64,000 bases of DNA from Uranotaenia lowii (Eukaryota > Arthropoda > Insecta > Diptera > Culicidae): the NCBI RefSeq assembly GCF_029784155.1, contig NC_073691.1:56902217-56966216 (forward strand). Direction: 5' to 3'. Both the position numbers and the translations under genes were made by a program. The notes under the pieces are model-generated. The model made no database searches, was not told the DNA's origin, and saw only the letters and a program-made list of their open reading frames with translations. Positions 1-64,000 of this stretch are shown here, piece by piece. Position 1 is the first letter of the stretch. Every line of letters starts with the position of its first letter.

Positions 1-680
1 TGTGGATATAGAAAGTGGGGAGGGGGCTCCTATACAATTTTTAGCATAATTGGAAAGCTAAACAAACAAATTGAACCAAATTTGGTGTGATTTGATCTTG
101 ATTCCCTCCTTCCAGGGGCTCCGTTACTAATTTTATAGCATATCTCGGCGACTAATAAAGCAAACGAAACCGAATTTGGCATGAGAGGGTATTAGAGCAC
201 AAGAAATGTTTTTTTTTCGGTAGTTTAGCACCCCTCCCTCTATTCAGTGGAGCGATAAAAAGCGGGAAGCGGGTCACTCATACATTTTTTTTAATATTTC
301 GATAAATAATCGAGAAAATGGAATCAAATTTGCATGGGAGCGTATTTGTGTACGGACAATATTTCTTCGATGTTTTGAGAAACCTTTGTCTTGCCAGAGG
401 GGAGATATAAAGTGGGAAAAAAATTCACCCATTTTAAATTACTTAAGACCTTATCGAGAAAGGAGCAATATATGACATGGAATAGTATTTGTATACAAGA
501 AGTGTTTTTTCTAATGTTATGAGACCCCTTTCCTTCTATCAGGGATATAGGAATGGAGGAGGGAGTCACTCTCACAATTTGTATAATAATTCGAGAACGA
601 ACAGGCAAAATAAGTGTCCTGTGACGTTATTTTGTTACAAAAAAAGTGTATATGATAGTTTTAGACACTCTCCACATTAA
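1..680. repeat. Degenerate tandem repeat, period about 110-150 bp
   Basis: A loosely conserved block recurs at about 3, 115, 250, 403 and 543. Each copy has a purine-rich core (gatataaagtggga-like, then gggagtcact-like), an AT-rich part with a 'cgagaa' motif and a pyrimidine-rich 'cccctccctc'-like part. Copies are strongly diverged, so the array is old. Short ORFs across it are incidental. Confidence 0.55.
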
Positions 681-699
681 ATAAGGACAGTGAAGATTC

Positions 700-1203
700 T
701 AGAGCCAAAGAAATATAAGTGACAAAATGGTCGATTTTGATTTAATGATGCCAAAGGATTATTCATATTTCAAACTTCATTTGATGATTTTTTCGGATTT
801 TTGAAATTTTTACATACATTTATATTTGATAGAAGAATACAAATTATCGGACAATATATGGAAAATTGCCAAACACATCAATTTAAAGACGCGTTTTCAC
901 TATACAAGATTTTATGCACGCATACCCCTTTGGCTCCAAGGGCCTCATATATAATTTTTTTTGCTTAAGTTATAAACTTATGAAGCAAAAAAATCCAGAG
1001 TCATAAAAAGGATGAAAACACGGATTAAAAGAAATAATTACGATTCCAGATTAAAAAAAGTTGGAAATTTATTTTGAAAAAAACATTTCAATCATTTTGA
1101 AATTGAATTTAAAATTTCATGCAAATACATAAAAAGTTAAATAACTAGAACCACAAATTTTAATAAATTCGGAAGGGGTAGCAAAGCACACCGGGTCAGC
1201 TAG
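700..1203 (+). mobile_element. Possible Helitron 3' end in AT-rich DNA
   Basis: The stretch is AT-rich and has no coding potential. It closes with gcaaagcacaccgggtcag followed by CTAG at 1200-1203 and then T. Animal Helitrons end in CTRR next to a T, often after a 'ccgggt' segment, so this is a plausible 3' terminus. No Rep/helicase coding sequence or convincing 5' TC end was found, and the subterminal hairpin is weak. Confidence 0.35.
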
Positions 1204-1656
1204 TTACCAATAAAATAAACAAAGTTTCAATGATCATAGTCACATTTTTGTCATTCTTAACCATCATTTATGATAGAAAATTCTCTACCAAGCTGTGCAC
1301 AGTGGTCTAACTGGGCCTAAGTGGACCTTTTTTCCTAATGCTTTTGTGTTTCATTTCAGCTGTTAGATGATTAGATGTCTTCAGAACATTTGCTAGTTAG
1401 ACCGTTCTCTATATCGTGAAAGTACCAAAAATTAGTCACAGCCTACTGCGGTAGAAATAAATACACTTACGTTTTTGTCAGAGGAGATAGAGGCAAAATA
1501 TATTCTACAAAGTTGTAGATATCATCAAAATCTGAAACTTTGCTCAAATAATACGAGCTCTATCTCTATTCAGTGCAGAGTTATAAAGCTTACTAGCTTA
1601 CTATAAAACATACTTTGAATTTGTTTTTATACTTTACTATTGATAGTTTTGAAATA
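1204..1656. other. AT-rich intergenic DNA
   Basis: No ORF, repeat boundary or RNA gene is recognised here. It ends at the target-site duplication of the SINE that follows. Confidence 0.5.
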
Positions 1657-1678
1657 ATAATAATATGATTTTTTTTTT

Positions 1679-1819
1679 GTTTCGATTATAGTCGTTTTAC
1701 CATCTTTATGGCATTCGCGACTTTATCAACGTTACAGTTGGTGGATCGTCATTGAAAAACTTATCCGGACATCTGCTCAGGAGGCAACAGACTTGCCAAC
1801 TGAGCTATATCACAAGCCC
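1679..1819 (-). mobile_element. tRNA-derived SINE, internally deleted, with 13-bp TSD
   Basis: On the minus strand it starts with the family head GGGCTTGTGATATAGCTCAG, which includes an A-box-like TAGCTCAGTTGG, and ends with the family tail that reads CGACTATAATCGAAAC before an A-run. Against the complete copy at 37099-37292 about 50 bp is missing, including the B box. Perfect 13-bp repeats (ataataatatgat) flank it at 1657-1669 and 1822-1834, as expected for target-primed insertion. Confidence 0.8.
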
Positions 1820-1834
1820 ACATAATAATATGAT

Positions 1835-2449
1835 GTTCGCATCATTTATTGAGACACTCAATACGCACATTTTGAACTAGATTTTAAGACTCCTTTTGAA
1901 GACCTTTCCTTCCGAAGTTATCAAAATTTCAAGTTTAAATTTTCATTAACTTTGCGAACTTCTAGGGCATGGCGGTCCAAATTTCAGCAAAGGGATTTGT
2001 ATGCGGACCAAAATTTTTTTTGTTCATTTTTTTTTATATAATGATACAAATTTAAAAAGAAAAAATGAACAAAAAAAAAAACAAATCAATCAAAACTTTG
2101 GAAAAAAACATTTTAAACTTTTTAAAAATATTTAAGAGTTCAAAAGGAACAGACTTAAGATTTCAATTCCTTTTTCTAAATGTTTTAGTGAGATTTCAGA
2201 AGAAATATGCAGAAAATTGAAAAAAATCTGATTTGATTTCGGTTTTTGAAAAAAAGTATCTAAGAAAAATTTCTGTTTTTCTACAGTTTTGGATTTTTTT
2301 TTCAATTTTTCTGGTCGCTGCGTTTTATTGTGATTTTCGAGTCTCGTTTTAGATAATATGAGGAAATATAAAATGGAAATTGATTCAAGTTTAGTGTCTA
2401 TGTGCTTTCTTTGACTTGAAAGTCGAGTTTTGAAGAAAAATGCACTCTA
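1835..2449. other. AT-rich intergenic DNA
   Basis: Long A/T runs and no coding or structural feature that can be supported. Confidence 0.5.
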
Positions 2450-3149
2450 GGGTTGCCCAAAATTGCATAACTACTGGGAATCTTGGGAATCCTGTGAAAC
2501 GCAATGAGTAAAATGTACTCATTGTGTGTTTAACTGCAATTTGCCACCAAAATACAATCTTTGAACAGTCATAACTTTTTTGTTTTAAGTCCAATCGAGT
2601 TGCAGTCTTCAGGTGAAATGTTAGTCTTAGTTGAAATTTTAATAAAATCAACATAACTAAGCAATCGATTGTTAAAGAAAATAAAAAATTGATGAAAAAC
2701 CAGTTTTTATGCTTCTTCACGATGATACAAACAACATGTTTTTTGAGCAAAGATTAAGTGCACAAAAATCCGCATCTTTTGATGGCATAAGTATCAAAAA
2801 CATTTTACGCTAGGTACACATTTTGGACAGTTGAATACAAAGTTTTTGGACCAATTTTTCTTTCTTTAGATTAGCTTGCTCATTTTCAATTTTGATGCGA
2901 ATTTGTTTAATTTTTTTACTTTCTACGTGTAGAATTTAATCCACACAAAGTTAAAAATGTTAGTAATATATAAATATATTTAAAATCAGTTATTTTGAAA
3001 GTGTACTTTTTTCAAAGATCGCTCTTGCGGAACCTCTAAACATGATTTTTTTAGTCGGCCCCACACAAAAGATTGTTCTCCACATCCCAATCTACCAATT
3101 AGAGGGTGAGCTTCCAGATTCCCAGTTATTATACAATTTTGGGACACCC
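2450..3149. mobile_element. TIR element with TA flanks, copy A
   Basis: The ends are imperfect inverted repeats of about 35 bp: left GGGTTGCCCAAAATTGCATA, right (reverse complement) GGGTGTCCCAAAATTGTATA, continuing into 'actgggaatc'. TA dinucleotides flank both ends (2448-2449, 3150-3151). Most of it is repeated in reverse orientation at 36933-38045, so it is a dispersed family. No transposase is encoded; the 119-residue minus ORF inside is not conserved in the second copy. A TA-target MITE is the likely class. Confidence 0.65.
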
Positions 3150-3489
3150 TAATGTACACATTTTTCAAAGAAGTTATTTGCTTGAATTTGGAATGAACCC
3201 CGGAAATCTATAGAATGCTATTCTTCAGACGAGTTGTTGGATTGAGCTCCAGTAAGCTGCTCCGGATATTCAGATAAGTGGAATTTATCATCGTTTTTAA
3301 CTAACAACATTTAAGAATTTATAGCAATTATTTAGTATAAGAAGTAGTGACGGAAGAAAAATTTTGTCAGCTATGCTGCAAGGCATGAAATAGTTATTTC
3401 AAATGTTGCATATGATATTTGTGTTCAAGTTTAGGCACAAGAAAAAAAACGAAAACACTCATGTTCTTTAGCTAAACTTTTCGATGATA
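3150..3489. other. Non-coding spacer
   Basis: No feature recognised between the TIR element and the DD37E transposon. Confidence 0.5.
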
Positions 3490-3644
3490 AAGGGTGATAC
3501 GGTCAAAATTTGGTCAATATCAACTTGACGTATTTCTTTCAATTTTGCATTTAAAAAACCTGAACACCCCTCATTTTGAAGCTGTGTGTGTGTGTAGAAT
3601 GTTGCTCCTATTTTGATTTTGGAATTAACTCTTCAGTTGTCAAA

Positions 3645-5443
3645 ATGCCGTCCTAGGAAGAAGAGCAGCGTATCAAAATTTTGCTCGCGCATAGCGGAAA
3701 TCCGAGCTACTCGCACGCAAAGCTGGCAAAATCGCTAAAAGTTGCCAAATCAACCGTTACAAATGTAATTAAAGTGTTTGGGGAACGTTTGTCGACAGCC
3801 AGGAAGTCTGGATCGTGGGGAAATCGAAACCCGGAAGCCGCTGAGACGACAAAGAGAGTTGCCGGTAGTTTCAAGCGAAACCCGAACCTCTCTCTTCGAG
3901 ATGCCGCAAATAAGCTGGGTGTATCGTCTACAATCGTGCATCGAGCCAAATAACGAGCCGGACTATCGACTTACAAGAAGGTAGTGACTCCAAATCGCGA
4001 TGATCAACAAAATACGACGGCTAAAGCGCGATCCCGGAGGCTGTACACGACGATGCTGACGAAGTTTGACTGCGTGGTGTTGGACGACGAAACCTACGTC
4101 AAAGCCGACTACAAGCAGCTTCCGGGACAGGAGTTTTATACGGCAAAAGGAAGGGGAAAGCTAGCAGATATTTTCAAGCACATGAAACTGTCAAAGTTCG
4201 CGAAGAAATATCTGGTTTGGCAAGCCATCTGTACCTGTGGCCAAGGTTGCTGATCTTCGCTCAGAATGGTTTTTCACCTCGATCCTAGTCACCAACGAGT
4301 TTACTCCTCAACATAGAAAGTCTGTTTTCTTTAGAAACGACGCTTTTCAGCATCGAACGACGCAAACCTAGTTTGTTTTTCTTCCCCTCTTTAGTGATCC
4401 GTTATTTTCTGAGTTACTATCGGTAACCATCAAACAATCATCATTCGCTTCTAATGAAAACATTGCGCGTAGACGGCGTCGAATTCTTCGACATCTACTC
4501 GACTCGCTGACGATTATGCTTCGTCGCGAACGCTTCATGAAGGAAAGCGAATTAATTCTTGGAACGCAAGAGATGCCCAAAAACCAAATTTATGCAAAAA
4601 TTGCCTTATTTTCCTCTCAAGGTGTGTTAATTATTTTATTAAATATCGGTCTTAGTCTTTATCCCAGGAATTGATCCCTAGTAGCATTCTCCCTAAAAGG
4701 TCTGATTTTGGGCATGAATCAACAGCATCGTCATCAACTCGCGCCGAATCAACTCGCAATCGAATTCATTCAGTAGCGAAGTGAATGATTGCTGGAGTAA
4801 ACAATGACTAAAAATCGGTAGGAGAAAATCAACAATGAACGCTAGGCAACACAAACAGAACGAAAATTCATAGTACATGGTTCACTAAGACGGCGTTCTT
4901 ATGTTGTATGTTTTGATTCGTTCGGGAGTCAATGCTTAACAGCGTCGTAACTGTGGTTGCGCCGTAACGATTGGAAATTTTGAAGCAAACGAAGCGATTA
5001 TCAGTAACCCTGCCTGTGGCTTGAAAAGCAGCATTTTCATAGCTTCCGGGACTGTCAACCAAGAAATTTACGTGAAAGAGTGTTTGAATGAACGTCTGCT
5101 GCCTTTCCTTAAGAAACTCGGTTGTTCCGTACTGTTTTGGCCGGATTTGACATCTTGCCATTACGGTAAAAAGACCATGGAGTGGTACGCCGCCAACAAC
5201 ATGCAGGTGGTTCCCAAGGACAATAACCCTCCCAACACGCCGGAGCTCCGCCCAATTGAGAAATACTGGGCTATTGTCAAGAGGAACCTAAAGAAGACCA
5301 AAAAAATTGCTAAGGACGAACAGCAGTTCAAGGCAAACTGGCTTTCAGCGGCGAAGAAGGTGGACAAGGTTGCTGTACAAAATCTGATGGCAGGGGTTAA
5401 GCGTAAGGCCCGGCAATTCGGATTTGGAAAAGCGGAAGCCTAA
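3645..5443 (+). pseudogene. DD37E transposase pseudogene, copy 1
   Basis: This is a broken transposase that would cut and rejoin the element at TA sites. The start (MPS) is followed at codon 4 by TAG where the sister copies have Lys. The N-terminal helix-turn-helix region then reads well until a TAA just before RAGL at about 3950. The first catalytic Asp lies in VLDDETYVK, the second in FWPDLTSCHY and the Glu in LRPIEKYWA, with 37 residues between the last two. The gene is split by the hAT insertion at 4242-5012, after which the C-terminal half (5021-5443) is open to its normal stop. It therefore has two nonsense changes and one insertion. Confidence 0.9.
4242..5012. mobile_element. hAT-type MITE inserted in transposase
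   Basis: It interrupts the DD37E transposase between codons that are contiguous in copies 2 and 3. The 8-bp duplication CCTGTGGC at 4234-4241 and 5013-5020 is perfect. Terminal repeats are CAAGGTTGCTGATCTTCGCT and CAGGGTTACTGATAATCGCT, a hAT-like CA(A/G)GG start. There is no transposase and no ORF of note. The element at 21629-21981 has related ends. Confidence 0.88.
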
Positions 5444-5570
5444 CTGAATATTTTTCCTGAATTTTATACTTATTAAACTTGAAAAAGAAATTTAGTTTGA
5501 TTCTTTAAATAAACGATTTCACCGATTTACACGCGTTTTCCCTTGACCAAATTTTGACCGTATCACCCTT

Positions 5571-5896
5571 TACAACATGGACTTTGATCATTACCACCAC
5601 ATATACTTTAAATCTATCTAAGTCACAGGTATTTCATTATTCTCAAACCAAAATCGGGATTGAGAAAGAAGCCAAATTTACAAATCTTTGCACGAGTGCT
5701 TTTTACGTCTCAATCAAACAAAGAAGCCAAAACCCGTTTTTAAATCAATCGGAACAGAGTCCACACGCGCCGTTTAATTGCCAGCCAGTTGCTCGTACGT
5801 TGCCCTGGAGCGCGCACTCTTCAAAATTTGATTGCCGATTGCGCGGTCTAAATTTTTTCTTCTGGTATTGATTAGAACTGATTTTACTGGAGAATA
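5571..5896. other. 5' flank of the vWC-like gene
   Basis: This 326-bp stretch lies between the DD37E element and the start codon at 5897. It should hold the promoter and 5' UTR, but no TATA box or initiator can be assigned with confidence. The transposon lies close enough to have altered upstream sequence. Confidence 0.4.
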
Positions 5897-7365
5897 ATGT
5901 TGGCGCTACCATTTTTTCTCATCGCTCTGGGTAATTGTGTAAAATTTAACTTTTCGGAAATATTAAAGATATGTTTTTTTATTCGCTAGCTGCCTATGCA
6001 AGTGGCTGCAATGTCCCGATTCAGCACTACGAAACCATGAGATGCAACCCGATAGGGAAAAGAACAAGTGCGGGATGCCCGCAAAGGTAGGAATGTTTTT
6101 TTTCTTTTATTAATTTCATCAATGCTGCGCAGCAAAACTTGATCTTTAAATTGTTTTCCAGGTATGAATGCCCAACCTTGACTACACGTGATAGCACGAA
6201 ATGTTACTTCCACGGACAAACGTATCGGCTGGACGAACAAATTCCGAACCCGGAAGTAGCTCATCAATGCGCAACTTCCTGCCACTGCAGAAGGTGAGTG
6301 TATGCCAACATGGAATATTGCAGATGTATTCAAGGTTAAACTGGTTGTGTGCTCCTAGTGTGCGAAATTCAAGTCATGTCTTAGTTTGAGATGATAACGA
6401 TTTTTTCTAGGATTGATCCCGGTTAGTCATAGAAATTGACTTTTAGACTAGAGGCTAGAGAGTTACAAAAATGACAAAAATGACAAAAATGACAAAAGTG
6501 ACAAAAATGACAAAAATGACAAAAATGACAAAAATGACAAAAATGACAAAAATGACAAAAACGACAAAATCAATACCCTGAAAATTAGCAAACATCAGAT
6601 GTAAGCTAGTGAATTTGATTTTTAAGAACCGTCTTGATAATCCTTTCGTCATGTAACATTTTGTCCTCACATTTCAGCGGAAAACCATTTGCCCGGATCG
6701 AATGCGTCAACATTGAGTGCCCCGAGGGTTTCAAGGGGTACGATCGTGAAAATTGCGTCCTCTCGTACAACCTCCAGACGTGCTGCTCAGTCGGACAAAT
6801 TTGTGGCAAACAGCGAAGCAAAACGCACAAGTGTACCCTGGATGGGAAAACGTACCTGGAGAAGGAACGGATGCATCCGGCCAAGGACCAATGCAGGACC
6901 TGCATCTGCCACAAAAAATTCCAGGAGTCCAACCAGGTTATCGATCCCTACTGCTACGATTCTATTTGTGACTTCGAGCTGCGCTATTCGGATAAACTTT
7001 ACGCTGGAGCTGCTCCCGTTTACTTCAAGGATAGCTGCTGTCCCGTGTTGTGGAAAATGCGTAAGAAACCTTTATTCAGCCAATATGGAACATTGGAACT
7101 CCGCTTGTTAGGTGCTCAAACTAATCTGTTTTTATTTAAATTTATGTTTACAGCTGAAAACACTGACAAAGTGGCTGTTGTTTCTGGTAAAAAGTCGGTG
7201 CCGGCTGCGGGCCCTCAAAGTTCGGCAATGAAGTGCAAGTTTGGAAAGCTTACCTTGAACGTGGGCGATAAGCTGGAACCGGTGCGGTCCAATCAATACA
7301 CCTACCAGTGCTCCTGTGATGTTCCACCAATGGTTCACTGTATCGCTAGCGTCAGTCCTTCCTAA
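5897..7365 (+). CDS. Secreted cysteine-rich protein with three vWC-like repeats
   Basis: Five exons join cleanly: 5897-5930, 5990-6086, 6162-6293, 6678-7060 and 7154-7365. All introns begin GT and end AG, and the joined frame gives 285 residues. Residues 1-15 form a signal peptide with a likely cut at AYA|SGC. The secreted part is dense in cysteine and shows three repeats beginning KC...G (about residues 56, 140 and 241). They carry features of von Willebrand factor C modules: a CxC pair, a CCP near residue 207, and CSCDVPP near the end. vWC proteins are extracellular and often bind growth factors or matrix; the partner here is unknown. Intron 3 holds a 9-bp array and a polyadenylation signal follows at 7465. 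The gene looks intact. Splice sites were chosen by eye, so a boundary could shift. Confidence 0.8.
6463..6570. repeat. 9-bp tandem array TGACAAAAA in intron 3
   Basis: About 11-12 near-perfect copies of TGACAAAAA lie inside the 384-bp third intron of the vWC-like gene. The unit is the reverse complement of the unit in the large array at 20271-21529. The array itself explains the repeated Val-Ile-Phe minus-strand ORF found here. Confidence 0.9.
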
Positions 7366-7464
7366 AAAGCAAGAGTCGAACTGACTACACGGGTTAAGCA
7401 CAAGACTTTTTGCTATCATCAAGGTATTGGCTTATAACTACGGTCAAAAGTAAAACATTCTGAT

Positions 7465-7470
7465 AATAAA
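7465..7470 (+). terminator. Polyadenylation signal AATAAA
   Basis: AATAAA lies 100 bp after the stop codon of the vWC-like gene, a normal distance for an insect 3' UTR. Confidence 0.65.
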
Positions 7471-7475
7471 AATCT

Positions 7476-8339
7476 ACGCATTCGATTTTTTTCCTCTGAT
7501 TTAGTATCGATATTTTTTCATTCTCCCTTACGAACAGACGTGCGATAAAACTCTTTGACTGCACGTTCTGAAAAATTCAAATGTGTCTGCAAAGTTAGGA
7601 TCACTTTCAAATCCAAAGATAAAATCACTTAAGCCGAATAGAAAGAATTATTACCGAAGATGCGGTCCCCCTTATGAAGACCCTCGCAAACGAACATTGA
7701 GTAAATATGACCACGGACTTTCTCTAGGAAACCGACTCTATTTGGCCAAGATGTGCTGCTCACTGGGTTGAGAAATTTTCTCAGTGTATTGGACTGTGCT
7801 GATGAGCCTGAAAGGCTGCCGGTTCGTACCATTACGTAAGTCTCTAAAGGTAACCTGTGGGGCACCAGAACAACCCCACAGTACTAACCCAGTGGACCCG
7901 ACTGCGGAGTCGACGGTGGATGCAGCATGCAGCATTTCATCATAGACAATAAAGCTGTGGTGAAACTTCTTGCTGAACCCAAGGCCAAAACTAAATAGCG
8001 CGGGCAGGCGGAGACCCCTCTGAGAGAGGACACCATCCGCCCGAAGAAGATCAATGCCTTCGCCAAAACCGAGTGTGGACTTGTGTTTGCCGGTAACAGC
8101 AAACGCAAGAGAGCGTCTTCAGATGAACTTGGACCCGGGGACCCATAGAAAAGAGCCCAGGATCCGTCTGCCCCAGGGATGCGTAGACGACAAAAGCCAA
8201 ACCCCGACCCTAACGACGCAAATGTCGCTTCGGCGAGAGGGGAGAGGCGATTGTCGTTAATGCACCCGAGGGCACGTACGCAGATGTCTTAAGACAGATG
8301 CAGATGAGAGCCTCGCCGATCTCGGAGAACCCGTCGGAC
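7476..8339 (+). other. Probable 5' part of the R1-clade LINE relic
   Basis: From about 7750 the base composition rises in GC, unlike the AT-rich surroundings, and stays so to about 17430. No intact frame is present. Position and composition suggest decayed 5' UTR and N-terminal gag of the R1-type element whose parts follow downstream. Confidence 0.35.
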
Positions 8340-8600
8340 CCGCACCGGCGAGATGATCCTGGAACTTAAGTGTGGTGCGGGAAACTCTTGGTGGTGCGGC
8401 CGGAGTTCCTGGTGACAAGGCCGAGGTACGTGCCCTCTGTAAAGAAGTGACTATCCGGATTGAAAACCTGGACGAGGTCCCAACAGAGGAGGAACAGCGG
8501 GTGGCACTGGTTGATTAGTGTAAAATCCGCTCGGACCAGATGTCAGTTCGTTTGAGAAATGCAGGTCGGTTTGGTGAAGCTTTCGGTTGCATCAGCAAAC
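8340..8600 (+). pseudogene. R1-clade ORF1 (gag) N-terminal remnant
   Basis: Across small frame shifts the plus strand reads MILELKCGAG, then EVRALCKEVTIRIENLDEV, then IRSDQMSVRLRNAGRFGEA. This order is characteristic of gag proteins of R1/I-type LINEs, which coat the RNA before retrotransposition. Stops and shifts (for example the TAG after VALVD) show it is dead. The zinc-knuckle end of the same gag resumes near 9303, after an inverted block at 8630-9255. Confidence 0.6.
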
Positions 8601-8629
8601 GCAGCACTTAAGTATTTTTTTTAAATTGA

Positions 8630-9255
8630 TAACCACAGGTGGTAAATCCCGGTTTACGGATTGTATTCCAAGGCACTGCGAGCCACCGCGTCTCCCCAGT
8701 TTGCTACTCTGGATCCATGGGTACAATGGGAGGACTCGTGATATACTTCCTAAACTTTACCTGGGGTCGCAGACCTAGCTCCCACCTCGACCTGTTTAAC
8801 TCACTATCGTTCCTGAGTAAAATAAGGGCTACGCCTGCGTTTGTAAAGAGGTAGGAATCGTATTTGATGAATCGAAGGCTTAAAGTAAAAATTGGAAATG
8901 CTGAATCTTAATCGTTCAGCAACGTTTCCGGTGTTCCCCAAGGAAGCAATATCGGCCCACTTTTATTTGCACAACGACGTGTGCTTCGTTCTGAAGACTG
9001 CCAGAGACTACAGCTGATCAATATGTTTGTCATGTGGTGTGGACGGCATTTGATGAGTACCTCAAAAAGCTCGGTTATGTCGTTGGGAGACGTTTTTAAA
9101 CTGGAGCTACACTATTGAAAACTACTGCTTGAAACGTGTCACGTACTTACAGACACTTAAATGACTTTTGTAAACCACTACCAACAGAGCAGTCATGACC
9201 CGGGTGAACCCATCGCTGACCGTATGCCAAGTGTTGGAGTCCGTACGGCAGCTAA
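8630..9255 (-). mobile_element. Inverted R1-type 3' end fragment
   Basis: 8646-8815 is the reverse complement of about 17210-17425, and 9178-9255 is the reverse complement of about 15975-16050 at the end of the R1 ORF2. The order shows a minus-strand 3' end of the same family, without the minisatellites seen at 16130-17160, lying inside the gag of the plus-strand element. A plus-strand RT scrap sits within it. Confidence 0.6.
8905..9165 (+). pseudogene. Jockey-like reverse transcriptase fragment
   Basis: A degenerate plus-strand frame contains the RT motif GVPQGSNIGPLLF (about 8930-8970) and, after frame shifts, NDVCFVL and LINMFVMWCGRHLMS. These are typical of the palm and thumb of non-LTR reverse transcriptases. 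The YADD motif is not recoverable. It is a short internal fragment without ends. Confidence 0.6.
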
Positions 9256-9269
9256 AGGTGGGATAGTCT

Positions 9270-9430
9270 ATCTGCCAGATATCCATTCCCCAGCAAACGA
9301 ACATGTGCTTCAAGTGCACGGAGTTCGCACATAAGTCGTTTGACTGCACTGGGCAAGACAGAAGTGGCGTATGTTGGCGCTGCAGTGAAACTTCAAATGG
9401 CATTAATTGGGTGACAGATGAAGCCAAACT
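9270..9430 (+). pseudogene. R1-clade gag zinc-knuckle remnant
   Basis: The plus strand reads CFKCTEFAHKSFDC, a CX2CX4HX4C knuckle, then TGQDRSGVCWRCSET, the start of a second knuckle. Paired CCHC knuckles joined by a 'GPDRS.LC..CG' linker are standard in gag of the R1 and I clades. It is the C-terminal part of the gag begun at 8340. Confidence 0.7.
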
Positions 9431-9520
9431 GGCCGCGAACCATAGATGTCACCTTCGGTAGCCCGGGGTCCGTATGGTTAGCAAAGCCATAGCGATCACT
9501 TCGAGGGTACTAGCTCGCGC

Positions 9521-9568
9521 TTGCGATGCTGCGATGACAAGGCCCTTCTTGTCATCGCAGCATCGCAA
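9521..9568. repeat. Perfect 21-bp hairpin with 6-nt loop
   Basis: TTGCGATGCTGCGATGACAAG (9521-9541) is exactly complementary to 9548-9568, with loop gccctt. It lies between the gag and RT parts of the R1 relic, where no coding frame survives. Confidence 0.9.
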
Positions 9569-9709
9569 TCGTAAAGACACTAGGCCACTCGTCAACTGCT
9601 GGACAAAGTAAATTGCGGGTCTACGCGCCGACTGCCATGAACAAGGCGCAGAATGCAGAACGCAAGGACCCATGAAGGGAAAACGGAGCTTAGGCACGTT
9701 TCAAACACC

Positions 9710-10918
9710 AATGACTGTCTATGGGCCGATGCCTATAGGATAGTCATGTTCAAAACAAAAAGTAGGGGTACGCCTCCAAAAACGTGCCCAGACAAATTGA
9801 GAGCGATCATCAACGTGCTGAGGTAAGTACTACATCGCCGATGTCTTCAAAGGTCGCTAGAAATCGAGATTCGGAAGCGTAAGTGGAGATGGATTGAGCA
9901 GACGCTGCGAAAAGATAAGAACGAGATCTGCAGGGAGACGTTTGAATGGAATCCAGAGGGGCATCGAAGGAGAGGCAGACCCAGAAACTCGTGGGGCGAA
10001 GTCAAGCCGCTGAAATTCGAACTGTCGACGAGAACCTTGATTGGGACCAAATGAAGACGCTGGCTCCGGATCGTCAACAGTGGACCACGGCCCTATGCAC
10101 CGGAGAACCGAGGCGGGACCATTAAGTTAGTAAGTAAGTATCAACGAGCTGTTCCCACAGCATGATGATACCCGCTGGCCAACAGTTCCGTACGACTGGG
10201 TCACCAGCTTAGAGGAGACGATTACGGTGAATAAACTTCGCAAAAACGCCAAGTCTCTTCAACCAAGGAAGGCTCCCGGACCGGACGGCTGTCCGAACGT
10301 CGCAGTGAAGGCCGCGATCTGGGAGTTCCCCGAGGTGTTCCGGGTAAACCTCCAGACAACCCATCGGCGTACCGGCCGATCTGTTTACTGGACACAGCGG
10401 GTAAGGTCCTGTAGAAGGTGATTCAGAACCGACTCCAGAAGAACACTGAAAGTGAGGGCGGACTCTCGGAGAAACAGTTTAGTTTCCTTAGAGGACGCAT
10501 CCCCGTAGCTAGACGCTATCCGCTCTGTCATTGAACCAGAACCAGGCTAACAAAGCGGAAGGGGGCTCCGCTTTTGCGCGGTGGTCACTATGATCGTTAT
10601 AAACACCTTCTACAGCGTCATTTAGACAGCGATTGCATCGTCACTCATCTAAATGAGGGTCCCGGCATATCTGCATAGGGTAGTCGAAGGGTATTTCCAC
10701 AATCGCCAACTACAATGTGAGGGCATACGGACACAAGAGGTTTCGGCAGGTGTGCTACAGGGGTCAATACTTGGCCTGGGCCTTGGGAATGAGCCTTCTA
10801 TGAATGAGCCTCCCATTGCATTGGGAGTTGAACTCGTAGGATTTACGTATGATGTAGTCCTCTTGGCGAGAGGCTCGTCGACAGCGGAGGTACAGTTACT
10901 TACCGCAGCAATTAAGTA
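9710..10918 (+). pseudogene. R1-clade ORF2 linker and reverse transcriptase remnant
   Basis: Before an RTE insertion the frame reads WADAYRIVMFKTKSRG and CPDKLRAIIN. After it, it reads NELFPQHDDTRWPTV and the fingers motif PRKAPGPDG (about 10263), then YRPICLLDTAGKVL, SAGVLQGSILG and VELVGFTYDVVLLARG. The order fits an R1-type RT. The catalytic FADD box has become FTYD, so the first catalytic Asp is lost, and there are several stops and shifts. The C-terminal domain resumes at 15467, separated by a Penelope fragment and a TIR element. Confidence 0.8.
9821..10139 (+). mobile_element. RTE-type LINE 3' fragment inserted in R1 relic
   Basis: The plus strand encodes RKRKWRWIEQTLRKDKNEIC, then FEWNPEGHRRRGRPRNSW, a C-terminal signature of RTE/BovB-type LINEs, and ends in TAAG-like repeats (10124-10139), the usual RTE tail. 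A 12-bp duplication with one mismatch (atcaacgtgctg 9809-9820, atcaacgagctg 10140-10151) flanks it. It is strongly 5'-truncated. Confidence 0.72.
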
Positions 10919-11039
10919 CCAAGGGTTGAGGATCGACTATACACATAACACACGACGTATTGCAGGACAAATAACGTTCTTACTTTACGGAAAAAGGATA
11001 TTTCATACTTGATGTAGCATTCGTCGAACGCAATTGGTA

Positions 11040-12273
11040 TTATGCGGATTTTTGATTGATCAGGTTGAAGAGATATGAAATGATCAGCGGATCGTCTTCG
11101 TTCATCAACGTGTTTTCGGTAGTGCTGATAAACATCGACTTCCAAGCATTCGAATGTGATGTTTTTCGTACAAACTTCCTTAATTTGACCTTTTTCCAAT
11201 CGATGGAATGGTCAAACTCTGTTGTGTGGGCGGACACTCGACTCATTAATCCTGCCATTCTTAACGGCATTTTTGTGTTCATTGAGACGGACTTTGAATT
11301 TAAGGCGAGTTTGACCAGTATAAATAGCCGGGCAGCTGCTGCATGGGATTTCGTAAATTCCGGATCTATCCTCCTCAGAGATCTTGTCCTTGAGCGAGAC
11401 TAGACGATCCTTGAGGGTGTTTCCACTCTTGTATGCAGTTTTTAGACCATTCTGCAACAGAATCTGGCTGATTCCGTTAGTCAATCTTGGTAAAAACGGT
11501 AGGCTAACTCTTTGCAATTCTTCTTTATCCGATGATAGTGTTGTTGCATCACTTCGGTGCTTTTTTCGGGCGTGCTTGTGAAGAACTTTACGAACGAAGT
11601 CGTTGTCGTATCCATGCACAATCCCTGCATCAAAAATTTTTTGCTTCTCGTCTTCAAACTAAGGCTTTTCCATTGGAATATGGTGCAGCCGATGTGCCAG
11701 AGAGTGGAAGGCGGCTTGTTTTTGAGCACCCAACTGATTTGAGTCGACCGTAATATATCTGTCAGTTGAGGTTGGTTTCCGATAGATTCCAAATTTTATT
11801 GTGTTGTCTTCTTTCCTTGAGATCAGCAAATCAAGGAAGGGGAGTTTTCCCTCTACTTCTCTCTCAACCGTAAATTTTATCGATCTGTGCTGATTATTCT
11901 ATAGCTTTAGTGTCTGTGGGAGGTAGCTTTCTTTCACAGAAGAGAAAACTTCGTCCACGTAGCGTCACCAGACAAGGGGGAAGAGTTTTTCCCTTTTCTC
12001 CAAATCGGTCTCAAAATCGGCCATGAACACTTCTGCCAGAAGTGTTTGCTCCCCATGCTGAGACCAAAGGTCTGTTTGTAGAACTTATTCCGAAACATGA
12101 AGTAGTTCTGCTTCATACACACTTCTGCGACAGTTATGTAGGCCTCAATCTGGTTGGGAGGAACTCGGCGTAGATCGATAAAATTCACGGTTGAGAGAGA
12201 AGTTGAGGGAAACGTACTCACGCGAATGATGTCAATCTGCTCGGCAATCCGCAGCAGCAAGAGGAGGATACTG
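11040..12273 (-). pseudogene. Penelope-like element: RT and GIY-YIG endonuclease remnant
   Basis: Read from 12273 down, the minus strand gives RT motifs NYFMFRNKFYKQTFGLSMGS, RYVDE (for the catalytic YVDD) near 11947-11962, then LPFLDLLIS-like sequence. After shifts it gives NGLKTAYKSGNTLKDRLVS and the GIY-YIG domain (SGIYEIPCSSC, AIYTGQTRLKFKVRLNEH). A C-terminal part follows to a stop at 11040. RT plus GIY-YIG is diagnostic of Penelope-like elements. At least three frame changes and a stop before YVDE make it dead. It lies inside the R1 RT; about 10919-11039 is probably its 3' UTR. Its 5' end coincides with the TIR element at 12274. Confidence 0.85.
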
Positions 12274-12719
12274 CCCAAGTAACACAGAGAAAGCTAACTA
12301 GCATTTCGATGCTTTATTATGGTTTTATTATGGCTTTTTTGTGCAGCTCGTTTTATGATGGTTTTATTATGGTCATGCAAAATGCTTATATTCTTGAATC
12401 GACCATCTGTTTTTAGATATAACTACTGTTATATCTATAATCTGTTTTTAGACTATAATAAAACACAAACTTAGAAGTTTGCTCCAAGCTGTCTTTTGCA
12501 TGTTTTATAATAGCACTCAGTGCCTGATTATTAAACCGCCATAAAACTTAGTGACAGTTCTCGATCAAGATGTCAAATCAGGACACGCTCAGATTAGATA
12601 GCACATAATTGAATCAGAATTCCCATTTTTACACATTTTTGATAAGTTCTGTGTGTTGATTTTGAGTTAAAATAATAAAAAATTATAAAAATCTATGAAA
12701 ACTTCGAATTACCGGAAGT

Positions 12720-13251
12720 GGAATGAATAACTCTACAATATGAGTATTGAGTGAAAGAGTTCAAATAGGAGGAACAAAATTTGTTGCTTGACGCCATCAT
12801 TAGTACAAGATGGCGGCTTCCGCTTTTATTTTCAAAGTTGTAAATAACTGAAAATATCATGAAACCTTATTAAAATTGTTATTAGGTGAAAGTAATAAAC
12901 AAGTAGAAGTCGAATTTCGTTGTCCGTCGCCATCTTAAATTCCAAGATGGCGACTACCACTCAACTTGAAAATACTGTAAATGACAGAAAATCGCCTCAA
13001 ACCCTTACAATATGGGTATTAGTTGAAAGAGATGAACCAGTAAAAGTCGAGGTTCGTTATTTGTCGCCATCCAAATTCAAGATGGCGGTTTCCACTGAAC
13101 TGCAAAATGTTGTATATGACTTATAATCGTACGAAACCTCAACAATATTGGTGTTGGGTAAAAGGGCTAAACGAGTAGTAGTCGATTTTCTCTTTCCGCT
13201 TTACTCTGAAATGCTGTAAGTGACCCAAAATCGCACAAAGCAACCACAATA
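12720..13251 (-). repeat. Satellite array, left arm of element A
   Basis: At least three diverged units of about 135 bp, oriented opposite to the right arm, each marked by CAAGATGGCG(G/A)-type sequence (about 12810, 12945 and 13078). Confidence 0.75.
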
Positions 13252-13587
13252 CAGACCCCGAGCGTTTTTGGCAACATTTGATTTTGGAAACATCCGATTT
13301 TGGCACATGTCCCTAAATCAAACAAATAACAGAAACAACATAACCTTATAGTTTTCGCTTTAATAGGACCAATACAATTTAGACATATTAGCATGATAGA
13401 CAAAATACAATGACATAAATAGCAAATGGCGAAAAACAAAAACTATCGACAAAACAAGAAAAGTGCTAAATGCATCAAAAACATGATAAAAAATGTAGTA
13501 CAAAGAAAAAACAAAGTTGAGGATAGAATCGTTCGATTTGAACAACACAAAATGTTCGAGCGGGTTGCCAAAAACAATCAGGGTCTG
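13252..13587 (+). mobile_element. Central TIR insertion of element A (core family)
   Basis: The 336-bp unit has inverted ends: CAGACCCCGAGCGTTTTTGG at the left and, as reverse complement, CAGACCCTGATTGTTTTTGG at the right. It lies exactly where the satellite changes orientation. Its interior is homologous, in reverse, to 46613-47154 (shared stretches around ATCCGATTTTGGCACATGT, GGACC..ATA.AATTTAGACAT and AAATGCATCAAAAAC). No coding capacity. No TSD could be defined. Confidence 0.78.
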
Positions 13588-14700
13588 GTTCTTCTAGTTT
13601 ATCCCTTTCAACGAATACCAATATTGTAAAGCTTTCGTGCGGTTTTTAGTCATTTGCAGAATTTTGAAGCTCAGTGGAAGCCGCCATCTTGGATTTCAAG
13701 ATGTCGTTTGATAGAAAACTTCGACTTCTACTCGTTTGGTCCTTTCACACAATGCCTATATTGTGGGAGTTTCATGCGATTTTCAGTGTTTAACAGCATT
13801 TTAAAGTTCATTGAAAGCCGCCATCTTGGATTTCGAGATGCACCTGATAGCAAAATTTGACTTCTTCTAGGTTAGCCCTTTTAGCCAATACCCATATTGT
13901 GGGTGTTTCATGCGGTTTTTTAGTTATTTACAGCATTTTAAGGATCAGCAAAAGTCGCCATCTTGGATTTCAAGAGGATCTGATAGAGAAATTCCACTTA
14001 AACTGATTAAGCCATTTTACCCAATGACCATATTGTGGGAATTTCTAGTGACTTTCAATGATTTCAATCATTTTATAGTTCAGTGGAAGCCGCAATCTTG
14101 GATTTCAAGATGACGCCTAATTGCGAAATTTGTATTCTACTCGTTGATCCTTTTCAACTTATACCCATTTTGTGGAAGTTTCATGTGATTTTCAGTGATT
14201 AACAGCATTTTAAAGTTCAGTGGAAGCTGCCATCTTGGATTTCAAGTTGACGTCCGATAGCGAAATTCGACTTCTTGTAGTTTAGCCCTTTCACCAAATA
14301 CCAATATTGTGGGCCTTCCATGCGATTCTCAGTGACTAACAGCATTTCATAGTTCAGCGGAAGACACCATCTTGGATTTCAAGATGGCGTCGAAAAGAAA
14401 AAAATCGGCTTCTTCTAGTTTAGCCCTTTCAACCAATACCCATATAGTGGTTGTCTAATGCGACTTTTGGTCATTTACAGCATTAAAAGTTCAGCGGATG
14501 CCGCCATCTTGGATTTCAAGATGGCGTCTGATAGCAAAATTCGACTTCTAATCGTTTAGCCCTTTCACCCAACACCAATATTGATGGGATTTCATGCGAT
14601 TTTAAGTCATTTACAACATTTGAACGATCAGCGAAATCCGCCATCTTGGATTTCAAGATGGCGTCAGACAACGAAATTTGACTTCAACTCATGATTTATT
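13588..14700 (+). repeat. Satellite array, right arm of element A
   Basis: About eight units of 135-140 bp. Each centres on the near-palindrome CGCCATCTTG-gattt-CAAGATGGCG (about 13681, 13820, 13957, 14090, 14230, 14366, 14503, 14642), followed by AT-rich sequence with 'ccaatacccatattgtggg'. The GCCGCCATCTTG core matches the known YY1/Pho-type binding consensus. Confidence 0.85.
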
Positions 14701-15466
14701 TCACGGGTGATTAACAACCAATCCGTTTTTATTTAAAATGTATGTCCTCATTTACTGTACTAAGGATTAACAACTCAGAAATTAGGAACTCATCCTAAGC
14801 GTGTAATTGATTGGCTTGCGAGAGAAACGTCAAATCGTAGCTTTTTTTGGGGTCATCATTAAACCATAATAAAACTATGAATTGACTCACGCCATGTTGG
14901 TTGCAAAATCGAAGGGCACAAAATGACGCCATGTTGATGGATTCACAATGCAAGCATTGGAAAATATTTTTTCAGCCCATTTTCCATCAATTCCATCATG
15001 ATTGACCATCAGATTTGACGAGGCGCATTTATTTTAAGATACTATTTCATACACATTTTACCTAAAATCTTGACTGGCAGTACAAAAGAGGCTCATAATA
15101 TGGTTAAAACATTGGTATTTTGGCTATTAATTTTACCAGATCATAAATATCTCAATAATGCAATCATCATTCATCAACCATTATGGTTGCTGGAAAAAAA
15201 AATAAAACTCCGAGAACTCACAGAATCGAAAAAAAAAAATTCCTAACATGTTTTATAATAGCTTTTTAAAAGCTTTGGTGACCAGAATTGATGACCAACA
15301 AAGATACGTCATGATGACGTTTCTAGGGTAGGGCCAAATAGCCTAAGTTTGGCTTTATTAGAGTCCAGGTGATGTTGTAGAATGCGCTTTAGCTTTTTAT
15401 GAAGATTAATGCTATAGTCCAAACGAAATTTTGCTGACCATAATAAAGCTTAAATTGTTACTTGGG

Positions 15467-16029
15467 TGTTAAGCGTGACCCCGTCAATCTTGCGGTCTTG
15501 GGACGATAGTGTTACCTGCAGAGACGTGGAAGTTGACCATTTTTCCTACTTAGTGGCGGGCGTCTTGCCAATCTCGGTTTTGTTAGAGACGGATGTCTAT
15601 TGTTACGACAATAATTACACGCCCAATGTACGAGATATCGTCAATGAAGACTTGATGTCCAATTGGCAACAGCTGTGGGACAGCTCAACAAGAGAAAGGT
15701 GGACCCACCGTGTGATCCCGCACATCGGGAGCTGGATCGGAAGAAGACACGGTGAAGTGGACTTCTATATGGTGCAATTCCTCACTTTTCATGGATGCTT
15801 TATGAAGTACCACTACCGGTTTGGACATGTGGCTTCGCCATTTTGCCCAGATTGTGGTGACGAAGAGGAAGCACCCGAACATGTAGTGTTTGCTTGTCCG
15901 AGGTTTGCGGCCGTACGTACCAACATACTTGCAGCCCATGGGCCCAACATGACAGTAGACAATATGGTGTATGGATGTGTACGCATTCCAACACTTGGAG
16001 TGCGGTCAGCGATGGGTTCACCCGGATAA
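15467..16029 (+). pseudogene. R1-clade ORF2 C-terminal domain
   Basis: An open plus frame reads YLVAGVLPISVLLE, RWTHRVIPHIGSWIGRRHGE and VQFLTFHGCFMKYHYRFGH. The zinc-finger-like CPDCGDEEEAPEHVVFACPRF follows, and the stop is at 16027. This is the conserved C-terminal region of R1-type ORF2. The part linking it to the RT at 9710-10918 is missing or replaced by inserted elements. The frame itself is well preserved, unlike the rest of the relic. Confidence 0.82.
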
Positions 16030-16129
16030 TGAATTCTCTGCAGAGGTCCTGGAGTCAAAGGCAGTCCGCGAACGGTGTAGAAGGACTCCGTCGCCGGAAA
16101 GCATCTAAGAAGTGCGCGTCCGGTCCCTT

Positions 16130-16640
16130 GATCGAAACTACGAAGATAAGGCATCATCTTCTGTGTAGTGAAGTTCATGGGTGCGCCGTGAAGTGTGTAC
16201 GATACCCCACCGCCGGGGAATATCCGAGTAGTGCCGCTTCCTACAGAGGAAACTGCAGGGATGAGACAATACCTTCCCCGTAGCGGACCTCGTAGATAGG
16301 GGTAAGTCGTAGTAGACTAACCCCATCGACGAGGAACTGTCGAGTAGAGTGCGTCCGACCCCGGTTTGAAGCTACAAAGATAAGACAACACCTTCTGCGT
16401 AGTGGATGCCGTGGACACGCCACGATCGTGCGTAGGATGCTCCACCCTCGGGGAGCAGTGCGGTTCCCAACGGCCGAAGCTGCGGGGATAAGACTTGACC
16501 TTCTTCGCAGTGGAAATCGTTGGGAAAGGGATTTTCCACGATCGGAGAATTCCCACGGGTAGATTGGCTCTCGACGCCGGTGAGCAATTCGTGTCGAAGT
16601 AGGATGACGTCTTCGTCGGGAATCATCCGAGAAGTTGCGT
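16130..16640 (+). repeat. About 115-bp tandem repeat after R1 ORF2
   Basis: Four units start near 16134, 16249, 16369 and 16477 with the block GAAGCTAC.AAGATAAGACA-CACCTTCTGCGTAGTGGA in diverged forms; a partial unit begins near 16590. Spacing is 108-120 bp. It lies where the 3' UTR of the R1-type element is expected. Confidence 0.75.
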
Positions 16641-16739
16641 AAAGTCCCGCGCGTATGTTGTGACAGGCGCGAGTTTAGGATAAGCTACTCTCGATCGGCA
16701 CACAACGGGCATAAAGGTGGCAAACCTGGAATCCTGGAG

Positions 16740-17160
16740 AATCCAGGCTTCGAGTTGTTAAAGGAGAGGTCAGACCTCGAGTCTTCAGGAGGAGAGGTTG
16801 GGGGGTCAACTCCGAGTCTTTACGACAAGAGGTCGGGTCTCGAGTTACAACAGGAGATAGCAGGCCTTTAATCAACAACAGGAGTGGTATAAGTGTTTAC
16901 CTCGAGTCATTAAGAGGGGAGGTCAGAACTCGAGTCGCTACAGGAGAGATCGGGCCTTGAGTCGTACAAAGAGAGATATGTGTAAGTCAACCTCGAATCG
17001 ATGCTAGGAAGGGTCTGATCTTGAGTCGTGAGAGGAGAAATCAAGCCTCGAGTCACGAAAAGGAGGGGTTTTTGTAGGAACCTCGAGTCATTGCAAGGAG
17101 ATGTCGTTTCTCAAATCGTTAGAGGAGAGTTCATACTTCGAGTCGTAATGATCAGACGTA
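16740..17160 (+). repeat. About 33-bp minisatellite after R1 ORF2
   Basis: Around ten diverged copies of a unit like CTCGAGTCGTTA-AGGAGAGGTC (examples near 16748, 16778, 16843, 16909, 16930, 16954, 17020, 17047, 17080 and 17137). GC content and position tie it to the same R1-type 3' region as the 115-bp repeat before it. Confidence 0.75.
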
Positions 17161-17450
17161 TTCCTGAAAGTGGTCTCGTCTATGAGTATTGCCTTGGAGC
17201 ACATTAACGCGAATAGACCTCCCATTGTTGAAGGACAGTGTGTTTAACAGTTCGAGGTGGGAACTAGGTCTGCATCCCCAGGTGTAGGTTAGGGAGTAGG
17301 AGGTATCCAAGGGGTATATCACGAGTCTTTCCTTAGTACCCATTGACCCAGAGTAGCAAACTGGAGTACGCGGTGGCTCGCCGTGGCTTGGAGTACAGCC
17401 CGTAAACCCTGATTTAGCAACTAATAAAAAGGGTTGCACTCAAGCGAGCT
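17161..17450 (+). mobile_element. Terminal part of the R1-type 3' region
   Basis: 17210-17425 is repeated as reverse complement at 8646-8815. It marks the end of the GC-rich R1-type relic; no coding frame is conserved between the two copies. Confidence 0.55.
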
Positions 17451-17662
17451 GGGCTTGTGTTATAGCTCAGTTGGCAAGTCAGTTGCAAATATTTTTTGTA
17501 TGGTTTCGATTATAGTCGTTTTAACATCTTTGTGTCATTCGCGACTTATAGCAACTATGCAGTTGGCGGACAGTCATTGAAAAACTTATCCGGTAAAATG
17601 TTTTGGGCTCGAACTCACGGACATCAACTAAGGAGGCAACTGACTGGCTAACTGAGTGATAT
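17451..17662 (-). mobile_element. tRNA-derived SINE, head-to-tail inverted pair
   Basis: 17451-17483 is the SINE head in plus orientation (GGGCTTGTGTTATAGCTCAG). From about 17502 to 17662 a nearly complete copy runs on the minus strand, with tail, B box (reverse complement of GGCTCGAACTC at 17606-17616) and A-box region. The head and the longer copy face opposite ways, so this is an inverted insertion or rearrangement. Confidence 0.75.
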
Positions 17663-20089
17663 TAAAAAAAAGTAGTATGTACAAGTCCAGTTCCCAAAAA
17701 CGCCTTTCTCAAAATCAAAGTTATATGTATCTACATGTGTTCTTGTTCAAAAATTCAAATTCATAAACCATCATTATCAAATTTAAAAATCATAGATTGA
17801 TTTCCTAAAAAAAAACCTCTCCGAAAAAAGCAACCAAAGCGAGTGGCATCTGATTTCAACCCGACTGTCTAATCCTTCCGTGATCAAAGCCCGTTTGCTC
17901 GATTATTATGATTCGAACAAACTTGAAGGAATCATAACGGCAAAGGCATAGAACAGAAGGCTCAAATATTCAAGCTCCTTCCAAAGCTAAATCTGTTCCT
18001 TCTTTGGACCGTGATTGCCCGATTCCGTCGTTTTTCCTTTCGAGCAACCTAATGCCTTACCAAAAGAGCAAAAAATATAGAAATCTAACCGGTTGCATAC
18101 AAACCGACCAACCGAGCGAGCGACGGCAATTTTGCGGATCAACTTCGTGGGTGAGGGTGGGTGGGTGTTCTGCTGAGAGCGATTCCATTGCTCGTCGAAG
18201 GATTCTTCAAACACAACCCTCCTCGATGAAGGACGATGGTTGCAAGCAAAAGGGAAGAATGGTGTTCAATCCGGATGCATGGCTGGAAAAATAGCAGCAG
18301 GAAAAACTGCTCCCCAGTATACATGAAAGAGAATAAATTTCCATTAGCTTTACTCACTTTACACCTTGTCATATCACACTCAAATCGTCATCATCATCGT
18401 CGTTGTCTTTCGGCTTACCTGAGCTGGCATGCTCCTGTTCGAAAGTTTCAATTGGGCTGTGGCCCAAGGGTAACTGAACCATTTTTCGAATCAGTCGATA
18501 TCTTTTGATTAAGAAATAGTGAAAAAATCCTTTGTCAGTAAGTTTACCCTATATTTTTTGTAACAAATCCACAAACATAGAAAGACCACCCAAGAATTAA
18601 GTCGAAGAAGGATTTTTGAGGGGAGAGCGTTCAACATTTCAGCAAAAGATTGATTCGATTTGATTGGACTGTGTTGATTGTTTGGAGTTGAATGTAGGTG
18701 TTTTGTTTCGTTTTTGCTCTGGTCCTTCTGGTGTTGTTGTTTTGAAAACTGATGATCCTTTCCGGTCCTAAGGCCTTAAGGATGAGTTTCAACTATAATT
18801 GAAAATTGCCGCTGATAGCTGGTTTGAGTGTGCACTTTTTGCCTGTTTCAAATACGAGCAACCATCATTTGATTGTAATCACTCCGGATGAGGGGTTTTT
18901 AAGGCAAACTTACATATATTGCGTTCAAACTACCGGTTTAAGAGTTTCAGCACTTGAAGACCCAACACCAATTTTAGTTTAACTTTGGCCCAAAATTAAA
19001 AAAAAATGAAACAACAGGTCTCGCATCTCATATTGCAGTAACAAAAGGACCGATTTTTGAAAATTTCGCATCATTTATTTTTTCGGAATCTCATTATTTT
19101 GTCATGCAAAACATTTTTGTAAAAGCTCTAAAAATGAAGAGCATACTCGGTTGCAAGTGCATTGCAATAGAATATTTTTCGGTTTTCATGTTCAAAGAAA
19201 CATTGTTTTTTAAATTATTTAATATTTTGTTTCGAAGAAAGGATGAAATTGTTAATTACTCGTATATATTAGGGTGACTCTAATTTTAAATATTTTTTTA
19301 AGGTTTCCAACCCTCAATCATAATCCATTCAAAAGCTTTGACACGAATGCCAAAACGTTGGTAAAGTGTCATAAATCAACAAAAAAAAAATAATCCATTC
19401 AATAATAAAACAAAATTGGCAAAAGTCTACAAGCTCATTCGAATATCTCTAGGACGCCGGGTAATAAGCTTGGGTATGAAACTTTGGATGGAAAAAACGA
19501 TAGTTTAAAAAAATGTATTGTGGCAACACTGTAGAATTAAAAATTGTTTTGTACTGTAAATGTTTTAAGGAAAAGCACGTGGAAAAAAACAAGAAAGAAT
19601 CACAGCTATTCTGAATTGTTTGCTCACTTCGAAATTTGTTCTTGTGTTATTGTTAAATCTTTTTGAACTTGAACTTTGAACTAAACGTCAACAGTGGTGC
19701 GAAGTATCAAATATAACTGTTGATTGAACATTTTAGAATTTAATTTTCCATTAAGTATTGAAATGTTTTCAATGTAAAACTGCGGTGAAAATATTATAAA
19801 CCATCTCTGCCTTTTTTTTCCTTAAACCGTGGCTTGATTGTTATCGGAAGAAAATGTTCCAATAACAGTTGGATTATGAAGTCCATGTTATGATTAAAAA
19901 AATAAAAATCAGTTATAAGAAAAAGGACAAAAAATTCTTCTTTAACAGAAAATTTAAGCTGATTAAACATTTTAAAACATTCCATCCTCCAGATTTAAAG
20001 CGGGAAAACGTTAATTTGTCAGTCTCTAAACTTCAAATCTTGCGAATAAATGTTACTTATTCTGAAAAATTTGTATTTCATTTAATTTT
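17663..20089. other. AT-rich intergenic DNA
   Basis: No gene or element was recognised in these 2.4 kb. ORFs of up to 96 residues around 18000-18500 show no domain, signal peptide or splice pattern and overlap on both strands. Nothing further can be supported. Confidence 0.45.
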
Positions 20090-21535
20090 TTAATTTTTGT
20101 CATTTTTCGAGAATTTGTTTTTTATTTTGTAATATTTTTTTAAATTCTATTATTTTTCTTATATTTGTAACTTTTAAAATATTTTGATTTCTGTCATTAA
20201 TTTTAAATTTTGTGATTTCTGTAATTTTTGGCATTTTTTTCATTTTTGTCATTTTTGTAATTTTTGTAATTTCTGTAATTTTTGTCATTTTTGTCATTTT
20301 TGTCATTTTTGTCATTTTTGTCATTTTTGTCATTTTTGTCATTTTTGTCATTTTTGTCATTTTTGTCATTTTTGTCATTTTTGTCATTTTTGTCATTTTT
20401 GTCATTTTTGTCGTTTTTGTCATTTTTGTCATTTTTGTCATTTTTGTCGTTTTTGTCATTTTTGTCATTTTTGTCATTTTTGTCATTTTTGTCATTTTTG
20501 TCATTTTTGTCATTTTTGTCATTTTTGTCATTTTTGTCATTTTTGTCATTTTTGTCATTTTTGTCATTTTTGTCATTTTTGTCATTTTTGTCATTTTTGT
20601 CATTTTTGTCATTTTTGTCATTTTTGTCATTTTTGTCATTTTTGTCATTTTTGTTATTTTTGTCATTTTTGAAATTTTTGTCATTTTTGTCATTTTTGTC
20701 ATTTTAGTTTTTATTTGTAATTTTTGTCATTTTTGTCATTTTTGTCATTTCTGTCATTTCTGTCATTTTTGTCATTTTTGTCATTTTTGTCATTTTTGTC
20801 ATTTTTGTCATTTTTGTCATTTTTGTCATTTTTGTCATTTTTGTCATTTTTGTCATTTTTGTCATTTTTGTCATTTTTGTCATTTTTGTCATTTTTGTCA
20901 TTTTTGTCATTTTTGTCATTTTTGTCATTTTTGTCATTTTTATCATTTTTGTCATTTTTGTCATTTTTGTCATTTTTGTCATTTTTGTTATTTTTGTCAT
21001 TTGTGTCATTTTTGTCATTTTTTTCATTTTTGTCATTTTTGTCATTTTTGTCATTTTTGTCATTTTTGTCATTTTTGTCATTTTTGTCATTTTTGTCATT
21101 TTTGTCATTTTTGTCATTTTTGTCATTTTTGTCATTTTTGTCATTTTTGTCATTTTTGTCATTTTTGTCATTTTTGTCATTTTTGTCATTTTTGTCATTT
21201 TTGTCATTTTTGTCATTTTTGTCATTTTTGTCATTTTTGTCATTTTTGTCATTTTTGTCATTTTTGTCATTTTTGTCATTTTTGTCATTTTTGTCATTTT
21301 TGTCATTTTTGTCATTTTTGTCATTTTTGTCATTTTTGTCATTTTTGTCATTTTTGTCATTTTTGTCATTTTTGTCATTTTTGTCATTTTTGTCATTTTT
21401 GTCATTTTTGTCATTTTTGTCATTTTTGTCATTTTTGTCATTTTTGTCATTTTTGTCATTTTTGTCATTTTTGTCATTTTTGTCATTTTTGTCATTTTTG
21501 TCATTTTTGTCATTTTTGTCATTTTTGTCTGTTTT
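20090..21535. repeat. Large 9-bp tandem array (GTCATTTTT)n
   Basis: Near-perfect units run from about 20271 to 20699 and, after a short break with TTTAGTTTTTATTTGTAA, from about 20722 to 21529: roughly 135 copies in all, with a degenerate fringe from 20090. The few variants are mostly GTCGTTTTT, GTTATTTTT and ATCATTTTT. Because 9 is a multiple of 3, long repetitive ORFs appear in most frames of both strands (FVI, HFC, SFL, MTK, DKN); none is a gene. Confidence 0.97.
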
Positions 21536-21628
21536 ATGTATTTTTATTTTTAACTTGAACTGTGTGATTTGATATAAAAAAAAATTTTGCAAATTCAAGT
21601 TTTTATGTGATTCGGAAAGTGATGTGAT

Positions 21629-21981
21629 CAAGGTTGCCGAAATCACAGAAAAATCTGTAATTTCACTGAGTTTTGAGCAAATTTTCAGCACAGAATCTGT
21701 GCTAGACAAGACAGAATATTGGGAATATTCACAGATAGCACAGCTTTTTGATTTTTTTTGTATTTTAAAAAATATAATAATATAAACTGTGAAGTTTTTC
21801 GCTATTCATTGAAATCGGATTGTTAGTTTTAATTGATTTTTTCAATTAAAATGTAAAAAAAATCCAATAAGTTATGACTTTTCAAACAAATTGAGGATTT
21901 TTCCATCACAGAATTGCTTGGTTAAATCACAAAATTCAGATTTTTCTTCGCAAAAACACAGAATTTTTTTCAGCAACCTTG
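21629..21981. mobile_element. hAT-type MITE with CAAGGTTGC ends
   Basis: Terminal repeats are CAAGGTTGCCGAAATC and, as reverse complement, CAAGGTTGCTGAAAAA. The 8-bp flanks gatgtgat (21621-21628) and gttgtgat (21982-21989) differ by one base. At 353 bp and without an ORF it is non-autonomous. The inside repeats 'cacagaa' motifs on both arms. Its ends resemble those of the MITE at 4242-5012. Confidence 0.8.
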
Positions 21982-21989
21982 GTTGTGAT

Positions 21990-23116
21990 TGATTTCACAT
22001 ACCAATTTTTAATCATTTCATCTATCTCTACTGGAGATGATAAAAATGACCAGAAAAGTCCCAAAAAGTTGATTTTCTGAAATATCTACATACAATTGTT
22101 TCGAAATAACACCAGATCTCGGCGTCTTATGCATTCTTGTATCATTTGAGTGAACAAAATTTTGATTTCCCTGATTGTTTTTTGGTGATTCAAAACTTTG
22201 AACCTTTTGAGGCACCAATAAATCAGATCTGACAGGGTTGAAATTTTGCTCTCGATGACATTTTTTTATTGTTTATTATTAAAAAAATCTTTCACGAGAT
22301 TCTTATCAAATTTCACGCACGTTCTGTTGCTCAATTTGAACTGTGGTTGATTTGGAGCTGAAATTTGAAACACAACTCTTAAGTGTTTCAATCAAAAACT
22401 CTCGTCAATAGAAATAATGACGCTTGTCTGCTCTTTATTTGGCCACTTAATACCTTTATGTCAAGAAACGAAAAAAAAACAATTTCAAAAACTGCATCCA
22501 ATGTGCAGGATCGAGTGATGTTTGCAGAGCTAATTTCTGAATCGGATGATGATGGTCTGCCGCCGCCGCATCAAACCATGCCTCAAAATATGAACCGGAT
22601 GTTAGCGACTGCAACCCTATAGGATCCTGGAAACTGGACTCCGTTGTTTGGAAATATACACAAAAAAACGAGGAAAAACCCTTTACGTTCCGATATCTAT
22701 CATCCATTTGATGGCAAATACCTCCATAGCCGTTGATTATGATGGTGTTTGATTGCTGTCAAATAGACAAACATTTTTTTTCCTCGGCCACTTCCCGCAT
22801 TGTTCCAGCCAGTGTTTTAGCTCAGGACGGGTAGAATGGTCAGCCTTCGAGACCAGTACAGTGAATGAGTGACGTGTTAGTTTTTCCGTTCTAGGAAAAA
22901 AAAGGATGTCATCCTGGAAACGCTGAACGTTGGTGATGGATTCATCTGTTACAAAAGGACAACTCAACCGATCGATAGATTAGGGTTTTGATGTTGTTGT
23001 TAGATAACCAACCCACTTTAGTATTTTTGGTGTTTCAAAATAAATCTAATTTATTTTGAGAACACTTTTAAGTATTTCTTCATTAAAAAAAGAATATAAC
23101 TATTTAGAAACTTTCA
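21990..23116. other. Intergenic DNA, no gene supported
   Basis: A short stretch near 22200 (TTTTGAGGCACC...AAATTTTGCT) recurs near 43053, so part belongs to a diffuse repeat family. A 79-residue ORF at 22383-22622 has no recognisable domain. Confidence 0.4.
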
Positions 23117-23375
23117 CCACAGAGAACAGACAGCCCACGAAATATGTGTAAAATTTCAAACGATCATTTTGAACCAATTTTTCGTTTTTAGGCTGGGCCA
23201 CCAGATGTCTCCAAACACACCGAAGAGAACTGTCAAAACCAATCTGAGAAAAAAAACAAAATTTTGGTCAGTTTTGAACAGCTCGTATGAACTGTTTGGC
23301 ATGTTTCAAGAAAATAGCTTTTAAAGTTTCGTAACACTTTCGTCCGGTTGCATAATTGAAAAATATCTTAATTGC

Positions 23376-23449
23376 ATCAAAGCAATCGAAAGATTCCTTT
23401 TAATTCAACCACGTGGTTGAATTAAAAGGAATCTTTCGATTGCTTTGAT
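23376..23449. repeat. Perfect 74-bp palindrome
   Basis: Two 37-bp arms meet without spacer at CCAC|GTGG (between 23412 and 23413), and every base pairs. A perfect spacerless palindrome of this length can extrude as a cruciform and is normally unstable, so it is recent or maintained. Confidence 0.95.
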
Positions 23450-23814
23450 TCATTTGAATCATTCAACCAAGTAGGCTCATACCACAACAGAGATCTTAAT
23501 TGCTTTTTCCTTCAAGCTAGAAGCGGTAAATTTTGAACAATGAGATACAAAAGTAATACTTGAGAGTAACCCGCTTCGAGATGTCTAGAATCAGTTCTTA
23601 TGGGTAAGACTGGTCGTCAAGAATGTTCGTAATTAACTTGATATAGCCGATTCGTCCTCTGACGATAACCTCTCAAGAAGTGCTATAACTTATTGTTAAA
23701 CTGTTAGTTATTTCGACTGCCTCAGTATTGCAAAAATAAAGGAATTAATAAAAGTGTATCACCGGGTAATACTTATGTTTTTTTTGGAAGAGAAACATTT
23801 TTTTTTATTTTTAA

Positions 23815-24388
23815 CCCTTTAATGCATGACTTTTTTAAAATGAGAATTGCAGTTATTGATTCAGTGGAACTATATCATTTTAATTTGAAAAACAAAACTC
23901 AACAGGTTTGAAGTCGTTAGTTTAAGTATTATGAAAGTTATGACCCATCAAAGTTGAAAAATATTTTTCGAAATTCTTAGTTCATTTCAATACGGTTTTG
24001 CTAATTTCTTCAAAACCTTGTTAATCGGGTGCAGGAAGGTGTTTGTGATTGATTGAGATTAAAAAATTTGTTAGAATTTGCAAATCTGAAGAAACAGAAG
24101 CGATTTTCCAAAAACTACTTTTTTCAAAAAAATAAATAAATACTATTTTTGTAATTTTTTCGCATACTTTGTTCGATATCTCACACGCACAATAAAAAAT
24201 CGTATTAAAAATGTCGTGGGCTTATTTCTTTTTATCTGTAGAATATTTTTTGTGAATACATCACTGAAAAATATCTACCCGTTTTCGAGATATTTGGACT
24301 TTGATTAGTGTTGTATTAAAACAACACTATGCATTTTTTTTATTTACGAATGGTTTTTTAAGGCATTTTAATACTATGCATTAAAGGG
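23815..24388. mobile_element. piggyBac-like MITE with TTAA flanks
   Basis: Inverted ends CCCTTTAATGCAT are perfect for 13 bp and followed by related sequence. The target TTAA is duplicated at 23811-23814 and 24389-24392. CCC ends plus TTAA duplication are typical of the piggyBac superfamily. It has 574 bp and no transposase. Confidence 0.83.
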
Positions 24389-24879
24389 TTAAATTTATGT
24401 ATGTTTTGGGCTTACTCTGTTGGAGATCTGATGATGGGTGACTCGAAACGTAACGCAAATTTAAAAAAAAGGAAGTGAAATTCTGTCCTGTCAAAAGTAA
24501 CTTTTATTGTATTTACCTAGAAATAAATCGAATTTGTCTAGTTTTAGCGGCTTTAGTTTAATTATTGATGAGTTCATATACGATTAAGCCTTTTCGAAAA
24601 CTAGGCACTTGTAAATTTCACTTGAAACTTTTGAATGGCGCAATAGATTGCACTGTTTCAAGTCAATTTGCAACGTATTATTTGGATATGAGGATTTGAA
24701 ATTTTACACACTTTTTTGAAAATTTGGCAAAAAGAATGTTATCTACGTTTTGTTCTGCGGAACTTTCTAACATTGTCCTTTTATCATAATTTTTTTGAAA
24801 ATAACTTATTATTTTCATATTCACAACAAAAAAACATTTTTTGAAATTTTTTTTTTGAAAAAAAAGTATTTAATAAATA

Positions 24880-26189
24880 AAGGGTGATACGGTCAAAATT
24901 TGGTCAAGGGAAAACGCGTGTAAATCGGTGAAATCGATTATTTAAAAAATCAAATTAAGTTTCTTTTAAATTTGTATAAAATTCAGAAAAAATATTCAGT
25001 TAGGCTTCCGCTTTTCCAAATCCGAATTGCCGGGCCTTACGCTTTACGCCTTACGGGCCCTGCCATCCGATTTTGTACAGCCACTTGGTCCATCTTCTTC
25101 GCCGCAGAAAACCAGTTTGCCTTGAATTATATAACTGCTGCTCGTCCTTAGCAGTTTTTTGTTTTTCTTTAGGTGCCGCTTGACAATAGCCCAGTATTTC
25201 TCAATTGGGCGGAGCTCTGGCGTGTTGGGAGGGTTCTTGTCCTTGGGAACCACCTGCACGTTGTTGGCGGCGTACCACTCCATGGCCTTTTTACCGTAAT
25301 GGCAAGATGCCAAATCCGGCCAAAACAGTACGGAACAACCGTGTTTCTTCAGGAAAGGCAGCAGACGTTTATTCAAACACTCTTTCACGTAAATTTCTTG
25401 GTTGACAGTCCCGAAAGCTATGAAAATGCTGCTTTTCAAGCCACAGGTACAGATGGCTTGCCAAACCAGATATTTCTTTGCGAACTTTGACAGTTTCGTG
25501 TGCTTGAAAATATCTTCTACCTTTCCCCTTCCTTTTGCCGTATAAAACTCCTGTCTCGGAAGCTGCTTGTAGCCGGCTTTGACGTAGGTTTCGTCGTCCA
25601 TTACCACGCAGTCAAACTTCGTCAGCATCGTCGTGTACAGCCTCCGGGATCGCGGTTTGGCCGTCGTTTTTTGTTTATCATCGCGATTTGGAGTCACTAC
25701 CTTCTTGTAAGTCGATAGTCCGGCTCGTTTTTTGGGTCGATGCACGGTTGTAGACGATACACCCAGCTTATTTGCAGCATCTTGGAGAGAGAGGTTAGGG
25801 TTTCGCTTGAAACTACCGGCAATTCTCTACGTCGTCTCAGCGGCTTCCGGTTTTCGTTTTCCCCCCGATCCAGACTTCCTGGCTGTCGACAAACGTTCCC
25901 CAAACACTTTAATTACATTTGTATCGGTTGATTTGGCAACTTTTAGCGATTTTGCCAGCTTTGCGTGCGAGTAGCTCGGATTTTCGCGATGCGCGAGCCA
26001 AATTTTGATACGCTGCTCTTCTTCCTTGGACGGCATTTTGACAACTGAAGAGGGAATTCCAAAATCAAAATAGGAGCAACATTTAACACACAAACGCCGT
26101 CAAAATGAGGGGTGTTCAGGTTTTTTTAATGCAAAATTGATAGAAATACGTCATGTTGATATTGACCAAGTTTTAACCGTATCACCCTT
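24880..26189 (-). mobile_element. Tc1/mariner element, ITmDD37E type, copy 2
   Basis: Ends match copy 1: AAGGGTGATACGGTCAAAAT at the left, and AAGGGTGATACGGTTAAAAC (two mismatches) at the right as reverse complement. TA flanks lie at 24878-24879 and 26190-26191. Length is 1310 bp, with the transposase pseudogene on the minus strand. Confidence 0.93.
25000..26036 (-). pseudogene. DD37E transposase pseudogene, copy 2
   Basis: The frame starts MPSKEEEQR at 26036 and runs through the helix-turn-helix region to a TAG after PEAAETT near 25827. It continues open through the catalytic residues (VMDDETYVK, FWPDLASCHY, LRPIEKYWA; 37 residues between the second Asp and the Glu). A frameshift near 25160, in an A-rich Lys stretch after KRHLKK, garbles the end, and the normal C-terminus (GKAEA, stop at 25000-25002) lies in another frame. 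All three catalytic acids are still present, so only two lesions inactivate it. Confidence 0.9.
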
Positions 26190-26262
26190 TAGTCGTTTTA
26201 CTAGCTTTATGGCATTCACGACTTTTTTTATAAACGCCGCAGTTAGCGGAAATGAACTACAC
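26190..26262 (-). mobile_element. SINE tail fragment
   Basis: AGTCGTTTTACTAGCTTTAT followed by GGCATTCACGACTT and GCAGTTAGCGGA matches the 3' body of the tRNA-derived SINE copies at 1679 and 17502. The head and promoter boxes are absent. It abuts the DD37E copy 2. Confidence 0.55.
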
Positions 26263-26866
26263 AGCAAAAAATAATCAAAATCACACGAAATCCAATACTG
26301 AATACGATATAATAAACGGCGACCTAAACTGAAATAAAACCTAAATTTACATTGAAAAACATACATTTTCACACAAAGAATGAAACATTTATTTTTAAAT
26401 ATATTTAAACAGCATTTCAAGAGACGCGCTGTAAAATTATTTGAGAAGAGTTGAAAATCATATCACACCGATGTATATTTAATCTACCCACACAGTGTGT
26501 TAGCAAACAACCGCGAAAATAGTGGAGCTTCGTGCGTCTTTTTGCACCTTTCAATCGAATTGGTTTGTTCGAAATGTGCAACTTGTGTTCTATTGAAAAC
26601 ATTGCTTTTTAATCTGAACTTGCTGAGATCCGAAAAAATGAGTGTTTATTCGAATTTTTAAGCTTACATTTCGATTTGGGAGCTGCTTCCAAAAGTCATC
26701 TCAAATGGCGTCGTTTTTCTGACAAACAAGTGTTTGGTTACCGGATGTGACTTTGTGGATTTCATTTACTGTTATTAGTTACCAGAAATAAAAAGCGTTC
26801 TCAAGCAAGGTAAAGTTTCTGGTTTCCAATGTTTATACCAATAATTATTTTGTATCTTTTTTACAG
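26263..26866. other. Intergenic or intron DNA upstream of the CLIP pseudogene
   Basis: AT-rich. A polypyrimidine tract with TTACAG ends at 26866 and serves as acceptor for the first recognised protease exon. A signal-peptide exon was looked for and not found. Confidence 0.45.
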
Positions 26867-27798
26867 ATAGCGGAGGCGAAGATGGGGGCTCCGGGACAAC
26901 CTTGTTCGATCATTTCTTTGTGCACCATTTCGATCATGGAGAACCGACGATGGACACCGAATCGGCCCCATCGTACTCGTTGAGAAGCACTTCCGTCAAC
27001 TGTCAGTGCATGAAGCTACGGGATTGTCCAAAAATGTTGGAAATGAATCCGTAATCCTAAGGCTAGCTATAGCGATTTTAATTCGAAGCTGGACGCTGGA
27101 CCTGTGAGTATGGAGGGACCCGGGAAACGACGGTATGTTGTCCTTTGGATGATAGTAGGCTGGCTGATAACATCCAATCGAATGAGGACTACAACGATGG
27201 ATTTGGTCAGCGCCTGAAAGAGTACAGCGATAATGGCAACCTCAAGTACATGCAATACGGTTATAACAAAATCAGCAGGTACCGCAACAAAAATCGTTTC
27301 ATAACCTCGTTTGAGGATCCCAAAATTTTGAAAAATTGTCCACCGATCTATCCGGACGAGGAAGATCCAGCCATCCGCCGGAGACCGTACACAACTGCCA
27401 AACCTTCCACGCTTCCGGTTCCGGCAGTCAATAATCACAACGGCGCAGAGCCGGTGATCGCGGAAGTAAGCAATCAAACTCCTCCTGCTTCGCTCATCCC
27501 GGAAAGCTCCACCCAACGTCTATCACCAACTGTGCGGGCTATCGGTGAACACACGGATCATTGGCGGCGAAGCCGAGGTTCCCGGACAGTTCCCTTGGAT
27601 GGCCCGGTTGGCCTACAGGAAAAAAAGTAAGTTCCTCACCGCTTCCGAGTTATCGAATCAAGCCCATGTTGTTTTCCAATTTTTTAGCTTCCGGACGTGT
27701 TACCTATGGATGTGCGGGATCGCTGATCACCAACAGACACGTGATAACAGTAGCCCAATGCGTGACCAACCTAATCGAGGAAGCTTTGATTCAACAGA
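26867..27798 (+). pseudogene. CLIP-domain serine protease (homolog), 5' part, disrupted
   Basis: Exon 26867-27626 holds clip-domain cysteines (NCQCMKLRDCP, then CEYGG and VCCPLDD), a Pro/Thr-rich linker, and the activation site TRIIGGEAEVPGQFPWM. Exon 27688-27798, after a clean GT-AG intron, continues GCAGSLITNRHVITVAQC. Clip proteases act in insect clotting, melanisation and Toll signalling. Here the catalytic His box TAAHC reads TVAQC, so the His is Gln. Several stops lie in the clip loop (27054-27085), and two frame changes occur before RIIGG (about 27520-27545). The Asp and Ser parts are not in the window although a donor GT follows at 27799. A dead gene is most likely; a His-to-Gln change alone would also fit a protease homolog. 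Confidence 0.75.
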
Positions 27799-29862
27799 GT
27801 AGGAGATTTTCATTTCTACGGACATATCTCTAAGTGGTTATAAAAATAGGCTCTAGAGTGCTTGAAATGGATTGATTTGGTACATAATCTTCAACTTTAA
27901 AAGCAAAAGCTCTGGTAAGTAACACAAATTAAACTCCTTTGACTATTGATCATTAAGCCCCCCTCCCCCCCCCCCCCCCTCACCTTCGATGAGTATTGGT
28001 CCCATAGCAATCCTTGCGTAATTATATTATGATTATTGAAAAACAAGTGCAGAGCAAATGATATCTTTCTATAATATTGCCGAGTTGACTATTTAACAAA
28101 TATAAGGTAAATCAGGGCTACTGTACACAAGGGCTAAGCACAAATGAAGACGGATGGTTTCAGTTTAAAAAATAATCAAATATTAATTAATAAATAAAAA
28201 TTTAAATTTAAAATTTAATTGCTACTTATGAAACATTTTGAAAAAAAATTCCTTATGAGAAAAAATTGCGGTGATTGCACTTACCCCAGTGTACCTTATT
28301 TGGTAAATTCAATACAGATTAATTTAGGCTCAGTATTCCTCAGCCGTATTGCGTATTTCAATTATAAATTTCTATAATCTTTCTTGTAATAAAGGTACTT
28401 AAGGCATTTTTTTCATGGATAACTTTTCCTTTTTTAATGACAACAACGCAAAAACCAAACACTCGACAAATGAATGAAAACAAGCTCTCATCTCTCAAGG
28501 CGCGATTTGATTATCAATTTTAATCTAGCGACTTTAACCTATTTTTTAAAATGTGGCTTTACGTTTTGACCGACAGTTGGGAAAATTTCGTACAACCAGG
28601 TCCAGGCTTCAGTTAGCAAAACATCCATCAGACGAATTTAACTATTCCTGTTCACAAAATCCGCGCCAACTGACCATTCAACACCGCTGCCAAATTAATA
28701 ACGAGAACCACTTCCCGTTAACCTGAAGGTACGGCTCGAAGAAAAGCTTTCGAATCCTATTATCGCCCATTATCTAGAAATAGAAATTAAGTTTCTTTGC
28801 AACTTATCAATTAACGCAATTGATTTCACACCTACCTGCTAATCCCATGATTCAGAACTCTTGTCATCGCCAGGTGTTTCTGCAACACTATCGTTCAATT
28901 GCACAGCAGTTATTATTCGGAATAGTTTGAAATTATTTTGATATTCTAGTTCAATTAAAACAGCCAAACATTTTATTTGTTGTTAGAGGTTGTGACAGCA
29001 CAATGAGGTACAGAGAAAGGTGACGAACAAACAAGTACACTATTCCAGAACTCGTGATTCAAAAAGTAAAAAGGTAAACAAAGCCTACGTCACTTGCCAG
29101 GATGTTTATGGCAATGATTTTTTTCTTTAATTTTCGCTGTTGAAATTTGTTTGTTGTTTGTTTGAAAATTGTCATGGTTACAATGGTTACAAAAAAACTA
29201 ACACTTAGCACGGGATTTCCATCGCCACCTGAGATATGTATACAGGTTGGTGACAGCAGGGCAACACGCATAAATCGCTTTCAAAATTCTGTTTAGATAA
29301 AACCCAATTTTGCAGTGCTGAGAAAAAATACTCAAAAACTTGTTTCATAACAATCTTTCGAAAAGAACCTCACTACTTGAAAGATTGATAAACATGTTAC
29401 TGCCGCAATTGGCTATTGTATATGAACTAATTAGCGTGTAGCAGTACGCAATCGCGAAACCTCAACTGATAGTAAGCAGCTTTTTTCGAAACAATTGTTC
29501 AAACATGTTTTTGAGTTTTATATATCAGCATGGCTAAATTGGGTTTTTTTTTTCAAACCAGAGTTTTGTAAACGATTTGTACGTGTAGCCTTGTTATCAC
29601 ATCACAACAAAAACCTTCGTGGGTTGTGTTGTGGGTGTGTTCAGTTTTTAAAACACTTCATATTAAATGCATCTGGTTTTCTTTAAAGCTGACTGAAGTG
29701 CAATTGAACAAATTAACAGAAAAACCTGATGATACATAAATATACGATCCTGGGATTACCAGGTAAGCGTAAACCTTAGTGTTGTATCATTTCATTAGAG
29801 CTTATTATTTACTTTCAGTTAAAAGCAATCAGTACCAATTTGTCAGCGGTTATTATACAGTG
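27799..29862. other. Non-coding DNA with a poly-C run
   Basis: No remaining protease exons could be found. A run of mainly C lies at 27959-27979. ORFs of 60-70 residues near 29100-29690 show nothing recognisable. Confidence 0.45.
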
Positions 29863-30005
29863 ATTCTAATGCCATATTCGTTTTCATCTGGTGGAAAGAT
29901 GGTTGTGCACCAACTGCTGTCATCTTCATATAAAAAAAACGCTTTGACAGCACTTGGTGCACTACCGGTGCACCACCAGGATGAAAACGAATATGGCATA
30001 ACACA
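29863..30005. repeat. Imperfect inverted repeat, MITE-like
   Basis: ATGCCATATTCGTTTTCATC at 29869-29888 is exactly complementary to 29980-29999, with further partial pairing (TGGTG..GTGCACCAA.TGCTGTCA on both arms). The total is about 140 bp. It is a hairpin or small MITE; no TSD was defined. The 92-residue ORF over it is a product of the repeat. Confidence 0.7.
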
Positions 30006-31622
30006 AACCGGTGAGTTGGTGAGAAATTTTCCGCAAGGCAGTGAGAATTGTATTTAAGGCCTATCAGGCCGTTTAGTGAAGCGCCTTTCTGGAAGATTGT
30101 TTTCGGAGGTTTCTCTTAATCCTCTAAGAAAAAAAAAGTGAAAACAAACTCAACAAAATTAGATATAATATTACATCAATTGCAATGAAAGTTGGATGAA
30201 TAATTTGAATAAACATTAAGGATTTTAATGAACAAAATTTGAATCCAAAGCTAGAGCGAACAGTATTGTTAGTCGTTTCAAATCAATTGTAATATTATGT
30301 TAAAAAAGGCAACTTAGTTACTCTAAGCTACGCTTTTTTTCTAATACTAGTATGTATCTCAATGATCAGATCAAAGACATAGAATAACTTAACGTTTTTC
30401 ACTCATAGATAAAAACACGATTTTTAATAATGACAAGAACTGAATTAATATCTGAATTACAAAATGTCGACACTCTTACCCAGAAGGCGATGAGGCTTCG
30501 ATTACCTCAGTGACTATTTTGATTACAGTTTACAGAATTATAATACCACAACAATTTTGATTTTAATATAGTTTATCCATAACAAAATTCTCTTACTGTT
30601 TTTTATATACTTAAACCTTTATTTATGTCTATTTCGTTCGTCGTAATTAACAGTGAGCTTTCATTATGCCGTATGAAACAAAATGTGAACAAACAGTTAA
30701 ATTACAAAAAAAAAAAAAAAATACAGAAACTAGAATATTTGTTGTCTGGAAAACATAATCTAGTTGTAATATAAACATTTTGAAATTGTTTTCTTAATTA
30801 TTGCTGAATATTGATGATGTTTAATACGACATATTGAAAGCTCAAGCACCTCGCCTCAAGCAGGAGTTAATGAGGTTGAAACAATTATTTTAATTAAACG
30901 AATATTATATTATACATTTCTAAAATATCCAATAATACTATCATTCTTACAGGTCTTCGTTATCAATTTTCTACGTGTTCCCTATCATGACTCAGGAAGT
31001 ATCATATAAGGCTGCCTCAAAGTTCGAGGATTTGTTTCAATAATATATTTTTTTGATAAATATCACAAATGGATTAAAAGTGAAGCAGTCCAAGTGCTAA
31101 ACACCGGCGCCTGGGAACGATAGAAGTACGACATGCACGAGAACTATGATTAAAATATTTTATTTTTAATCTTTCAATGTTTTATAAATTTTGATGATAC
31201 AATTGGAGAAAAAATAAAATATGTTAAACTTTATTCATGCTAAGTTATAATTTAAGTTTGTTATCCGTTTTTTTTTTGTATTTCACTAGAATTTTCGGTC
31301 ACTTTTAACTGTAATCAATATGATATTTGGAAGTTTTTTAATTATTCTCAGAAAAGATTTTCCCCATTTGATTCGAAATACAGCAGCTGATATAAGACAA
31401 AATTTGGCTGGATTATGTAAAGGATGATAATGTAAAGGTAATTATGAGCACAGTGAACAGGAAACATCAGTAAAGCAAATTTCCTTATGTGACTTTTGGA
31501 TTCAATCTGTGACTTCAATGTATAAAATATGCCTCTTGATTAAATTTCAATCGATTAGGATGTAAAATTAAGTCTCACACTTTACATCAACTAACGTATA
31601 TTCACATTCATCGAACATTTAC
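30006..31622. other. AT-rich intergenic DNA
   Basis: No gene or element found. From about 31556 it becomes a GATGTAAA-rich, MITE-like sequence that continues at 34407 on the far side of the chimeric insertion. Confidence 0.45.
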
Positions 31623-31644
31623 ATCGATTTTAATTTTACATGCG

Positions 31645-31675
<31 letters not shown>

Positions 31676-33252
31676 ATGGCGTTTAAATAGCTCGGGGAGC
31701 TGACGCTGGAAATGAAAATTAGAATAGTTTGGAGAAGAAAATTTAAAGTTTAGAGAAGGCAGCGTAGAATAGTAAGCGATCTTGAGACGTTGGTTAAACC
31801 ATCAAGCACTTCATTATATCCATGGAATATGGATAAAATGCAGTTCAAGATAATAAACCAACCCCTCCCGATACCAGTTGGAGGAAGGACATGGGCGGGT
31901 TCGAGACTGGCCTCTACATACTCCCCACGCATCTAACTACATTTAATTTTTGTGTTATTAAAGGAATCATTTTAACTTATCTTATATGTTTTTCCTTCCT
32001 TCGTCGTCGTCTGTTGAACGTCTGCTTCGTGTCTCCGCCCCAATTCCACTGGTATGTGTGATGGGTTTCGTGATAGTTGTCTCGGGGTCCAGTCATCATA
32101 TGACTCCGAATCGTATGCGCCGGGGTATATGAAAATAAAAGAAAGAGAAAAGGAGAGGAAAGAGAAATATAAAGGAAGGAATTAGTTCTTGCATGAAGTA
32201 ATTGAAGTGTTATTTGCTGTTTTTCCCTAATTTTTTGCCTTTCATTTTCTAAATTTTGAAATTTTTGTTTTTCTTTTTAGAGTTTTTCCATTTCATTGCT
32301 AATCATACTATTTTACCAAAATATGGATGTGAGAGTTTGTTTTGCTTTTTGGAGCAAGCCTATTTCAAACTAATAAAAATTCTAGCTCAAATTAATAGTA
32401 GAAGTAAGCTACCTTATTCCTATCACAACATCACAAAATCATGAAAATTTACCAGAATATGGATATAAGAGCACATCTTACCGTACCCTACCTACCTCAC
32501 ATAGTTGAATGTTAAAATCCATCATAATTTACAAAAAATCTACATAGGGGTTCTATTAAAATATACCGCATGCCTATTGTAAAATGCCCGAAATCAGTAA
32601 TTAGGACTACCTACTCATTGTTATTCTTCAAAACCGTACATTCTAATATATACTTCCATAGATGAATTTCAAACTAAACCGAAAAACGTAAAGATTTGCT
32701 AAAAATGAATAATTAAATAAAAAGCAAAAAAAACGTCTTACCAAATGAAATATAACATTTTCCAACAACAGCATTCCCATCCAATGAGCCTCTAGTTCTT
32801 GTAAAATGCTTGATTTAAGAATAAGCCAACGAAATTCATAAACCGCAAATACACACTTACTAGAGCATTGGGGAGGCGAATACCATAACCTTTACCTAAC
32901 ATCGTAATACTTTTCACACGTTTTCTCTATTTTTAATTCTACAAGACTAAACCATCTAACTACCTAACCAAACGAATTATGCCCTATTGAAAGTATCAAC
33001 TTTTATTATGGTAAATTGTGATACTTTCACTACCAAATGTTGCGATTGTTCTGCGGAAGGGAGGGCAAGTGTTTCAACTCCCATTCATCTTATCAACATG
33101 GATCATGAAAAAAAAAATAGACATCTTTGAACCTACTGCTGAATTTAAACTAAATAAAGATGTCCAGCTCCTCTTCTAATTTAGGCCATATTATGACACC
33201 ATGTTTAACAAGATTGTGTGTAACGACACTGTCAGGAAAATGATGGGTTGAT
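31676..33252. other. Unassigned interior of the chimeric insertion
   Basis: No ORF above 62 residues. 31676-32110 has moderate GC and looks like UTR or non-coding transcript sequence; 32160-33190 is AT-rich. It may be leader sequence of the gag-bearing retroelement or an unrelated piece. Confidence 0.35.
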
Positions 33253-34262
33253 CCATCATTTTCACAAACATACACACCGCAGCCGTTAACCCATTGCAAC
33301 TTAGGGTACGGAAGAAATTGTTTCCCGGTATCAATTTAGAAACATTGCAGTATGACGACATCATTTTACGATTGAAAAGCAGATTCGACAAGAAGAACAC
33401 CAAAATGGCTCAAATTGGTGAGTTTTATGAAAGATCCCAAGCACCGAATGAATTAGCTGAAGATTTCATCCTAGATGTTAAACTCTTGGTTGAAAATTGT
33501 GGGTTTACTGAAGATAAAACAACAAGACTAATTTGTGATTGGTTAGTTTTTGGTGCTCATGATACAAAAGTGCGTGAAAGAATCATGGAGTTGGAAGATC
33601 CTAGTCTCGAAGAAGTTGAGCGGATTCTGTTGGCTCGTGATCAGGTTATTCGTCAATCAATACCTTTGGAACCATCCCGTGAAAACTTTGAGCGTGTTAG
33701 TGCTATTGAAAGATTGGGTCCGAAGCAAAGAAGTCCAGTTTTCAAGCGAGAATGGAGAAATATGCGGTCTGATGATCGTGATTTTGGATTCCGTGGTGGA
33801 AGGAGAGAAATGCATCCCGCCGGTCGAGATTATGACTACCAGAACTACAGGGGTCGTAGTCGATCGCGGTCTAGATCGAATCGAAGAAGCTTCAACAAAG
33901 GCCCAAGGTGTAGTTATTGTGGTCTTTTCGGACACATTCGTAAGAATTGTTTTAAGCTGCAGCGGGATCGAGGAAGCGTTCGATTTCTGGAAGACGATAA
34001 GGATACGCCGGCGCCGGTATCTGAGGGATTCAACTTTAAAAGGTTAGATCGCACAGTTTCCACGAGTGACTCCAAACTAGATTTCCAATGTATGTCGATC
34101 ACGACTGGAATTAAGGTAAATGATCCTTTATTGGTTTTAGCTACAATCAACGGAGAAGGGTTTCGTATGGAAATAGATACAGGTTCTGCGGTTTCAGTAG
34201 TTGGCGAAAAGATTTATTTGCAACATTTTAAAAATATTAAACTGGACCGTGCTCTAGAAGAT
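33253..34262 (+). pseudogene. Gypsy-like gag with start of aspartic protease, truncated
   Basis: The frame is open from a stop near 33250 without a credible upstream Met, so the 5' end of gag is missing. It shows an LTR-retrotransposon capsid-like part (LKSRFDKKNTKMAQIGEFYE, then PNELAEDFILDVKLLVENCG), an Arg/Ser-rich stretch, and a CCHC knuckle CSYCGLFGHIRKNC. The protease active site MEIDTGSAVSVVG follows. The frame is lost after LEDYKKK, where a reversed SINE begins. No RT or integrase follows and no LTR was found. Intact reading over 330 codons suggests modest age. Confidence 0.8.
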
Positions 34263-34263
34263 T

Positions 34264-34379
34264 ATAAAAAAAAGACATACACCGTCTTAGCCGATTTAGG
34301 CTTTACAGACTGAATAAATGACGTGGACAACTTAAAACTAACATTTAACACCCAGTACCGAGATGGGAATCGAACCCAT
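34264..34379 (-). mobile_element. tRNA-derived SINE fragment (second family)
   Basis: On the minus strand it opens with ATGGGTTCGATTCCCATC, containing a canonical B box GGTTCGATTCC. It continues CTCGGTACTGGGTG and ends GGTGTATGTC before a T-run. The A box is absent (5' truncation). It cuts the gag-protease frame and forms the minus-strand 5' end of the chimeric insertion. Confidence 0.65.
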
Positions 34380-34406
34380 ATCGATTTTAATTTTACATGC
34401 GATGAT

Positions 34407-35120
34407 GTAATTTTAAAATCAACCATAAACTTACGTCTAAAGCGATGGTCCAATAATTTGCATCGCTTTCGATGTAAAATTGACTGATTCAATTTTTGCT
34501 GTGTATATCACAAGCCCTATTTTTAGCAAAGGTATTTTTAACAAAGGTCTAGATTCCTTGAATAAAAGATAAAGATTCCTTAACCTTTGAAAATCAATTT
34601 CTTTTATTTCATTTAGATACTTCTCAGTCATCTACGCGACCAGGTATCGTCCGAATTTTTGGAGCATAGTCCTTTGGAGTTTCATGCTTTAATCACAGCT
34701 AATCGAATTTTTTTTTCAAAAAATATGATTAGAAAAGTAACCACATTCTTTTCAAATTATATGAATGACAAAAATGTAGCTTTTAATGAATTTTGGTAAC
34801 CAGATAGAAGTATCATACTTATTTCTACACTATACCTTAGTGAATGGCTGAAATAAAGAGGGGGGGGGGGGGGGGGGGAGGGAATGAAGTTTAAAGCCTC
34901 CCTTCCATGGAGGGCAATCAAAAGCAAGCGAGGTATTATACTCTACAGTGAACATTTGTTATTTTTAGTTCAATTTTGATGATGAAGTAAGGTTGTTTGA
35001 CTCAGAACTGATGTCAAAACTTCGAAAACTAATCCCAGATTAAGAATTCAGCAACATTTTTTTTTAATTTCTTACCAATTGGTTGAAATTCATTTCTGAA
35101 TACTTAATTTTAAATGAGAT
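34407..35120. other. Non-coding DNA with MITE-like start and poly-G run
   Basis: 34407-34516 continues the GATGTAAA-type sequence split by the chimeric insertion. An uninterrupted G run (about 19 bases) lies at 34861-34879. No gene seen. Confidence 0.5.
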
Positions 35121-35620
35121 TTAACTCACTTCAGAGATGCTTATTCCTTATAACCAAAATCGAAATTGTATTAGTGTTATCGTATTTCGGATTATGTACC
35201 CAGTTTAGGATTCTTGATTTTCGGTTCGAATCATCAGTAAAAATTGAAATCAAAAATTGTATTTGAAATTGTCGTTTAAATTTGGTTTTACATTTCCTTC
35301 AAAATTTGATTCATGATTTTCAAGACATATATGATTTTTTACAATCAGATAATATTTTTTGAATATGTTTTTTCATATTCAAAAAATATTATCTGATTGT
35401 AAAAAATCATATATGCCTTGAAAATCATGAATCAAATTTTGAAGGAAATGTAAAACCAAATTTAAACGACAATTTCAAACACAATTTTTGATTTCAATTT
35501 TTACTGATGATTCGAACCGAAAATCAAGAATCCTAAACTGGGTACATAATCCGAAATACGATAACACTAATACAATTTCGATTTTGGTTATAAGGAATAA
35601 GCATCTCTGAAGTGAGTTAA
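35121..35620. repeat. Near-perfect 500-bp inverted repeat (long hairpin)
   Basis: Arms 35121-35367 and 35374-35620 are complementary over 247 bp without any indel and, by eye, with only two mismatches, around the 6-nt loop TTTTTT. Both mismatches are A on the left against C on the right, which become G-U pairs in a minus-strand transcript. No ORF, TIR class or TSD recognised. A transcript would form a single uninterrupted dsRNA stem. Confidence 0.95.
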
Positions 35621-36932
35621 TCATTCTGAGTTTTTGTTTTGTATGCAGGTTCCGAGTTCATAAACTTCATTCTTATGCAAAATTTAAAAATAACAGGGCT
35701 TCAAAATGGCGATATAGGATCATCATTCGAAATTTTTATTTCTATCAAGATTTGCTAGTCGGCTTAGAAATACATAATTTCAATAAGGAATAGGTTCTAA
35801 AACTTATTCGTGATTTAAATTGTCATCTAAATTCAGAAACAGTTTTTAATGTTCATTTCTGAAAAACGTTTTGAAAATTCCAATAGATAATTCAGGTTCA
35901 AAATTCGGATTCAGATTCAGGTCGTAAATGAAATCCACCATAAAATTAAAATTATATAGATGAGGAATTTAAATTGCAAGGAATTGATGGCTTATAATTC
36001 TTATTTTAAGTTAAATTTTGAAATTGAACCAAATTAAATTCGTCTGCCAAATTCAGTTGAAAATTGCAAAAATTAGGTAGAATTTGAGTTCATTTTGCCA
36101 GTTTTGTCTTATGAAAATTTAGGTTTAAAAAAAACCATCTACAGAAATTGATTTTCAATGAAAAGCAATTGATGATAAAGAAACGGCGTGTTTGTGTTTT
36201 GAAATTGAAGTCTTCCTTAAAAAAAAAAACTTATTGAAAGTTCAAATTAAATGAGCGAAATTTAGCTTTCCAGATTAGCCGGTTTAACCCTGGCTTGCCC
36301 GGATATTTAAAAAAAATAGGGAAAAGATTCGCCCGCCCAAAATTTTGTGAAAAAAAACCTGTTTTTTCTAGATTTATTCACATTTTGTTGGAAAAAAAAA
36401 ATCAATTGCATCATTGTAATTTTATATTTTTCGCCCAAAAATGAAATTTTACAAGCTCAATTTTTTCAAATAAACATGAACGATTTTTTGGAAGACTGAA
36501 ATACGATTCAAAATCTGGTTGCACGGTAATTTCAATTTATTCAGAGACTGATTTGTTTTGGTTCAGGAGTCGCACCATGTATGAAGAAAAGAACAAATGA
36601 GTGAGAAACCTTCAAAATTCTGAGTTGTTTTCATCTAGCGAGTTCCAAATCCTGGGACTTTTTTGAGCAAAATAGATGAAAACAACTCAGAGTGTTTGAA
36701 AACAAAAGTTGTTGGTGGGACGGCGCACAGTGGGGCAGACCTGATCAATCGATGGTCAAAACCTCATAACTTTTTTAAATGAAATCCTACTGGTTTGAAG
36801 TCTTCTAAAAAGTTGTTCATCTGATCAAAATCTTTAATTTGATGTAACTTTTTTTCATCTAGATGTTGTGAAATTTGATCTAGATAACTTTGTTTAGCAG
36901 ATTTTCCTCATCAACTTGAAGGCTACCCAGTA
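35621..36932. other. AT-rich DNA with a small inverted repeat
   Basis: TCTGAGTTGTTTTCATCTA at 36619-36637 is exactly complementary to 36673-36691. A related GAGTTGTTTT/AAAACAACTC pair occurs near 41190-41255, so these are probably MITE remnants. No gene is recognised. Confidence 0.5.
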
Positions 36933-38045
36933 GGGTGTCCCAAAATTGCATAATTTCTTGGAATCTCGAGGCTCACCCTCCAAATGATAGATTAGGATGT
37001 GAAGAACAAACTTTTGTATGGGGCCGACTAAAAAAAATCATGTTAAGAGGTTCCGCAAACGCGATCTTTGAAAAAAGTCCACTTTCAATTTATTTGATGG
37101 GCTTGTGATATAGCCCAGTTGGCAAGTCTGTTGTCTCCTGAGCCGATGTCCACGAGTTCGAGCCCAAGAGCAAACATCGAACACAATTGTACCGGATAAG
37201 TTTTTCGATAACGATCCGCCAACTGTAACGTTGATAAAGTCGCGAATGCCATAAAGATGGTTAATCGACTATAATCGAAACAAGAAAAAAAATTATTTGA
37301 TTTTAAATAAATTCTGGGTTCAAACATTTTCATAAAAATTATATATTTTATATTTTTTTAAGTTTTGTTTGGATTAAATACTACACATAAAAAATGAAAA
37401 CTGAACTGAATTCGTATTAAAATAGAAAATAAGCAAGCTATTTTCAAGGAAAAAAAATATTTTTTGGTCCAACAATTTTGTGTTCAACTGACCAAAATGT
37501 GTACCTAGCGTAAAATATTTTTATTACCAATGCCATCAAAAGATGCAAATTTTTGTGCACTTAAACTTTGCTTAACAAAGCATGTTGTTTGTATCATCGT
37601 GTAAAGAGCTATTCACGGTTTAATCCTTAATAAAAAATCACAATTTAATATATTTTTTTATTTAATTTATCAAATTCGTCTTAACAAATACCTACTTTAA
37701 AATCAAAACAATTGCAACAAAAGACTTGGATGGTTTAAAGGAATCATCAGAAGGCTATATGCCAAATTTGAGCTAAATCTGACCACGGAAAAGGATTGTA
37801 ATGAATCTCAAGTGTGAAAGGGAATCTGAGACGTTGTGTTCTAAAGAAGCATAAAAAACTGTTTTTTCATAAAATATTTTGTTCTTTACCAATCATTTCC
37901 TTAATTATGTTCATTTTATTAAAATTTCAATTAAGACTTACATTTCACCCGAAGACTGCAACTCGATTGGACTTAAAACAAAAAAGTTATGGCTATTCAA
38001 AGAGTGTATTTTGGTGGCAAATTGTCCAAAACCATGTTTCATCAA
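36933..38045. mobile_element. TIR element, copy B, carrying a SINE
   Basis: It starts GGGTGTCCCAAAATTGCATA after TA (36931-36932) and follows, in the same order, the reverse complement of copy A (2450-3149). Matching blocks are 36933-37086, about 37420-37606 and 37840-38045. A SINE is inserted at 37099-37292 and about 230 bp of other sequence at 37608-37838. The far terminal repeat is missing. Confidence 0.7.
37099..37292 (+). mobile_element. Full-length tRNA-derived SINE with 9-bp TSD
   Basis: This is the most complete copy of the family in the window: head GGGCTTGTGATATAGCCCAG, A box TAGCCCAGTTGG (37111-37122), B box GAGTTCGAGCC (37154-37164), tRNA-unrelated body, tail CGACTATAATCGAAAC and an A-run. 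The duplication TTATTTGAT lies at 37090-37098 and 37293-37301. The internal polymerase III promoter looks intact. Confidence 0.88.
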
Positions 38046-38195
38046 AACGTGAATAACTTTTGAATACGCAAAAAGAGGCAACTAGTTTTTGTTTTGTTGG
38101 ATATTGTGCAGACCTGTCCGGAGCTCCGAAGCTCGGTAGTAGCACCAGGGGGACCACCGGATCACTAACTGCAGCGGAAACTGCACGCACTACTC

Positions 38196-40327
38196 GGCTT
38201 GCTCGTTTGCTCACCGACCGACCGACTGACTCCCCGCACGCTTATGTGGGATGACGCGGTATGCGTTTAACCCATTCACGACTCACACAGAGGGAATGTA
38301 TGATATACGCATACATCCATTCGTGCGCCACACATCTCCCTTTTTCTCAGAAGAAAAACTGTTCTTACAAGTTTTGTTTGAAAAAAAAATCGTTAAACCA
38401 TATTAACTCTATTGAATTATCACTCTTTCTCTTTTCCACCGACTATTTGAAGCCTGATTAATTCTGCCATTAACAACTGGTTGACGCTGCGTGTCAAGTA
38501 GTTTAACTGAGAATCGCCTATGCTCTCTTCATTCACTGAACAGAACTTAATGATGACTGCAACAAATATTTCTCCAAAGCTTCATTTGATACGAAAGTGA
38601 AGTTGTGTGTGCAGTGTAGCAATTTTTTTGCTTGAAGGGATAATCTTTGCAACACGATCGTTCAATTTGCAAGTCATCTTATCTCCTATTTTTACTCTCA
38701 GCTTCTTCTCGTCCCTTCCTCAACTTAAATTTTTGCCTCTTCTCATCAACTTACCTTAAACTTACCTTTTTTTCATTTTGTTATCTTTCTATCTTATAAT
38801 GTTCTACTTGTTTTGACTTTTATGTTTTACTGTCCTCTTCATTGATTTTATTATCTTATTGTTCAACTTATTCTTCTAGTAATTATTTCATTTTCGAAAC
38901 TTGTTGCGTTCTGGTATTCACCATTTATTTTCATTTATTAATCTTCTAATCAACTTAATTTCTCATCATATCTACTTCTTATCTTTCAATAATCTCTTTT
39001 ACTCATAGCTCCCACACAATTTGCTATCTTTCTACCAAAACATCTTCTCCTCCTTTCATCTTTCTAGTTTCTTATCTTCCAACCGTCTCACAACTCTATC
39101 ATCTTCCATTCTTCTCATCGTCCGATTACCCTAAAACGCGTGCATCGGCTGCTGTCTCAGCTCGCCTTTTTCCAATACAGCTGTCCTCTCAATACTATTT
39201 TTATTTTTCGATCCTTCCAACCGACAATTCATAGGTTGTCCAATCATCTCAACTTGTAATAAAATACAACTGTTTTTTAAATACGCTGTTTTTATTTCGC
39301 GGTCCTTAAAACTGACTATTCATAGGCTGTCCTCTCAACTCGCCATTATTTCAATACAGCTGTCCTTTCAACACGCTGTTCTACTTTGTGGTTCTCTCAA
39401 CTCGCAAGCATAGGATATCCTCTCAACTCGCCTTCTAATTTCAAGCTGTCCTCTCAACTCGCTTGAAATTTTTATCGATACGTTCAGGCTGTCCTCTCAA
39501 CTCGCCTGTAAATTTCATTACAGCTGTCCTCTCAACACACTGTTCTTACTTTGCGGTCCTCTCAACTCGCCTTAAAATTTGAATACAGCTGTCCTCTCAA
39601 CACGCTGTTCTTACTTTGCGGTCCTCTCAACTCGCAAGCATAGGCTGTCCTCTCAACTCGCCTTTATATTTCAATACAGCTGTCCTCTCAACACGCTGTT
39701 CTTACTTTGCGTTCCTCTCAACTCGCAAGCATAGGCTGTCCTCTCAACTCGCCTTCTAAATTCAAGCTGTCCTCTCAACTTGCTTGATTTTTTTTATCGA
39801 TACGTTCAGGCTGTCCTCTCAACTCGCCTTCCAATTTCAAGCTGTCCTCTCAACCCGCTTGAAATTGTGAACATTATCAAGCTTTCCTCACGACTCGCTT
39901 AAAATTTCATTTTTATTTAATGTTGTCTTCTCAATGAAATTGGATTCATCAATTCCAGTTTCGGCATTGTTTCATAACCCGCACATGTCAAAAAACTCTT
40001 TAAACAATATGTAAATATGGCACGTTTTCTTTCCTTTTCACTTCAATCTAGGTAGCCTCCGAAAGTAACTAACAGCGGTGCTTTTTTTGTTTCAACAACT
40101 TTACATATACCTAATGAGTATTCGAATTACTCATTTTGCCACAGTTTATTTTCGATGGGTAATTAATAAACTGTTTGATTTTCAAGCAGGCTTGCTCGTT
40201 TGCTCACCGACCGACCGACTGACTCCCCGCACGCTTATGTGGGATGACGCGGTATGCGTTTAACCCATTCACGACTCACACAGAGGGAATGTATGATATA
40301 CGCATACATCCATTCGTGCGCCACACA
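38196..40327. mobile_element. Unit bounded by identical 139-bp direct repeats
   Basis: 38196-38334 and 40189-40327 appear identical (starting GGCTTGCTCGTTTGCTCACC). The 1.85 kb between them is strongly pyrimidine-rich on the plus strand and contains a minisatellite. This could be a small LTR-type element without coding sequence (TRIM-like) or a duplication. Against an LTR element: no TG...CA ends with a short TSD and no primer-binding site were found. Confidence 0.5.
38620..39920. repeat. Pyrimidine-rich minisatellite, core CTGTCCTCTCAACTCGC
   Basis: From about 39140 to 39900 the core CTGTCCTCTCAACTCGC, or its variant ending CACGC with GTTCTTACTTTGCGG, recurs about 20 times at 20-45 bp spacing. 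From 38640 to 39140 only diverged CTTCTC/TCAACTT-like copies are visible. The plus strand is C/T-rich throughout. No ORF is maintained. Confidence 0.85.
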
Positions 40328-41590
40328 GATATCTGAGACTTCCATTTAAATGTTCGAGTAGAAATGAGAGTGGGGTAACCAGGCGGCGGCAACGCTATTC
40401 AAACCGTATGGAGCACATCTCTCAGATTTCCCCTTTTTTTCCCCTCGTTTTGACAGATTTAAGCTTTCGTCTCCTATGCTCTCAAGGCAAAAAAAGCTTA
40501 AATCTGAGGAAAAAAAGCTTAAAAACGAGATTCACGAGCACATATTTAAAAGATGTCACACGATACATAGACAAATCGTGTAACGTTGCAGGGATTTGGG
40601 GGTAACGTGGGGTAACATGTTTTCCAGATGTCCCAATATGATGAAAATTCGTAATTTTTTAACGTTGTACGTTTATGCTCGTAAAAAAATTAAGATTTTT
40701 TTTCAATTCTTCAACCTCAAATAAATTAACTTCATGTTATTTTGAACACATCCATGTAAATTTTTTTTTATTTCATCAAGAAATAAAATTTTAGTGGAGT
40801 ATTGAAAATATTTTTTTTGTTTTTGCGATAAAATGCAACAGCATCAAGCCCCAACTTCACCTACGTAGATAATTGTATGAAACAACGAAATTTAAATTTT
40901 GTTTGACAGATTTGTCATCGGTGTAATGTCCAGTTTCTGAAAAGCATAAATTAAAGATGAATTATTGAAATTTTCAAAAAGGGGTTTTGGCCAAGCTTTC
41001 ATAGGTCCTGCCCCATTGTGCGGCGACGGCAAGCAGCAGAATATGCTTATTGCCACACACCAACTGCGGTGGAAAAAAAAATGCGGCGAGAAATAATTTA
41101 TTTTATTCATTTAATTTCATTCGAAATTTCAATTTATTTTTCAAAAAAAATTTAATTCCTTTCGAAACCGTGTCAAAATTTTAAAAATTTTGAGTTGTTT
41201 TGGCTCAGGCCGTTCAGACGCTCTTTGAAAATGCCTGATTGAAAACAACTCAGAATTCGCGAAAACCCCTACTATTCATTTCTGAGTTGTGCCGTCTTAA
41301 TCAAAATTTGGGTTTTCCCAGTTTTGGCGCATTTTGAATTGTTTTCCTTCAAATCTGAGTCAAGGAGAATTAGAGTGTGTGCTAATCGGCGGAAAAAAAG
41401 ATATTCAATTTTTTTCCTTAATTTTTGTTGATTAGTTCATGGATTTTTGTCAAATTTTCCCGAATATTGACCAAATTTTGGTTTGAAAATTTGTAAATCG
41501 AATGTCCGAATTTTACCAGGTTTTTAAATAAAATGGCCCGAATTTGCTCGGCCCAGATACGTGCGGGAGAACTTCAGGCAATCTTAAGCT
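40328..41590. other. AT-rich non-coding DNA
   Basis: Small inverted repeats only: CAGATTTAAGCTT with its complement within 40450-40510, and the GAGTTGTTTT pair near 41190-41255. No gene seen. Confidence 0.45.
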
Positions 41591-42149
41591 CAGAGATGTT
41601 AAAATCGCGAGTCTTCATACTCGCACTTTGCCCTTCTTTGCAGAACGATTTTATTTCGTTAAACTCAAACTGCAATGATGCTATCGATAGTTCAATTCGG
41701 AAAGCATCAGGAAGGAAGCTTCGGGTAAACTCGGCAGGAGTAAACAGCAATCGGGGGAAACATCAGCGAAACGAACGTACAGTTCTGAAAAAATCGTTTT
41801 CGTTCGGCAGCCGAACACATCAATCGGACAACGCATGGGGGCGTGGCTAAAAGTGATGAATACAAGGGAACGGGAAACAAGCGAAAGAAGGGTGCGAGGA
41901 ATGTTAACTCGGTCCGTCGGGCAACGATCGCTCGTGTGCATTCGTGTACGGTCAGCTTCGTTCTGTTGTTTCGTTGTTGTGATTTTATTCCTGCGAGGCA
42001 TGGAAAACATCAATGCAAAACTTTTTTCTTCGTTTTGTGCACATTGATGTGATGATTGGAACGAAGATAAAATCAATCTGCAAATAGAAAGTTAAACTCG
42101 GAAGAAATCAGCCGAATGATTCTTTCCGAGGCGAGTTTACGCATCTCTG
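41591..42149. mobile_element. hAT-type MITE with perfect 8-bp TSD
   Basis: CTTAAGCT is duplicated at 41583-41590 and 42150-42157. The ends are CAGAGATG in inverted orientation, followed on both sides by partly similar sequence with CTCGC. At 559 bp it is GC-richer than its surroundings; the 105- and 131-residue ORFs on opposite strands are incidental. Confidence 0.85.
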
Positions 42150-42157
42150 CTTAAGCT

Positions 42158-44177
42158 AAGTTCACCAGATTTTGATGCAAACTTGAGATTTCAACCATCG
42201 ATAAAAGTAAGTTTCTTATTTTGTTACTAAAGGATTCTTTCTACAAATCCTAATCATTATTTGAATGATTTTGGGATATGTTTTCAAAAGATTATATTTG
42301 ACTTGAAAAACTATTCATGTGAAAGAATTTTAAAATGATTAATCAAATAATATTTAATAATAATAATTTTAATTTTTTTATCCACGCATTGTTTGAGCAA
42401 AAATGTCATAGAAAAAATAGGTCACCAAAAATCCTGGCATGATTCAGTTCTTCCTTAGGTCATGCCTCAGTGTAAACTTGAAAATCGTAATAAAAGTATT
42501 TTTTTTATAAGGAAGAAATAAAATCACTGATAAAATGAATGAGGAATGATACACTTTAACAAGTTCGATCAATTTGTATTAAATAAAATTTTATTATGAA
42601 AAAAATAGATTCCTGTTCACTTACCTGTTTATCCGAATCCATTTCAAGTCGCATGGGGGATGGGAGGAGAAAAAAGAGAAAATTAAGGTTAGACACAAAC
42701 TCCATATGGAAACGAGTAGCATTGAATGTTTAGTTGTGGTAAACGAATGGATCAATTAGAAGTAATTTACAGTCTATTCTCTTTACATGTCGATGTCAAA
42801 TATGAACATATTTAAAGGTGGCTGGAAATTGGATTTTGTCGAATTTTGCAAACTGATCAGAAACATTTTGTGGATTGGCCCCAAAACCATGACCTGTGAA
42901 AAATTTCAGCAAAATCGTACTTGATTTAGGGCTGCGGAAAGGAAATCCGGAAAATCGATACATATTTTAATTTTGAGGCCAAATGACTTTTGATTTTCCG
43001 GATTTCTTTTCCCCCTGTTGATTTTTAAGGGTAAAAAAACCGAAACCTTGAGCACTTTGAGGCACCCCTGAATCAAGTCCGATTAAGCTCAAATTTTGCA
43101 CAGGTCAGTTTTCTGGGTCAATCTAAAAAATCTACATGGTCGGTTTTCAAAAGTCGATCAAGAAATTTTTCCCATACATCTACTGCCACCCTAATAAACA
43201 TATATAAATTTATCTCATTGATTGCGATTATTATCTGGACTCCTGTGGATTCCTGGGGCGATAAAAAGGACGACATATGTCGTGAGAATTATCCTGACTG
43301 AACTGTCTCCCGGAAATGGCCATGCGTTTTGTCTCTGTTCCATATGTCAAAACAAATCGTATCGTCGTTTGCCCCTGTCGGAGGACATTCCGACATATGT
43401 GTGTAAATGTGTTTAGGTCCGATTGTTTGTTTGTGCGATATCCCAGCGAGCGAATCGGTCTATGAACACATCACTAGGGGGTCTGTACTCTGGTTTGGTT
43501 TGAACGACCATCCCTAGATAGGTTTTCAAAAGGCCTCCAGTGAAAAATGTTTATTGAAAGGAATTTGAATCAGTGTTATTTTTCGCTTGAAATTAAATTA
43601 CCATCATCACATTTCAAAGAGTCCTTCATTCCGTCTTAGAATCCGGACCATCTCAAGTAGAAATGGAAAATGGCCACAATGGGAACGAAAGTTAGTGGGA
43701 AATGTCATCTTGGACAACAAACCGGGAAACACGTTCTCAATCGACAGCACGTGCCCCCCCTCATTGCAACATTCGGAAGGCAGGCAACAAGGGGTCAAGC
43801 TGGCGGATGATTTATATGCAGATAGCAACTGCAGGAACAGATATGCCACTACATACTGTTGCTGGTTTAGGTTTTTTTTTCTGTTTCCTGAATCAGCTTC
43901 CCAGAAACTGACCCACCACACCGGTGGATATTCCAGATGCTTTCTGGAGCTTCTTTCAGTTACAAATAAACATCACAAGCATAAAAATGGCAGCTGTTGT
44001 GCAGTGTATCCAGATTGAAGATTTTCTTCCGGAAACAAGATTTTCAATCCGGGTTCCAATATCTGCATTCGGAATTTCATGGTTCACCAGTTTTGTATAA
44101 CAATTCAGAGCTCTGATAATAAAACTTCATTACTTTTTTTTTCTTTCAAATATTTGGCAACCCGGACGTGTTATTCG
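42158..44177. other. Non-coding DNA, diffuse repeat remnants
   Basis: 42820-43195 resembles a short repeat (GGTGGC start, internal AAATCCGGAAAATC and its complement, CTGCCACCC end) related to sequence near 22200. The 143-residue ORF at 43587-44018 has no recognisable domain or splice context. Confidence 0.4.
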
Positions 44178-44534
44178 CTAGCGGACAGGGATTGAAATGC
44201 TCTTGCTCAAGCGGCTGAGCATCAATGCTCTTGAAGCTCGAGAGCGAAGAAAGCTGGAGCCAATTCTAGCCCAACAATAAATGCTCAAATTAAGCTCATA
44301 CCTCTTCGGGCTCTAGGAGACAAGGTTTTGCATTTTGCTTTGAGTTTGTTAGCTCAAGGAGCCGAAATTTCTTGAGCTTGCTGGCTCAGCAAAATTGTAA
44401 CACTTGAGCTTAGTGATGTGTATTGACTTTGCCATTGTAGTGCAGTGTGAGCCAACGGCGTTTTTTTGTGCACCAGAAACTGTGAAAGTGGTTGTTGGGA
44501 TTATTAACATGAATGTAAAAGATTTCTTGTAACT

Positions 44535-46605
44535 GGTAAAAGTTACCAGCACTAGTAACTATGAAATAGTAAAATTTACAATTTTTCGGGAAAAACGCGA
44601 AATGAAAGGGCTTTTTGCGAGGATTATTAAAATCAATGTTAGAGAGTTCTAGTAACTAGTTAAAGTTACCAGCACTAGTAACTATGAAATAGTAAAATTT
44701 ACAATTTTTCGGGAAAAACGCCAAATGAAAGGGCTTTTTGCGAGGATTATTAAAATCAATGTTAGAGAGTTCTAGTTACAAGTAAAAGTTACCAGCACTA
44801 GTAACTATGAAATAGTAAAATTTACAATTTTTCGGGAAAAACGCCAAATGAAAGGGCTTGTTGCGAGGATTATAAAAATCAATGTTAGAGAGTTCTAGTA
44901 ACTAGTTAAAGTTACCAGCACTAGTAACTATGAAATAGTAAAATTTACAATTTTTCGGGAAAAACGCCAAATGAAAGGGCTTGTTGCGAGGATTATAAAA
45001 ATCAATGTTAGAGAGTTCTAGTAACTAGTTAAAGTTACCAGCACTAGTAAGTATGAAATAGTAAAATTTACATTTTTTCGGGAAAAACGCGAAATGAAAG
45101 GGCATTTTGCGAAGATTATAAAAATCAATATTAGAGAGTTCTAGTTACTAGTAAAAGTTACCAGCACTAGTAACTATGAAATAGTAAAAACTAAAATTTT
45201 TCGGAAAAAACTCCAAATGAAAGGGATTATAAAAATCAATGTTAGAGAGTTCTAGTAACTAGTTAAAGTTACCAGCACTAGTAACTATGAAATAGTAAAA
45301 TTTACAATTTTTCGGGAAAAACGCCAAATGAAAGGGCTTTTTGCGAGGATTATAAAAATCAATGTTAGAGAGTTCTAGTAACTAGTTAAAGTTACCAGCA
45401 CTAGTAAGTATGATATAGTAAAATTTACATTTTTTCGGGAAAAACGCGAAATGAAAGGGCATTTTGCGAAGATTATAAAAATCAATATTAGAGAGTTCTA
45501 GTTACTAGTAAAAGTTACCAGCACTAGTAACTATGAAATAGTAAAAACTAAAATTTTTCGGAAAAAACTCCAAATGAAAGGGCTTGTTGCGAGGATTATA
45601 AAAATCAATGTTAGAGAGTTCTAGTAACTAGTTAAAGTTACCAGCACTAGTAACTATGAAATAGTAAAATTTACAATTTTTCGGGAAAAACGCCAAATGA
45701 AAGGGCTTTTTGCGAGGATTATTAAAATCAATGTTAGAGAGTTCTAGTTACTAGTAAAAGTTACCAGCATTAGTAACTATAAAATAGTAAAATTTACAAT
45801 TTTTCGGGAAAAACGCGAAATGAAAGGGCTTTTTGCGAGGATTATTAAAATCAATGTTAGAGAGTTCTAGTAACTAGTTAAAGTTACCAGCACTAGTAAC
45901 TATGAAAAAGTACAATTTTTCGGGAAAAACGCCAAATGAAAGGGCTTTTTGCGAGGATTATAAAAATCAATATTAGAGAGTTCTAGTTACTAGTAAAAGT
46001 TACCAGCACTAGTAGCTATGAAATAGTAAAAATTAAAATTTTTCGGAAAAAACTCCAAATAAAAGGGCTTGATGCGAGGATTATAAAAATCAATGTTAGA
46101 GAGTTCTAGTAACTAGTTAAAGTTACCAGCACTAGTAACTATGAAATAGTAAAATTTACAATTTTTCGGGAAAAACGCTAAATGAAAGGGCTTTTTGCGA
46201 GGATAATCAAAATCAATGTTAGAGAGTTCTAGTTACTAGTAAAAGTTACCAGCACTAGTAACTATGAAATAGTGAAATTTCAAAATTTTCGGGAAAAACG
46301 CCAAATGAAAGGGCTTGTTGCGAGGATTATTAAAATCAATGTTAGAGAGTTCTAGTTACTAGTAAAAGTTACCAGCATTAGTAACTATAAAATAGTAAAA
46401 TTTACAATTTTTCGGGAAAAACGCGAAATGAAAGGGCTTTTTGCGAGGATTATTAAAATCAATGTTAGAGAGTTCTAGTAACTAGTTAAAGTTACCAGCA
46501 CTAGTAAGTATGAAATAGTAAAATTTACATTTTTTCGGGAAAAACGCAAAATGAAAGGGCATTTTGCGAAGATTATACAAATCAATGTTAATGTGTTAAA
46601 ATTTT
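44535..46605 (+). repeat. Satellite array, left arm of element B
   Basis: About 17 units of 118-122 bp, each with GTTACCAGCACTAGTAACTA, TTTTTCGGGAAAAACGC, AAATGAAAGGGCTTTTTGCG and AATCAATGTTAGAGAGTTCT. Variants (CTAACT for CTAGTT, AAACTCC for AAACGCC, a deletion near 45220) recur in groups, suggesting expansion of multi-unit blocks. Confidence 0.95.
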
Positions 46606-46612
46606 TTAAGTA

Positions 46613-47154
46613 CAGACCCCGTTCGTTTTTGGCAACATGCCCGAACATTTTGTGTTGCCAAAATCGAACGGTTTTTTTTTTTCTGAAACCTTTTTCTCTT
46701 ATTTTTTTAAAATAACTATTTTGATTATCATTAACGTTATTTTAAGTCAATTTCCGACCGTTTTTAGATTTTTTAAAAGTTTTTTTCTCAGGTTTTTGAT
46801 GCATTTTACACTACTTTTTTTTTGTTTATAATCTTTGTTTTTTTTAACATTTTTGCTGTTTTCGTCATTCTTTATCATTTTTAAGATGATTTTGTCATTT
46901 TTAGTCTTTTGTTTGTATTTGTTTTTGAATTTTTAAAAATTTTCAGGTTTTTGTAATTTTTGAGTACTTTACATGTACTTGTACATGTAAATGTGTATGT
47001 ACATTTCGTTATTGTATTCTATCACCATTTCTGAATGTCTAAATTATATGGGTCCTGTTATAGAGAAAACTAAAAGGCAATGTCGCTTCTAAAAACCGTT
47101 CGATTTTGGCACATGTGCCAAAATCGGATGTTGCCAAAATCGAATGTTGCCAAA
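46613..47154 (-). mobile_element. Central TIR insertion of element B (core family)
   Basis: The left end CAGACCCCGTTCGTTTTTGG matches the right end of the 336-bp unit in element A, and the whole is its reverse-orientation relative. The other end stops at ATGTTGCCAAAA without the CAGACCC terminus, so it is truncated. It lies exactly where the satellite reverses direction. The interior is T-rich with GTCATTTTT-like stretches (about 46865-46910). Confidence 0.78.
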
Positions 47155-49420
47155 ATTTTACTATTTCATAGTTACTAGTGCTGGTAACTTTTACTAGTTA
47201 CTAGAACTCTCTAACATTGATTTTTATAATCCTCGCAACAAGCCCTTTCATTTGGCGTTTTTCCCGAAAAATTGTAAATTTTACTATTTCATAGTTACTA
47301 GTGCTGGTAACTTTTACTAGTTACTAGAACTCTCTAACATTGATTTTTATAATCCCTTTCATTTGGAGTTTTTTCCGAAAAATTTTAGTTTTTACTATTT
47401 CATAGTTACTAGTGCTGGTAACTTTAACTAGTTACTAGAACTCTCTAACATTGATTTTTATAATCCTCGCAACAAGCCCTTTCATTTGGAGTTTTTTCCG
47501 AAAAATTTTAGTTTTTACTATTTCATAGTTACTAGTGCTGGTAACTTTTACTAGTAACTAGAACTCTCTAACATTGATTTTAATAATCCTCGCAAAAAGC
47601 CCTTTCATTTGGCGTTTTTCCCGAAAAATTGTAAATTTTACTATTTCATAGTTACTAGTGCTGGTAACTTTTACTAGTTACTAGAACTCTCTAACATTGA
47701 TTTTAATTATCCTCGCAAAAAGCCCTTTCATTTGGCGTTTTTCCCGAAAAATTGTAAATTTTACTATTTCATAGTTACTAGTGCTGGTAACTTTTACTAG
47801 TTACTAGAACTCTCTAACATTGATTTTAATAATCCTCGCAAAAAGCCCTTTCATTTGGCGTTTTTCCCGAAAAATTGTAAATTTTACTATTTCATAGTTA
47901 CTAGTGCTGGTAACTTTTACTAGTTACTAGAACTCTCTAACATTGATTTTTATAATCCTCGCAACAAGCCCTTTCATTTGGAGTTTTTTCCGAAAAATTT
48001 TAGTTTTTACTATTTCATAGTTACTAGTGCTGGTAACTTTTACTAGTAACTAGAACTCTCTAATATTGATTTTTATAATCCTCGCAAAAAGCCCTTTCAT
48101 TTGGCGTTTTTCCCGAAAAATTGTAAATTTTACTATTTTATAGTTACTAATGCTGGTAACTTTTACTAGTAACTAGAACTCTCTAACATTGATTTTAATA
48201 ATCCTCGCAACAAGCCCTTTCATTTGGCGTTTTTCCCGAAAAATTGTAAATTTTACTATTTCATAGTTACTAGTGCTGGTAACTTTTACTAGTTACTAGA
48301 ACTCTCTAACATTGATTTTAATAATCCTCGCAAAAAGCCCTTTCATTTGGCGTTTTTCCCGAAAAATTGTAAATTTTACTATTTCATAGTTACTAGTGCT
48401 GGTAACTTTTACTAGTTACTAGAACTCTCTAACATTGATTTTAATAATCCTCGCAAAAAGCCCTTTCATTTGGCGTTTTTCCCGAAAAATTGTAAATTTT
48501 ACTTTTCATAGTAACTAGTGCTGGTAACTTTAACTAGTTACTAAATCTCTCTGATATTGATTTTAATTATCCTCACAACAAGCCCTTTCATTTGGCGTTT
48601 TTCCCAAAAATTTGTAAATTTTACTATTTCATAGTTACTAGTGCTGGTAACTTTTACTAGTTACTAGAAATCTTTAACATTGATTTTAATTATCCTCGCA
48701 AAAAGCCCTTTCATTTGGCGTTTTTCCCGAAAAATTGTAAATTTTACTATTTCATAGTTACTAGTGCTGGTAACTTTTACTAGTAACTAGAACTCTCTAA
48801 CATTGATTTTAATAATCCTCGCAACAAGCTCTTTCATTTGGCGTTTTTCCCGAAAAATTGTAAATTTTACTATTTCATAGTTACTAGTGCTGGTAACTTT
48901 TACTAGTTACTAGAAATCTTTAACATTGATTTTAATTATCCTCGCAAAAAGCCCTTTCATTTGGCGTTTTTCCCGAAAAATTGTAAATTTTACTATTTCA
49001 TAGTTACTAGTGCTGGTAACTTTTACTAGTAACTAGAACTCTCTAACATTGATTTTAATAATCCTCGCAACAAGCTCTTTCATTTGGCGTTTTTCCCGAA
49101 AAATTGTAAATTTTACTATTTCATAGTTACTAGTGCTGGTAACTTTAACTAGTAACTAGAACTCTCTAACATTGATTTTAATTATCCTCGCAACAAGCTC
49201 TTTCATTTGGCGTTTTTCCCGAAAAATTGTAAATTTTACTATTTCATAGTTACTAGTGCTGGTAACTTTTACTAGTAACTAGATTTCTCTAATATTGATT
49301 TTAATAATCCTCCCAAAAAGCCCTTTCATTTCGCGTTTTTCCGTTACTAGTGCTGGTAACTTTTACTAATTACTAAAACCGTCCAACATTTATTTCAAAA
49401 ATCCATGCGACAAGCCCTTT
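47155..49420 (-). repeat. Satellite array, right arm of element B
   Basis: About 19 units, the reverse complement of the left-arm unit, spacing 118-123 bp. Units near 48500 and 49350 are more diverged. Pairing with the left arm would form a stem of about 2 kb around a loop of about 0.55 kb. Confidence 0.95.
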
Positions 49421-49721
49421 CATTAGTTACTTCACTTGTGCACAAAAAAGCAGGCGTTGGCTCGAACAGCAGCAGTGAAAACAAGCTCAACGATTTTGAA
49501 TCGGTTGAGCCAACAAGCTCAAGCTCCTCTGGAGGCATGAGCTAACGGGCTCACGAGGGAAAAAAAGAGCTAAGGTTTCTTCCAAATAAGAGCTTAGCTA
49601 TACGAAGCTCCGGAGACAAAAACGATAGGAGCTTCGTCGATTGCTTTGTAAGCGGAGCTATGGAAATAAAGAGCTATGAAGCTCGCTCAAATGAGCTTCA
49701 TTTTCAATCCCTGCTAGCGGA

Positions 49722-50585
49722 GGATTTACAAGGCTGCAGTTGCACTTCCGAATCATACCAGTAGCTGTGTAAAACTGTGATGGTGCAGCAGTTCATCTCA
49801 GCCGGGTAAAAATAGTGTGCCATCAACTATACGGACCACCTCTGACAGCATCAGGATACAATCCCACGTTGCTAGCTATCGCTCAAAGCTACTGATCGGA
49901 TTGTCGGGATAGGTAGAAGTCAACAGACATCTGTCGGCAGACTATCAATAAACCTTACCAAAGATTTTTTTAGTTCGATAGTGATTTTAAAGTTTACAAC
50001 TGGACAGCAAACAAAAATCGAGCAATTTTCTATGACAGCATTGTATAAAGAGTCTTAGGAATGTTTTAATTTAAAAAAAGGCGTCATTTTAGACCTTCTC
50101 AAACCTTAAGGTCTAAAATACTACGCTTTGGTTCAACCTCAACCTCAACCATTTTTTTGCATAATTTCAAAGAAACCATAAGCATACGCGGTCGAACTTT
50201 GTAAGAAATTTAGAACTTTTCCTTGTAAGTATACCTTTGAATTTTCAAAATTTTCCACTCCGTGGGAATGTTTCTCGAAAAATTGTAATCAAATTTCCCA
50301 TTGGTAAGATCAATTTTATTCGAAGTTCTTCAAAAGCGTAGGACTTCTACTGGCAGTCTAACTTTCTTATCTTTCTTTTAACATTATCACTATTATGAAA
50401 TGTTAGATAAACCTCTTCAACACATTTTTTTCGCTGATTATAAACAATTTAGTTCCACGAATAACTTTATCGTTTAGGATTTTTTTTTTTACTTTTTCTT
50501 CTCCAAAAATTGCAAAACCTTATGGGGTAAATAACTAAATTTTAGTACTTTTTCGGTTGCGACCAAGTTAACTATTTGTCGATTT
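49722..50585. other. Intergenic DNA
   Basis: No feature recognised between the two large TIR elements. Confidence 0.45.
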
Positions 50586-50918
50586 CCCAGACAACCAGAA
50601 GTCGTATTTTATTTTACCGATTATATCGTATAGAATGTTATTTAAACTCATTTTCGTATATCTGCACCTACAATGTGCGGCCCATGCATATTCTTTATCG
50701 TATTTAAATGCATTGCATGATTTTACTACAACAAGAATAGAGACTCGACCTTTGTGTACGACAATTCGCAAAAAAACTCCGTGAAACGACCGATATACGA
50801 TAATCAGCCGTGATTGACAGATTTTGTCGTGCTATAATTAAAATAATTCGAAATTAAGATTTTTATTACAAGAAATACGATTTATATTATCATAACAACC
50901 AGGTGTTAGATCTTAGCA

Positions 50919-51174
50919 TAGAGAACAGACATACAAGCTAGCTCACGAAACTTGTGTAAAATTTCCAACGATAGTTTTGAACAATTTTTTTTTGGTTTTT
51001 GGCTGGGCCTTTTCGAAAACTGGCCACCTGAAAATTTGATTTGTAACTTTTGAACGGCGCAATAGATGGCACTATTTCAAGTCAATTTCTAACGTATTTT
51101 TTGAATGTCAGCATTTGAAATTTTACACACTTTTTGGAAGATTTTTTGTTCGAGCTTGTACGTCTGTTCTCTGT
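50919..51174. mobile_element. Mutator-like MITE with 10-bp TSD
   Basis: GATCTTAGCA is duplicated at 50909-50918 and 51175-51184. Inverted ends read AGAGAACAGACATACAAGCT and AGAGAACAGACGTACAAGCT. A 9-10 bp duplication fits the Mutator superfamily. 256 bp, non-coding; the second copy is split at 23117-24765. Confidence 0.82.
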
Positions 51175-51429
51175 GATCTTAGCAGAAAGTACATTTTTCT
51201 GTTAAACAAGATTGCTTAAATGAGAGATTATATTTTAAAAAGAAAAATATAAAATGTCGGAAGAGTGGTACCTACAGTTGATTAGTTCAGCGATACAAAA
51301 GTACTAAAGGGTGATACAGTCAAAATTTGGTCAAGGGAAAACGTGTGTAAATCGGTTAAATCGTTTATTTAAAAAATCAAATTAAATTTCTTTTTCAAGT
51401 TTAATTAGTATAAAATTCAGGAAAAATAT

Positions 51430-52455
51430 TCAGTTAGGCTTCCGCTTTTCGAAATCCGAATTGCCGGGCCTTACGCTTAGCCCCTGCCATCTCCAAAATA
51501 GATCAAATAAATAGGTCGCAGTGGATTTGCTCATACAAAAAAACCCCTGCCGTCAGATTTTGTACAGCCACCTTTTCCACCTTCTTCGCCACAGAAAGCC
51601 AGTTTGCCTCGAACTGCTGCTCGTCCTTAGCAGTTTTTTGACACTAGCCCAGTTCTTGTCCTTGGGAACCACCTGCACGTTGTTGGCGGCGTACCACTCC
51701 ATGGCCTTTTTACCGTAATGGAAAGATGCCAAATCCGGACAAAACAGTACGGAACAACCGTGTTTCTTCAGGAAAGGCAGCAGACGTTTATTCAAACACT
51801 CTTTCACGTAAATTTCTTGGTTGGCAGTCCCGGAAGCTATGAAAATGCTGCTTTTCAAGCCACAGGTACAGATGGCTTGAAAAACCAGGTATTTCTTCGA
51901 GAACTTTGACAGTTTCATGTGCCTGAAAATATCTGCTACCTTTCCCCTTCCTTTTGCCGTATAAAACTCCTGTCCCGGAAGCTGCTTGTAGCCGGCTTTG
52001 ACGTAGGTTTCGTCGTCCATTACCACGCAGTCAAACTTCTTCAGCATCGTCGTGTACAGCCTCCGGGATCGCGCTTTGGCCGTCGTATTTTGTTTATCAT
52101 CACGATTTTCAGTCACTACCTTCTTGTAAGTCGATAGTCCGGCTCGTTTTTTGGCTCGATGCACGGTTGTAGACGATACATCCAGCTTATTTGCGGCATC
52201 TCGGAGAGAGAGGTTAGGATTTCGCTTGAAACTACCGGCAACTCTCTTTGTCGTCTCAGCGGCTTCCGGTTTTCGATTTCCCCCCGATCCAGACTTCCTG
52301 GCTGTCGACAAACGTTCCCCAAACACTTTAATTACATTTGTAACGGTTGATTTGGAAACTTTTAGAGATTTTGCCAGCTTTGCGTGCGAGTAGCTCGGAT
52401 TTTCGCGATGCACGAGCAAAATTTGGATACGCTGCTCTTCTTCCTTGGACGGCAT
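51430..52455 (-). pseudogene. DD37E transposase pseudogene, copy 3
   Basis: From MPSKEEEQR at 52455 the frame stays open for about 300 codons through the helix-turn-helix region and the first two catalytic acids (VMDDETYVK; FCPDLASFHY, where the usual WPDL...CHY is changed). A deletion of about 40 bp near 51651 then removes the PNTPELRPIEKY segment with the catalytic Glu and shifts the frame. Further on, 55 bp is inserted at 51489-51543. The protein could bind ends but not cut. It has the longest open frame of the three copies. Confidence 0.9.
51489..51543 (+). mobile_element. 55-bp insertion with 8-bp duplication and A-tail
   Basis: CCCCTGCC is repeated at 51481-51488 and 51544-51551 inside the 3' part of the copy-3 transposase. 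The 55 bp between, absent from copies 1 and 2, end in CATACAAAAAAA. A tiny retroposed RNA fragment is likely; its source was not recognised. Confidence 0.6.
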
Positions 52456-53701
52456 TTTGACATCTGAAGAGTGAATTCCAAAATCAAAATAGGAGCACCA
52501 TTCTACACACACCTTCAAAATGAGGGGTGTTCAGGTTTTTTAAATGCAAAATTGAAAGAAATACGTCAAGTTGATATTGACCAAATTTTGACCGTATCAC
52601 CCTTTAAGGTATTTGCTAGTAATAAAAGTTCTTCCCAGAGTGTTCACATTGAGCGCGGCTCCGAAACATTTCTACCCGAAATCCAGCCCAATGCTGTATC
52701 CAATATCGTAAGTATGTTTCAAAAGCATTACTCACTCTGTGATAGCATAAATATTTGTTCTAATATTTGTTTCAATTTCGTGAATATAGTTTTGACTAAA
52801 ACAATGACATTTCTCGTTATTTTAACAAAACATGTAAACTAAAAAAAGAAAATAAGCTCCCAACTCTCCCAAGCTCACTTGGAGATATGTGCTATACAAT
52901 CGTATATAACTGCATTTATTCGTAATAACGTGCATGCAATCGTATACCTAAGTATGCAAATTAATTAGCATTTCTGATTTTCGTAAAACGTATTTGCTGG
53001 CAATCGTAAAAGAATACAAATAAGTTTAATAAAATCGTTTATGATAATGAGACATCGATGATTGGAATCGTATTTAAGAAGGCTTCAAAATGTTGGTCTA
53101 TTTTTTTATCATCGCTGACGTGTTCTACCATTTAAAAGATTTTAGTTACAGAAATATACGATTTGCTTTTGGTTTAATGCCTTTGAAGCAAATTCCCTTT
53201 TATTTATATATTCCAGATAGCGTCGAACTCTTGAACGTAACTTCATGAACGTTGAAAAATTCCAGCAATCAGGCAAATTATAAATTATACTATATAAACT
53301 AGAATTTGACAGCAAAAAACTAATTTCTTTGAAACAAGTCGCAGAAGACGACCAAATAAGTCATCAAACTTTCCATATTGTTACGATAAATGTCTTATAT
53401 AAAGATGTTCCCAATCGCACATTGAGCGAAGACCTACAAGATTACCACCTCAATCATCTATATGATGATTTAAATTGTCATAGTATATTCCAAAAAGAAT
53501 TAGGTTAGTCGTAAATGATTCGCATGACAAATCGTGCAAATCGTAATTCAGTACAATCCAAATCCAGAATATCTGTGCTAATGGCCTCCAAAATGATACG
53601 TATATACTGGTTTTGCTGCATTATATAGGTTATGTTTACACGTATATTTGCACGTATATTTGTGTTGCAAATTTGAAATGCCCACCAAATTGTTGTCTGG
53701 G

Positions 53702-54221
53702 TTTTTGACGTTTTTCTAAAACCCGCCTTAAGACGTGTTTTTTAATTTCTTCCATTCTACCAAAAGATCATTTTACAAATAAATTCAGTATAATGGGAAG
53801 GTGTAGACCTAAGAAAATATAATTAAATTTAGGAATCACGCAAGTAGTTTAAAACTTTGAAAAACACAAAAGTCCTACCTAACATTTTTCACTAACTATT
53901 CGATTTTCTCCACCATCCATTTTCATTTCTGTCTAAGACCCACTTTTTCAGTGAATCGGGTAGAAAAGCTAATGTAAATTGCGTACAAAATGAAAGATAT
54001 ATCAATAAATTCAGAATTTAAAGCATTAAATAACATTATATTCCACATTTCCGATTCGTACGTTCTCAATAAACAGAATCACGAAATATGCCATGGTTGA
54101 ATTGAAGTTTTGCAAAATTTCTTATAAAACAGTGTAATTTTTTTTGTGTAATTGATTTGTGTAATTTATGAAAGATAAGAACTGCAGAAACGCTGGGTAG
54201 CCGCCTGGAATGGGACCTGAC
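53702..54221. other. AT-rich intergenic DNA
   Basis: No feature recognised. Confidence 0.45.
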
Positions 54222-54675
54222 CAGGATTGTTCGATTTTCAGGAAAAAAATGTCCTCTAAGATCGATTCAGATGGACGGTCGTAGGATCGATCCACCTAAA
54301 AAATTGAATCTTGAGGAACGATCTCTGTTAGATTGATCTTATCCATTCTGTTCAACTTATTGTTATAAATAGGACAAAAAAAACTTTTTGGTAGAAATAA
54401 ATGCTTATAAAAGGTCTTCAGTAAATATATTGAAAAATTCCATATAAAAATTCCAAAAAAGCCAATCTTATATAAAGTATCGAAATCGACTAAATGCGCA
54501 ACAAAGAGTGTCATGACATTGAATCAATTATTAAAATTTGGATCTGAATAACTCGGCGCAGCGAATAAAGGAATCCAAAAGATCAATTCAAGCCTAAAAA
54601 ATCGATCCAAAAAATCGAAAATCTGAATTGAAAATATCGATTTTTCGTAGATCGATCCAAGATCGACCAATCCTA
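54222..54675. mobile_element. hAT-like MITE rich in ATCGATC motifs
   Basis: Ends are CAGGATTGTTCGATTTT and, as reverse complement, TAGGATTGGTCGATCTT. Both arms repeat GATCGAT/ATCGATC motifs. The 8-bp flanks gacctgac and gtactaac agree at only five positions, so the assignment is tentative. Confidence 0.5.
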
Positions 54676-55974
54676 GTACTAACCTTCTACTTTGAATTTC
54701 ATAACTCGGTTAAATGCCAAAAATTAAATAAGAGGATATTAAAAAATATCATTTAATAAATTCACTCGAATGAATCAAAAATTAGCTTAGATCGAACGAA
54801 TATAAAACTAATAAAAGATACAACGGGGAGTGTTTCATTTTTTTGGATTTTCGCAGGAGGGGCTTCTCTTGCACGTGCCGGTAATTGCTCTGGTGTACCT
54901 ACCTTACATATATTTTCAATTAAATCAAACAATTGAAAAAAAAATATAAACGTTGCTTATTTTTATCGTAAGTTGCCTACTAGGTTTTCAGTAGATTTGA
55001 ATACTATCATGATCGAAGGTAAATCATGAATCCAAAATCAAAATTTTGAAACAAATCTTTGATTTCAGAACACAAGCGATTAAATGAATTTAAAAAAAAA
55101 ATAGAATTTCGATCTCATTATCATAACTCAGACTTTGAATTCATTATCAGTCATTTTTGGCCAATAAGTCTTAGAGGACGAATGACTGAAAAGGTTAAAA
55201 TCCCCTTAAAATAAACAAAAATAGAATAGAATAGAATAGGACAATAAGTTATGCAACTCGAAAATGAATGATATCATGAAATTTATTTGTATGTCATTAA
55301 TTATAACATGAAAAATTATATTTTGTTTTTTCTTTGTTTTCCGAAGTCGGCTGAGTGTCAAGATCCACACCAATCATATTTTAAAAGTTATAATTCAGCT
55401 TCGGATTTTACAGAAAAAAAATTGATTATTGCAATTGCAATTGATTAAGACTCTACATTAAAGAATATTATGAAGTAAATACATAAGGAAACAGCTGTTT
55501 TAATGCATATATTTTAATAACCATTTCAAAAATGTTTGTCGTCATCAGTTCGAATATTACATCAGATTTCGTCTATCACCTCTAGTTTTGGTGCTATGGC
55601 GCGCATACTTTTGAAATTTACCAATTTTGACTGAACTGCAGCTGATTAGAAACCAAAAACTGATTTTAAATCTATTTGTTATCTTTTATCTCATGTAAGA
55701 TCAAGATTTTGCCTAGATTTTTTAATTGCAGAGATACAAAACTTTAGATAGAAAACAATTTCATTCGATCTTTTTTTTTTGAATATTCAATTTAAAATTA
55801 TGTTAGTTTTTTATATCTGACATCACTAAAGGGCGTTAAAATTTTTCAATTTTTTTTGAAAACGAACACAAACACATACAGGTTCTCAATGAAACTTGAT
55901 GTTTCCTCGAAGAGATTCCTTTTTCTTAACTCTAAGCGTACCAACTTTCGAGGATATGATAAACATCTTACAAA
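54676..55974. other. AT-rich intergenic DNA
   Basis: A short AATAG microsatellite lies near 55225-55240. No gene or element identified. Confidence 0.45.
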
Positions 55975-56095
55975 TGCTAAAACCACCAACCCACAGAAAG
56001 TGTACTATGTATGCCGTGACCGGGATTCGATCTCATACCCGCTGGCTTAGAGGACTTGAATGCTATCCTCTATGCCACGGGCTTTATTTATCTAA
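55975..56095 (-). mobile_element. tRNA-derived SINE-like copy (third family)
   Basis: On the minus strand: GCCCGTGGCATAGAGGATAG (A-box-like TGGCATAGAGG), an anticodon-arm-like stretch, then GAGATCGAATCCCGGTCACG with a B-box-like GATCGAATCCC. It looks like a tRNA pseudogene or SINE head; no standard anticodon loop or acceptor stem supports a working tRNA gene. The 3' body is not delimited. Confidence 0.6.
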
Positions 56096-58712
56096 AAGAC
56101 TGCAAAACGATTTTTATTCGAAACTATCAGAGAAGAACTGTAAAAAAAATCGAAGAGAAAATTTATGAAAATTTTTCTCAGATATCAAAATTACTCGTCG
56201 TCATCGAGGAAGTTGATCATTCAATCAAACCCTTTATTTTCAATGTCTTTATAATATTTGACAGTTTGTTTTATTAATGCGCACTTTTTTAACACTCTTT
56301 AAACAGTCAAAATCAGCTATTAAATTTTTAGCACCAATGTGATATTTGTTGTCTTATGCTATTAGAATCTGATCCTTCTTTTCATATATTTTTTTTAAAT
56401 ATTTATAGAAAATTGTTTTGAAAAATTGTGAATACTGTGCCCTTTGAAGAATAAAAAAACAACTTTATTTTATTCCTACCCTCTTTGTGGGAAATTGGTT
56501 ATTATCCTCAACATATCTCTTAAGGGTTAAAGCCTTAAGAATGAAGGTTTGCCTTTTGGTATTGGAGGCAATTCTATCAAATCAGCATCACTGAAATCGT
56601 AAGGAAATCAAATTCGTCAAGCAACTCGCTAATGTTCAGCTGTTCAGCTACTTTCGTCAAAACTTTTATCCCAACAGAAAAGAATCCTAGATATTTTTTA
56701 AAACATAAGCAAAACGTTTTCCAGTTTTAAGCTTAGTTGTTAATTACAATAGAATCATTGATATAAAAAAAACTCAAGAACGTTCTTCGATGATTCAAAA
56801 AATTATAGTAATTTTTTCTGTAGAGTTTTTATTAAATCTTTTCCGTGTATTTTTCTAAATTGATTTTTCTTTGATTTTAACTTACCCCTCAGCAAGAGAA
56901 TCTTGCTTAATTTAAGACAATTTTTGAATTTTAAATGTAGATAAATTGCCACAATGAAGTTCGTAGCTGTCAAATTTTCAGTATAAAGATATGTGGCATC
57001 TAAACCTAAAGGCTTTATATTTTGTTTTTGAGTTTTAAGGTCGAAGGATGGGTCTTATAGATTTTATAATGGCACAGGTCTGCGACTTGCACACTAAGAT
57101 TGCATTGCATTTTCCGCTCGGGGCGAAGATCCTCCAAAGTACAGGAAAAAGGCTCAAATGTCACGAGAATCCTTTAAAAACTGTTGTACTAAATTGTTAA
57201 TGCAGTACCCTTCGGAACGTTTTTAATTTTGTCCTTCTTGGTAGATATGTGTTCATGCTGCTCCGTTTCATGGATGTCCTGAGATCGTCCTGATTTTTCA
57301 GCTGTTGAAAATACAGGACAGAATCGTCTCGACCACAGGAAAAAAGATTAAGTGTGTGGAATCTAAGTATGCACTAAATTTTCCCCCAACAGCTTTTCCA
57401 CTAAGATACGAGAAAAAATTGAAAATTTATTCATAAATATTGTGAATATTTTTGACTAAGTAGGGGAGATAAATGCACAATGGTCACCTTAAGGAAAACG
57501 CTTATTTAACCATACAAAAAATTCATAACAAATGAGTTGCATCACTGGATCGAATTTTCTCAAATTTTTATGAAGAACTGATCTACATTTGGAACAGTTT
57601 TGTAGTTATTAAGGTATTAATTTTTCAGCAAAAAAAAACCCTTTATCATCTTTACTGAAACATAAAAAAACCAACTAGGATCTCCAGTGACGAAAATATT
57701 ATAATTTTTTGAGCACAGGAAAATAAGCCCTTATGATCGTTAAATCATCTTGATCTATTGAGTACGCACTGCAACATGATCTACACATTAGGTGGTATGA
57801 ATATGAAAATAGCAATTACTTCGATAGCTTTCACTTAGCTCGAACTTTAGAATGCAAACTTTGAAAGCATTTGCTCTACTAGATATGATAAAGCAAAGTA
57901 GAACATTTACTTTCAACCAGCTCCGGATTTAAAATATGCATGCTATTCGAAGTATTTGACTCACAAAACTGCTTGAAAATATGAAAAGCAATTTCTAGAG
58001 CTTTATTCATATCAGCCATTGTTCCTCAATTTTCACCATCATTAAATTCTTGATTTTTTACTATAATAAATTTTAAAACAAGTTTATACTATAACTTGTT
58101 GACTCGGGGCGTATAGAGCACCATTGATCGGGGCACGATGAGCATTTTCTGCCGTAGAATCTAGCAGCGCATTCCACTCGATGAAGTCAGCTGAATTGTA
58201 GAGTCACAACTAGAATAGTTTACATCTGACGATTTAGCCTATTGGTTAGGTGTCGGAAGGCTAATCTCCTTTCATTTACCATTCATGATCGATTATTTTG
58301 ACTGTTACATTATGCGGCTAGTAGCATAATCCGCAAAACAAAGCATCAGAAATATCATATACATATAAGTGTATGTGAATTTAATGTTTTTTTAAACGTT
58401 TTTATCTTCTTTTTCGAGTTAAAGCCCGCTAGGAAATAGACTTTTTAGTGTCTGTTTCACCGTTAAATTTTAACAGAAAAAAAAAATCAATCAATGCAAA
58501 AGGTATTGTCAAGGCAAAGATCTGGCATCAGGTCACACAGAGGAACTGAATTGACCTCCCACGACTTGTTCCGTCATCTTGCAGTGCTGTTGCACCGAGC
58601 AGCAATATATCTTACACATGCCGCTGGCTAGAAAACAACTGTTGTTGGGGGAGAGAAATTCAAAACATAAACAACAACAAGGAGTGAATCTCGGTACTTT
58701 TCTCACTTGTAG
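56096..58712. other. AT-rich intergenic DNA
   Basis: No coding, RNA or transposon feature could be supported in these 2.6 kb. Confidence 0.45.
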
Positions 58713-58792
58713 CCAGACGGTTCGCCTGGAAGAATGGGAAAATACCCCCAGACGGTTTGCGGCGACCGACCAAGAAGACATACCAACCACAG
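58713..58792 (+). other. Candidate 80-nt exon
   Basis: A good acceptor (TACTTTTCTCACTTGTAG, ending 58712) and a consensus donor (CAG|GTGAGT at 58793) bound 80 nt of balanced composition that is open in two frames, one reading QTVRLEEWENTPRRF. No upstream or downstream partner exon was identified, so it may be a chance pair of sites. The minus strand is also open here (WGYFPILPGEPSGYK before GTGAGA). Confidence 0.25.
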
Positions 58793-59141
58793 GTGAGTCA
58801 TTTTGTTAGCTAACCTTGGAACGTTTTTTATAGCGAAAGTTGGAAGGTTTTTTTTGCTGTAAGAAAAATGTTTATTGCACCTGAGAACCACGTGTTCTGT
58901 GTAGGTGAACTCTCTTCCGAAAGCATTCGAAACGTGTCTATCATAAGTTTTGACCGGTCAAAAAAGTTGAGACAAAATTCGCTTGAAGTTCGGAGAAGTT
59001 GATGGAAAGGTTAAGAGTTATGAGCTACAGGTCAATGTAAGCTTGAAGCTGTTTTTTCACCAAAAAAAATCTCTTTCTGAAAACGATTGAAACTCAATAA
59101 ACAAACAACATGACTGATTTGAAGGTTTCAAACATTTTATT

Positions 59142-59507
59142 TTACACAAAATCATCCCAAACTGAGTCTTTATCGGGCCGAGTGTTGAACTTTTTATCAT
59201 CAACTGTTCGCTTCATTGTTTCACAGTAGTCCAACGGCAGCCGTTTGGTACAAAACTCTTCAAGCCGCTTAGAGTCCAACAACCGAATTACGACTTCAGT
59301 AACGCTCCAAAGGGCCAAAGCGGTTGATCCGATGGCTGTCAGTCCCGTTAACCTATGGTAAATCCATCCGAAGTTTGCTATCTGAAAGCCCACATGTAGA
59401 ATCAGAATGGAAGCTATTTTTATTCGAAATCGAGACCTTGAACCCGATTCTTCATATTGAGATTCCAAATCGTCAAACTTTGACTTGAGCAAGGCTCCGT
59501 CGAATCA
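59142..59507 (-). CDS. Hypothetical small membrane protein, possibly a last exon
   Basis: The minus strand is open from just after a TGA near 59508 to TAA at 59142-59144. AATAAA follows immediately (59136-59141, minus strand), which marks a natural gene end. The conceptual product has a charged N-terminus (KSKFDDLESQYEE), two hydrophobic spans of about 20 residues (IASILILHVGFQIANFGWIY; LTGLTAIGSTALALWSVTEV) and a hydrophilic tail ending SVWDDFV. It has no ATG near the start, so it is probably a 3' exon or a gene cut by the LINE that begins next to it. I do not recognise the family. Codon composition is GC-richer than its surroundings, supporting real coding history. Confidence 0.5.
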
Positions 59508-59684
59508 CTTCCATCTGTACCGTTGAGCCGTCAACACGTACGCCGGAGCATCGTATCGTTGCTGTGTACCTGCAGGAACATTTTACATTATTTATTTTTT
59601 CCTTACCTGTATTTCAATCAGCACTTTTCAGTGCTAAAATTATTTTCATTTTCTTTTATTCATATTTTCTCTTTTCTTTCCAGC

Positions 59685-61115
59685 ATGGGGAAGTCTTCGG
59701 CCGGCTCAAGGGCCGGAAGAAAACGGATTGCTGAACCTAATCCAGGGCCATCTGCCAAAAAAGTTGAAATTTCCAATTCATTCGATGTCCTTCATAACAT
59801 TGGTGATGAGGAAATATTCATATTTAATTCTGATAAGAGTACTAAGAAACCTTCTTCTTCTTATACTCTTAAAAACGAAAAGATTCCACCAATAACGGTC
59901 ACGATTCCTGACTTCAATGCCTTTCGAAAAGAAATCGTCACTTCCGTCAAGGATGTGAAGATTTCTTTTCAGATCGGTCGAAGGGGAACTGCTCGTATAT
60001 TGGCGGAATCTTTTAATGATTTTCAAAAGGTTTTAAATTATTTGAATAATAAAAAACACCAATTTTTTACGTACGACACTAGAGGTGATCGTCCTTTTAA
60101 AGTTGTACTTCGTGGTCTCACCGGCGATCAGACACCGGATGAGATCACAAATGAATTAAATTCTTTGTTAGGTTTTTCTCCAATTCAAGTAATTCAAATG
60201 AGGAAAAGAACCAACACGAATAATACCAGTAGTGTAGGTTTTGCTCCTGAACTTTATTTGATCCATTTTAAAAAGGATCAGGTTAATAATCTGCAAATTC
60301 TTGAAAAGGCTCGTCTTATGTTTCATTGTCGAGTCAAATTCGAACCTTTTCGTAAATCTTCTACCAATTTTTTACAAAACATTACGCAATGTCGTCGTTG
60401 TCAAGCTTTTTGTCATGGCACTAAAAACTGTAGAATGAATGCCAGATGCATGTTTTGCGGCTCATTCGATCATGAAAAATCTAAATGCCTTTTTGGTGGT
60501 GATAAGCCAAAAACAGAATTTTTTAAGTGTGCGAATTGCGCAGGTAATCACTCCTCGAATTCGCTAGATTGTCCCATCAGGGCAAAAATTATTGCTTCTA
60601 GGAAAAATCCCAAAGTTTCCAGAAAAGTTTCTTCTCCTCCTTCCTCTTTTTCGTCTTCACACGTCGGGCCGGCAAACAACCTGCCTGTTCGCATTCAGCC
60701 TCGGTCTACATTGGAATCACGGCTGGGTAATACCCGAAGTGATTTTAATGTTACCTGTGCTGATTCTGCGCCCCAGACTCGTTGTTTATCGTTCTCAGAG
60801 GTGGTTGAAAATGGGTTTCCCTCTTCAGGTTTAACTAATAAAAATGGGAAAAAACCAAGTCTCAACGTTCATGCGAAGGCTTGGGAAAATCCCCGAAATT
60901 CAAATACTTGTTCTTCTCCTTCATTTTCTGATCCTAACAATTTTGTTGATTTGGGTGAGATAACTGAGGAAAAATTAAAATTTTTGCATCAAAATTTAAT
61001 GGAAATGATGCAACTTATGTTGAAAGCAAATTCAATGTTTGAAGCTTTCCAAACTTCTTTTAATTATGCTAACAAAATTATTATGACTTTACGATTCCCT
61101 CATGGATCCAAATAG
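59685..61115 (+). CDS. LINE ORF1: gag-like nucleic-acid-binding protein
   Basis: 476 residues from MGKSSAGSRAGRKR, the first ATG after the 5' UTR; the longer frame from 59523 lacks an ATG there. The protein binds element RNA and carries it to the target. The N-terminus is basic and the middle region (about 85-225) resembles the jockey gag domain. Three zinc knuckles follow: CRRCQAFCHGTKNC (about 236), CMFCGSFDHEKSKC (about 255), both CX2CX4HX4C, and CANCAGNHSSNSLDC (about 282, CX2CX3HX6C). The Ser/Pro-rich tail is low complexity. It overlaps ORF2 by 14 nt. Confidence 0.9.
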   Translation: MGKSSAGSRAGRKRIAEPNPGPSAKKVEISNSFDVLHNIGDEEIFIFNSDKSTKKPSSSYTLKNEKIPPITVTIPDFNAFRKEIVTSVKDVKISFQIGRRGTARILAESFNDFQKVLNYLNNKKHQFFTYDTRGDRPFKVVLRGLTGDQTPDEITNELNSLLGFSPIQVIQMRKRTNTNNTSSVGFAPELYLIHFKKDQVNNLQILEKARLMFHCRVKFEPFRKSSTNFLQNITQCRRCQAFCHGTKNCRMNARCMFCGSFDHEKSKCLFGGDKPKTEFFKCANCAGNHSSNSLDCPIRAKIIASRKNPKVSRKVSSPPSSFSSSHVGPANNLPVRIQPRSTLESRLGNTRSDFNVTCADSAPQTRCLSFSEVVENGFPSSGLTNKNGKKPSLNVHAKAWENPRNSNTCSSPSFSDPNNFVDLGEITEEKLKFLHQNLMEMMQLMLKANSMFEAFQTSFNYANKIIMTLRFPHGSK

Positions 61116-63759
61116 ATGTTTAAATATTATGAATTGGAATGCTAGATCTTTGCTGGCTAACCAAGATGAATTCTTTTTATTTTTGAAAACTCAAAACATA
61201 CATATTGCTGCCATCACTGAAACTTTTTTAAAGCCAGACAATAACTTGAAAAGCAATGCTTTCTTTAAAATTTTACGAAATGATCGACTTGATCGACAAG
61301 GTGGGGGTGTAGCTATTGTCATCAATAGTCGTCTCAAATTTAGACTTCTTCCTTCTTTCAATACAAAAGTCTTAGAAACAATTGGAATTGAATTAGAAAC
61401 TTCTATGGGGAAAATTATAATTGTTGCCGCATATTTGCCTTTCCAATGTAGCGGTGAACAGAAAAATTTTTTGAAGGGAGATTTACAAAAACTCACCAGA
61501 AATAAATCTAAATTTTTTATTATTGGTGACTTTAATGCAAAACACCGATCTTGGAATAATATTTCATCAAATTCAAATGGGAATATTTTGTTTAATGACT
61601 GCTCTGCAGGTTATTATACTGTTGAATATCCTAATGGGCATACTTGTTTTTCTTCAATTAGAAATCCCTCCACAATTGATTTGGTTCTAACGGATTTAGG
61701 CGAGCATTGTAGTCAATTAGTTACTCATGCGGACCTCGATTCAGACCACCTTCCAGTAACATTTTCTTTATCCCAAAGTCCCATTGAAAACCCTTTAAAA
61801 TCAACTTTTAATTTTCAAAAGGCTAACTGGGAGCGATATATGAATTTTATTGAACGTAATTTAGATGTAAACGTTCCACTGAATTCAATAGAAGATATTG
61901 ATTTGGCTGTAGAAAATTTGACAACTGCAATAGTCAATGCTAAAGCCGCTTCAATACCTAAAGTTAAACATAAATTCAATCAACCTTTGATCGATGATGA
62001 TCTTCAGTTTTTGATACGACTGAAAAACATTCGTCGACGCCAATATCAACGTACTAGGGATCCTTATTTGAAATTAATTTATTGCGACCTTCAAAAAGAG
62101 ATCAAACGTCGTTTAAATTTCATTCGTAATGAAAATTTTGCTAAAGCAGTAGAGGATATAAAACCCTACTCAAAGCCATTTTGGAAATTAACTAAAATTT
62201 TGAAAAAGCCCCAGAAGCCAATTCCTACTTTGAAAGATGGGGATAAACTTCTTTTAACTAATTCAGAAAAGGCTCAAAAATTAGCCCAACAATTTGAGTC
62301 TGCTCATGATTTTAATTTAAACGTTGTAAGTCCAATTGATGCTCAAATTTCCCTAGAATTTGATGATATTCTTTCCAAGCAAAATGTGTTTGAAAGTTCT
62401 TGTGAGACAAATATTGATGAACTTAAATTGATTTTCAAAAAATTTAAAAATATGAAAGCTCCAGGGGAAGATGGGATTTTCTATATTCTTATTAAAAAGT
62501 TGCCTGAAAGCACTTTAAATTTTTTAGTTAAAATCTTCAACAAATGTTTTCATTTGGCTTATTTTCCCAATAAATGGAAAAATGCCAAAATAACTCCAAT
62601 TTTGAAACCTGGAAAAAGTGCTTCAGAGCCTTCAAGTTATCGACCAATTAGTTTGCTTTCTTCTTTAAGTAAACTATTTGAGAGAGTTATTTTGAATAGA
62701 ATGATGATTCACATTAATCAGAATTCTATTTTCCCTGATGAACAATTTGGTTTTCGTCATGGACATTCTACTACACATCAACTTTTGAGTGTAACTAATA
62801 TGATTAACGCTAGCAAATCTGAAGGTTATTCAACTGGTGTTGCTCTTCTTGATATTGAAAAAGCTTTTGACAGTGTTTGGCACAAAGGTTTAGTAGCTAA
62901 ATTAGCTCGATTTGATTTTCCTGTATATCTCACCAAAATTATTCAAAATTATTTGACTAGCCGAACCTTACAAGTAAGCTATCAAAATTCATGCTCTGAA
63001 AGGACACCCATTAGAGCTGGTGTCCCTCAGGGTAGTATACTTGGGCCAATTTTATATAATATTTTTACTTCTGATCTTCCTGATGTACCAGAAGGAAAAG
63101 GTAGAAGATTATTTGCTGATGACACTTTGCTTTCAGCCAAAGGTCGAAATTTACGGGTGGTACGCAGTAGATTGCAACAAAATTTAAATTCCTTTTTGAA
63201 TTACTTGAAAATGTGGAAAATTTCTCCTAACGCTTCCAAAACTCAACTTATTTTATTTCCCCATAAGCCAAGAGCAAATTTTTTAAAACCTAATGAAAAT
63301 CATTCCATAACTTTTAATGGGGTTTCATTAGAATGGTCTGATCACGTGAAGTACTTGGGACTTACACTTGATCGGAATCTTACTTTTAAAAATCACATTG
63401 AAGATATTCAATCTAAATGTAATAAATACACTAAATCTCTTTATTCTCTCATCAACAGGAAATCCCGGTTGTGTCTGCGAAATAAAATGCTCATCTACAA
63501 ACAAGTTTTCCGACCAGCGATCATGTATGCAGTTCCGATTTGGTCTAGCTGCTGCGCGACGAGGAAGAAAGCCATCCAGAGGATTCAGAACAAGGTTCTG
63601 AAAATGATTTTGCGGCTTCCACCTTGGCACAGCACCGAAGATCTTCATCGGATTGCGGGCATTGAATCGATTGAAGAGATGGCCAACAAAATCATCTCCA
63701 ACTTCAGAGGCAAATCGATGCAGTCTTCCATCGCAGAGATTCGTTCTCTTTATGTTTAG
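61102..63759 (+). CDS. LINE ORF2: APE endonuclease and reverse transcriptase
   Basis: 885 residues without interruption. The N-terminal endonuclease (to about 225) has NWNARSLL, the catalytic TET, GDFNAKH, IDLVLTD and SDHLPVTF, which nick target DNA. The reverse transcriptase (about 450-720) has KAPGEDG, YRPISLLS, DIEKAFDSVWH, AGVPQGSILGP and the catalytic FADDT near residue 671. The C-terminal region ends RSLYV before TAG. All catalytic motifs are present, so the enzyme could be active. The start codon overlaps the end of ORF1 (ATGGATCCAAATAG), suggesting coupled translation. GC rises in the last 300 bp of the ORF. Confidence 0.93.
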   Translation: MDPNRCLNIMNWNARSLLANQDEFFLFLKTQNIHIAAITETFLKPDNNLKSNAFFKILRNDRLDRQGGGVAIVINSRLKFRLLPSFNTKVLETIGIELETSMGKIIIVAAYLPFQCSGEQKNFLKGDLQKLTRNKSKFFIIGDFNAKHRSWNNISSNSNGNILFNDCSAGYYTVEYPNGHTCFSSIRNPSTIDLVLTDLGEHCSQLVTHADLDSDHLPVTFSLSQSPIENPLKSTFNFQKANWERYMNFIERNLDVNVPLNSIEDIDLAVENLTTAIVNAKAASIPKVKHKFNQPLIDDDLQFLIRLKNIRRRQYQRTRDPYLKLIYCDLQKEIKRRLNFIRNENFAKAVEDIKPYSKPFWKLTKILKKPQKPIPTLKDGDKLLLTNSEKAQKLAQQFESAHDFNLNVVSPIDAQISLEFDDILSKQNVFESSCETNIDELKLIFKKFKNMKAPGEDGIFYILIKKLPESTLNFLVKIFNKCFHLAYFPNKWKNAKITPILKPGKSASEPSSYRPISLLSSLSKLFERVILNRMMIHINQNSIFPDEQFGFRHGHSTTHQLLSVTNMINASKSEGYSTGVALLDIEKAFDSVWHKGLVAKLARFDFPVYLTKIIQNYLTSRTLQVSYQNSCSERTPIRAGVPQGSILGPILYNIFTSDLPDVPEGKGRRLFADDTLLSAKGRNLRVVRSRLQQNLNSFLNYLKMWKISPNASKTQLILFPHKPRANFLKPNENHSITFNGVSLEWSDHVKYLGLTLDRNLTFKNHIEDIQSKCNKYTKSLYSLINRKSRLCLRNKMLIYKQVFRPAIMYAVPIWSSCCATRKKAIQRIQNKVLKMILRLPPWHSTEDLHRIAGIESIEEMANKIISNFRGKSMQSSIAEIRSLYV

Positions 63760-63977
63760 TTTAATTTTAAGATAGTGTTTAGTTTTAAGTATAAAATATT
63801 TTTGCTATTACAGGATGTTCTCCTACATTAAAAACTTGATTGCGCTCAGCAAATTTAAATCTTATAAATAAATTTTTATAATCTAGTTACTTATAGGGCT
63901 ATGAACAGTTCATTATTGAGCTGAACACCTAGTTTAATGCAATAATGTAATATAAGTGTAATGATGATTTGATACAA

Positions 63978-63983
63978 ATAAAG
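63978..63983 (+). terminator. LINE polyadenylation signal
   Basis: AATAAA lies just ahead of the terminal A-run that reaches the window end; together they mark the LINE 3' terminus. Confidence 0.75.
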
Positions 63984-64000
63984 ACATATTTAAAAAAAAA

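Follow-up and report, generated by a model that had tools for sequence, protein, structure and literature searches.

Two transposons in the 64,000-nucleotide stretch of Uranotaenia lowii DNA analysed here (the window) raise the question of how one small element with TIRs came to lie where the satellite array of each transposon reverses. The initial annotation had described elements A and B as unrelated in ends and satellites, each with a homologous core at its inversion point, and had proposed that the core either starts palindrome formation or prefers palindrome centres as targets. The ends, arrays and reversals of both elements were confirmed at the coordinates in Table 1, and the satellite units measure about 137 bp in A and 123 bp in B (approximately 138 and 120 bp in the earlier estimate). 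Exons of the gene at positions 5897-7362 match a Uranotaenia lowii protein, with mismatches at exon edges only.

Table 1. Features of elements A and B, with positions counted from the first nucleotide of the window
Feature	Position	Strand	Remarks
Element A, transposon with TIR CCCAAGTAACA; core between oppositely oriented satellite arrays	12274..15466	+	
A left satellite array, reversed, unit about 137 bp	12702..13251	-	nhmmer matches on the - strand, TRF
Core copy in A, MITE with both TIRs; TA left, GT right	13252..13587	+	
A right satellite array, forward	13588..14689	+	
Left copy of the 8-bp TSD of B, CTAGCGGA	44178..44185	+	
Element B, putative hAT-like transposon with foldback plan, ends CAGGGATTG	44186..49713	+	
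B left satellite array, forward, 123-bp unit	44498..46590	+	
B centre spacer, ending in the TA where the core sits	46591..46612	+	by eye; same spacer in B-family relatives
Core copy in B, opposite in orientation to the A core, right end truncated	46613..47154	-	
B right satellite array, reversed	47155..49424	-	
Right copy of the 8-bp TSD of B, CTAGCGGA	49714..49721	+	

Element A and its family

Element A is a member of a multicopy transposon family. A search of the genome with the A core scored the best 40 of 2,547 candidates, the window copy included, and these most similar copies (no random sample) match over the full length at 95-100% identity. The other 39 were examined with 3-kb flanks, and end and array pieces of A were matched at all 39. 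Among the 39 fetched, all 36 copies whose two outer ends were found have a 2-bp TSD directly outside the TIR; in the window copy it reads TG/TG. The left terminus has 89 exact matches. In all 40 copies the core junctions are identical, with TA before CAGACCC (or variants of it) and GT after GGGTCTG. Because these junctions and the 2-bp TSDs are shared across the copies, the mirror structure and the core of A move as one unit of one origin, and we count them as one founding event.

The two core junctions of A differ from each other. The left one falls at position 29 of the satellite unit, at a TA inside the satellite; the right one falls at position 1, in another phase and in reverse orientation, without TA. 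Had satellite A run on directly past the core end GGGTCTG, TATGGGTATTG would follow it. The arms are unequal in length. Compared in inverted orientation, the outer domains score 36 against up to 52 in shuffles, and inverted homology between them was not found beyond the TIR and one 21-bp match.

Element B and its arms

Element B is flanked in the window copy by an 8-bp TSD, and from this duplication and its ends it appears to be hAT-like. Its outer domains are homologous to each other in inverted orientation (local score 52, with a maximum of 35 among 200 shuffles), though far more diverged than the array monomers. B has the organization of a foldback element, with inverted arms of tandem repeats around a middle domain and outer domains that are inverted too.

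We compared 17 full monomers from each arm of B, dropping three partial ones. Identity averages 94.0% between the arms and 93.3% and 95.0% within them. Two of the three starred monomer clades mix the arms, one identical set spans both, and a subtype with a 12-bp deletion is present in both. Monomers are thus common to the two arms or pass between them, which is what a foldback element with homogenised arrays should show. We also considered a mirrored order of monomers as the record of a single fold-back, and rejected it, since by eye there are shared subtypes only and no consistent order.

The two cores compared

The cores of A and B align in opposite orientations over three pieces at 80-84% identity, and their proposed homology is upheld. 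Positions 15-163 of the A core match the reversed B core at 80%, positions 276-336 match B positions 1-61 at 84%, and a 62-bp middle piece matches at 81%. On its right, the B core stops inside the TIR, about 15 bp short of the end seen in the A core and in intact relatives. No third copy was found in the window with the TIR pattern at up to 6 mismatches or with blastn at E 1e-3, matches to 9-bp repeats aside. Both cores fold better than shuffled sequence (z -3.3 and -6.0), and an ORF of at least 120 aa is absent from both.

The initial annotation had placed the cores at the exact dyad. The array does flip at the core in both A and B, but neither structure is an exact mirror, and in B a spacer of approximately 20 bp, delimited by eye, separates the left array from the core. 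A symmetric snap-back at the core TIRs was rejected in its simple form: the satellite phases beside the two core ends of A do not match, and the truncation in B is a derived state.

The core is a common MITE

The exact TIR pattern of the core has 1,798 matches in the genome (1.08 Gb in 2,009 contigs), and the same pattern read backwards, as a control, has none. TA precedes 1,699 of these 1,798 ends, and TTTAAGTA, the B site, precedes 19. With its TA target site duplication, short length, TIRs and lack of coding sequence, the core is a non-autonomous MITE, very common in this genome, with TA as its insertion site, and can be classed, by this duplication, as putatively Tc1/mariner-type.

Flanking sequences were read in two samples. 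With the B core as query, 40 of 3,427 candidates were scored, and flanks were read in the window copy and in 30 of the 39 others, four matches at 95-96% and five at 88-89% being left out. Fifteen of the copies read match at 83-85% identity over 553-571 bp, compared with a core length of 336 bp in A. All fifteen are free-standing copies outside satellites A and B, with TA at either end. L056 sits inside a further copy of this MITE, and two others (L061 and L077) lie in simple or 9-bp repeats. The second sample consists of ten places among the first 100 listed, chosen for having both TIRs; nine of the pairs lie within 750 bp and one is 1,334 bp apart, and one further pair closer than 750 bp was left out. 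TA is found on both sides in 8/10, and flanks unlike satellites A and B in 9/10. The tenth place (L105/L106) has satellite B on its left and core interior on its right, which makes it a B-family copy flanked by additional core sequence.

By the terms of the initial annotation, its proposal would fall if most core copies lay in ordinary unique DNA away from orientation switches. The samples read show that outcome: most copies have flanks unlike either satellite, as counted in 90-bp flanks that cannot reveal every dyad and in samples that exclude up to 502 of the 1,798 TIR ends, those flanked by CACAATA as in A. A test for inverted flanks over the same 90 bp failed on its positive control (L051), which scored 18.5 when its shuffles reached 22.5; the window copy of A passed with 20 against 13, and L061, a free-standing copy in a simple repeat, also exceeded its shuffles. 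Since this test misses the positive control, the absence of dyads is judged from dissimilarity to both satellites.

A scan of the window at Rfam gathering thresholds returned no matches. In public collections the core TIR pattern has no match in viral contigs and one in genome contigs, an isolated end on a bacterial contig that we take as chance; the satellite B pattern has none in viral contigs.

Order of events in element B

We read 16 B-family copies, the window copy included, and found three states of the core at one and the same site. In six copies (L051, L081, L083, L085, L087 and L089) the core is intact and has TA on both sides; to its left are direct satellite and the spacer, to its right inverted satellite. 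In another four (L052, L055, L091 and L093) the core is flanked by AAGTA on the left and by CA on the right, and the left TIR is partly missing. The right core end is lost in the remaining six, namely the window copy, L049, L050, L057, L095 and L097.

Since TA borders the core on either side of the flip, the flanks were presumably joined at one TA, with the array already reversed before the core inserted. The TA duplication therefore suggests that the flip in B predates the core. The six intact copies contradict, for B, the proposal that the core starts palindrome formation. B is consistent with insertion of the core into a palindrome centre, as a single event. A strict pattern for the empty B site has no matches in the genome.

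Order of events in element A

The history of A may have taken either of two courses: an ordinary insertion followed by loss of TA on one side, or reversal of the array at the core end after the insertion. A strict pattern for the empty A site likewise has no matches in the genome. The CACAATA flank of A precedes 502 of the 1,798 TIR ends, where approximately two would be expected for independent insertions. Among the first hundred places listed, an opposite TIR lies within 750 bp for 0/30 of the CACAATA ends versus 20/70 of the others (Fisher p 0.0006). The CACAATA-flanked ends are probably one amplified lineage related to the core of A, but the GAGCG end of A, counted by eye, is present in only 7 of the 100 places listed.

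The second course would have the core insert at a TA in a direct array, with the array then reversing at the right end of the core through fold-back copying or one-ended transposition. Such a history would account for the junctions of A, where TA lies in the satellite on the left and another phase, without TA, begins exactly at the last base of the core in all 40 copies. It is also favoured by the CACAATA-flanked ends, which could be cores in satellite A arrays, and by the self-folding of the cores. However, the flip in B predates the core, and loss of a 2-bp TA is the simpler change. We regard this order of events in A as possible but doubtful.

Probable nesting in two families of foldback type

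The explanation that we favour, at a probability of roughly 0.7, is that a TA-type MITE became nested in two unrelated non-autonomous families of foldback type, the mirror having come first and the passenger later. A and B share a plan of end, tandem array, centre, reversed array and end. In B, the MITE would have arrived by ordinary transposition, its target being the short centre of an array that was reversed already, and B would then have spread with the core as its passenger. A probably underwent this nesting a single time and later lost the TA on one side. The dyad is probably seen twice because an insert there would spare the ends needed for transposition, and because exchange between units would remove or multiply any insert within the arrays. 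The two families would then have carried their passenger to many places. Three observations stand against this explanation: the strict empty-site patterns of A and B have no matches, the right side of the A core is without TA in 40/40 copies, and the 502 CACAATA-flanked ends could show another history for A.

A variant of nesting would make the association a recurrent one. The MITE family would repeatedly settle in, and be spread by, the centres of satellite-bearing foldback elements, the dyad serving as a reusable safe site, and the array of A would have reversed at the MITE end. We consider this unlikely.

The other proposal of the initial annotation was that the MITE transposase prefers palindrome centres, as hairpins or cruciforms, for its targets. 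Both core copies in the window sit at dyads, and the two founding events took place at dyads in two unrelated families. However, most copies in our samples lie elsewhere, and the founders were multiplied by transposition, so that the number of independent events is about two. Such a preference also seems improbable.

An assembly artefact is a highly improbable source of the inverted structure: a nearly identical match to the B core of the window, similarly flanked and oppositely oriented, lies at a distance of 191 kb (56.757 Mb), and the A copies L028 and L029 share both 15-bp flanks, which indicates that some false duplication may exist, but the structure of A is found at 39 further places, 36 of them with TSDs, and the dyad of B at the 15 other B-family places read.

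If nesting with the mirror first is correct, a mirror-image satellite transposon can gain a central domain by the ordinary nesting of a common MITE, which then rides along. For B the order, mirror first and passenger second, would be given by the TA that borders the core at both ends, one on each side of the flip. The A lineage is a possible case of the opposite order.

Comparison with known foldback elements

That a foldback element can hold a second transposon centrally has a precedent in the FB elements of Drosophila melanogaster, which can carry NOF or HB in the loop.

Our literature search, which covered its sources in part, recognised no published description of the family studied here. 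Several elements resemble A and B in plan, as far as the available parts of the reports describe them. Tetris, a foldback element of Drosophila virilis, has long inverted ends that contain a flanking domain and tandem repeats of approximately 220 bp, and a variable middle domain (PMC4079207). Like A and B, it carries tandem repeats in its arms, with a middle domain between them. Tetris differs in sequence and host, and a middle MITE common to unrelated families is a feature of A and B when set against the portion of the Tetris report available (PMC4079207).

Galileo, a member of the P superfamily in Drosophila, has tandem repeats inside its long TIRs that expand and contract (PMC3573991). The tandem repeats in the arms are shared with A and B. 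Galileo, as the accessible text describes it, is a family that bears a transposase, whereas B has an 8-bp TSD of hAT-like type and A has a 2-bp TSD (PMC3573991).

Similar in type to B is gadMor-hAT-1784, a hAT-derived MITE of the Atlantic cod with inverted tandem repeats in units of 167-169 bp (PMC12368964). It is a non-autonomous element of hAT type with inverted tandem repeats, as B appears to be. The sequences differ, however, and the nested TA-type MITE at the centre is a feature of B in comparison with the available part of that report (PMC12368964). The foldback plan with arms of tandem repeats is thus already in print, and the elements described here add a mosquito example in which the order of events can be read for B.

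Copies of the core and its flanks

The heptanucleotide CACAATA, which flanks the terminal inverted repeat (TIR) of the core in element A, was common to 502 of 1,798 core TIR ends in a genome-wide pattern count, the first such places being C1:5465679 and C1:5468113. These ends of the core, a small and common TA-inserting MITE, probably represent a single large amplified lineage. At the TIR itself, the majority of the 100 CACAATA-flanked places listed are unlike element A, carrying GTTCG or other sequences instead of GAGCG. At one locus (L056) a core copy, flanked by TA at each end, is inserted within a further copy of this MITE.

Paired copies of A and of the B centre

A copy of the centre of the hAT-like element B (L049, C1:56756648-56758388) is the counterpart of window positions 46013-47754, from which it is separated by 191 kb in the opposite orientation. 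The two cores are 99.8% identical and the flanks are alike. Either the segment was recently duplicated in inverted orientation or the assembly duplicates it falsely. Two copies of element A, L028 (C1:50220998-50227333) and L029 (C1:49835880-49842215), likewise lie in opposite orientations, approximately 385 kb apart, and have both 15-bp flanks in common; the A copies are of unequal length (3,637 bp and 2,683 bp, respectively). Here the pair reflects either a duplicated locus or an assembly duplication.

Other repeats in the window

Inside the B core, positions 46782-46962 show approximately 72% similarity to the 9-bp repeat TTTTGTCAT, and a free core copy elsewhere (L077) lies within an array of similar 9-bp units. 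Repeats of 65 and 91 bp are nested within the GTCCTCTCAACTCGC cluster. An ORF at 51553-52518 contains helix-turn-helix matches of the type typical for Tc1/Tc3-like transposases.

Repeat features of the window
Feature	Copies	Window positions	Remark
9-bp repeat TTTTGTCAT, array	147	20208-21529	
9-bp repeat TTTTGTCAT, array	12	6465-6569	
Related stretches	3	3588-4241, 25440-26095, 51859-52512	95%
GTCCTCTCAACTCGC motif, irregular cluster	13	39143-39833	
Small repeat bounded by inverted termini, AAGGTTGCCGAAAT ... CAGCAACCTTGG		21638-21984	Identified by eye
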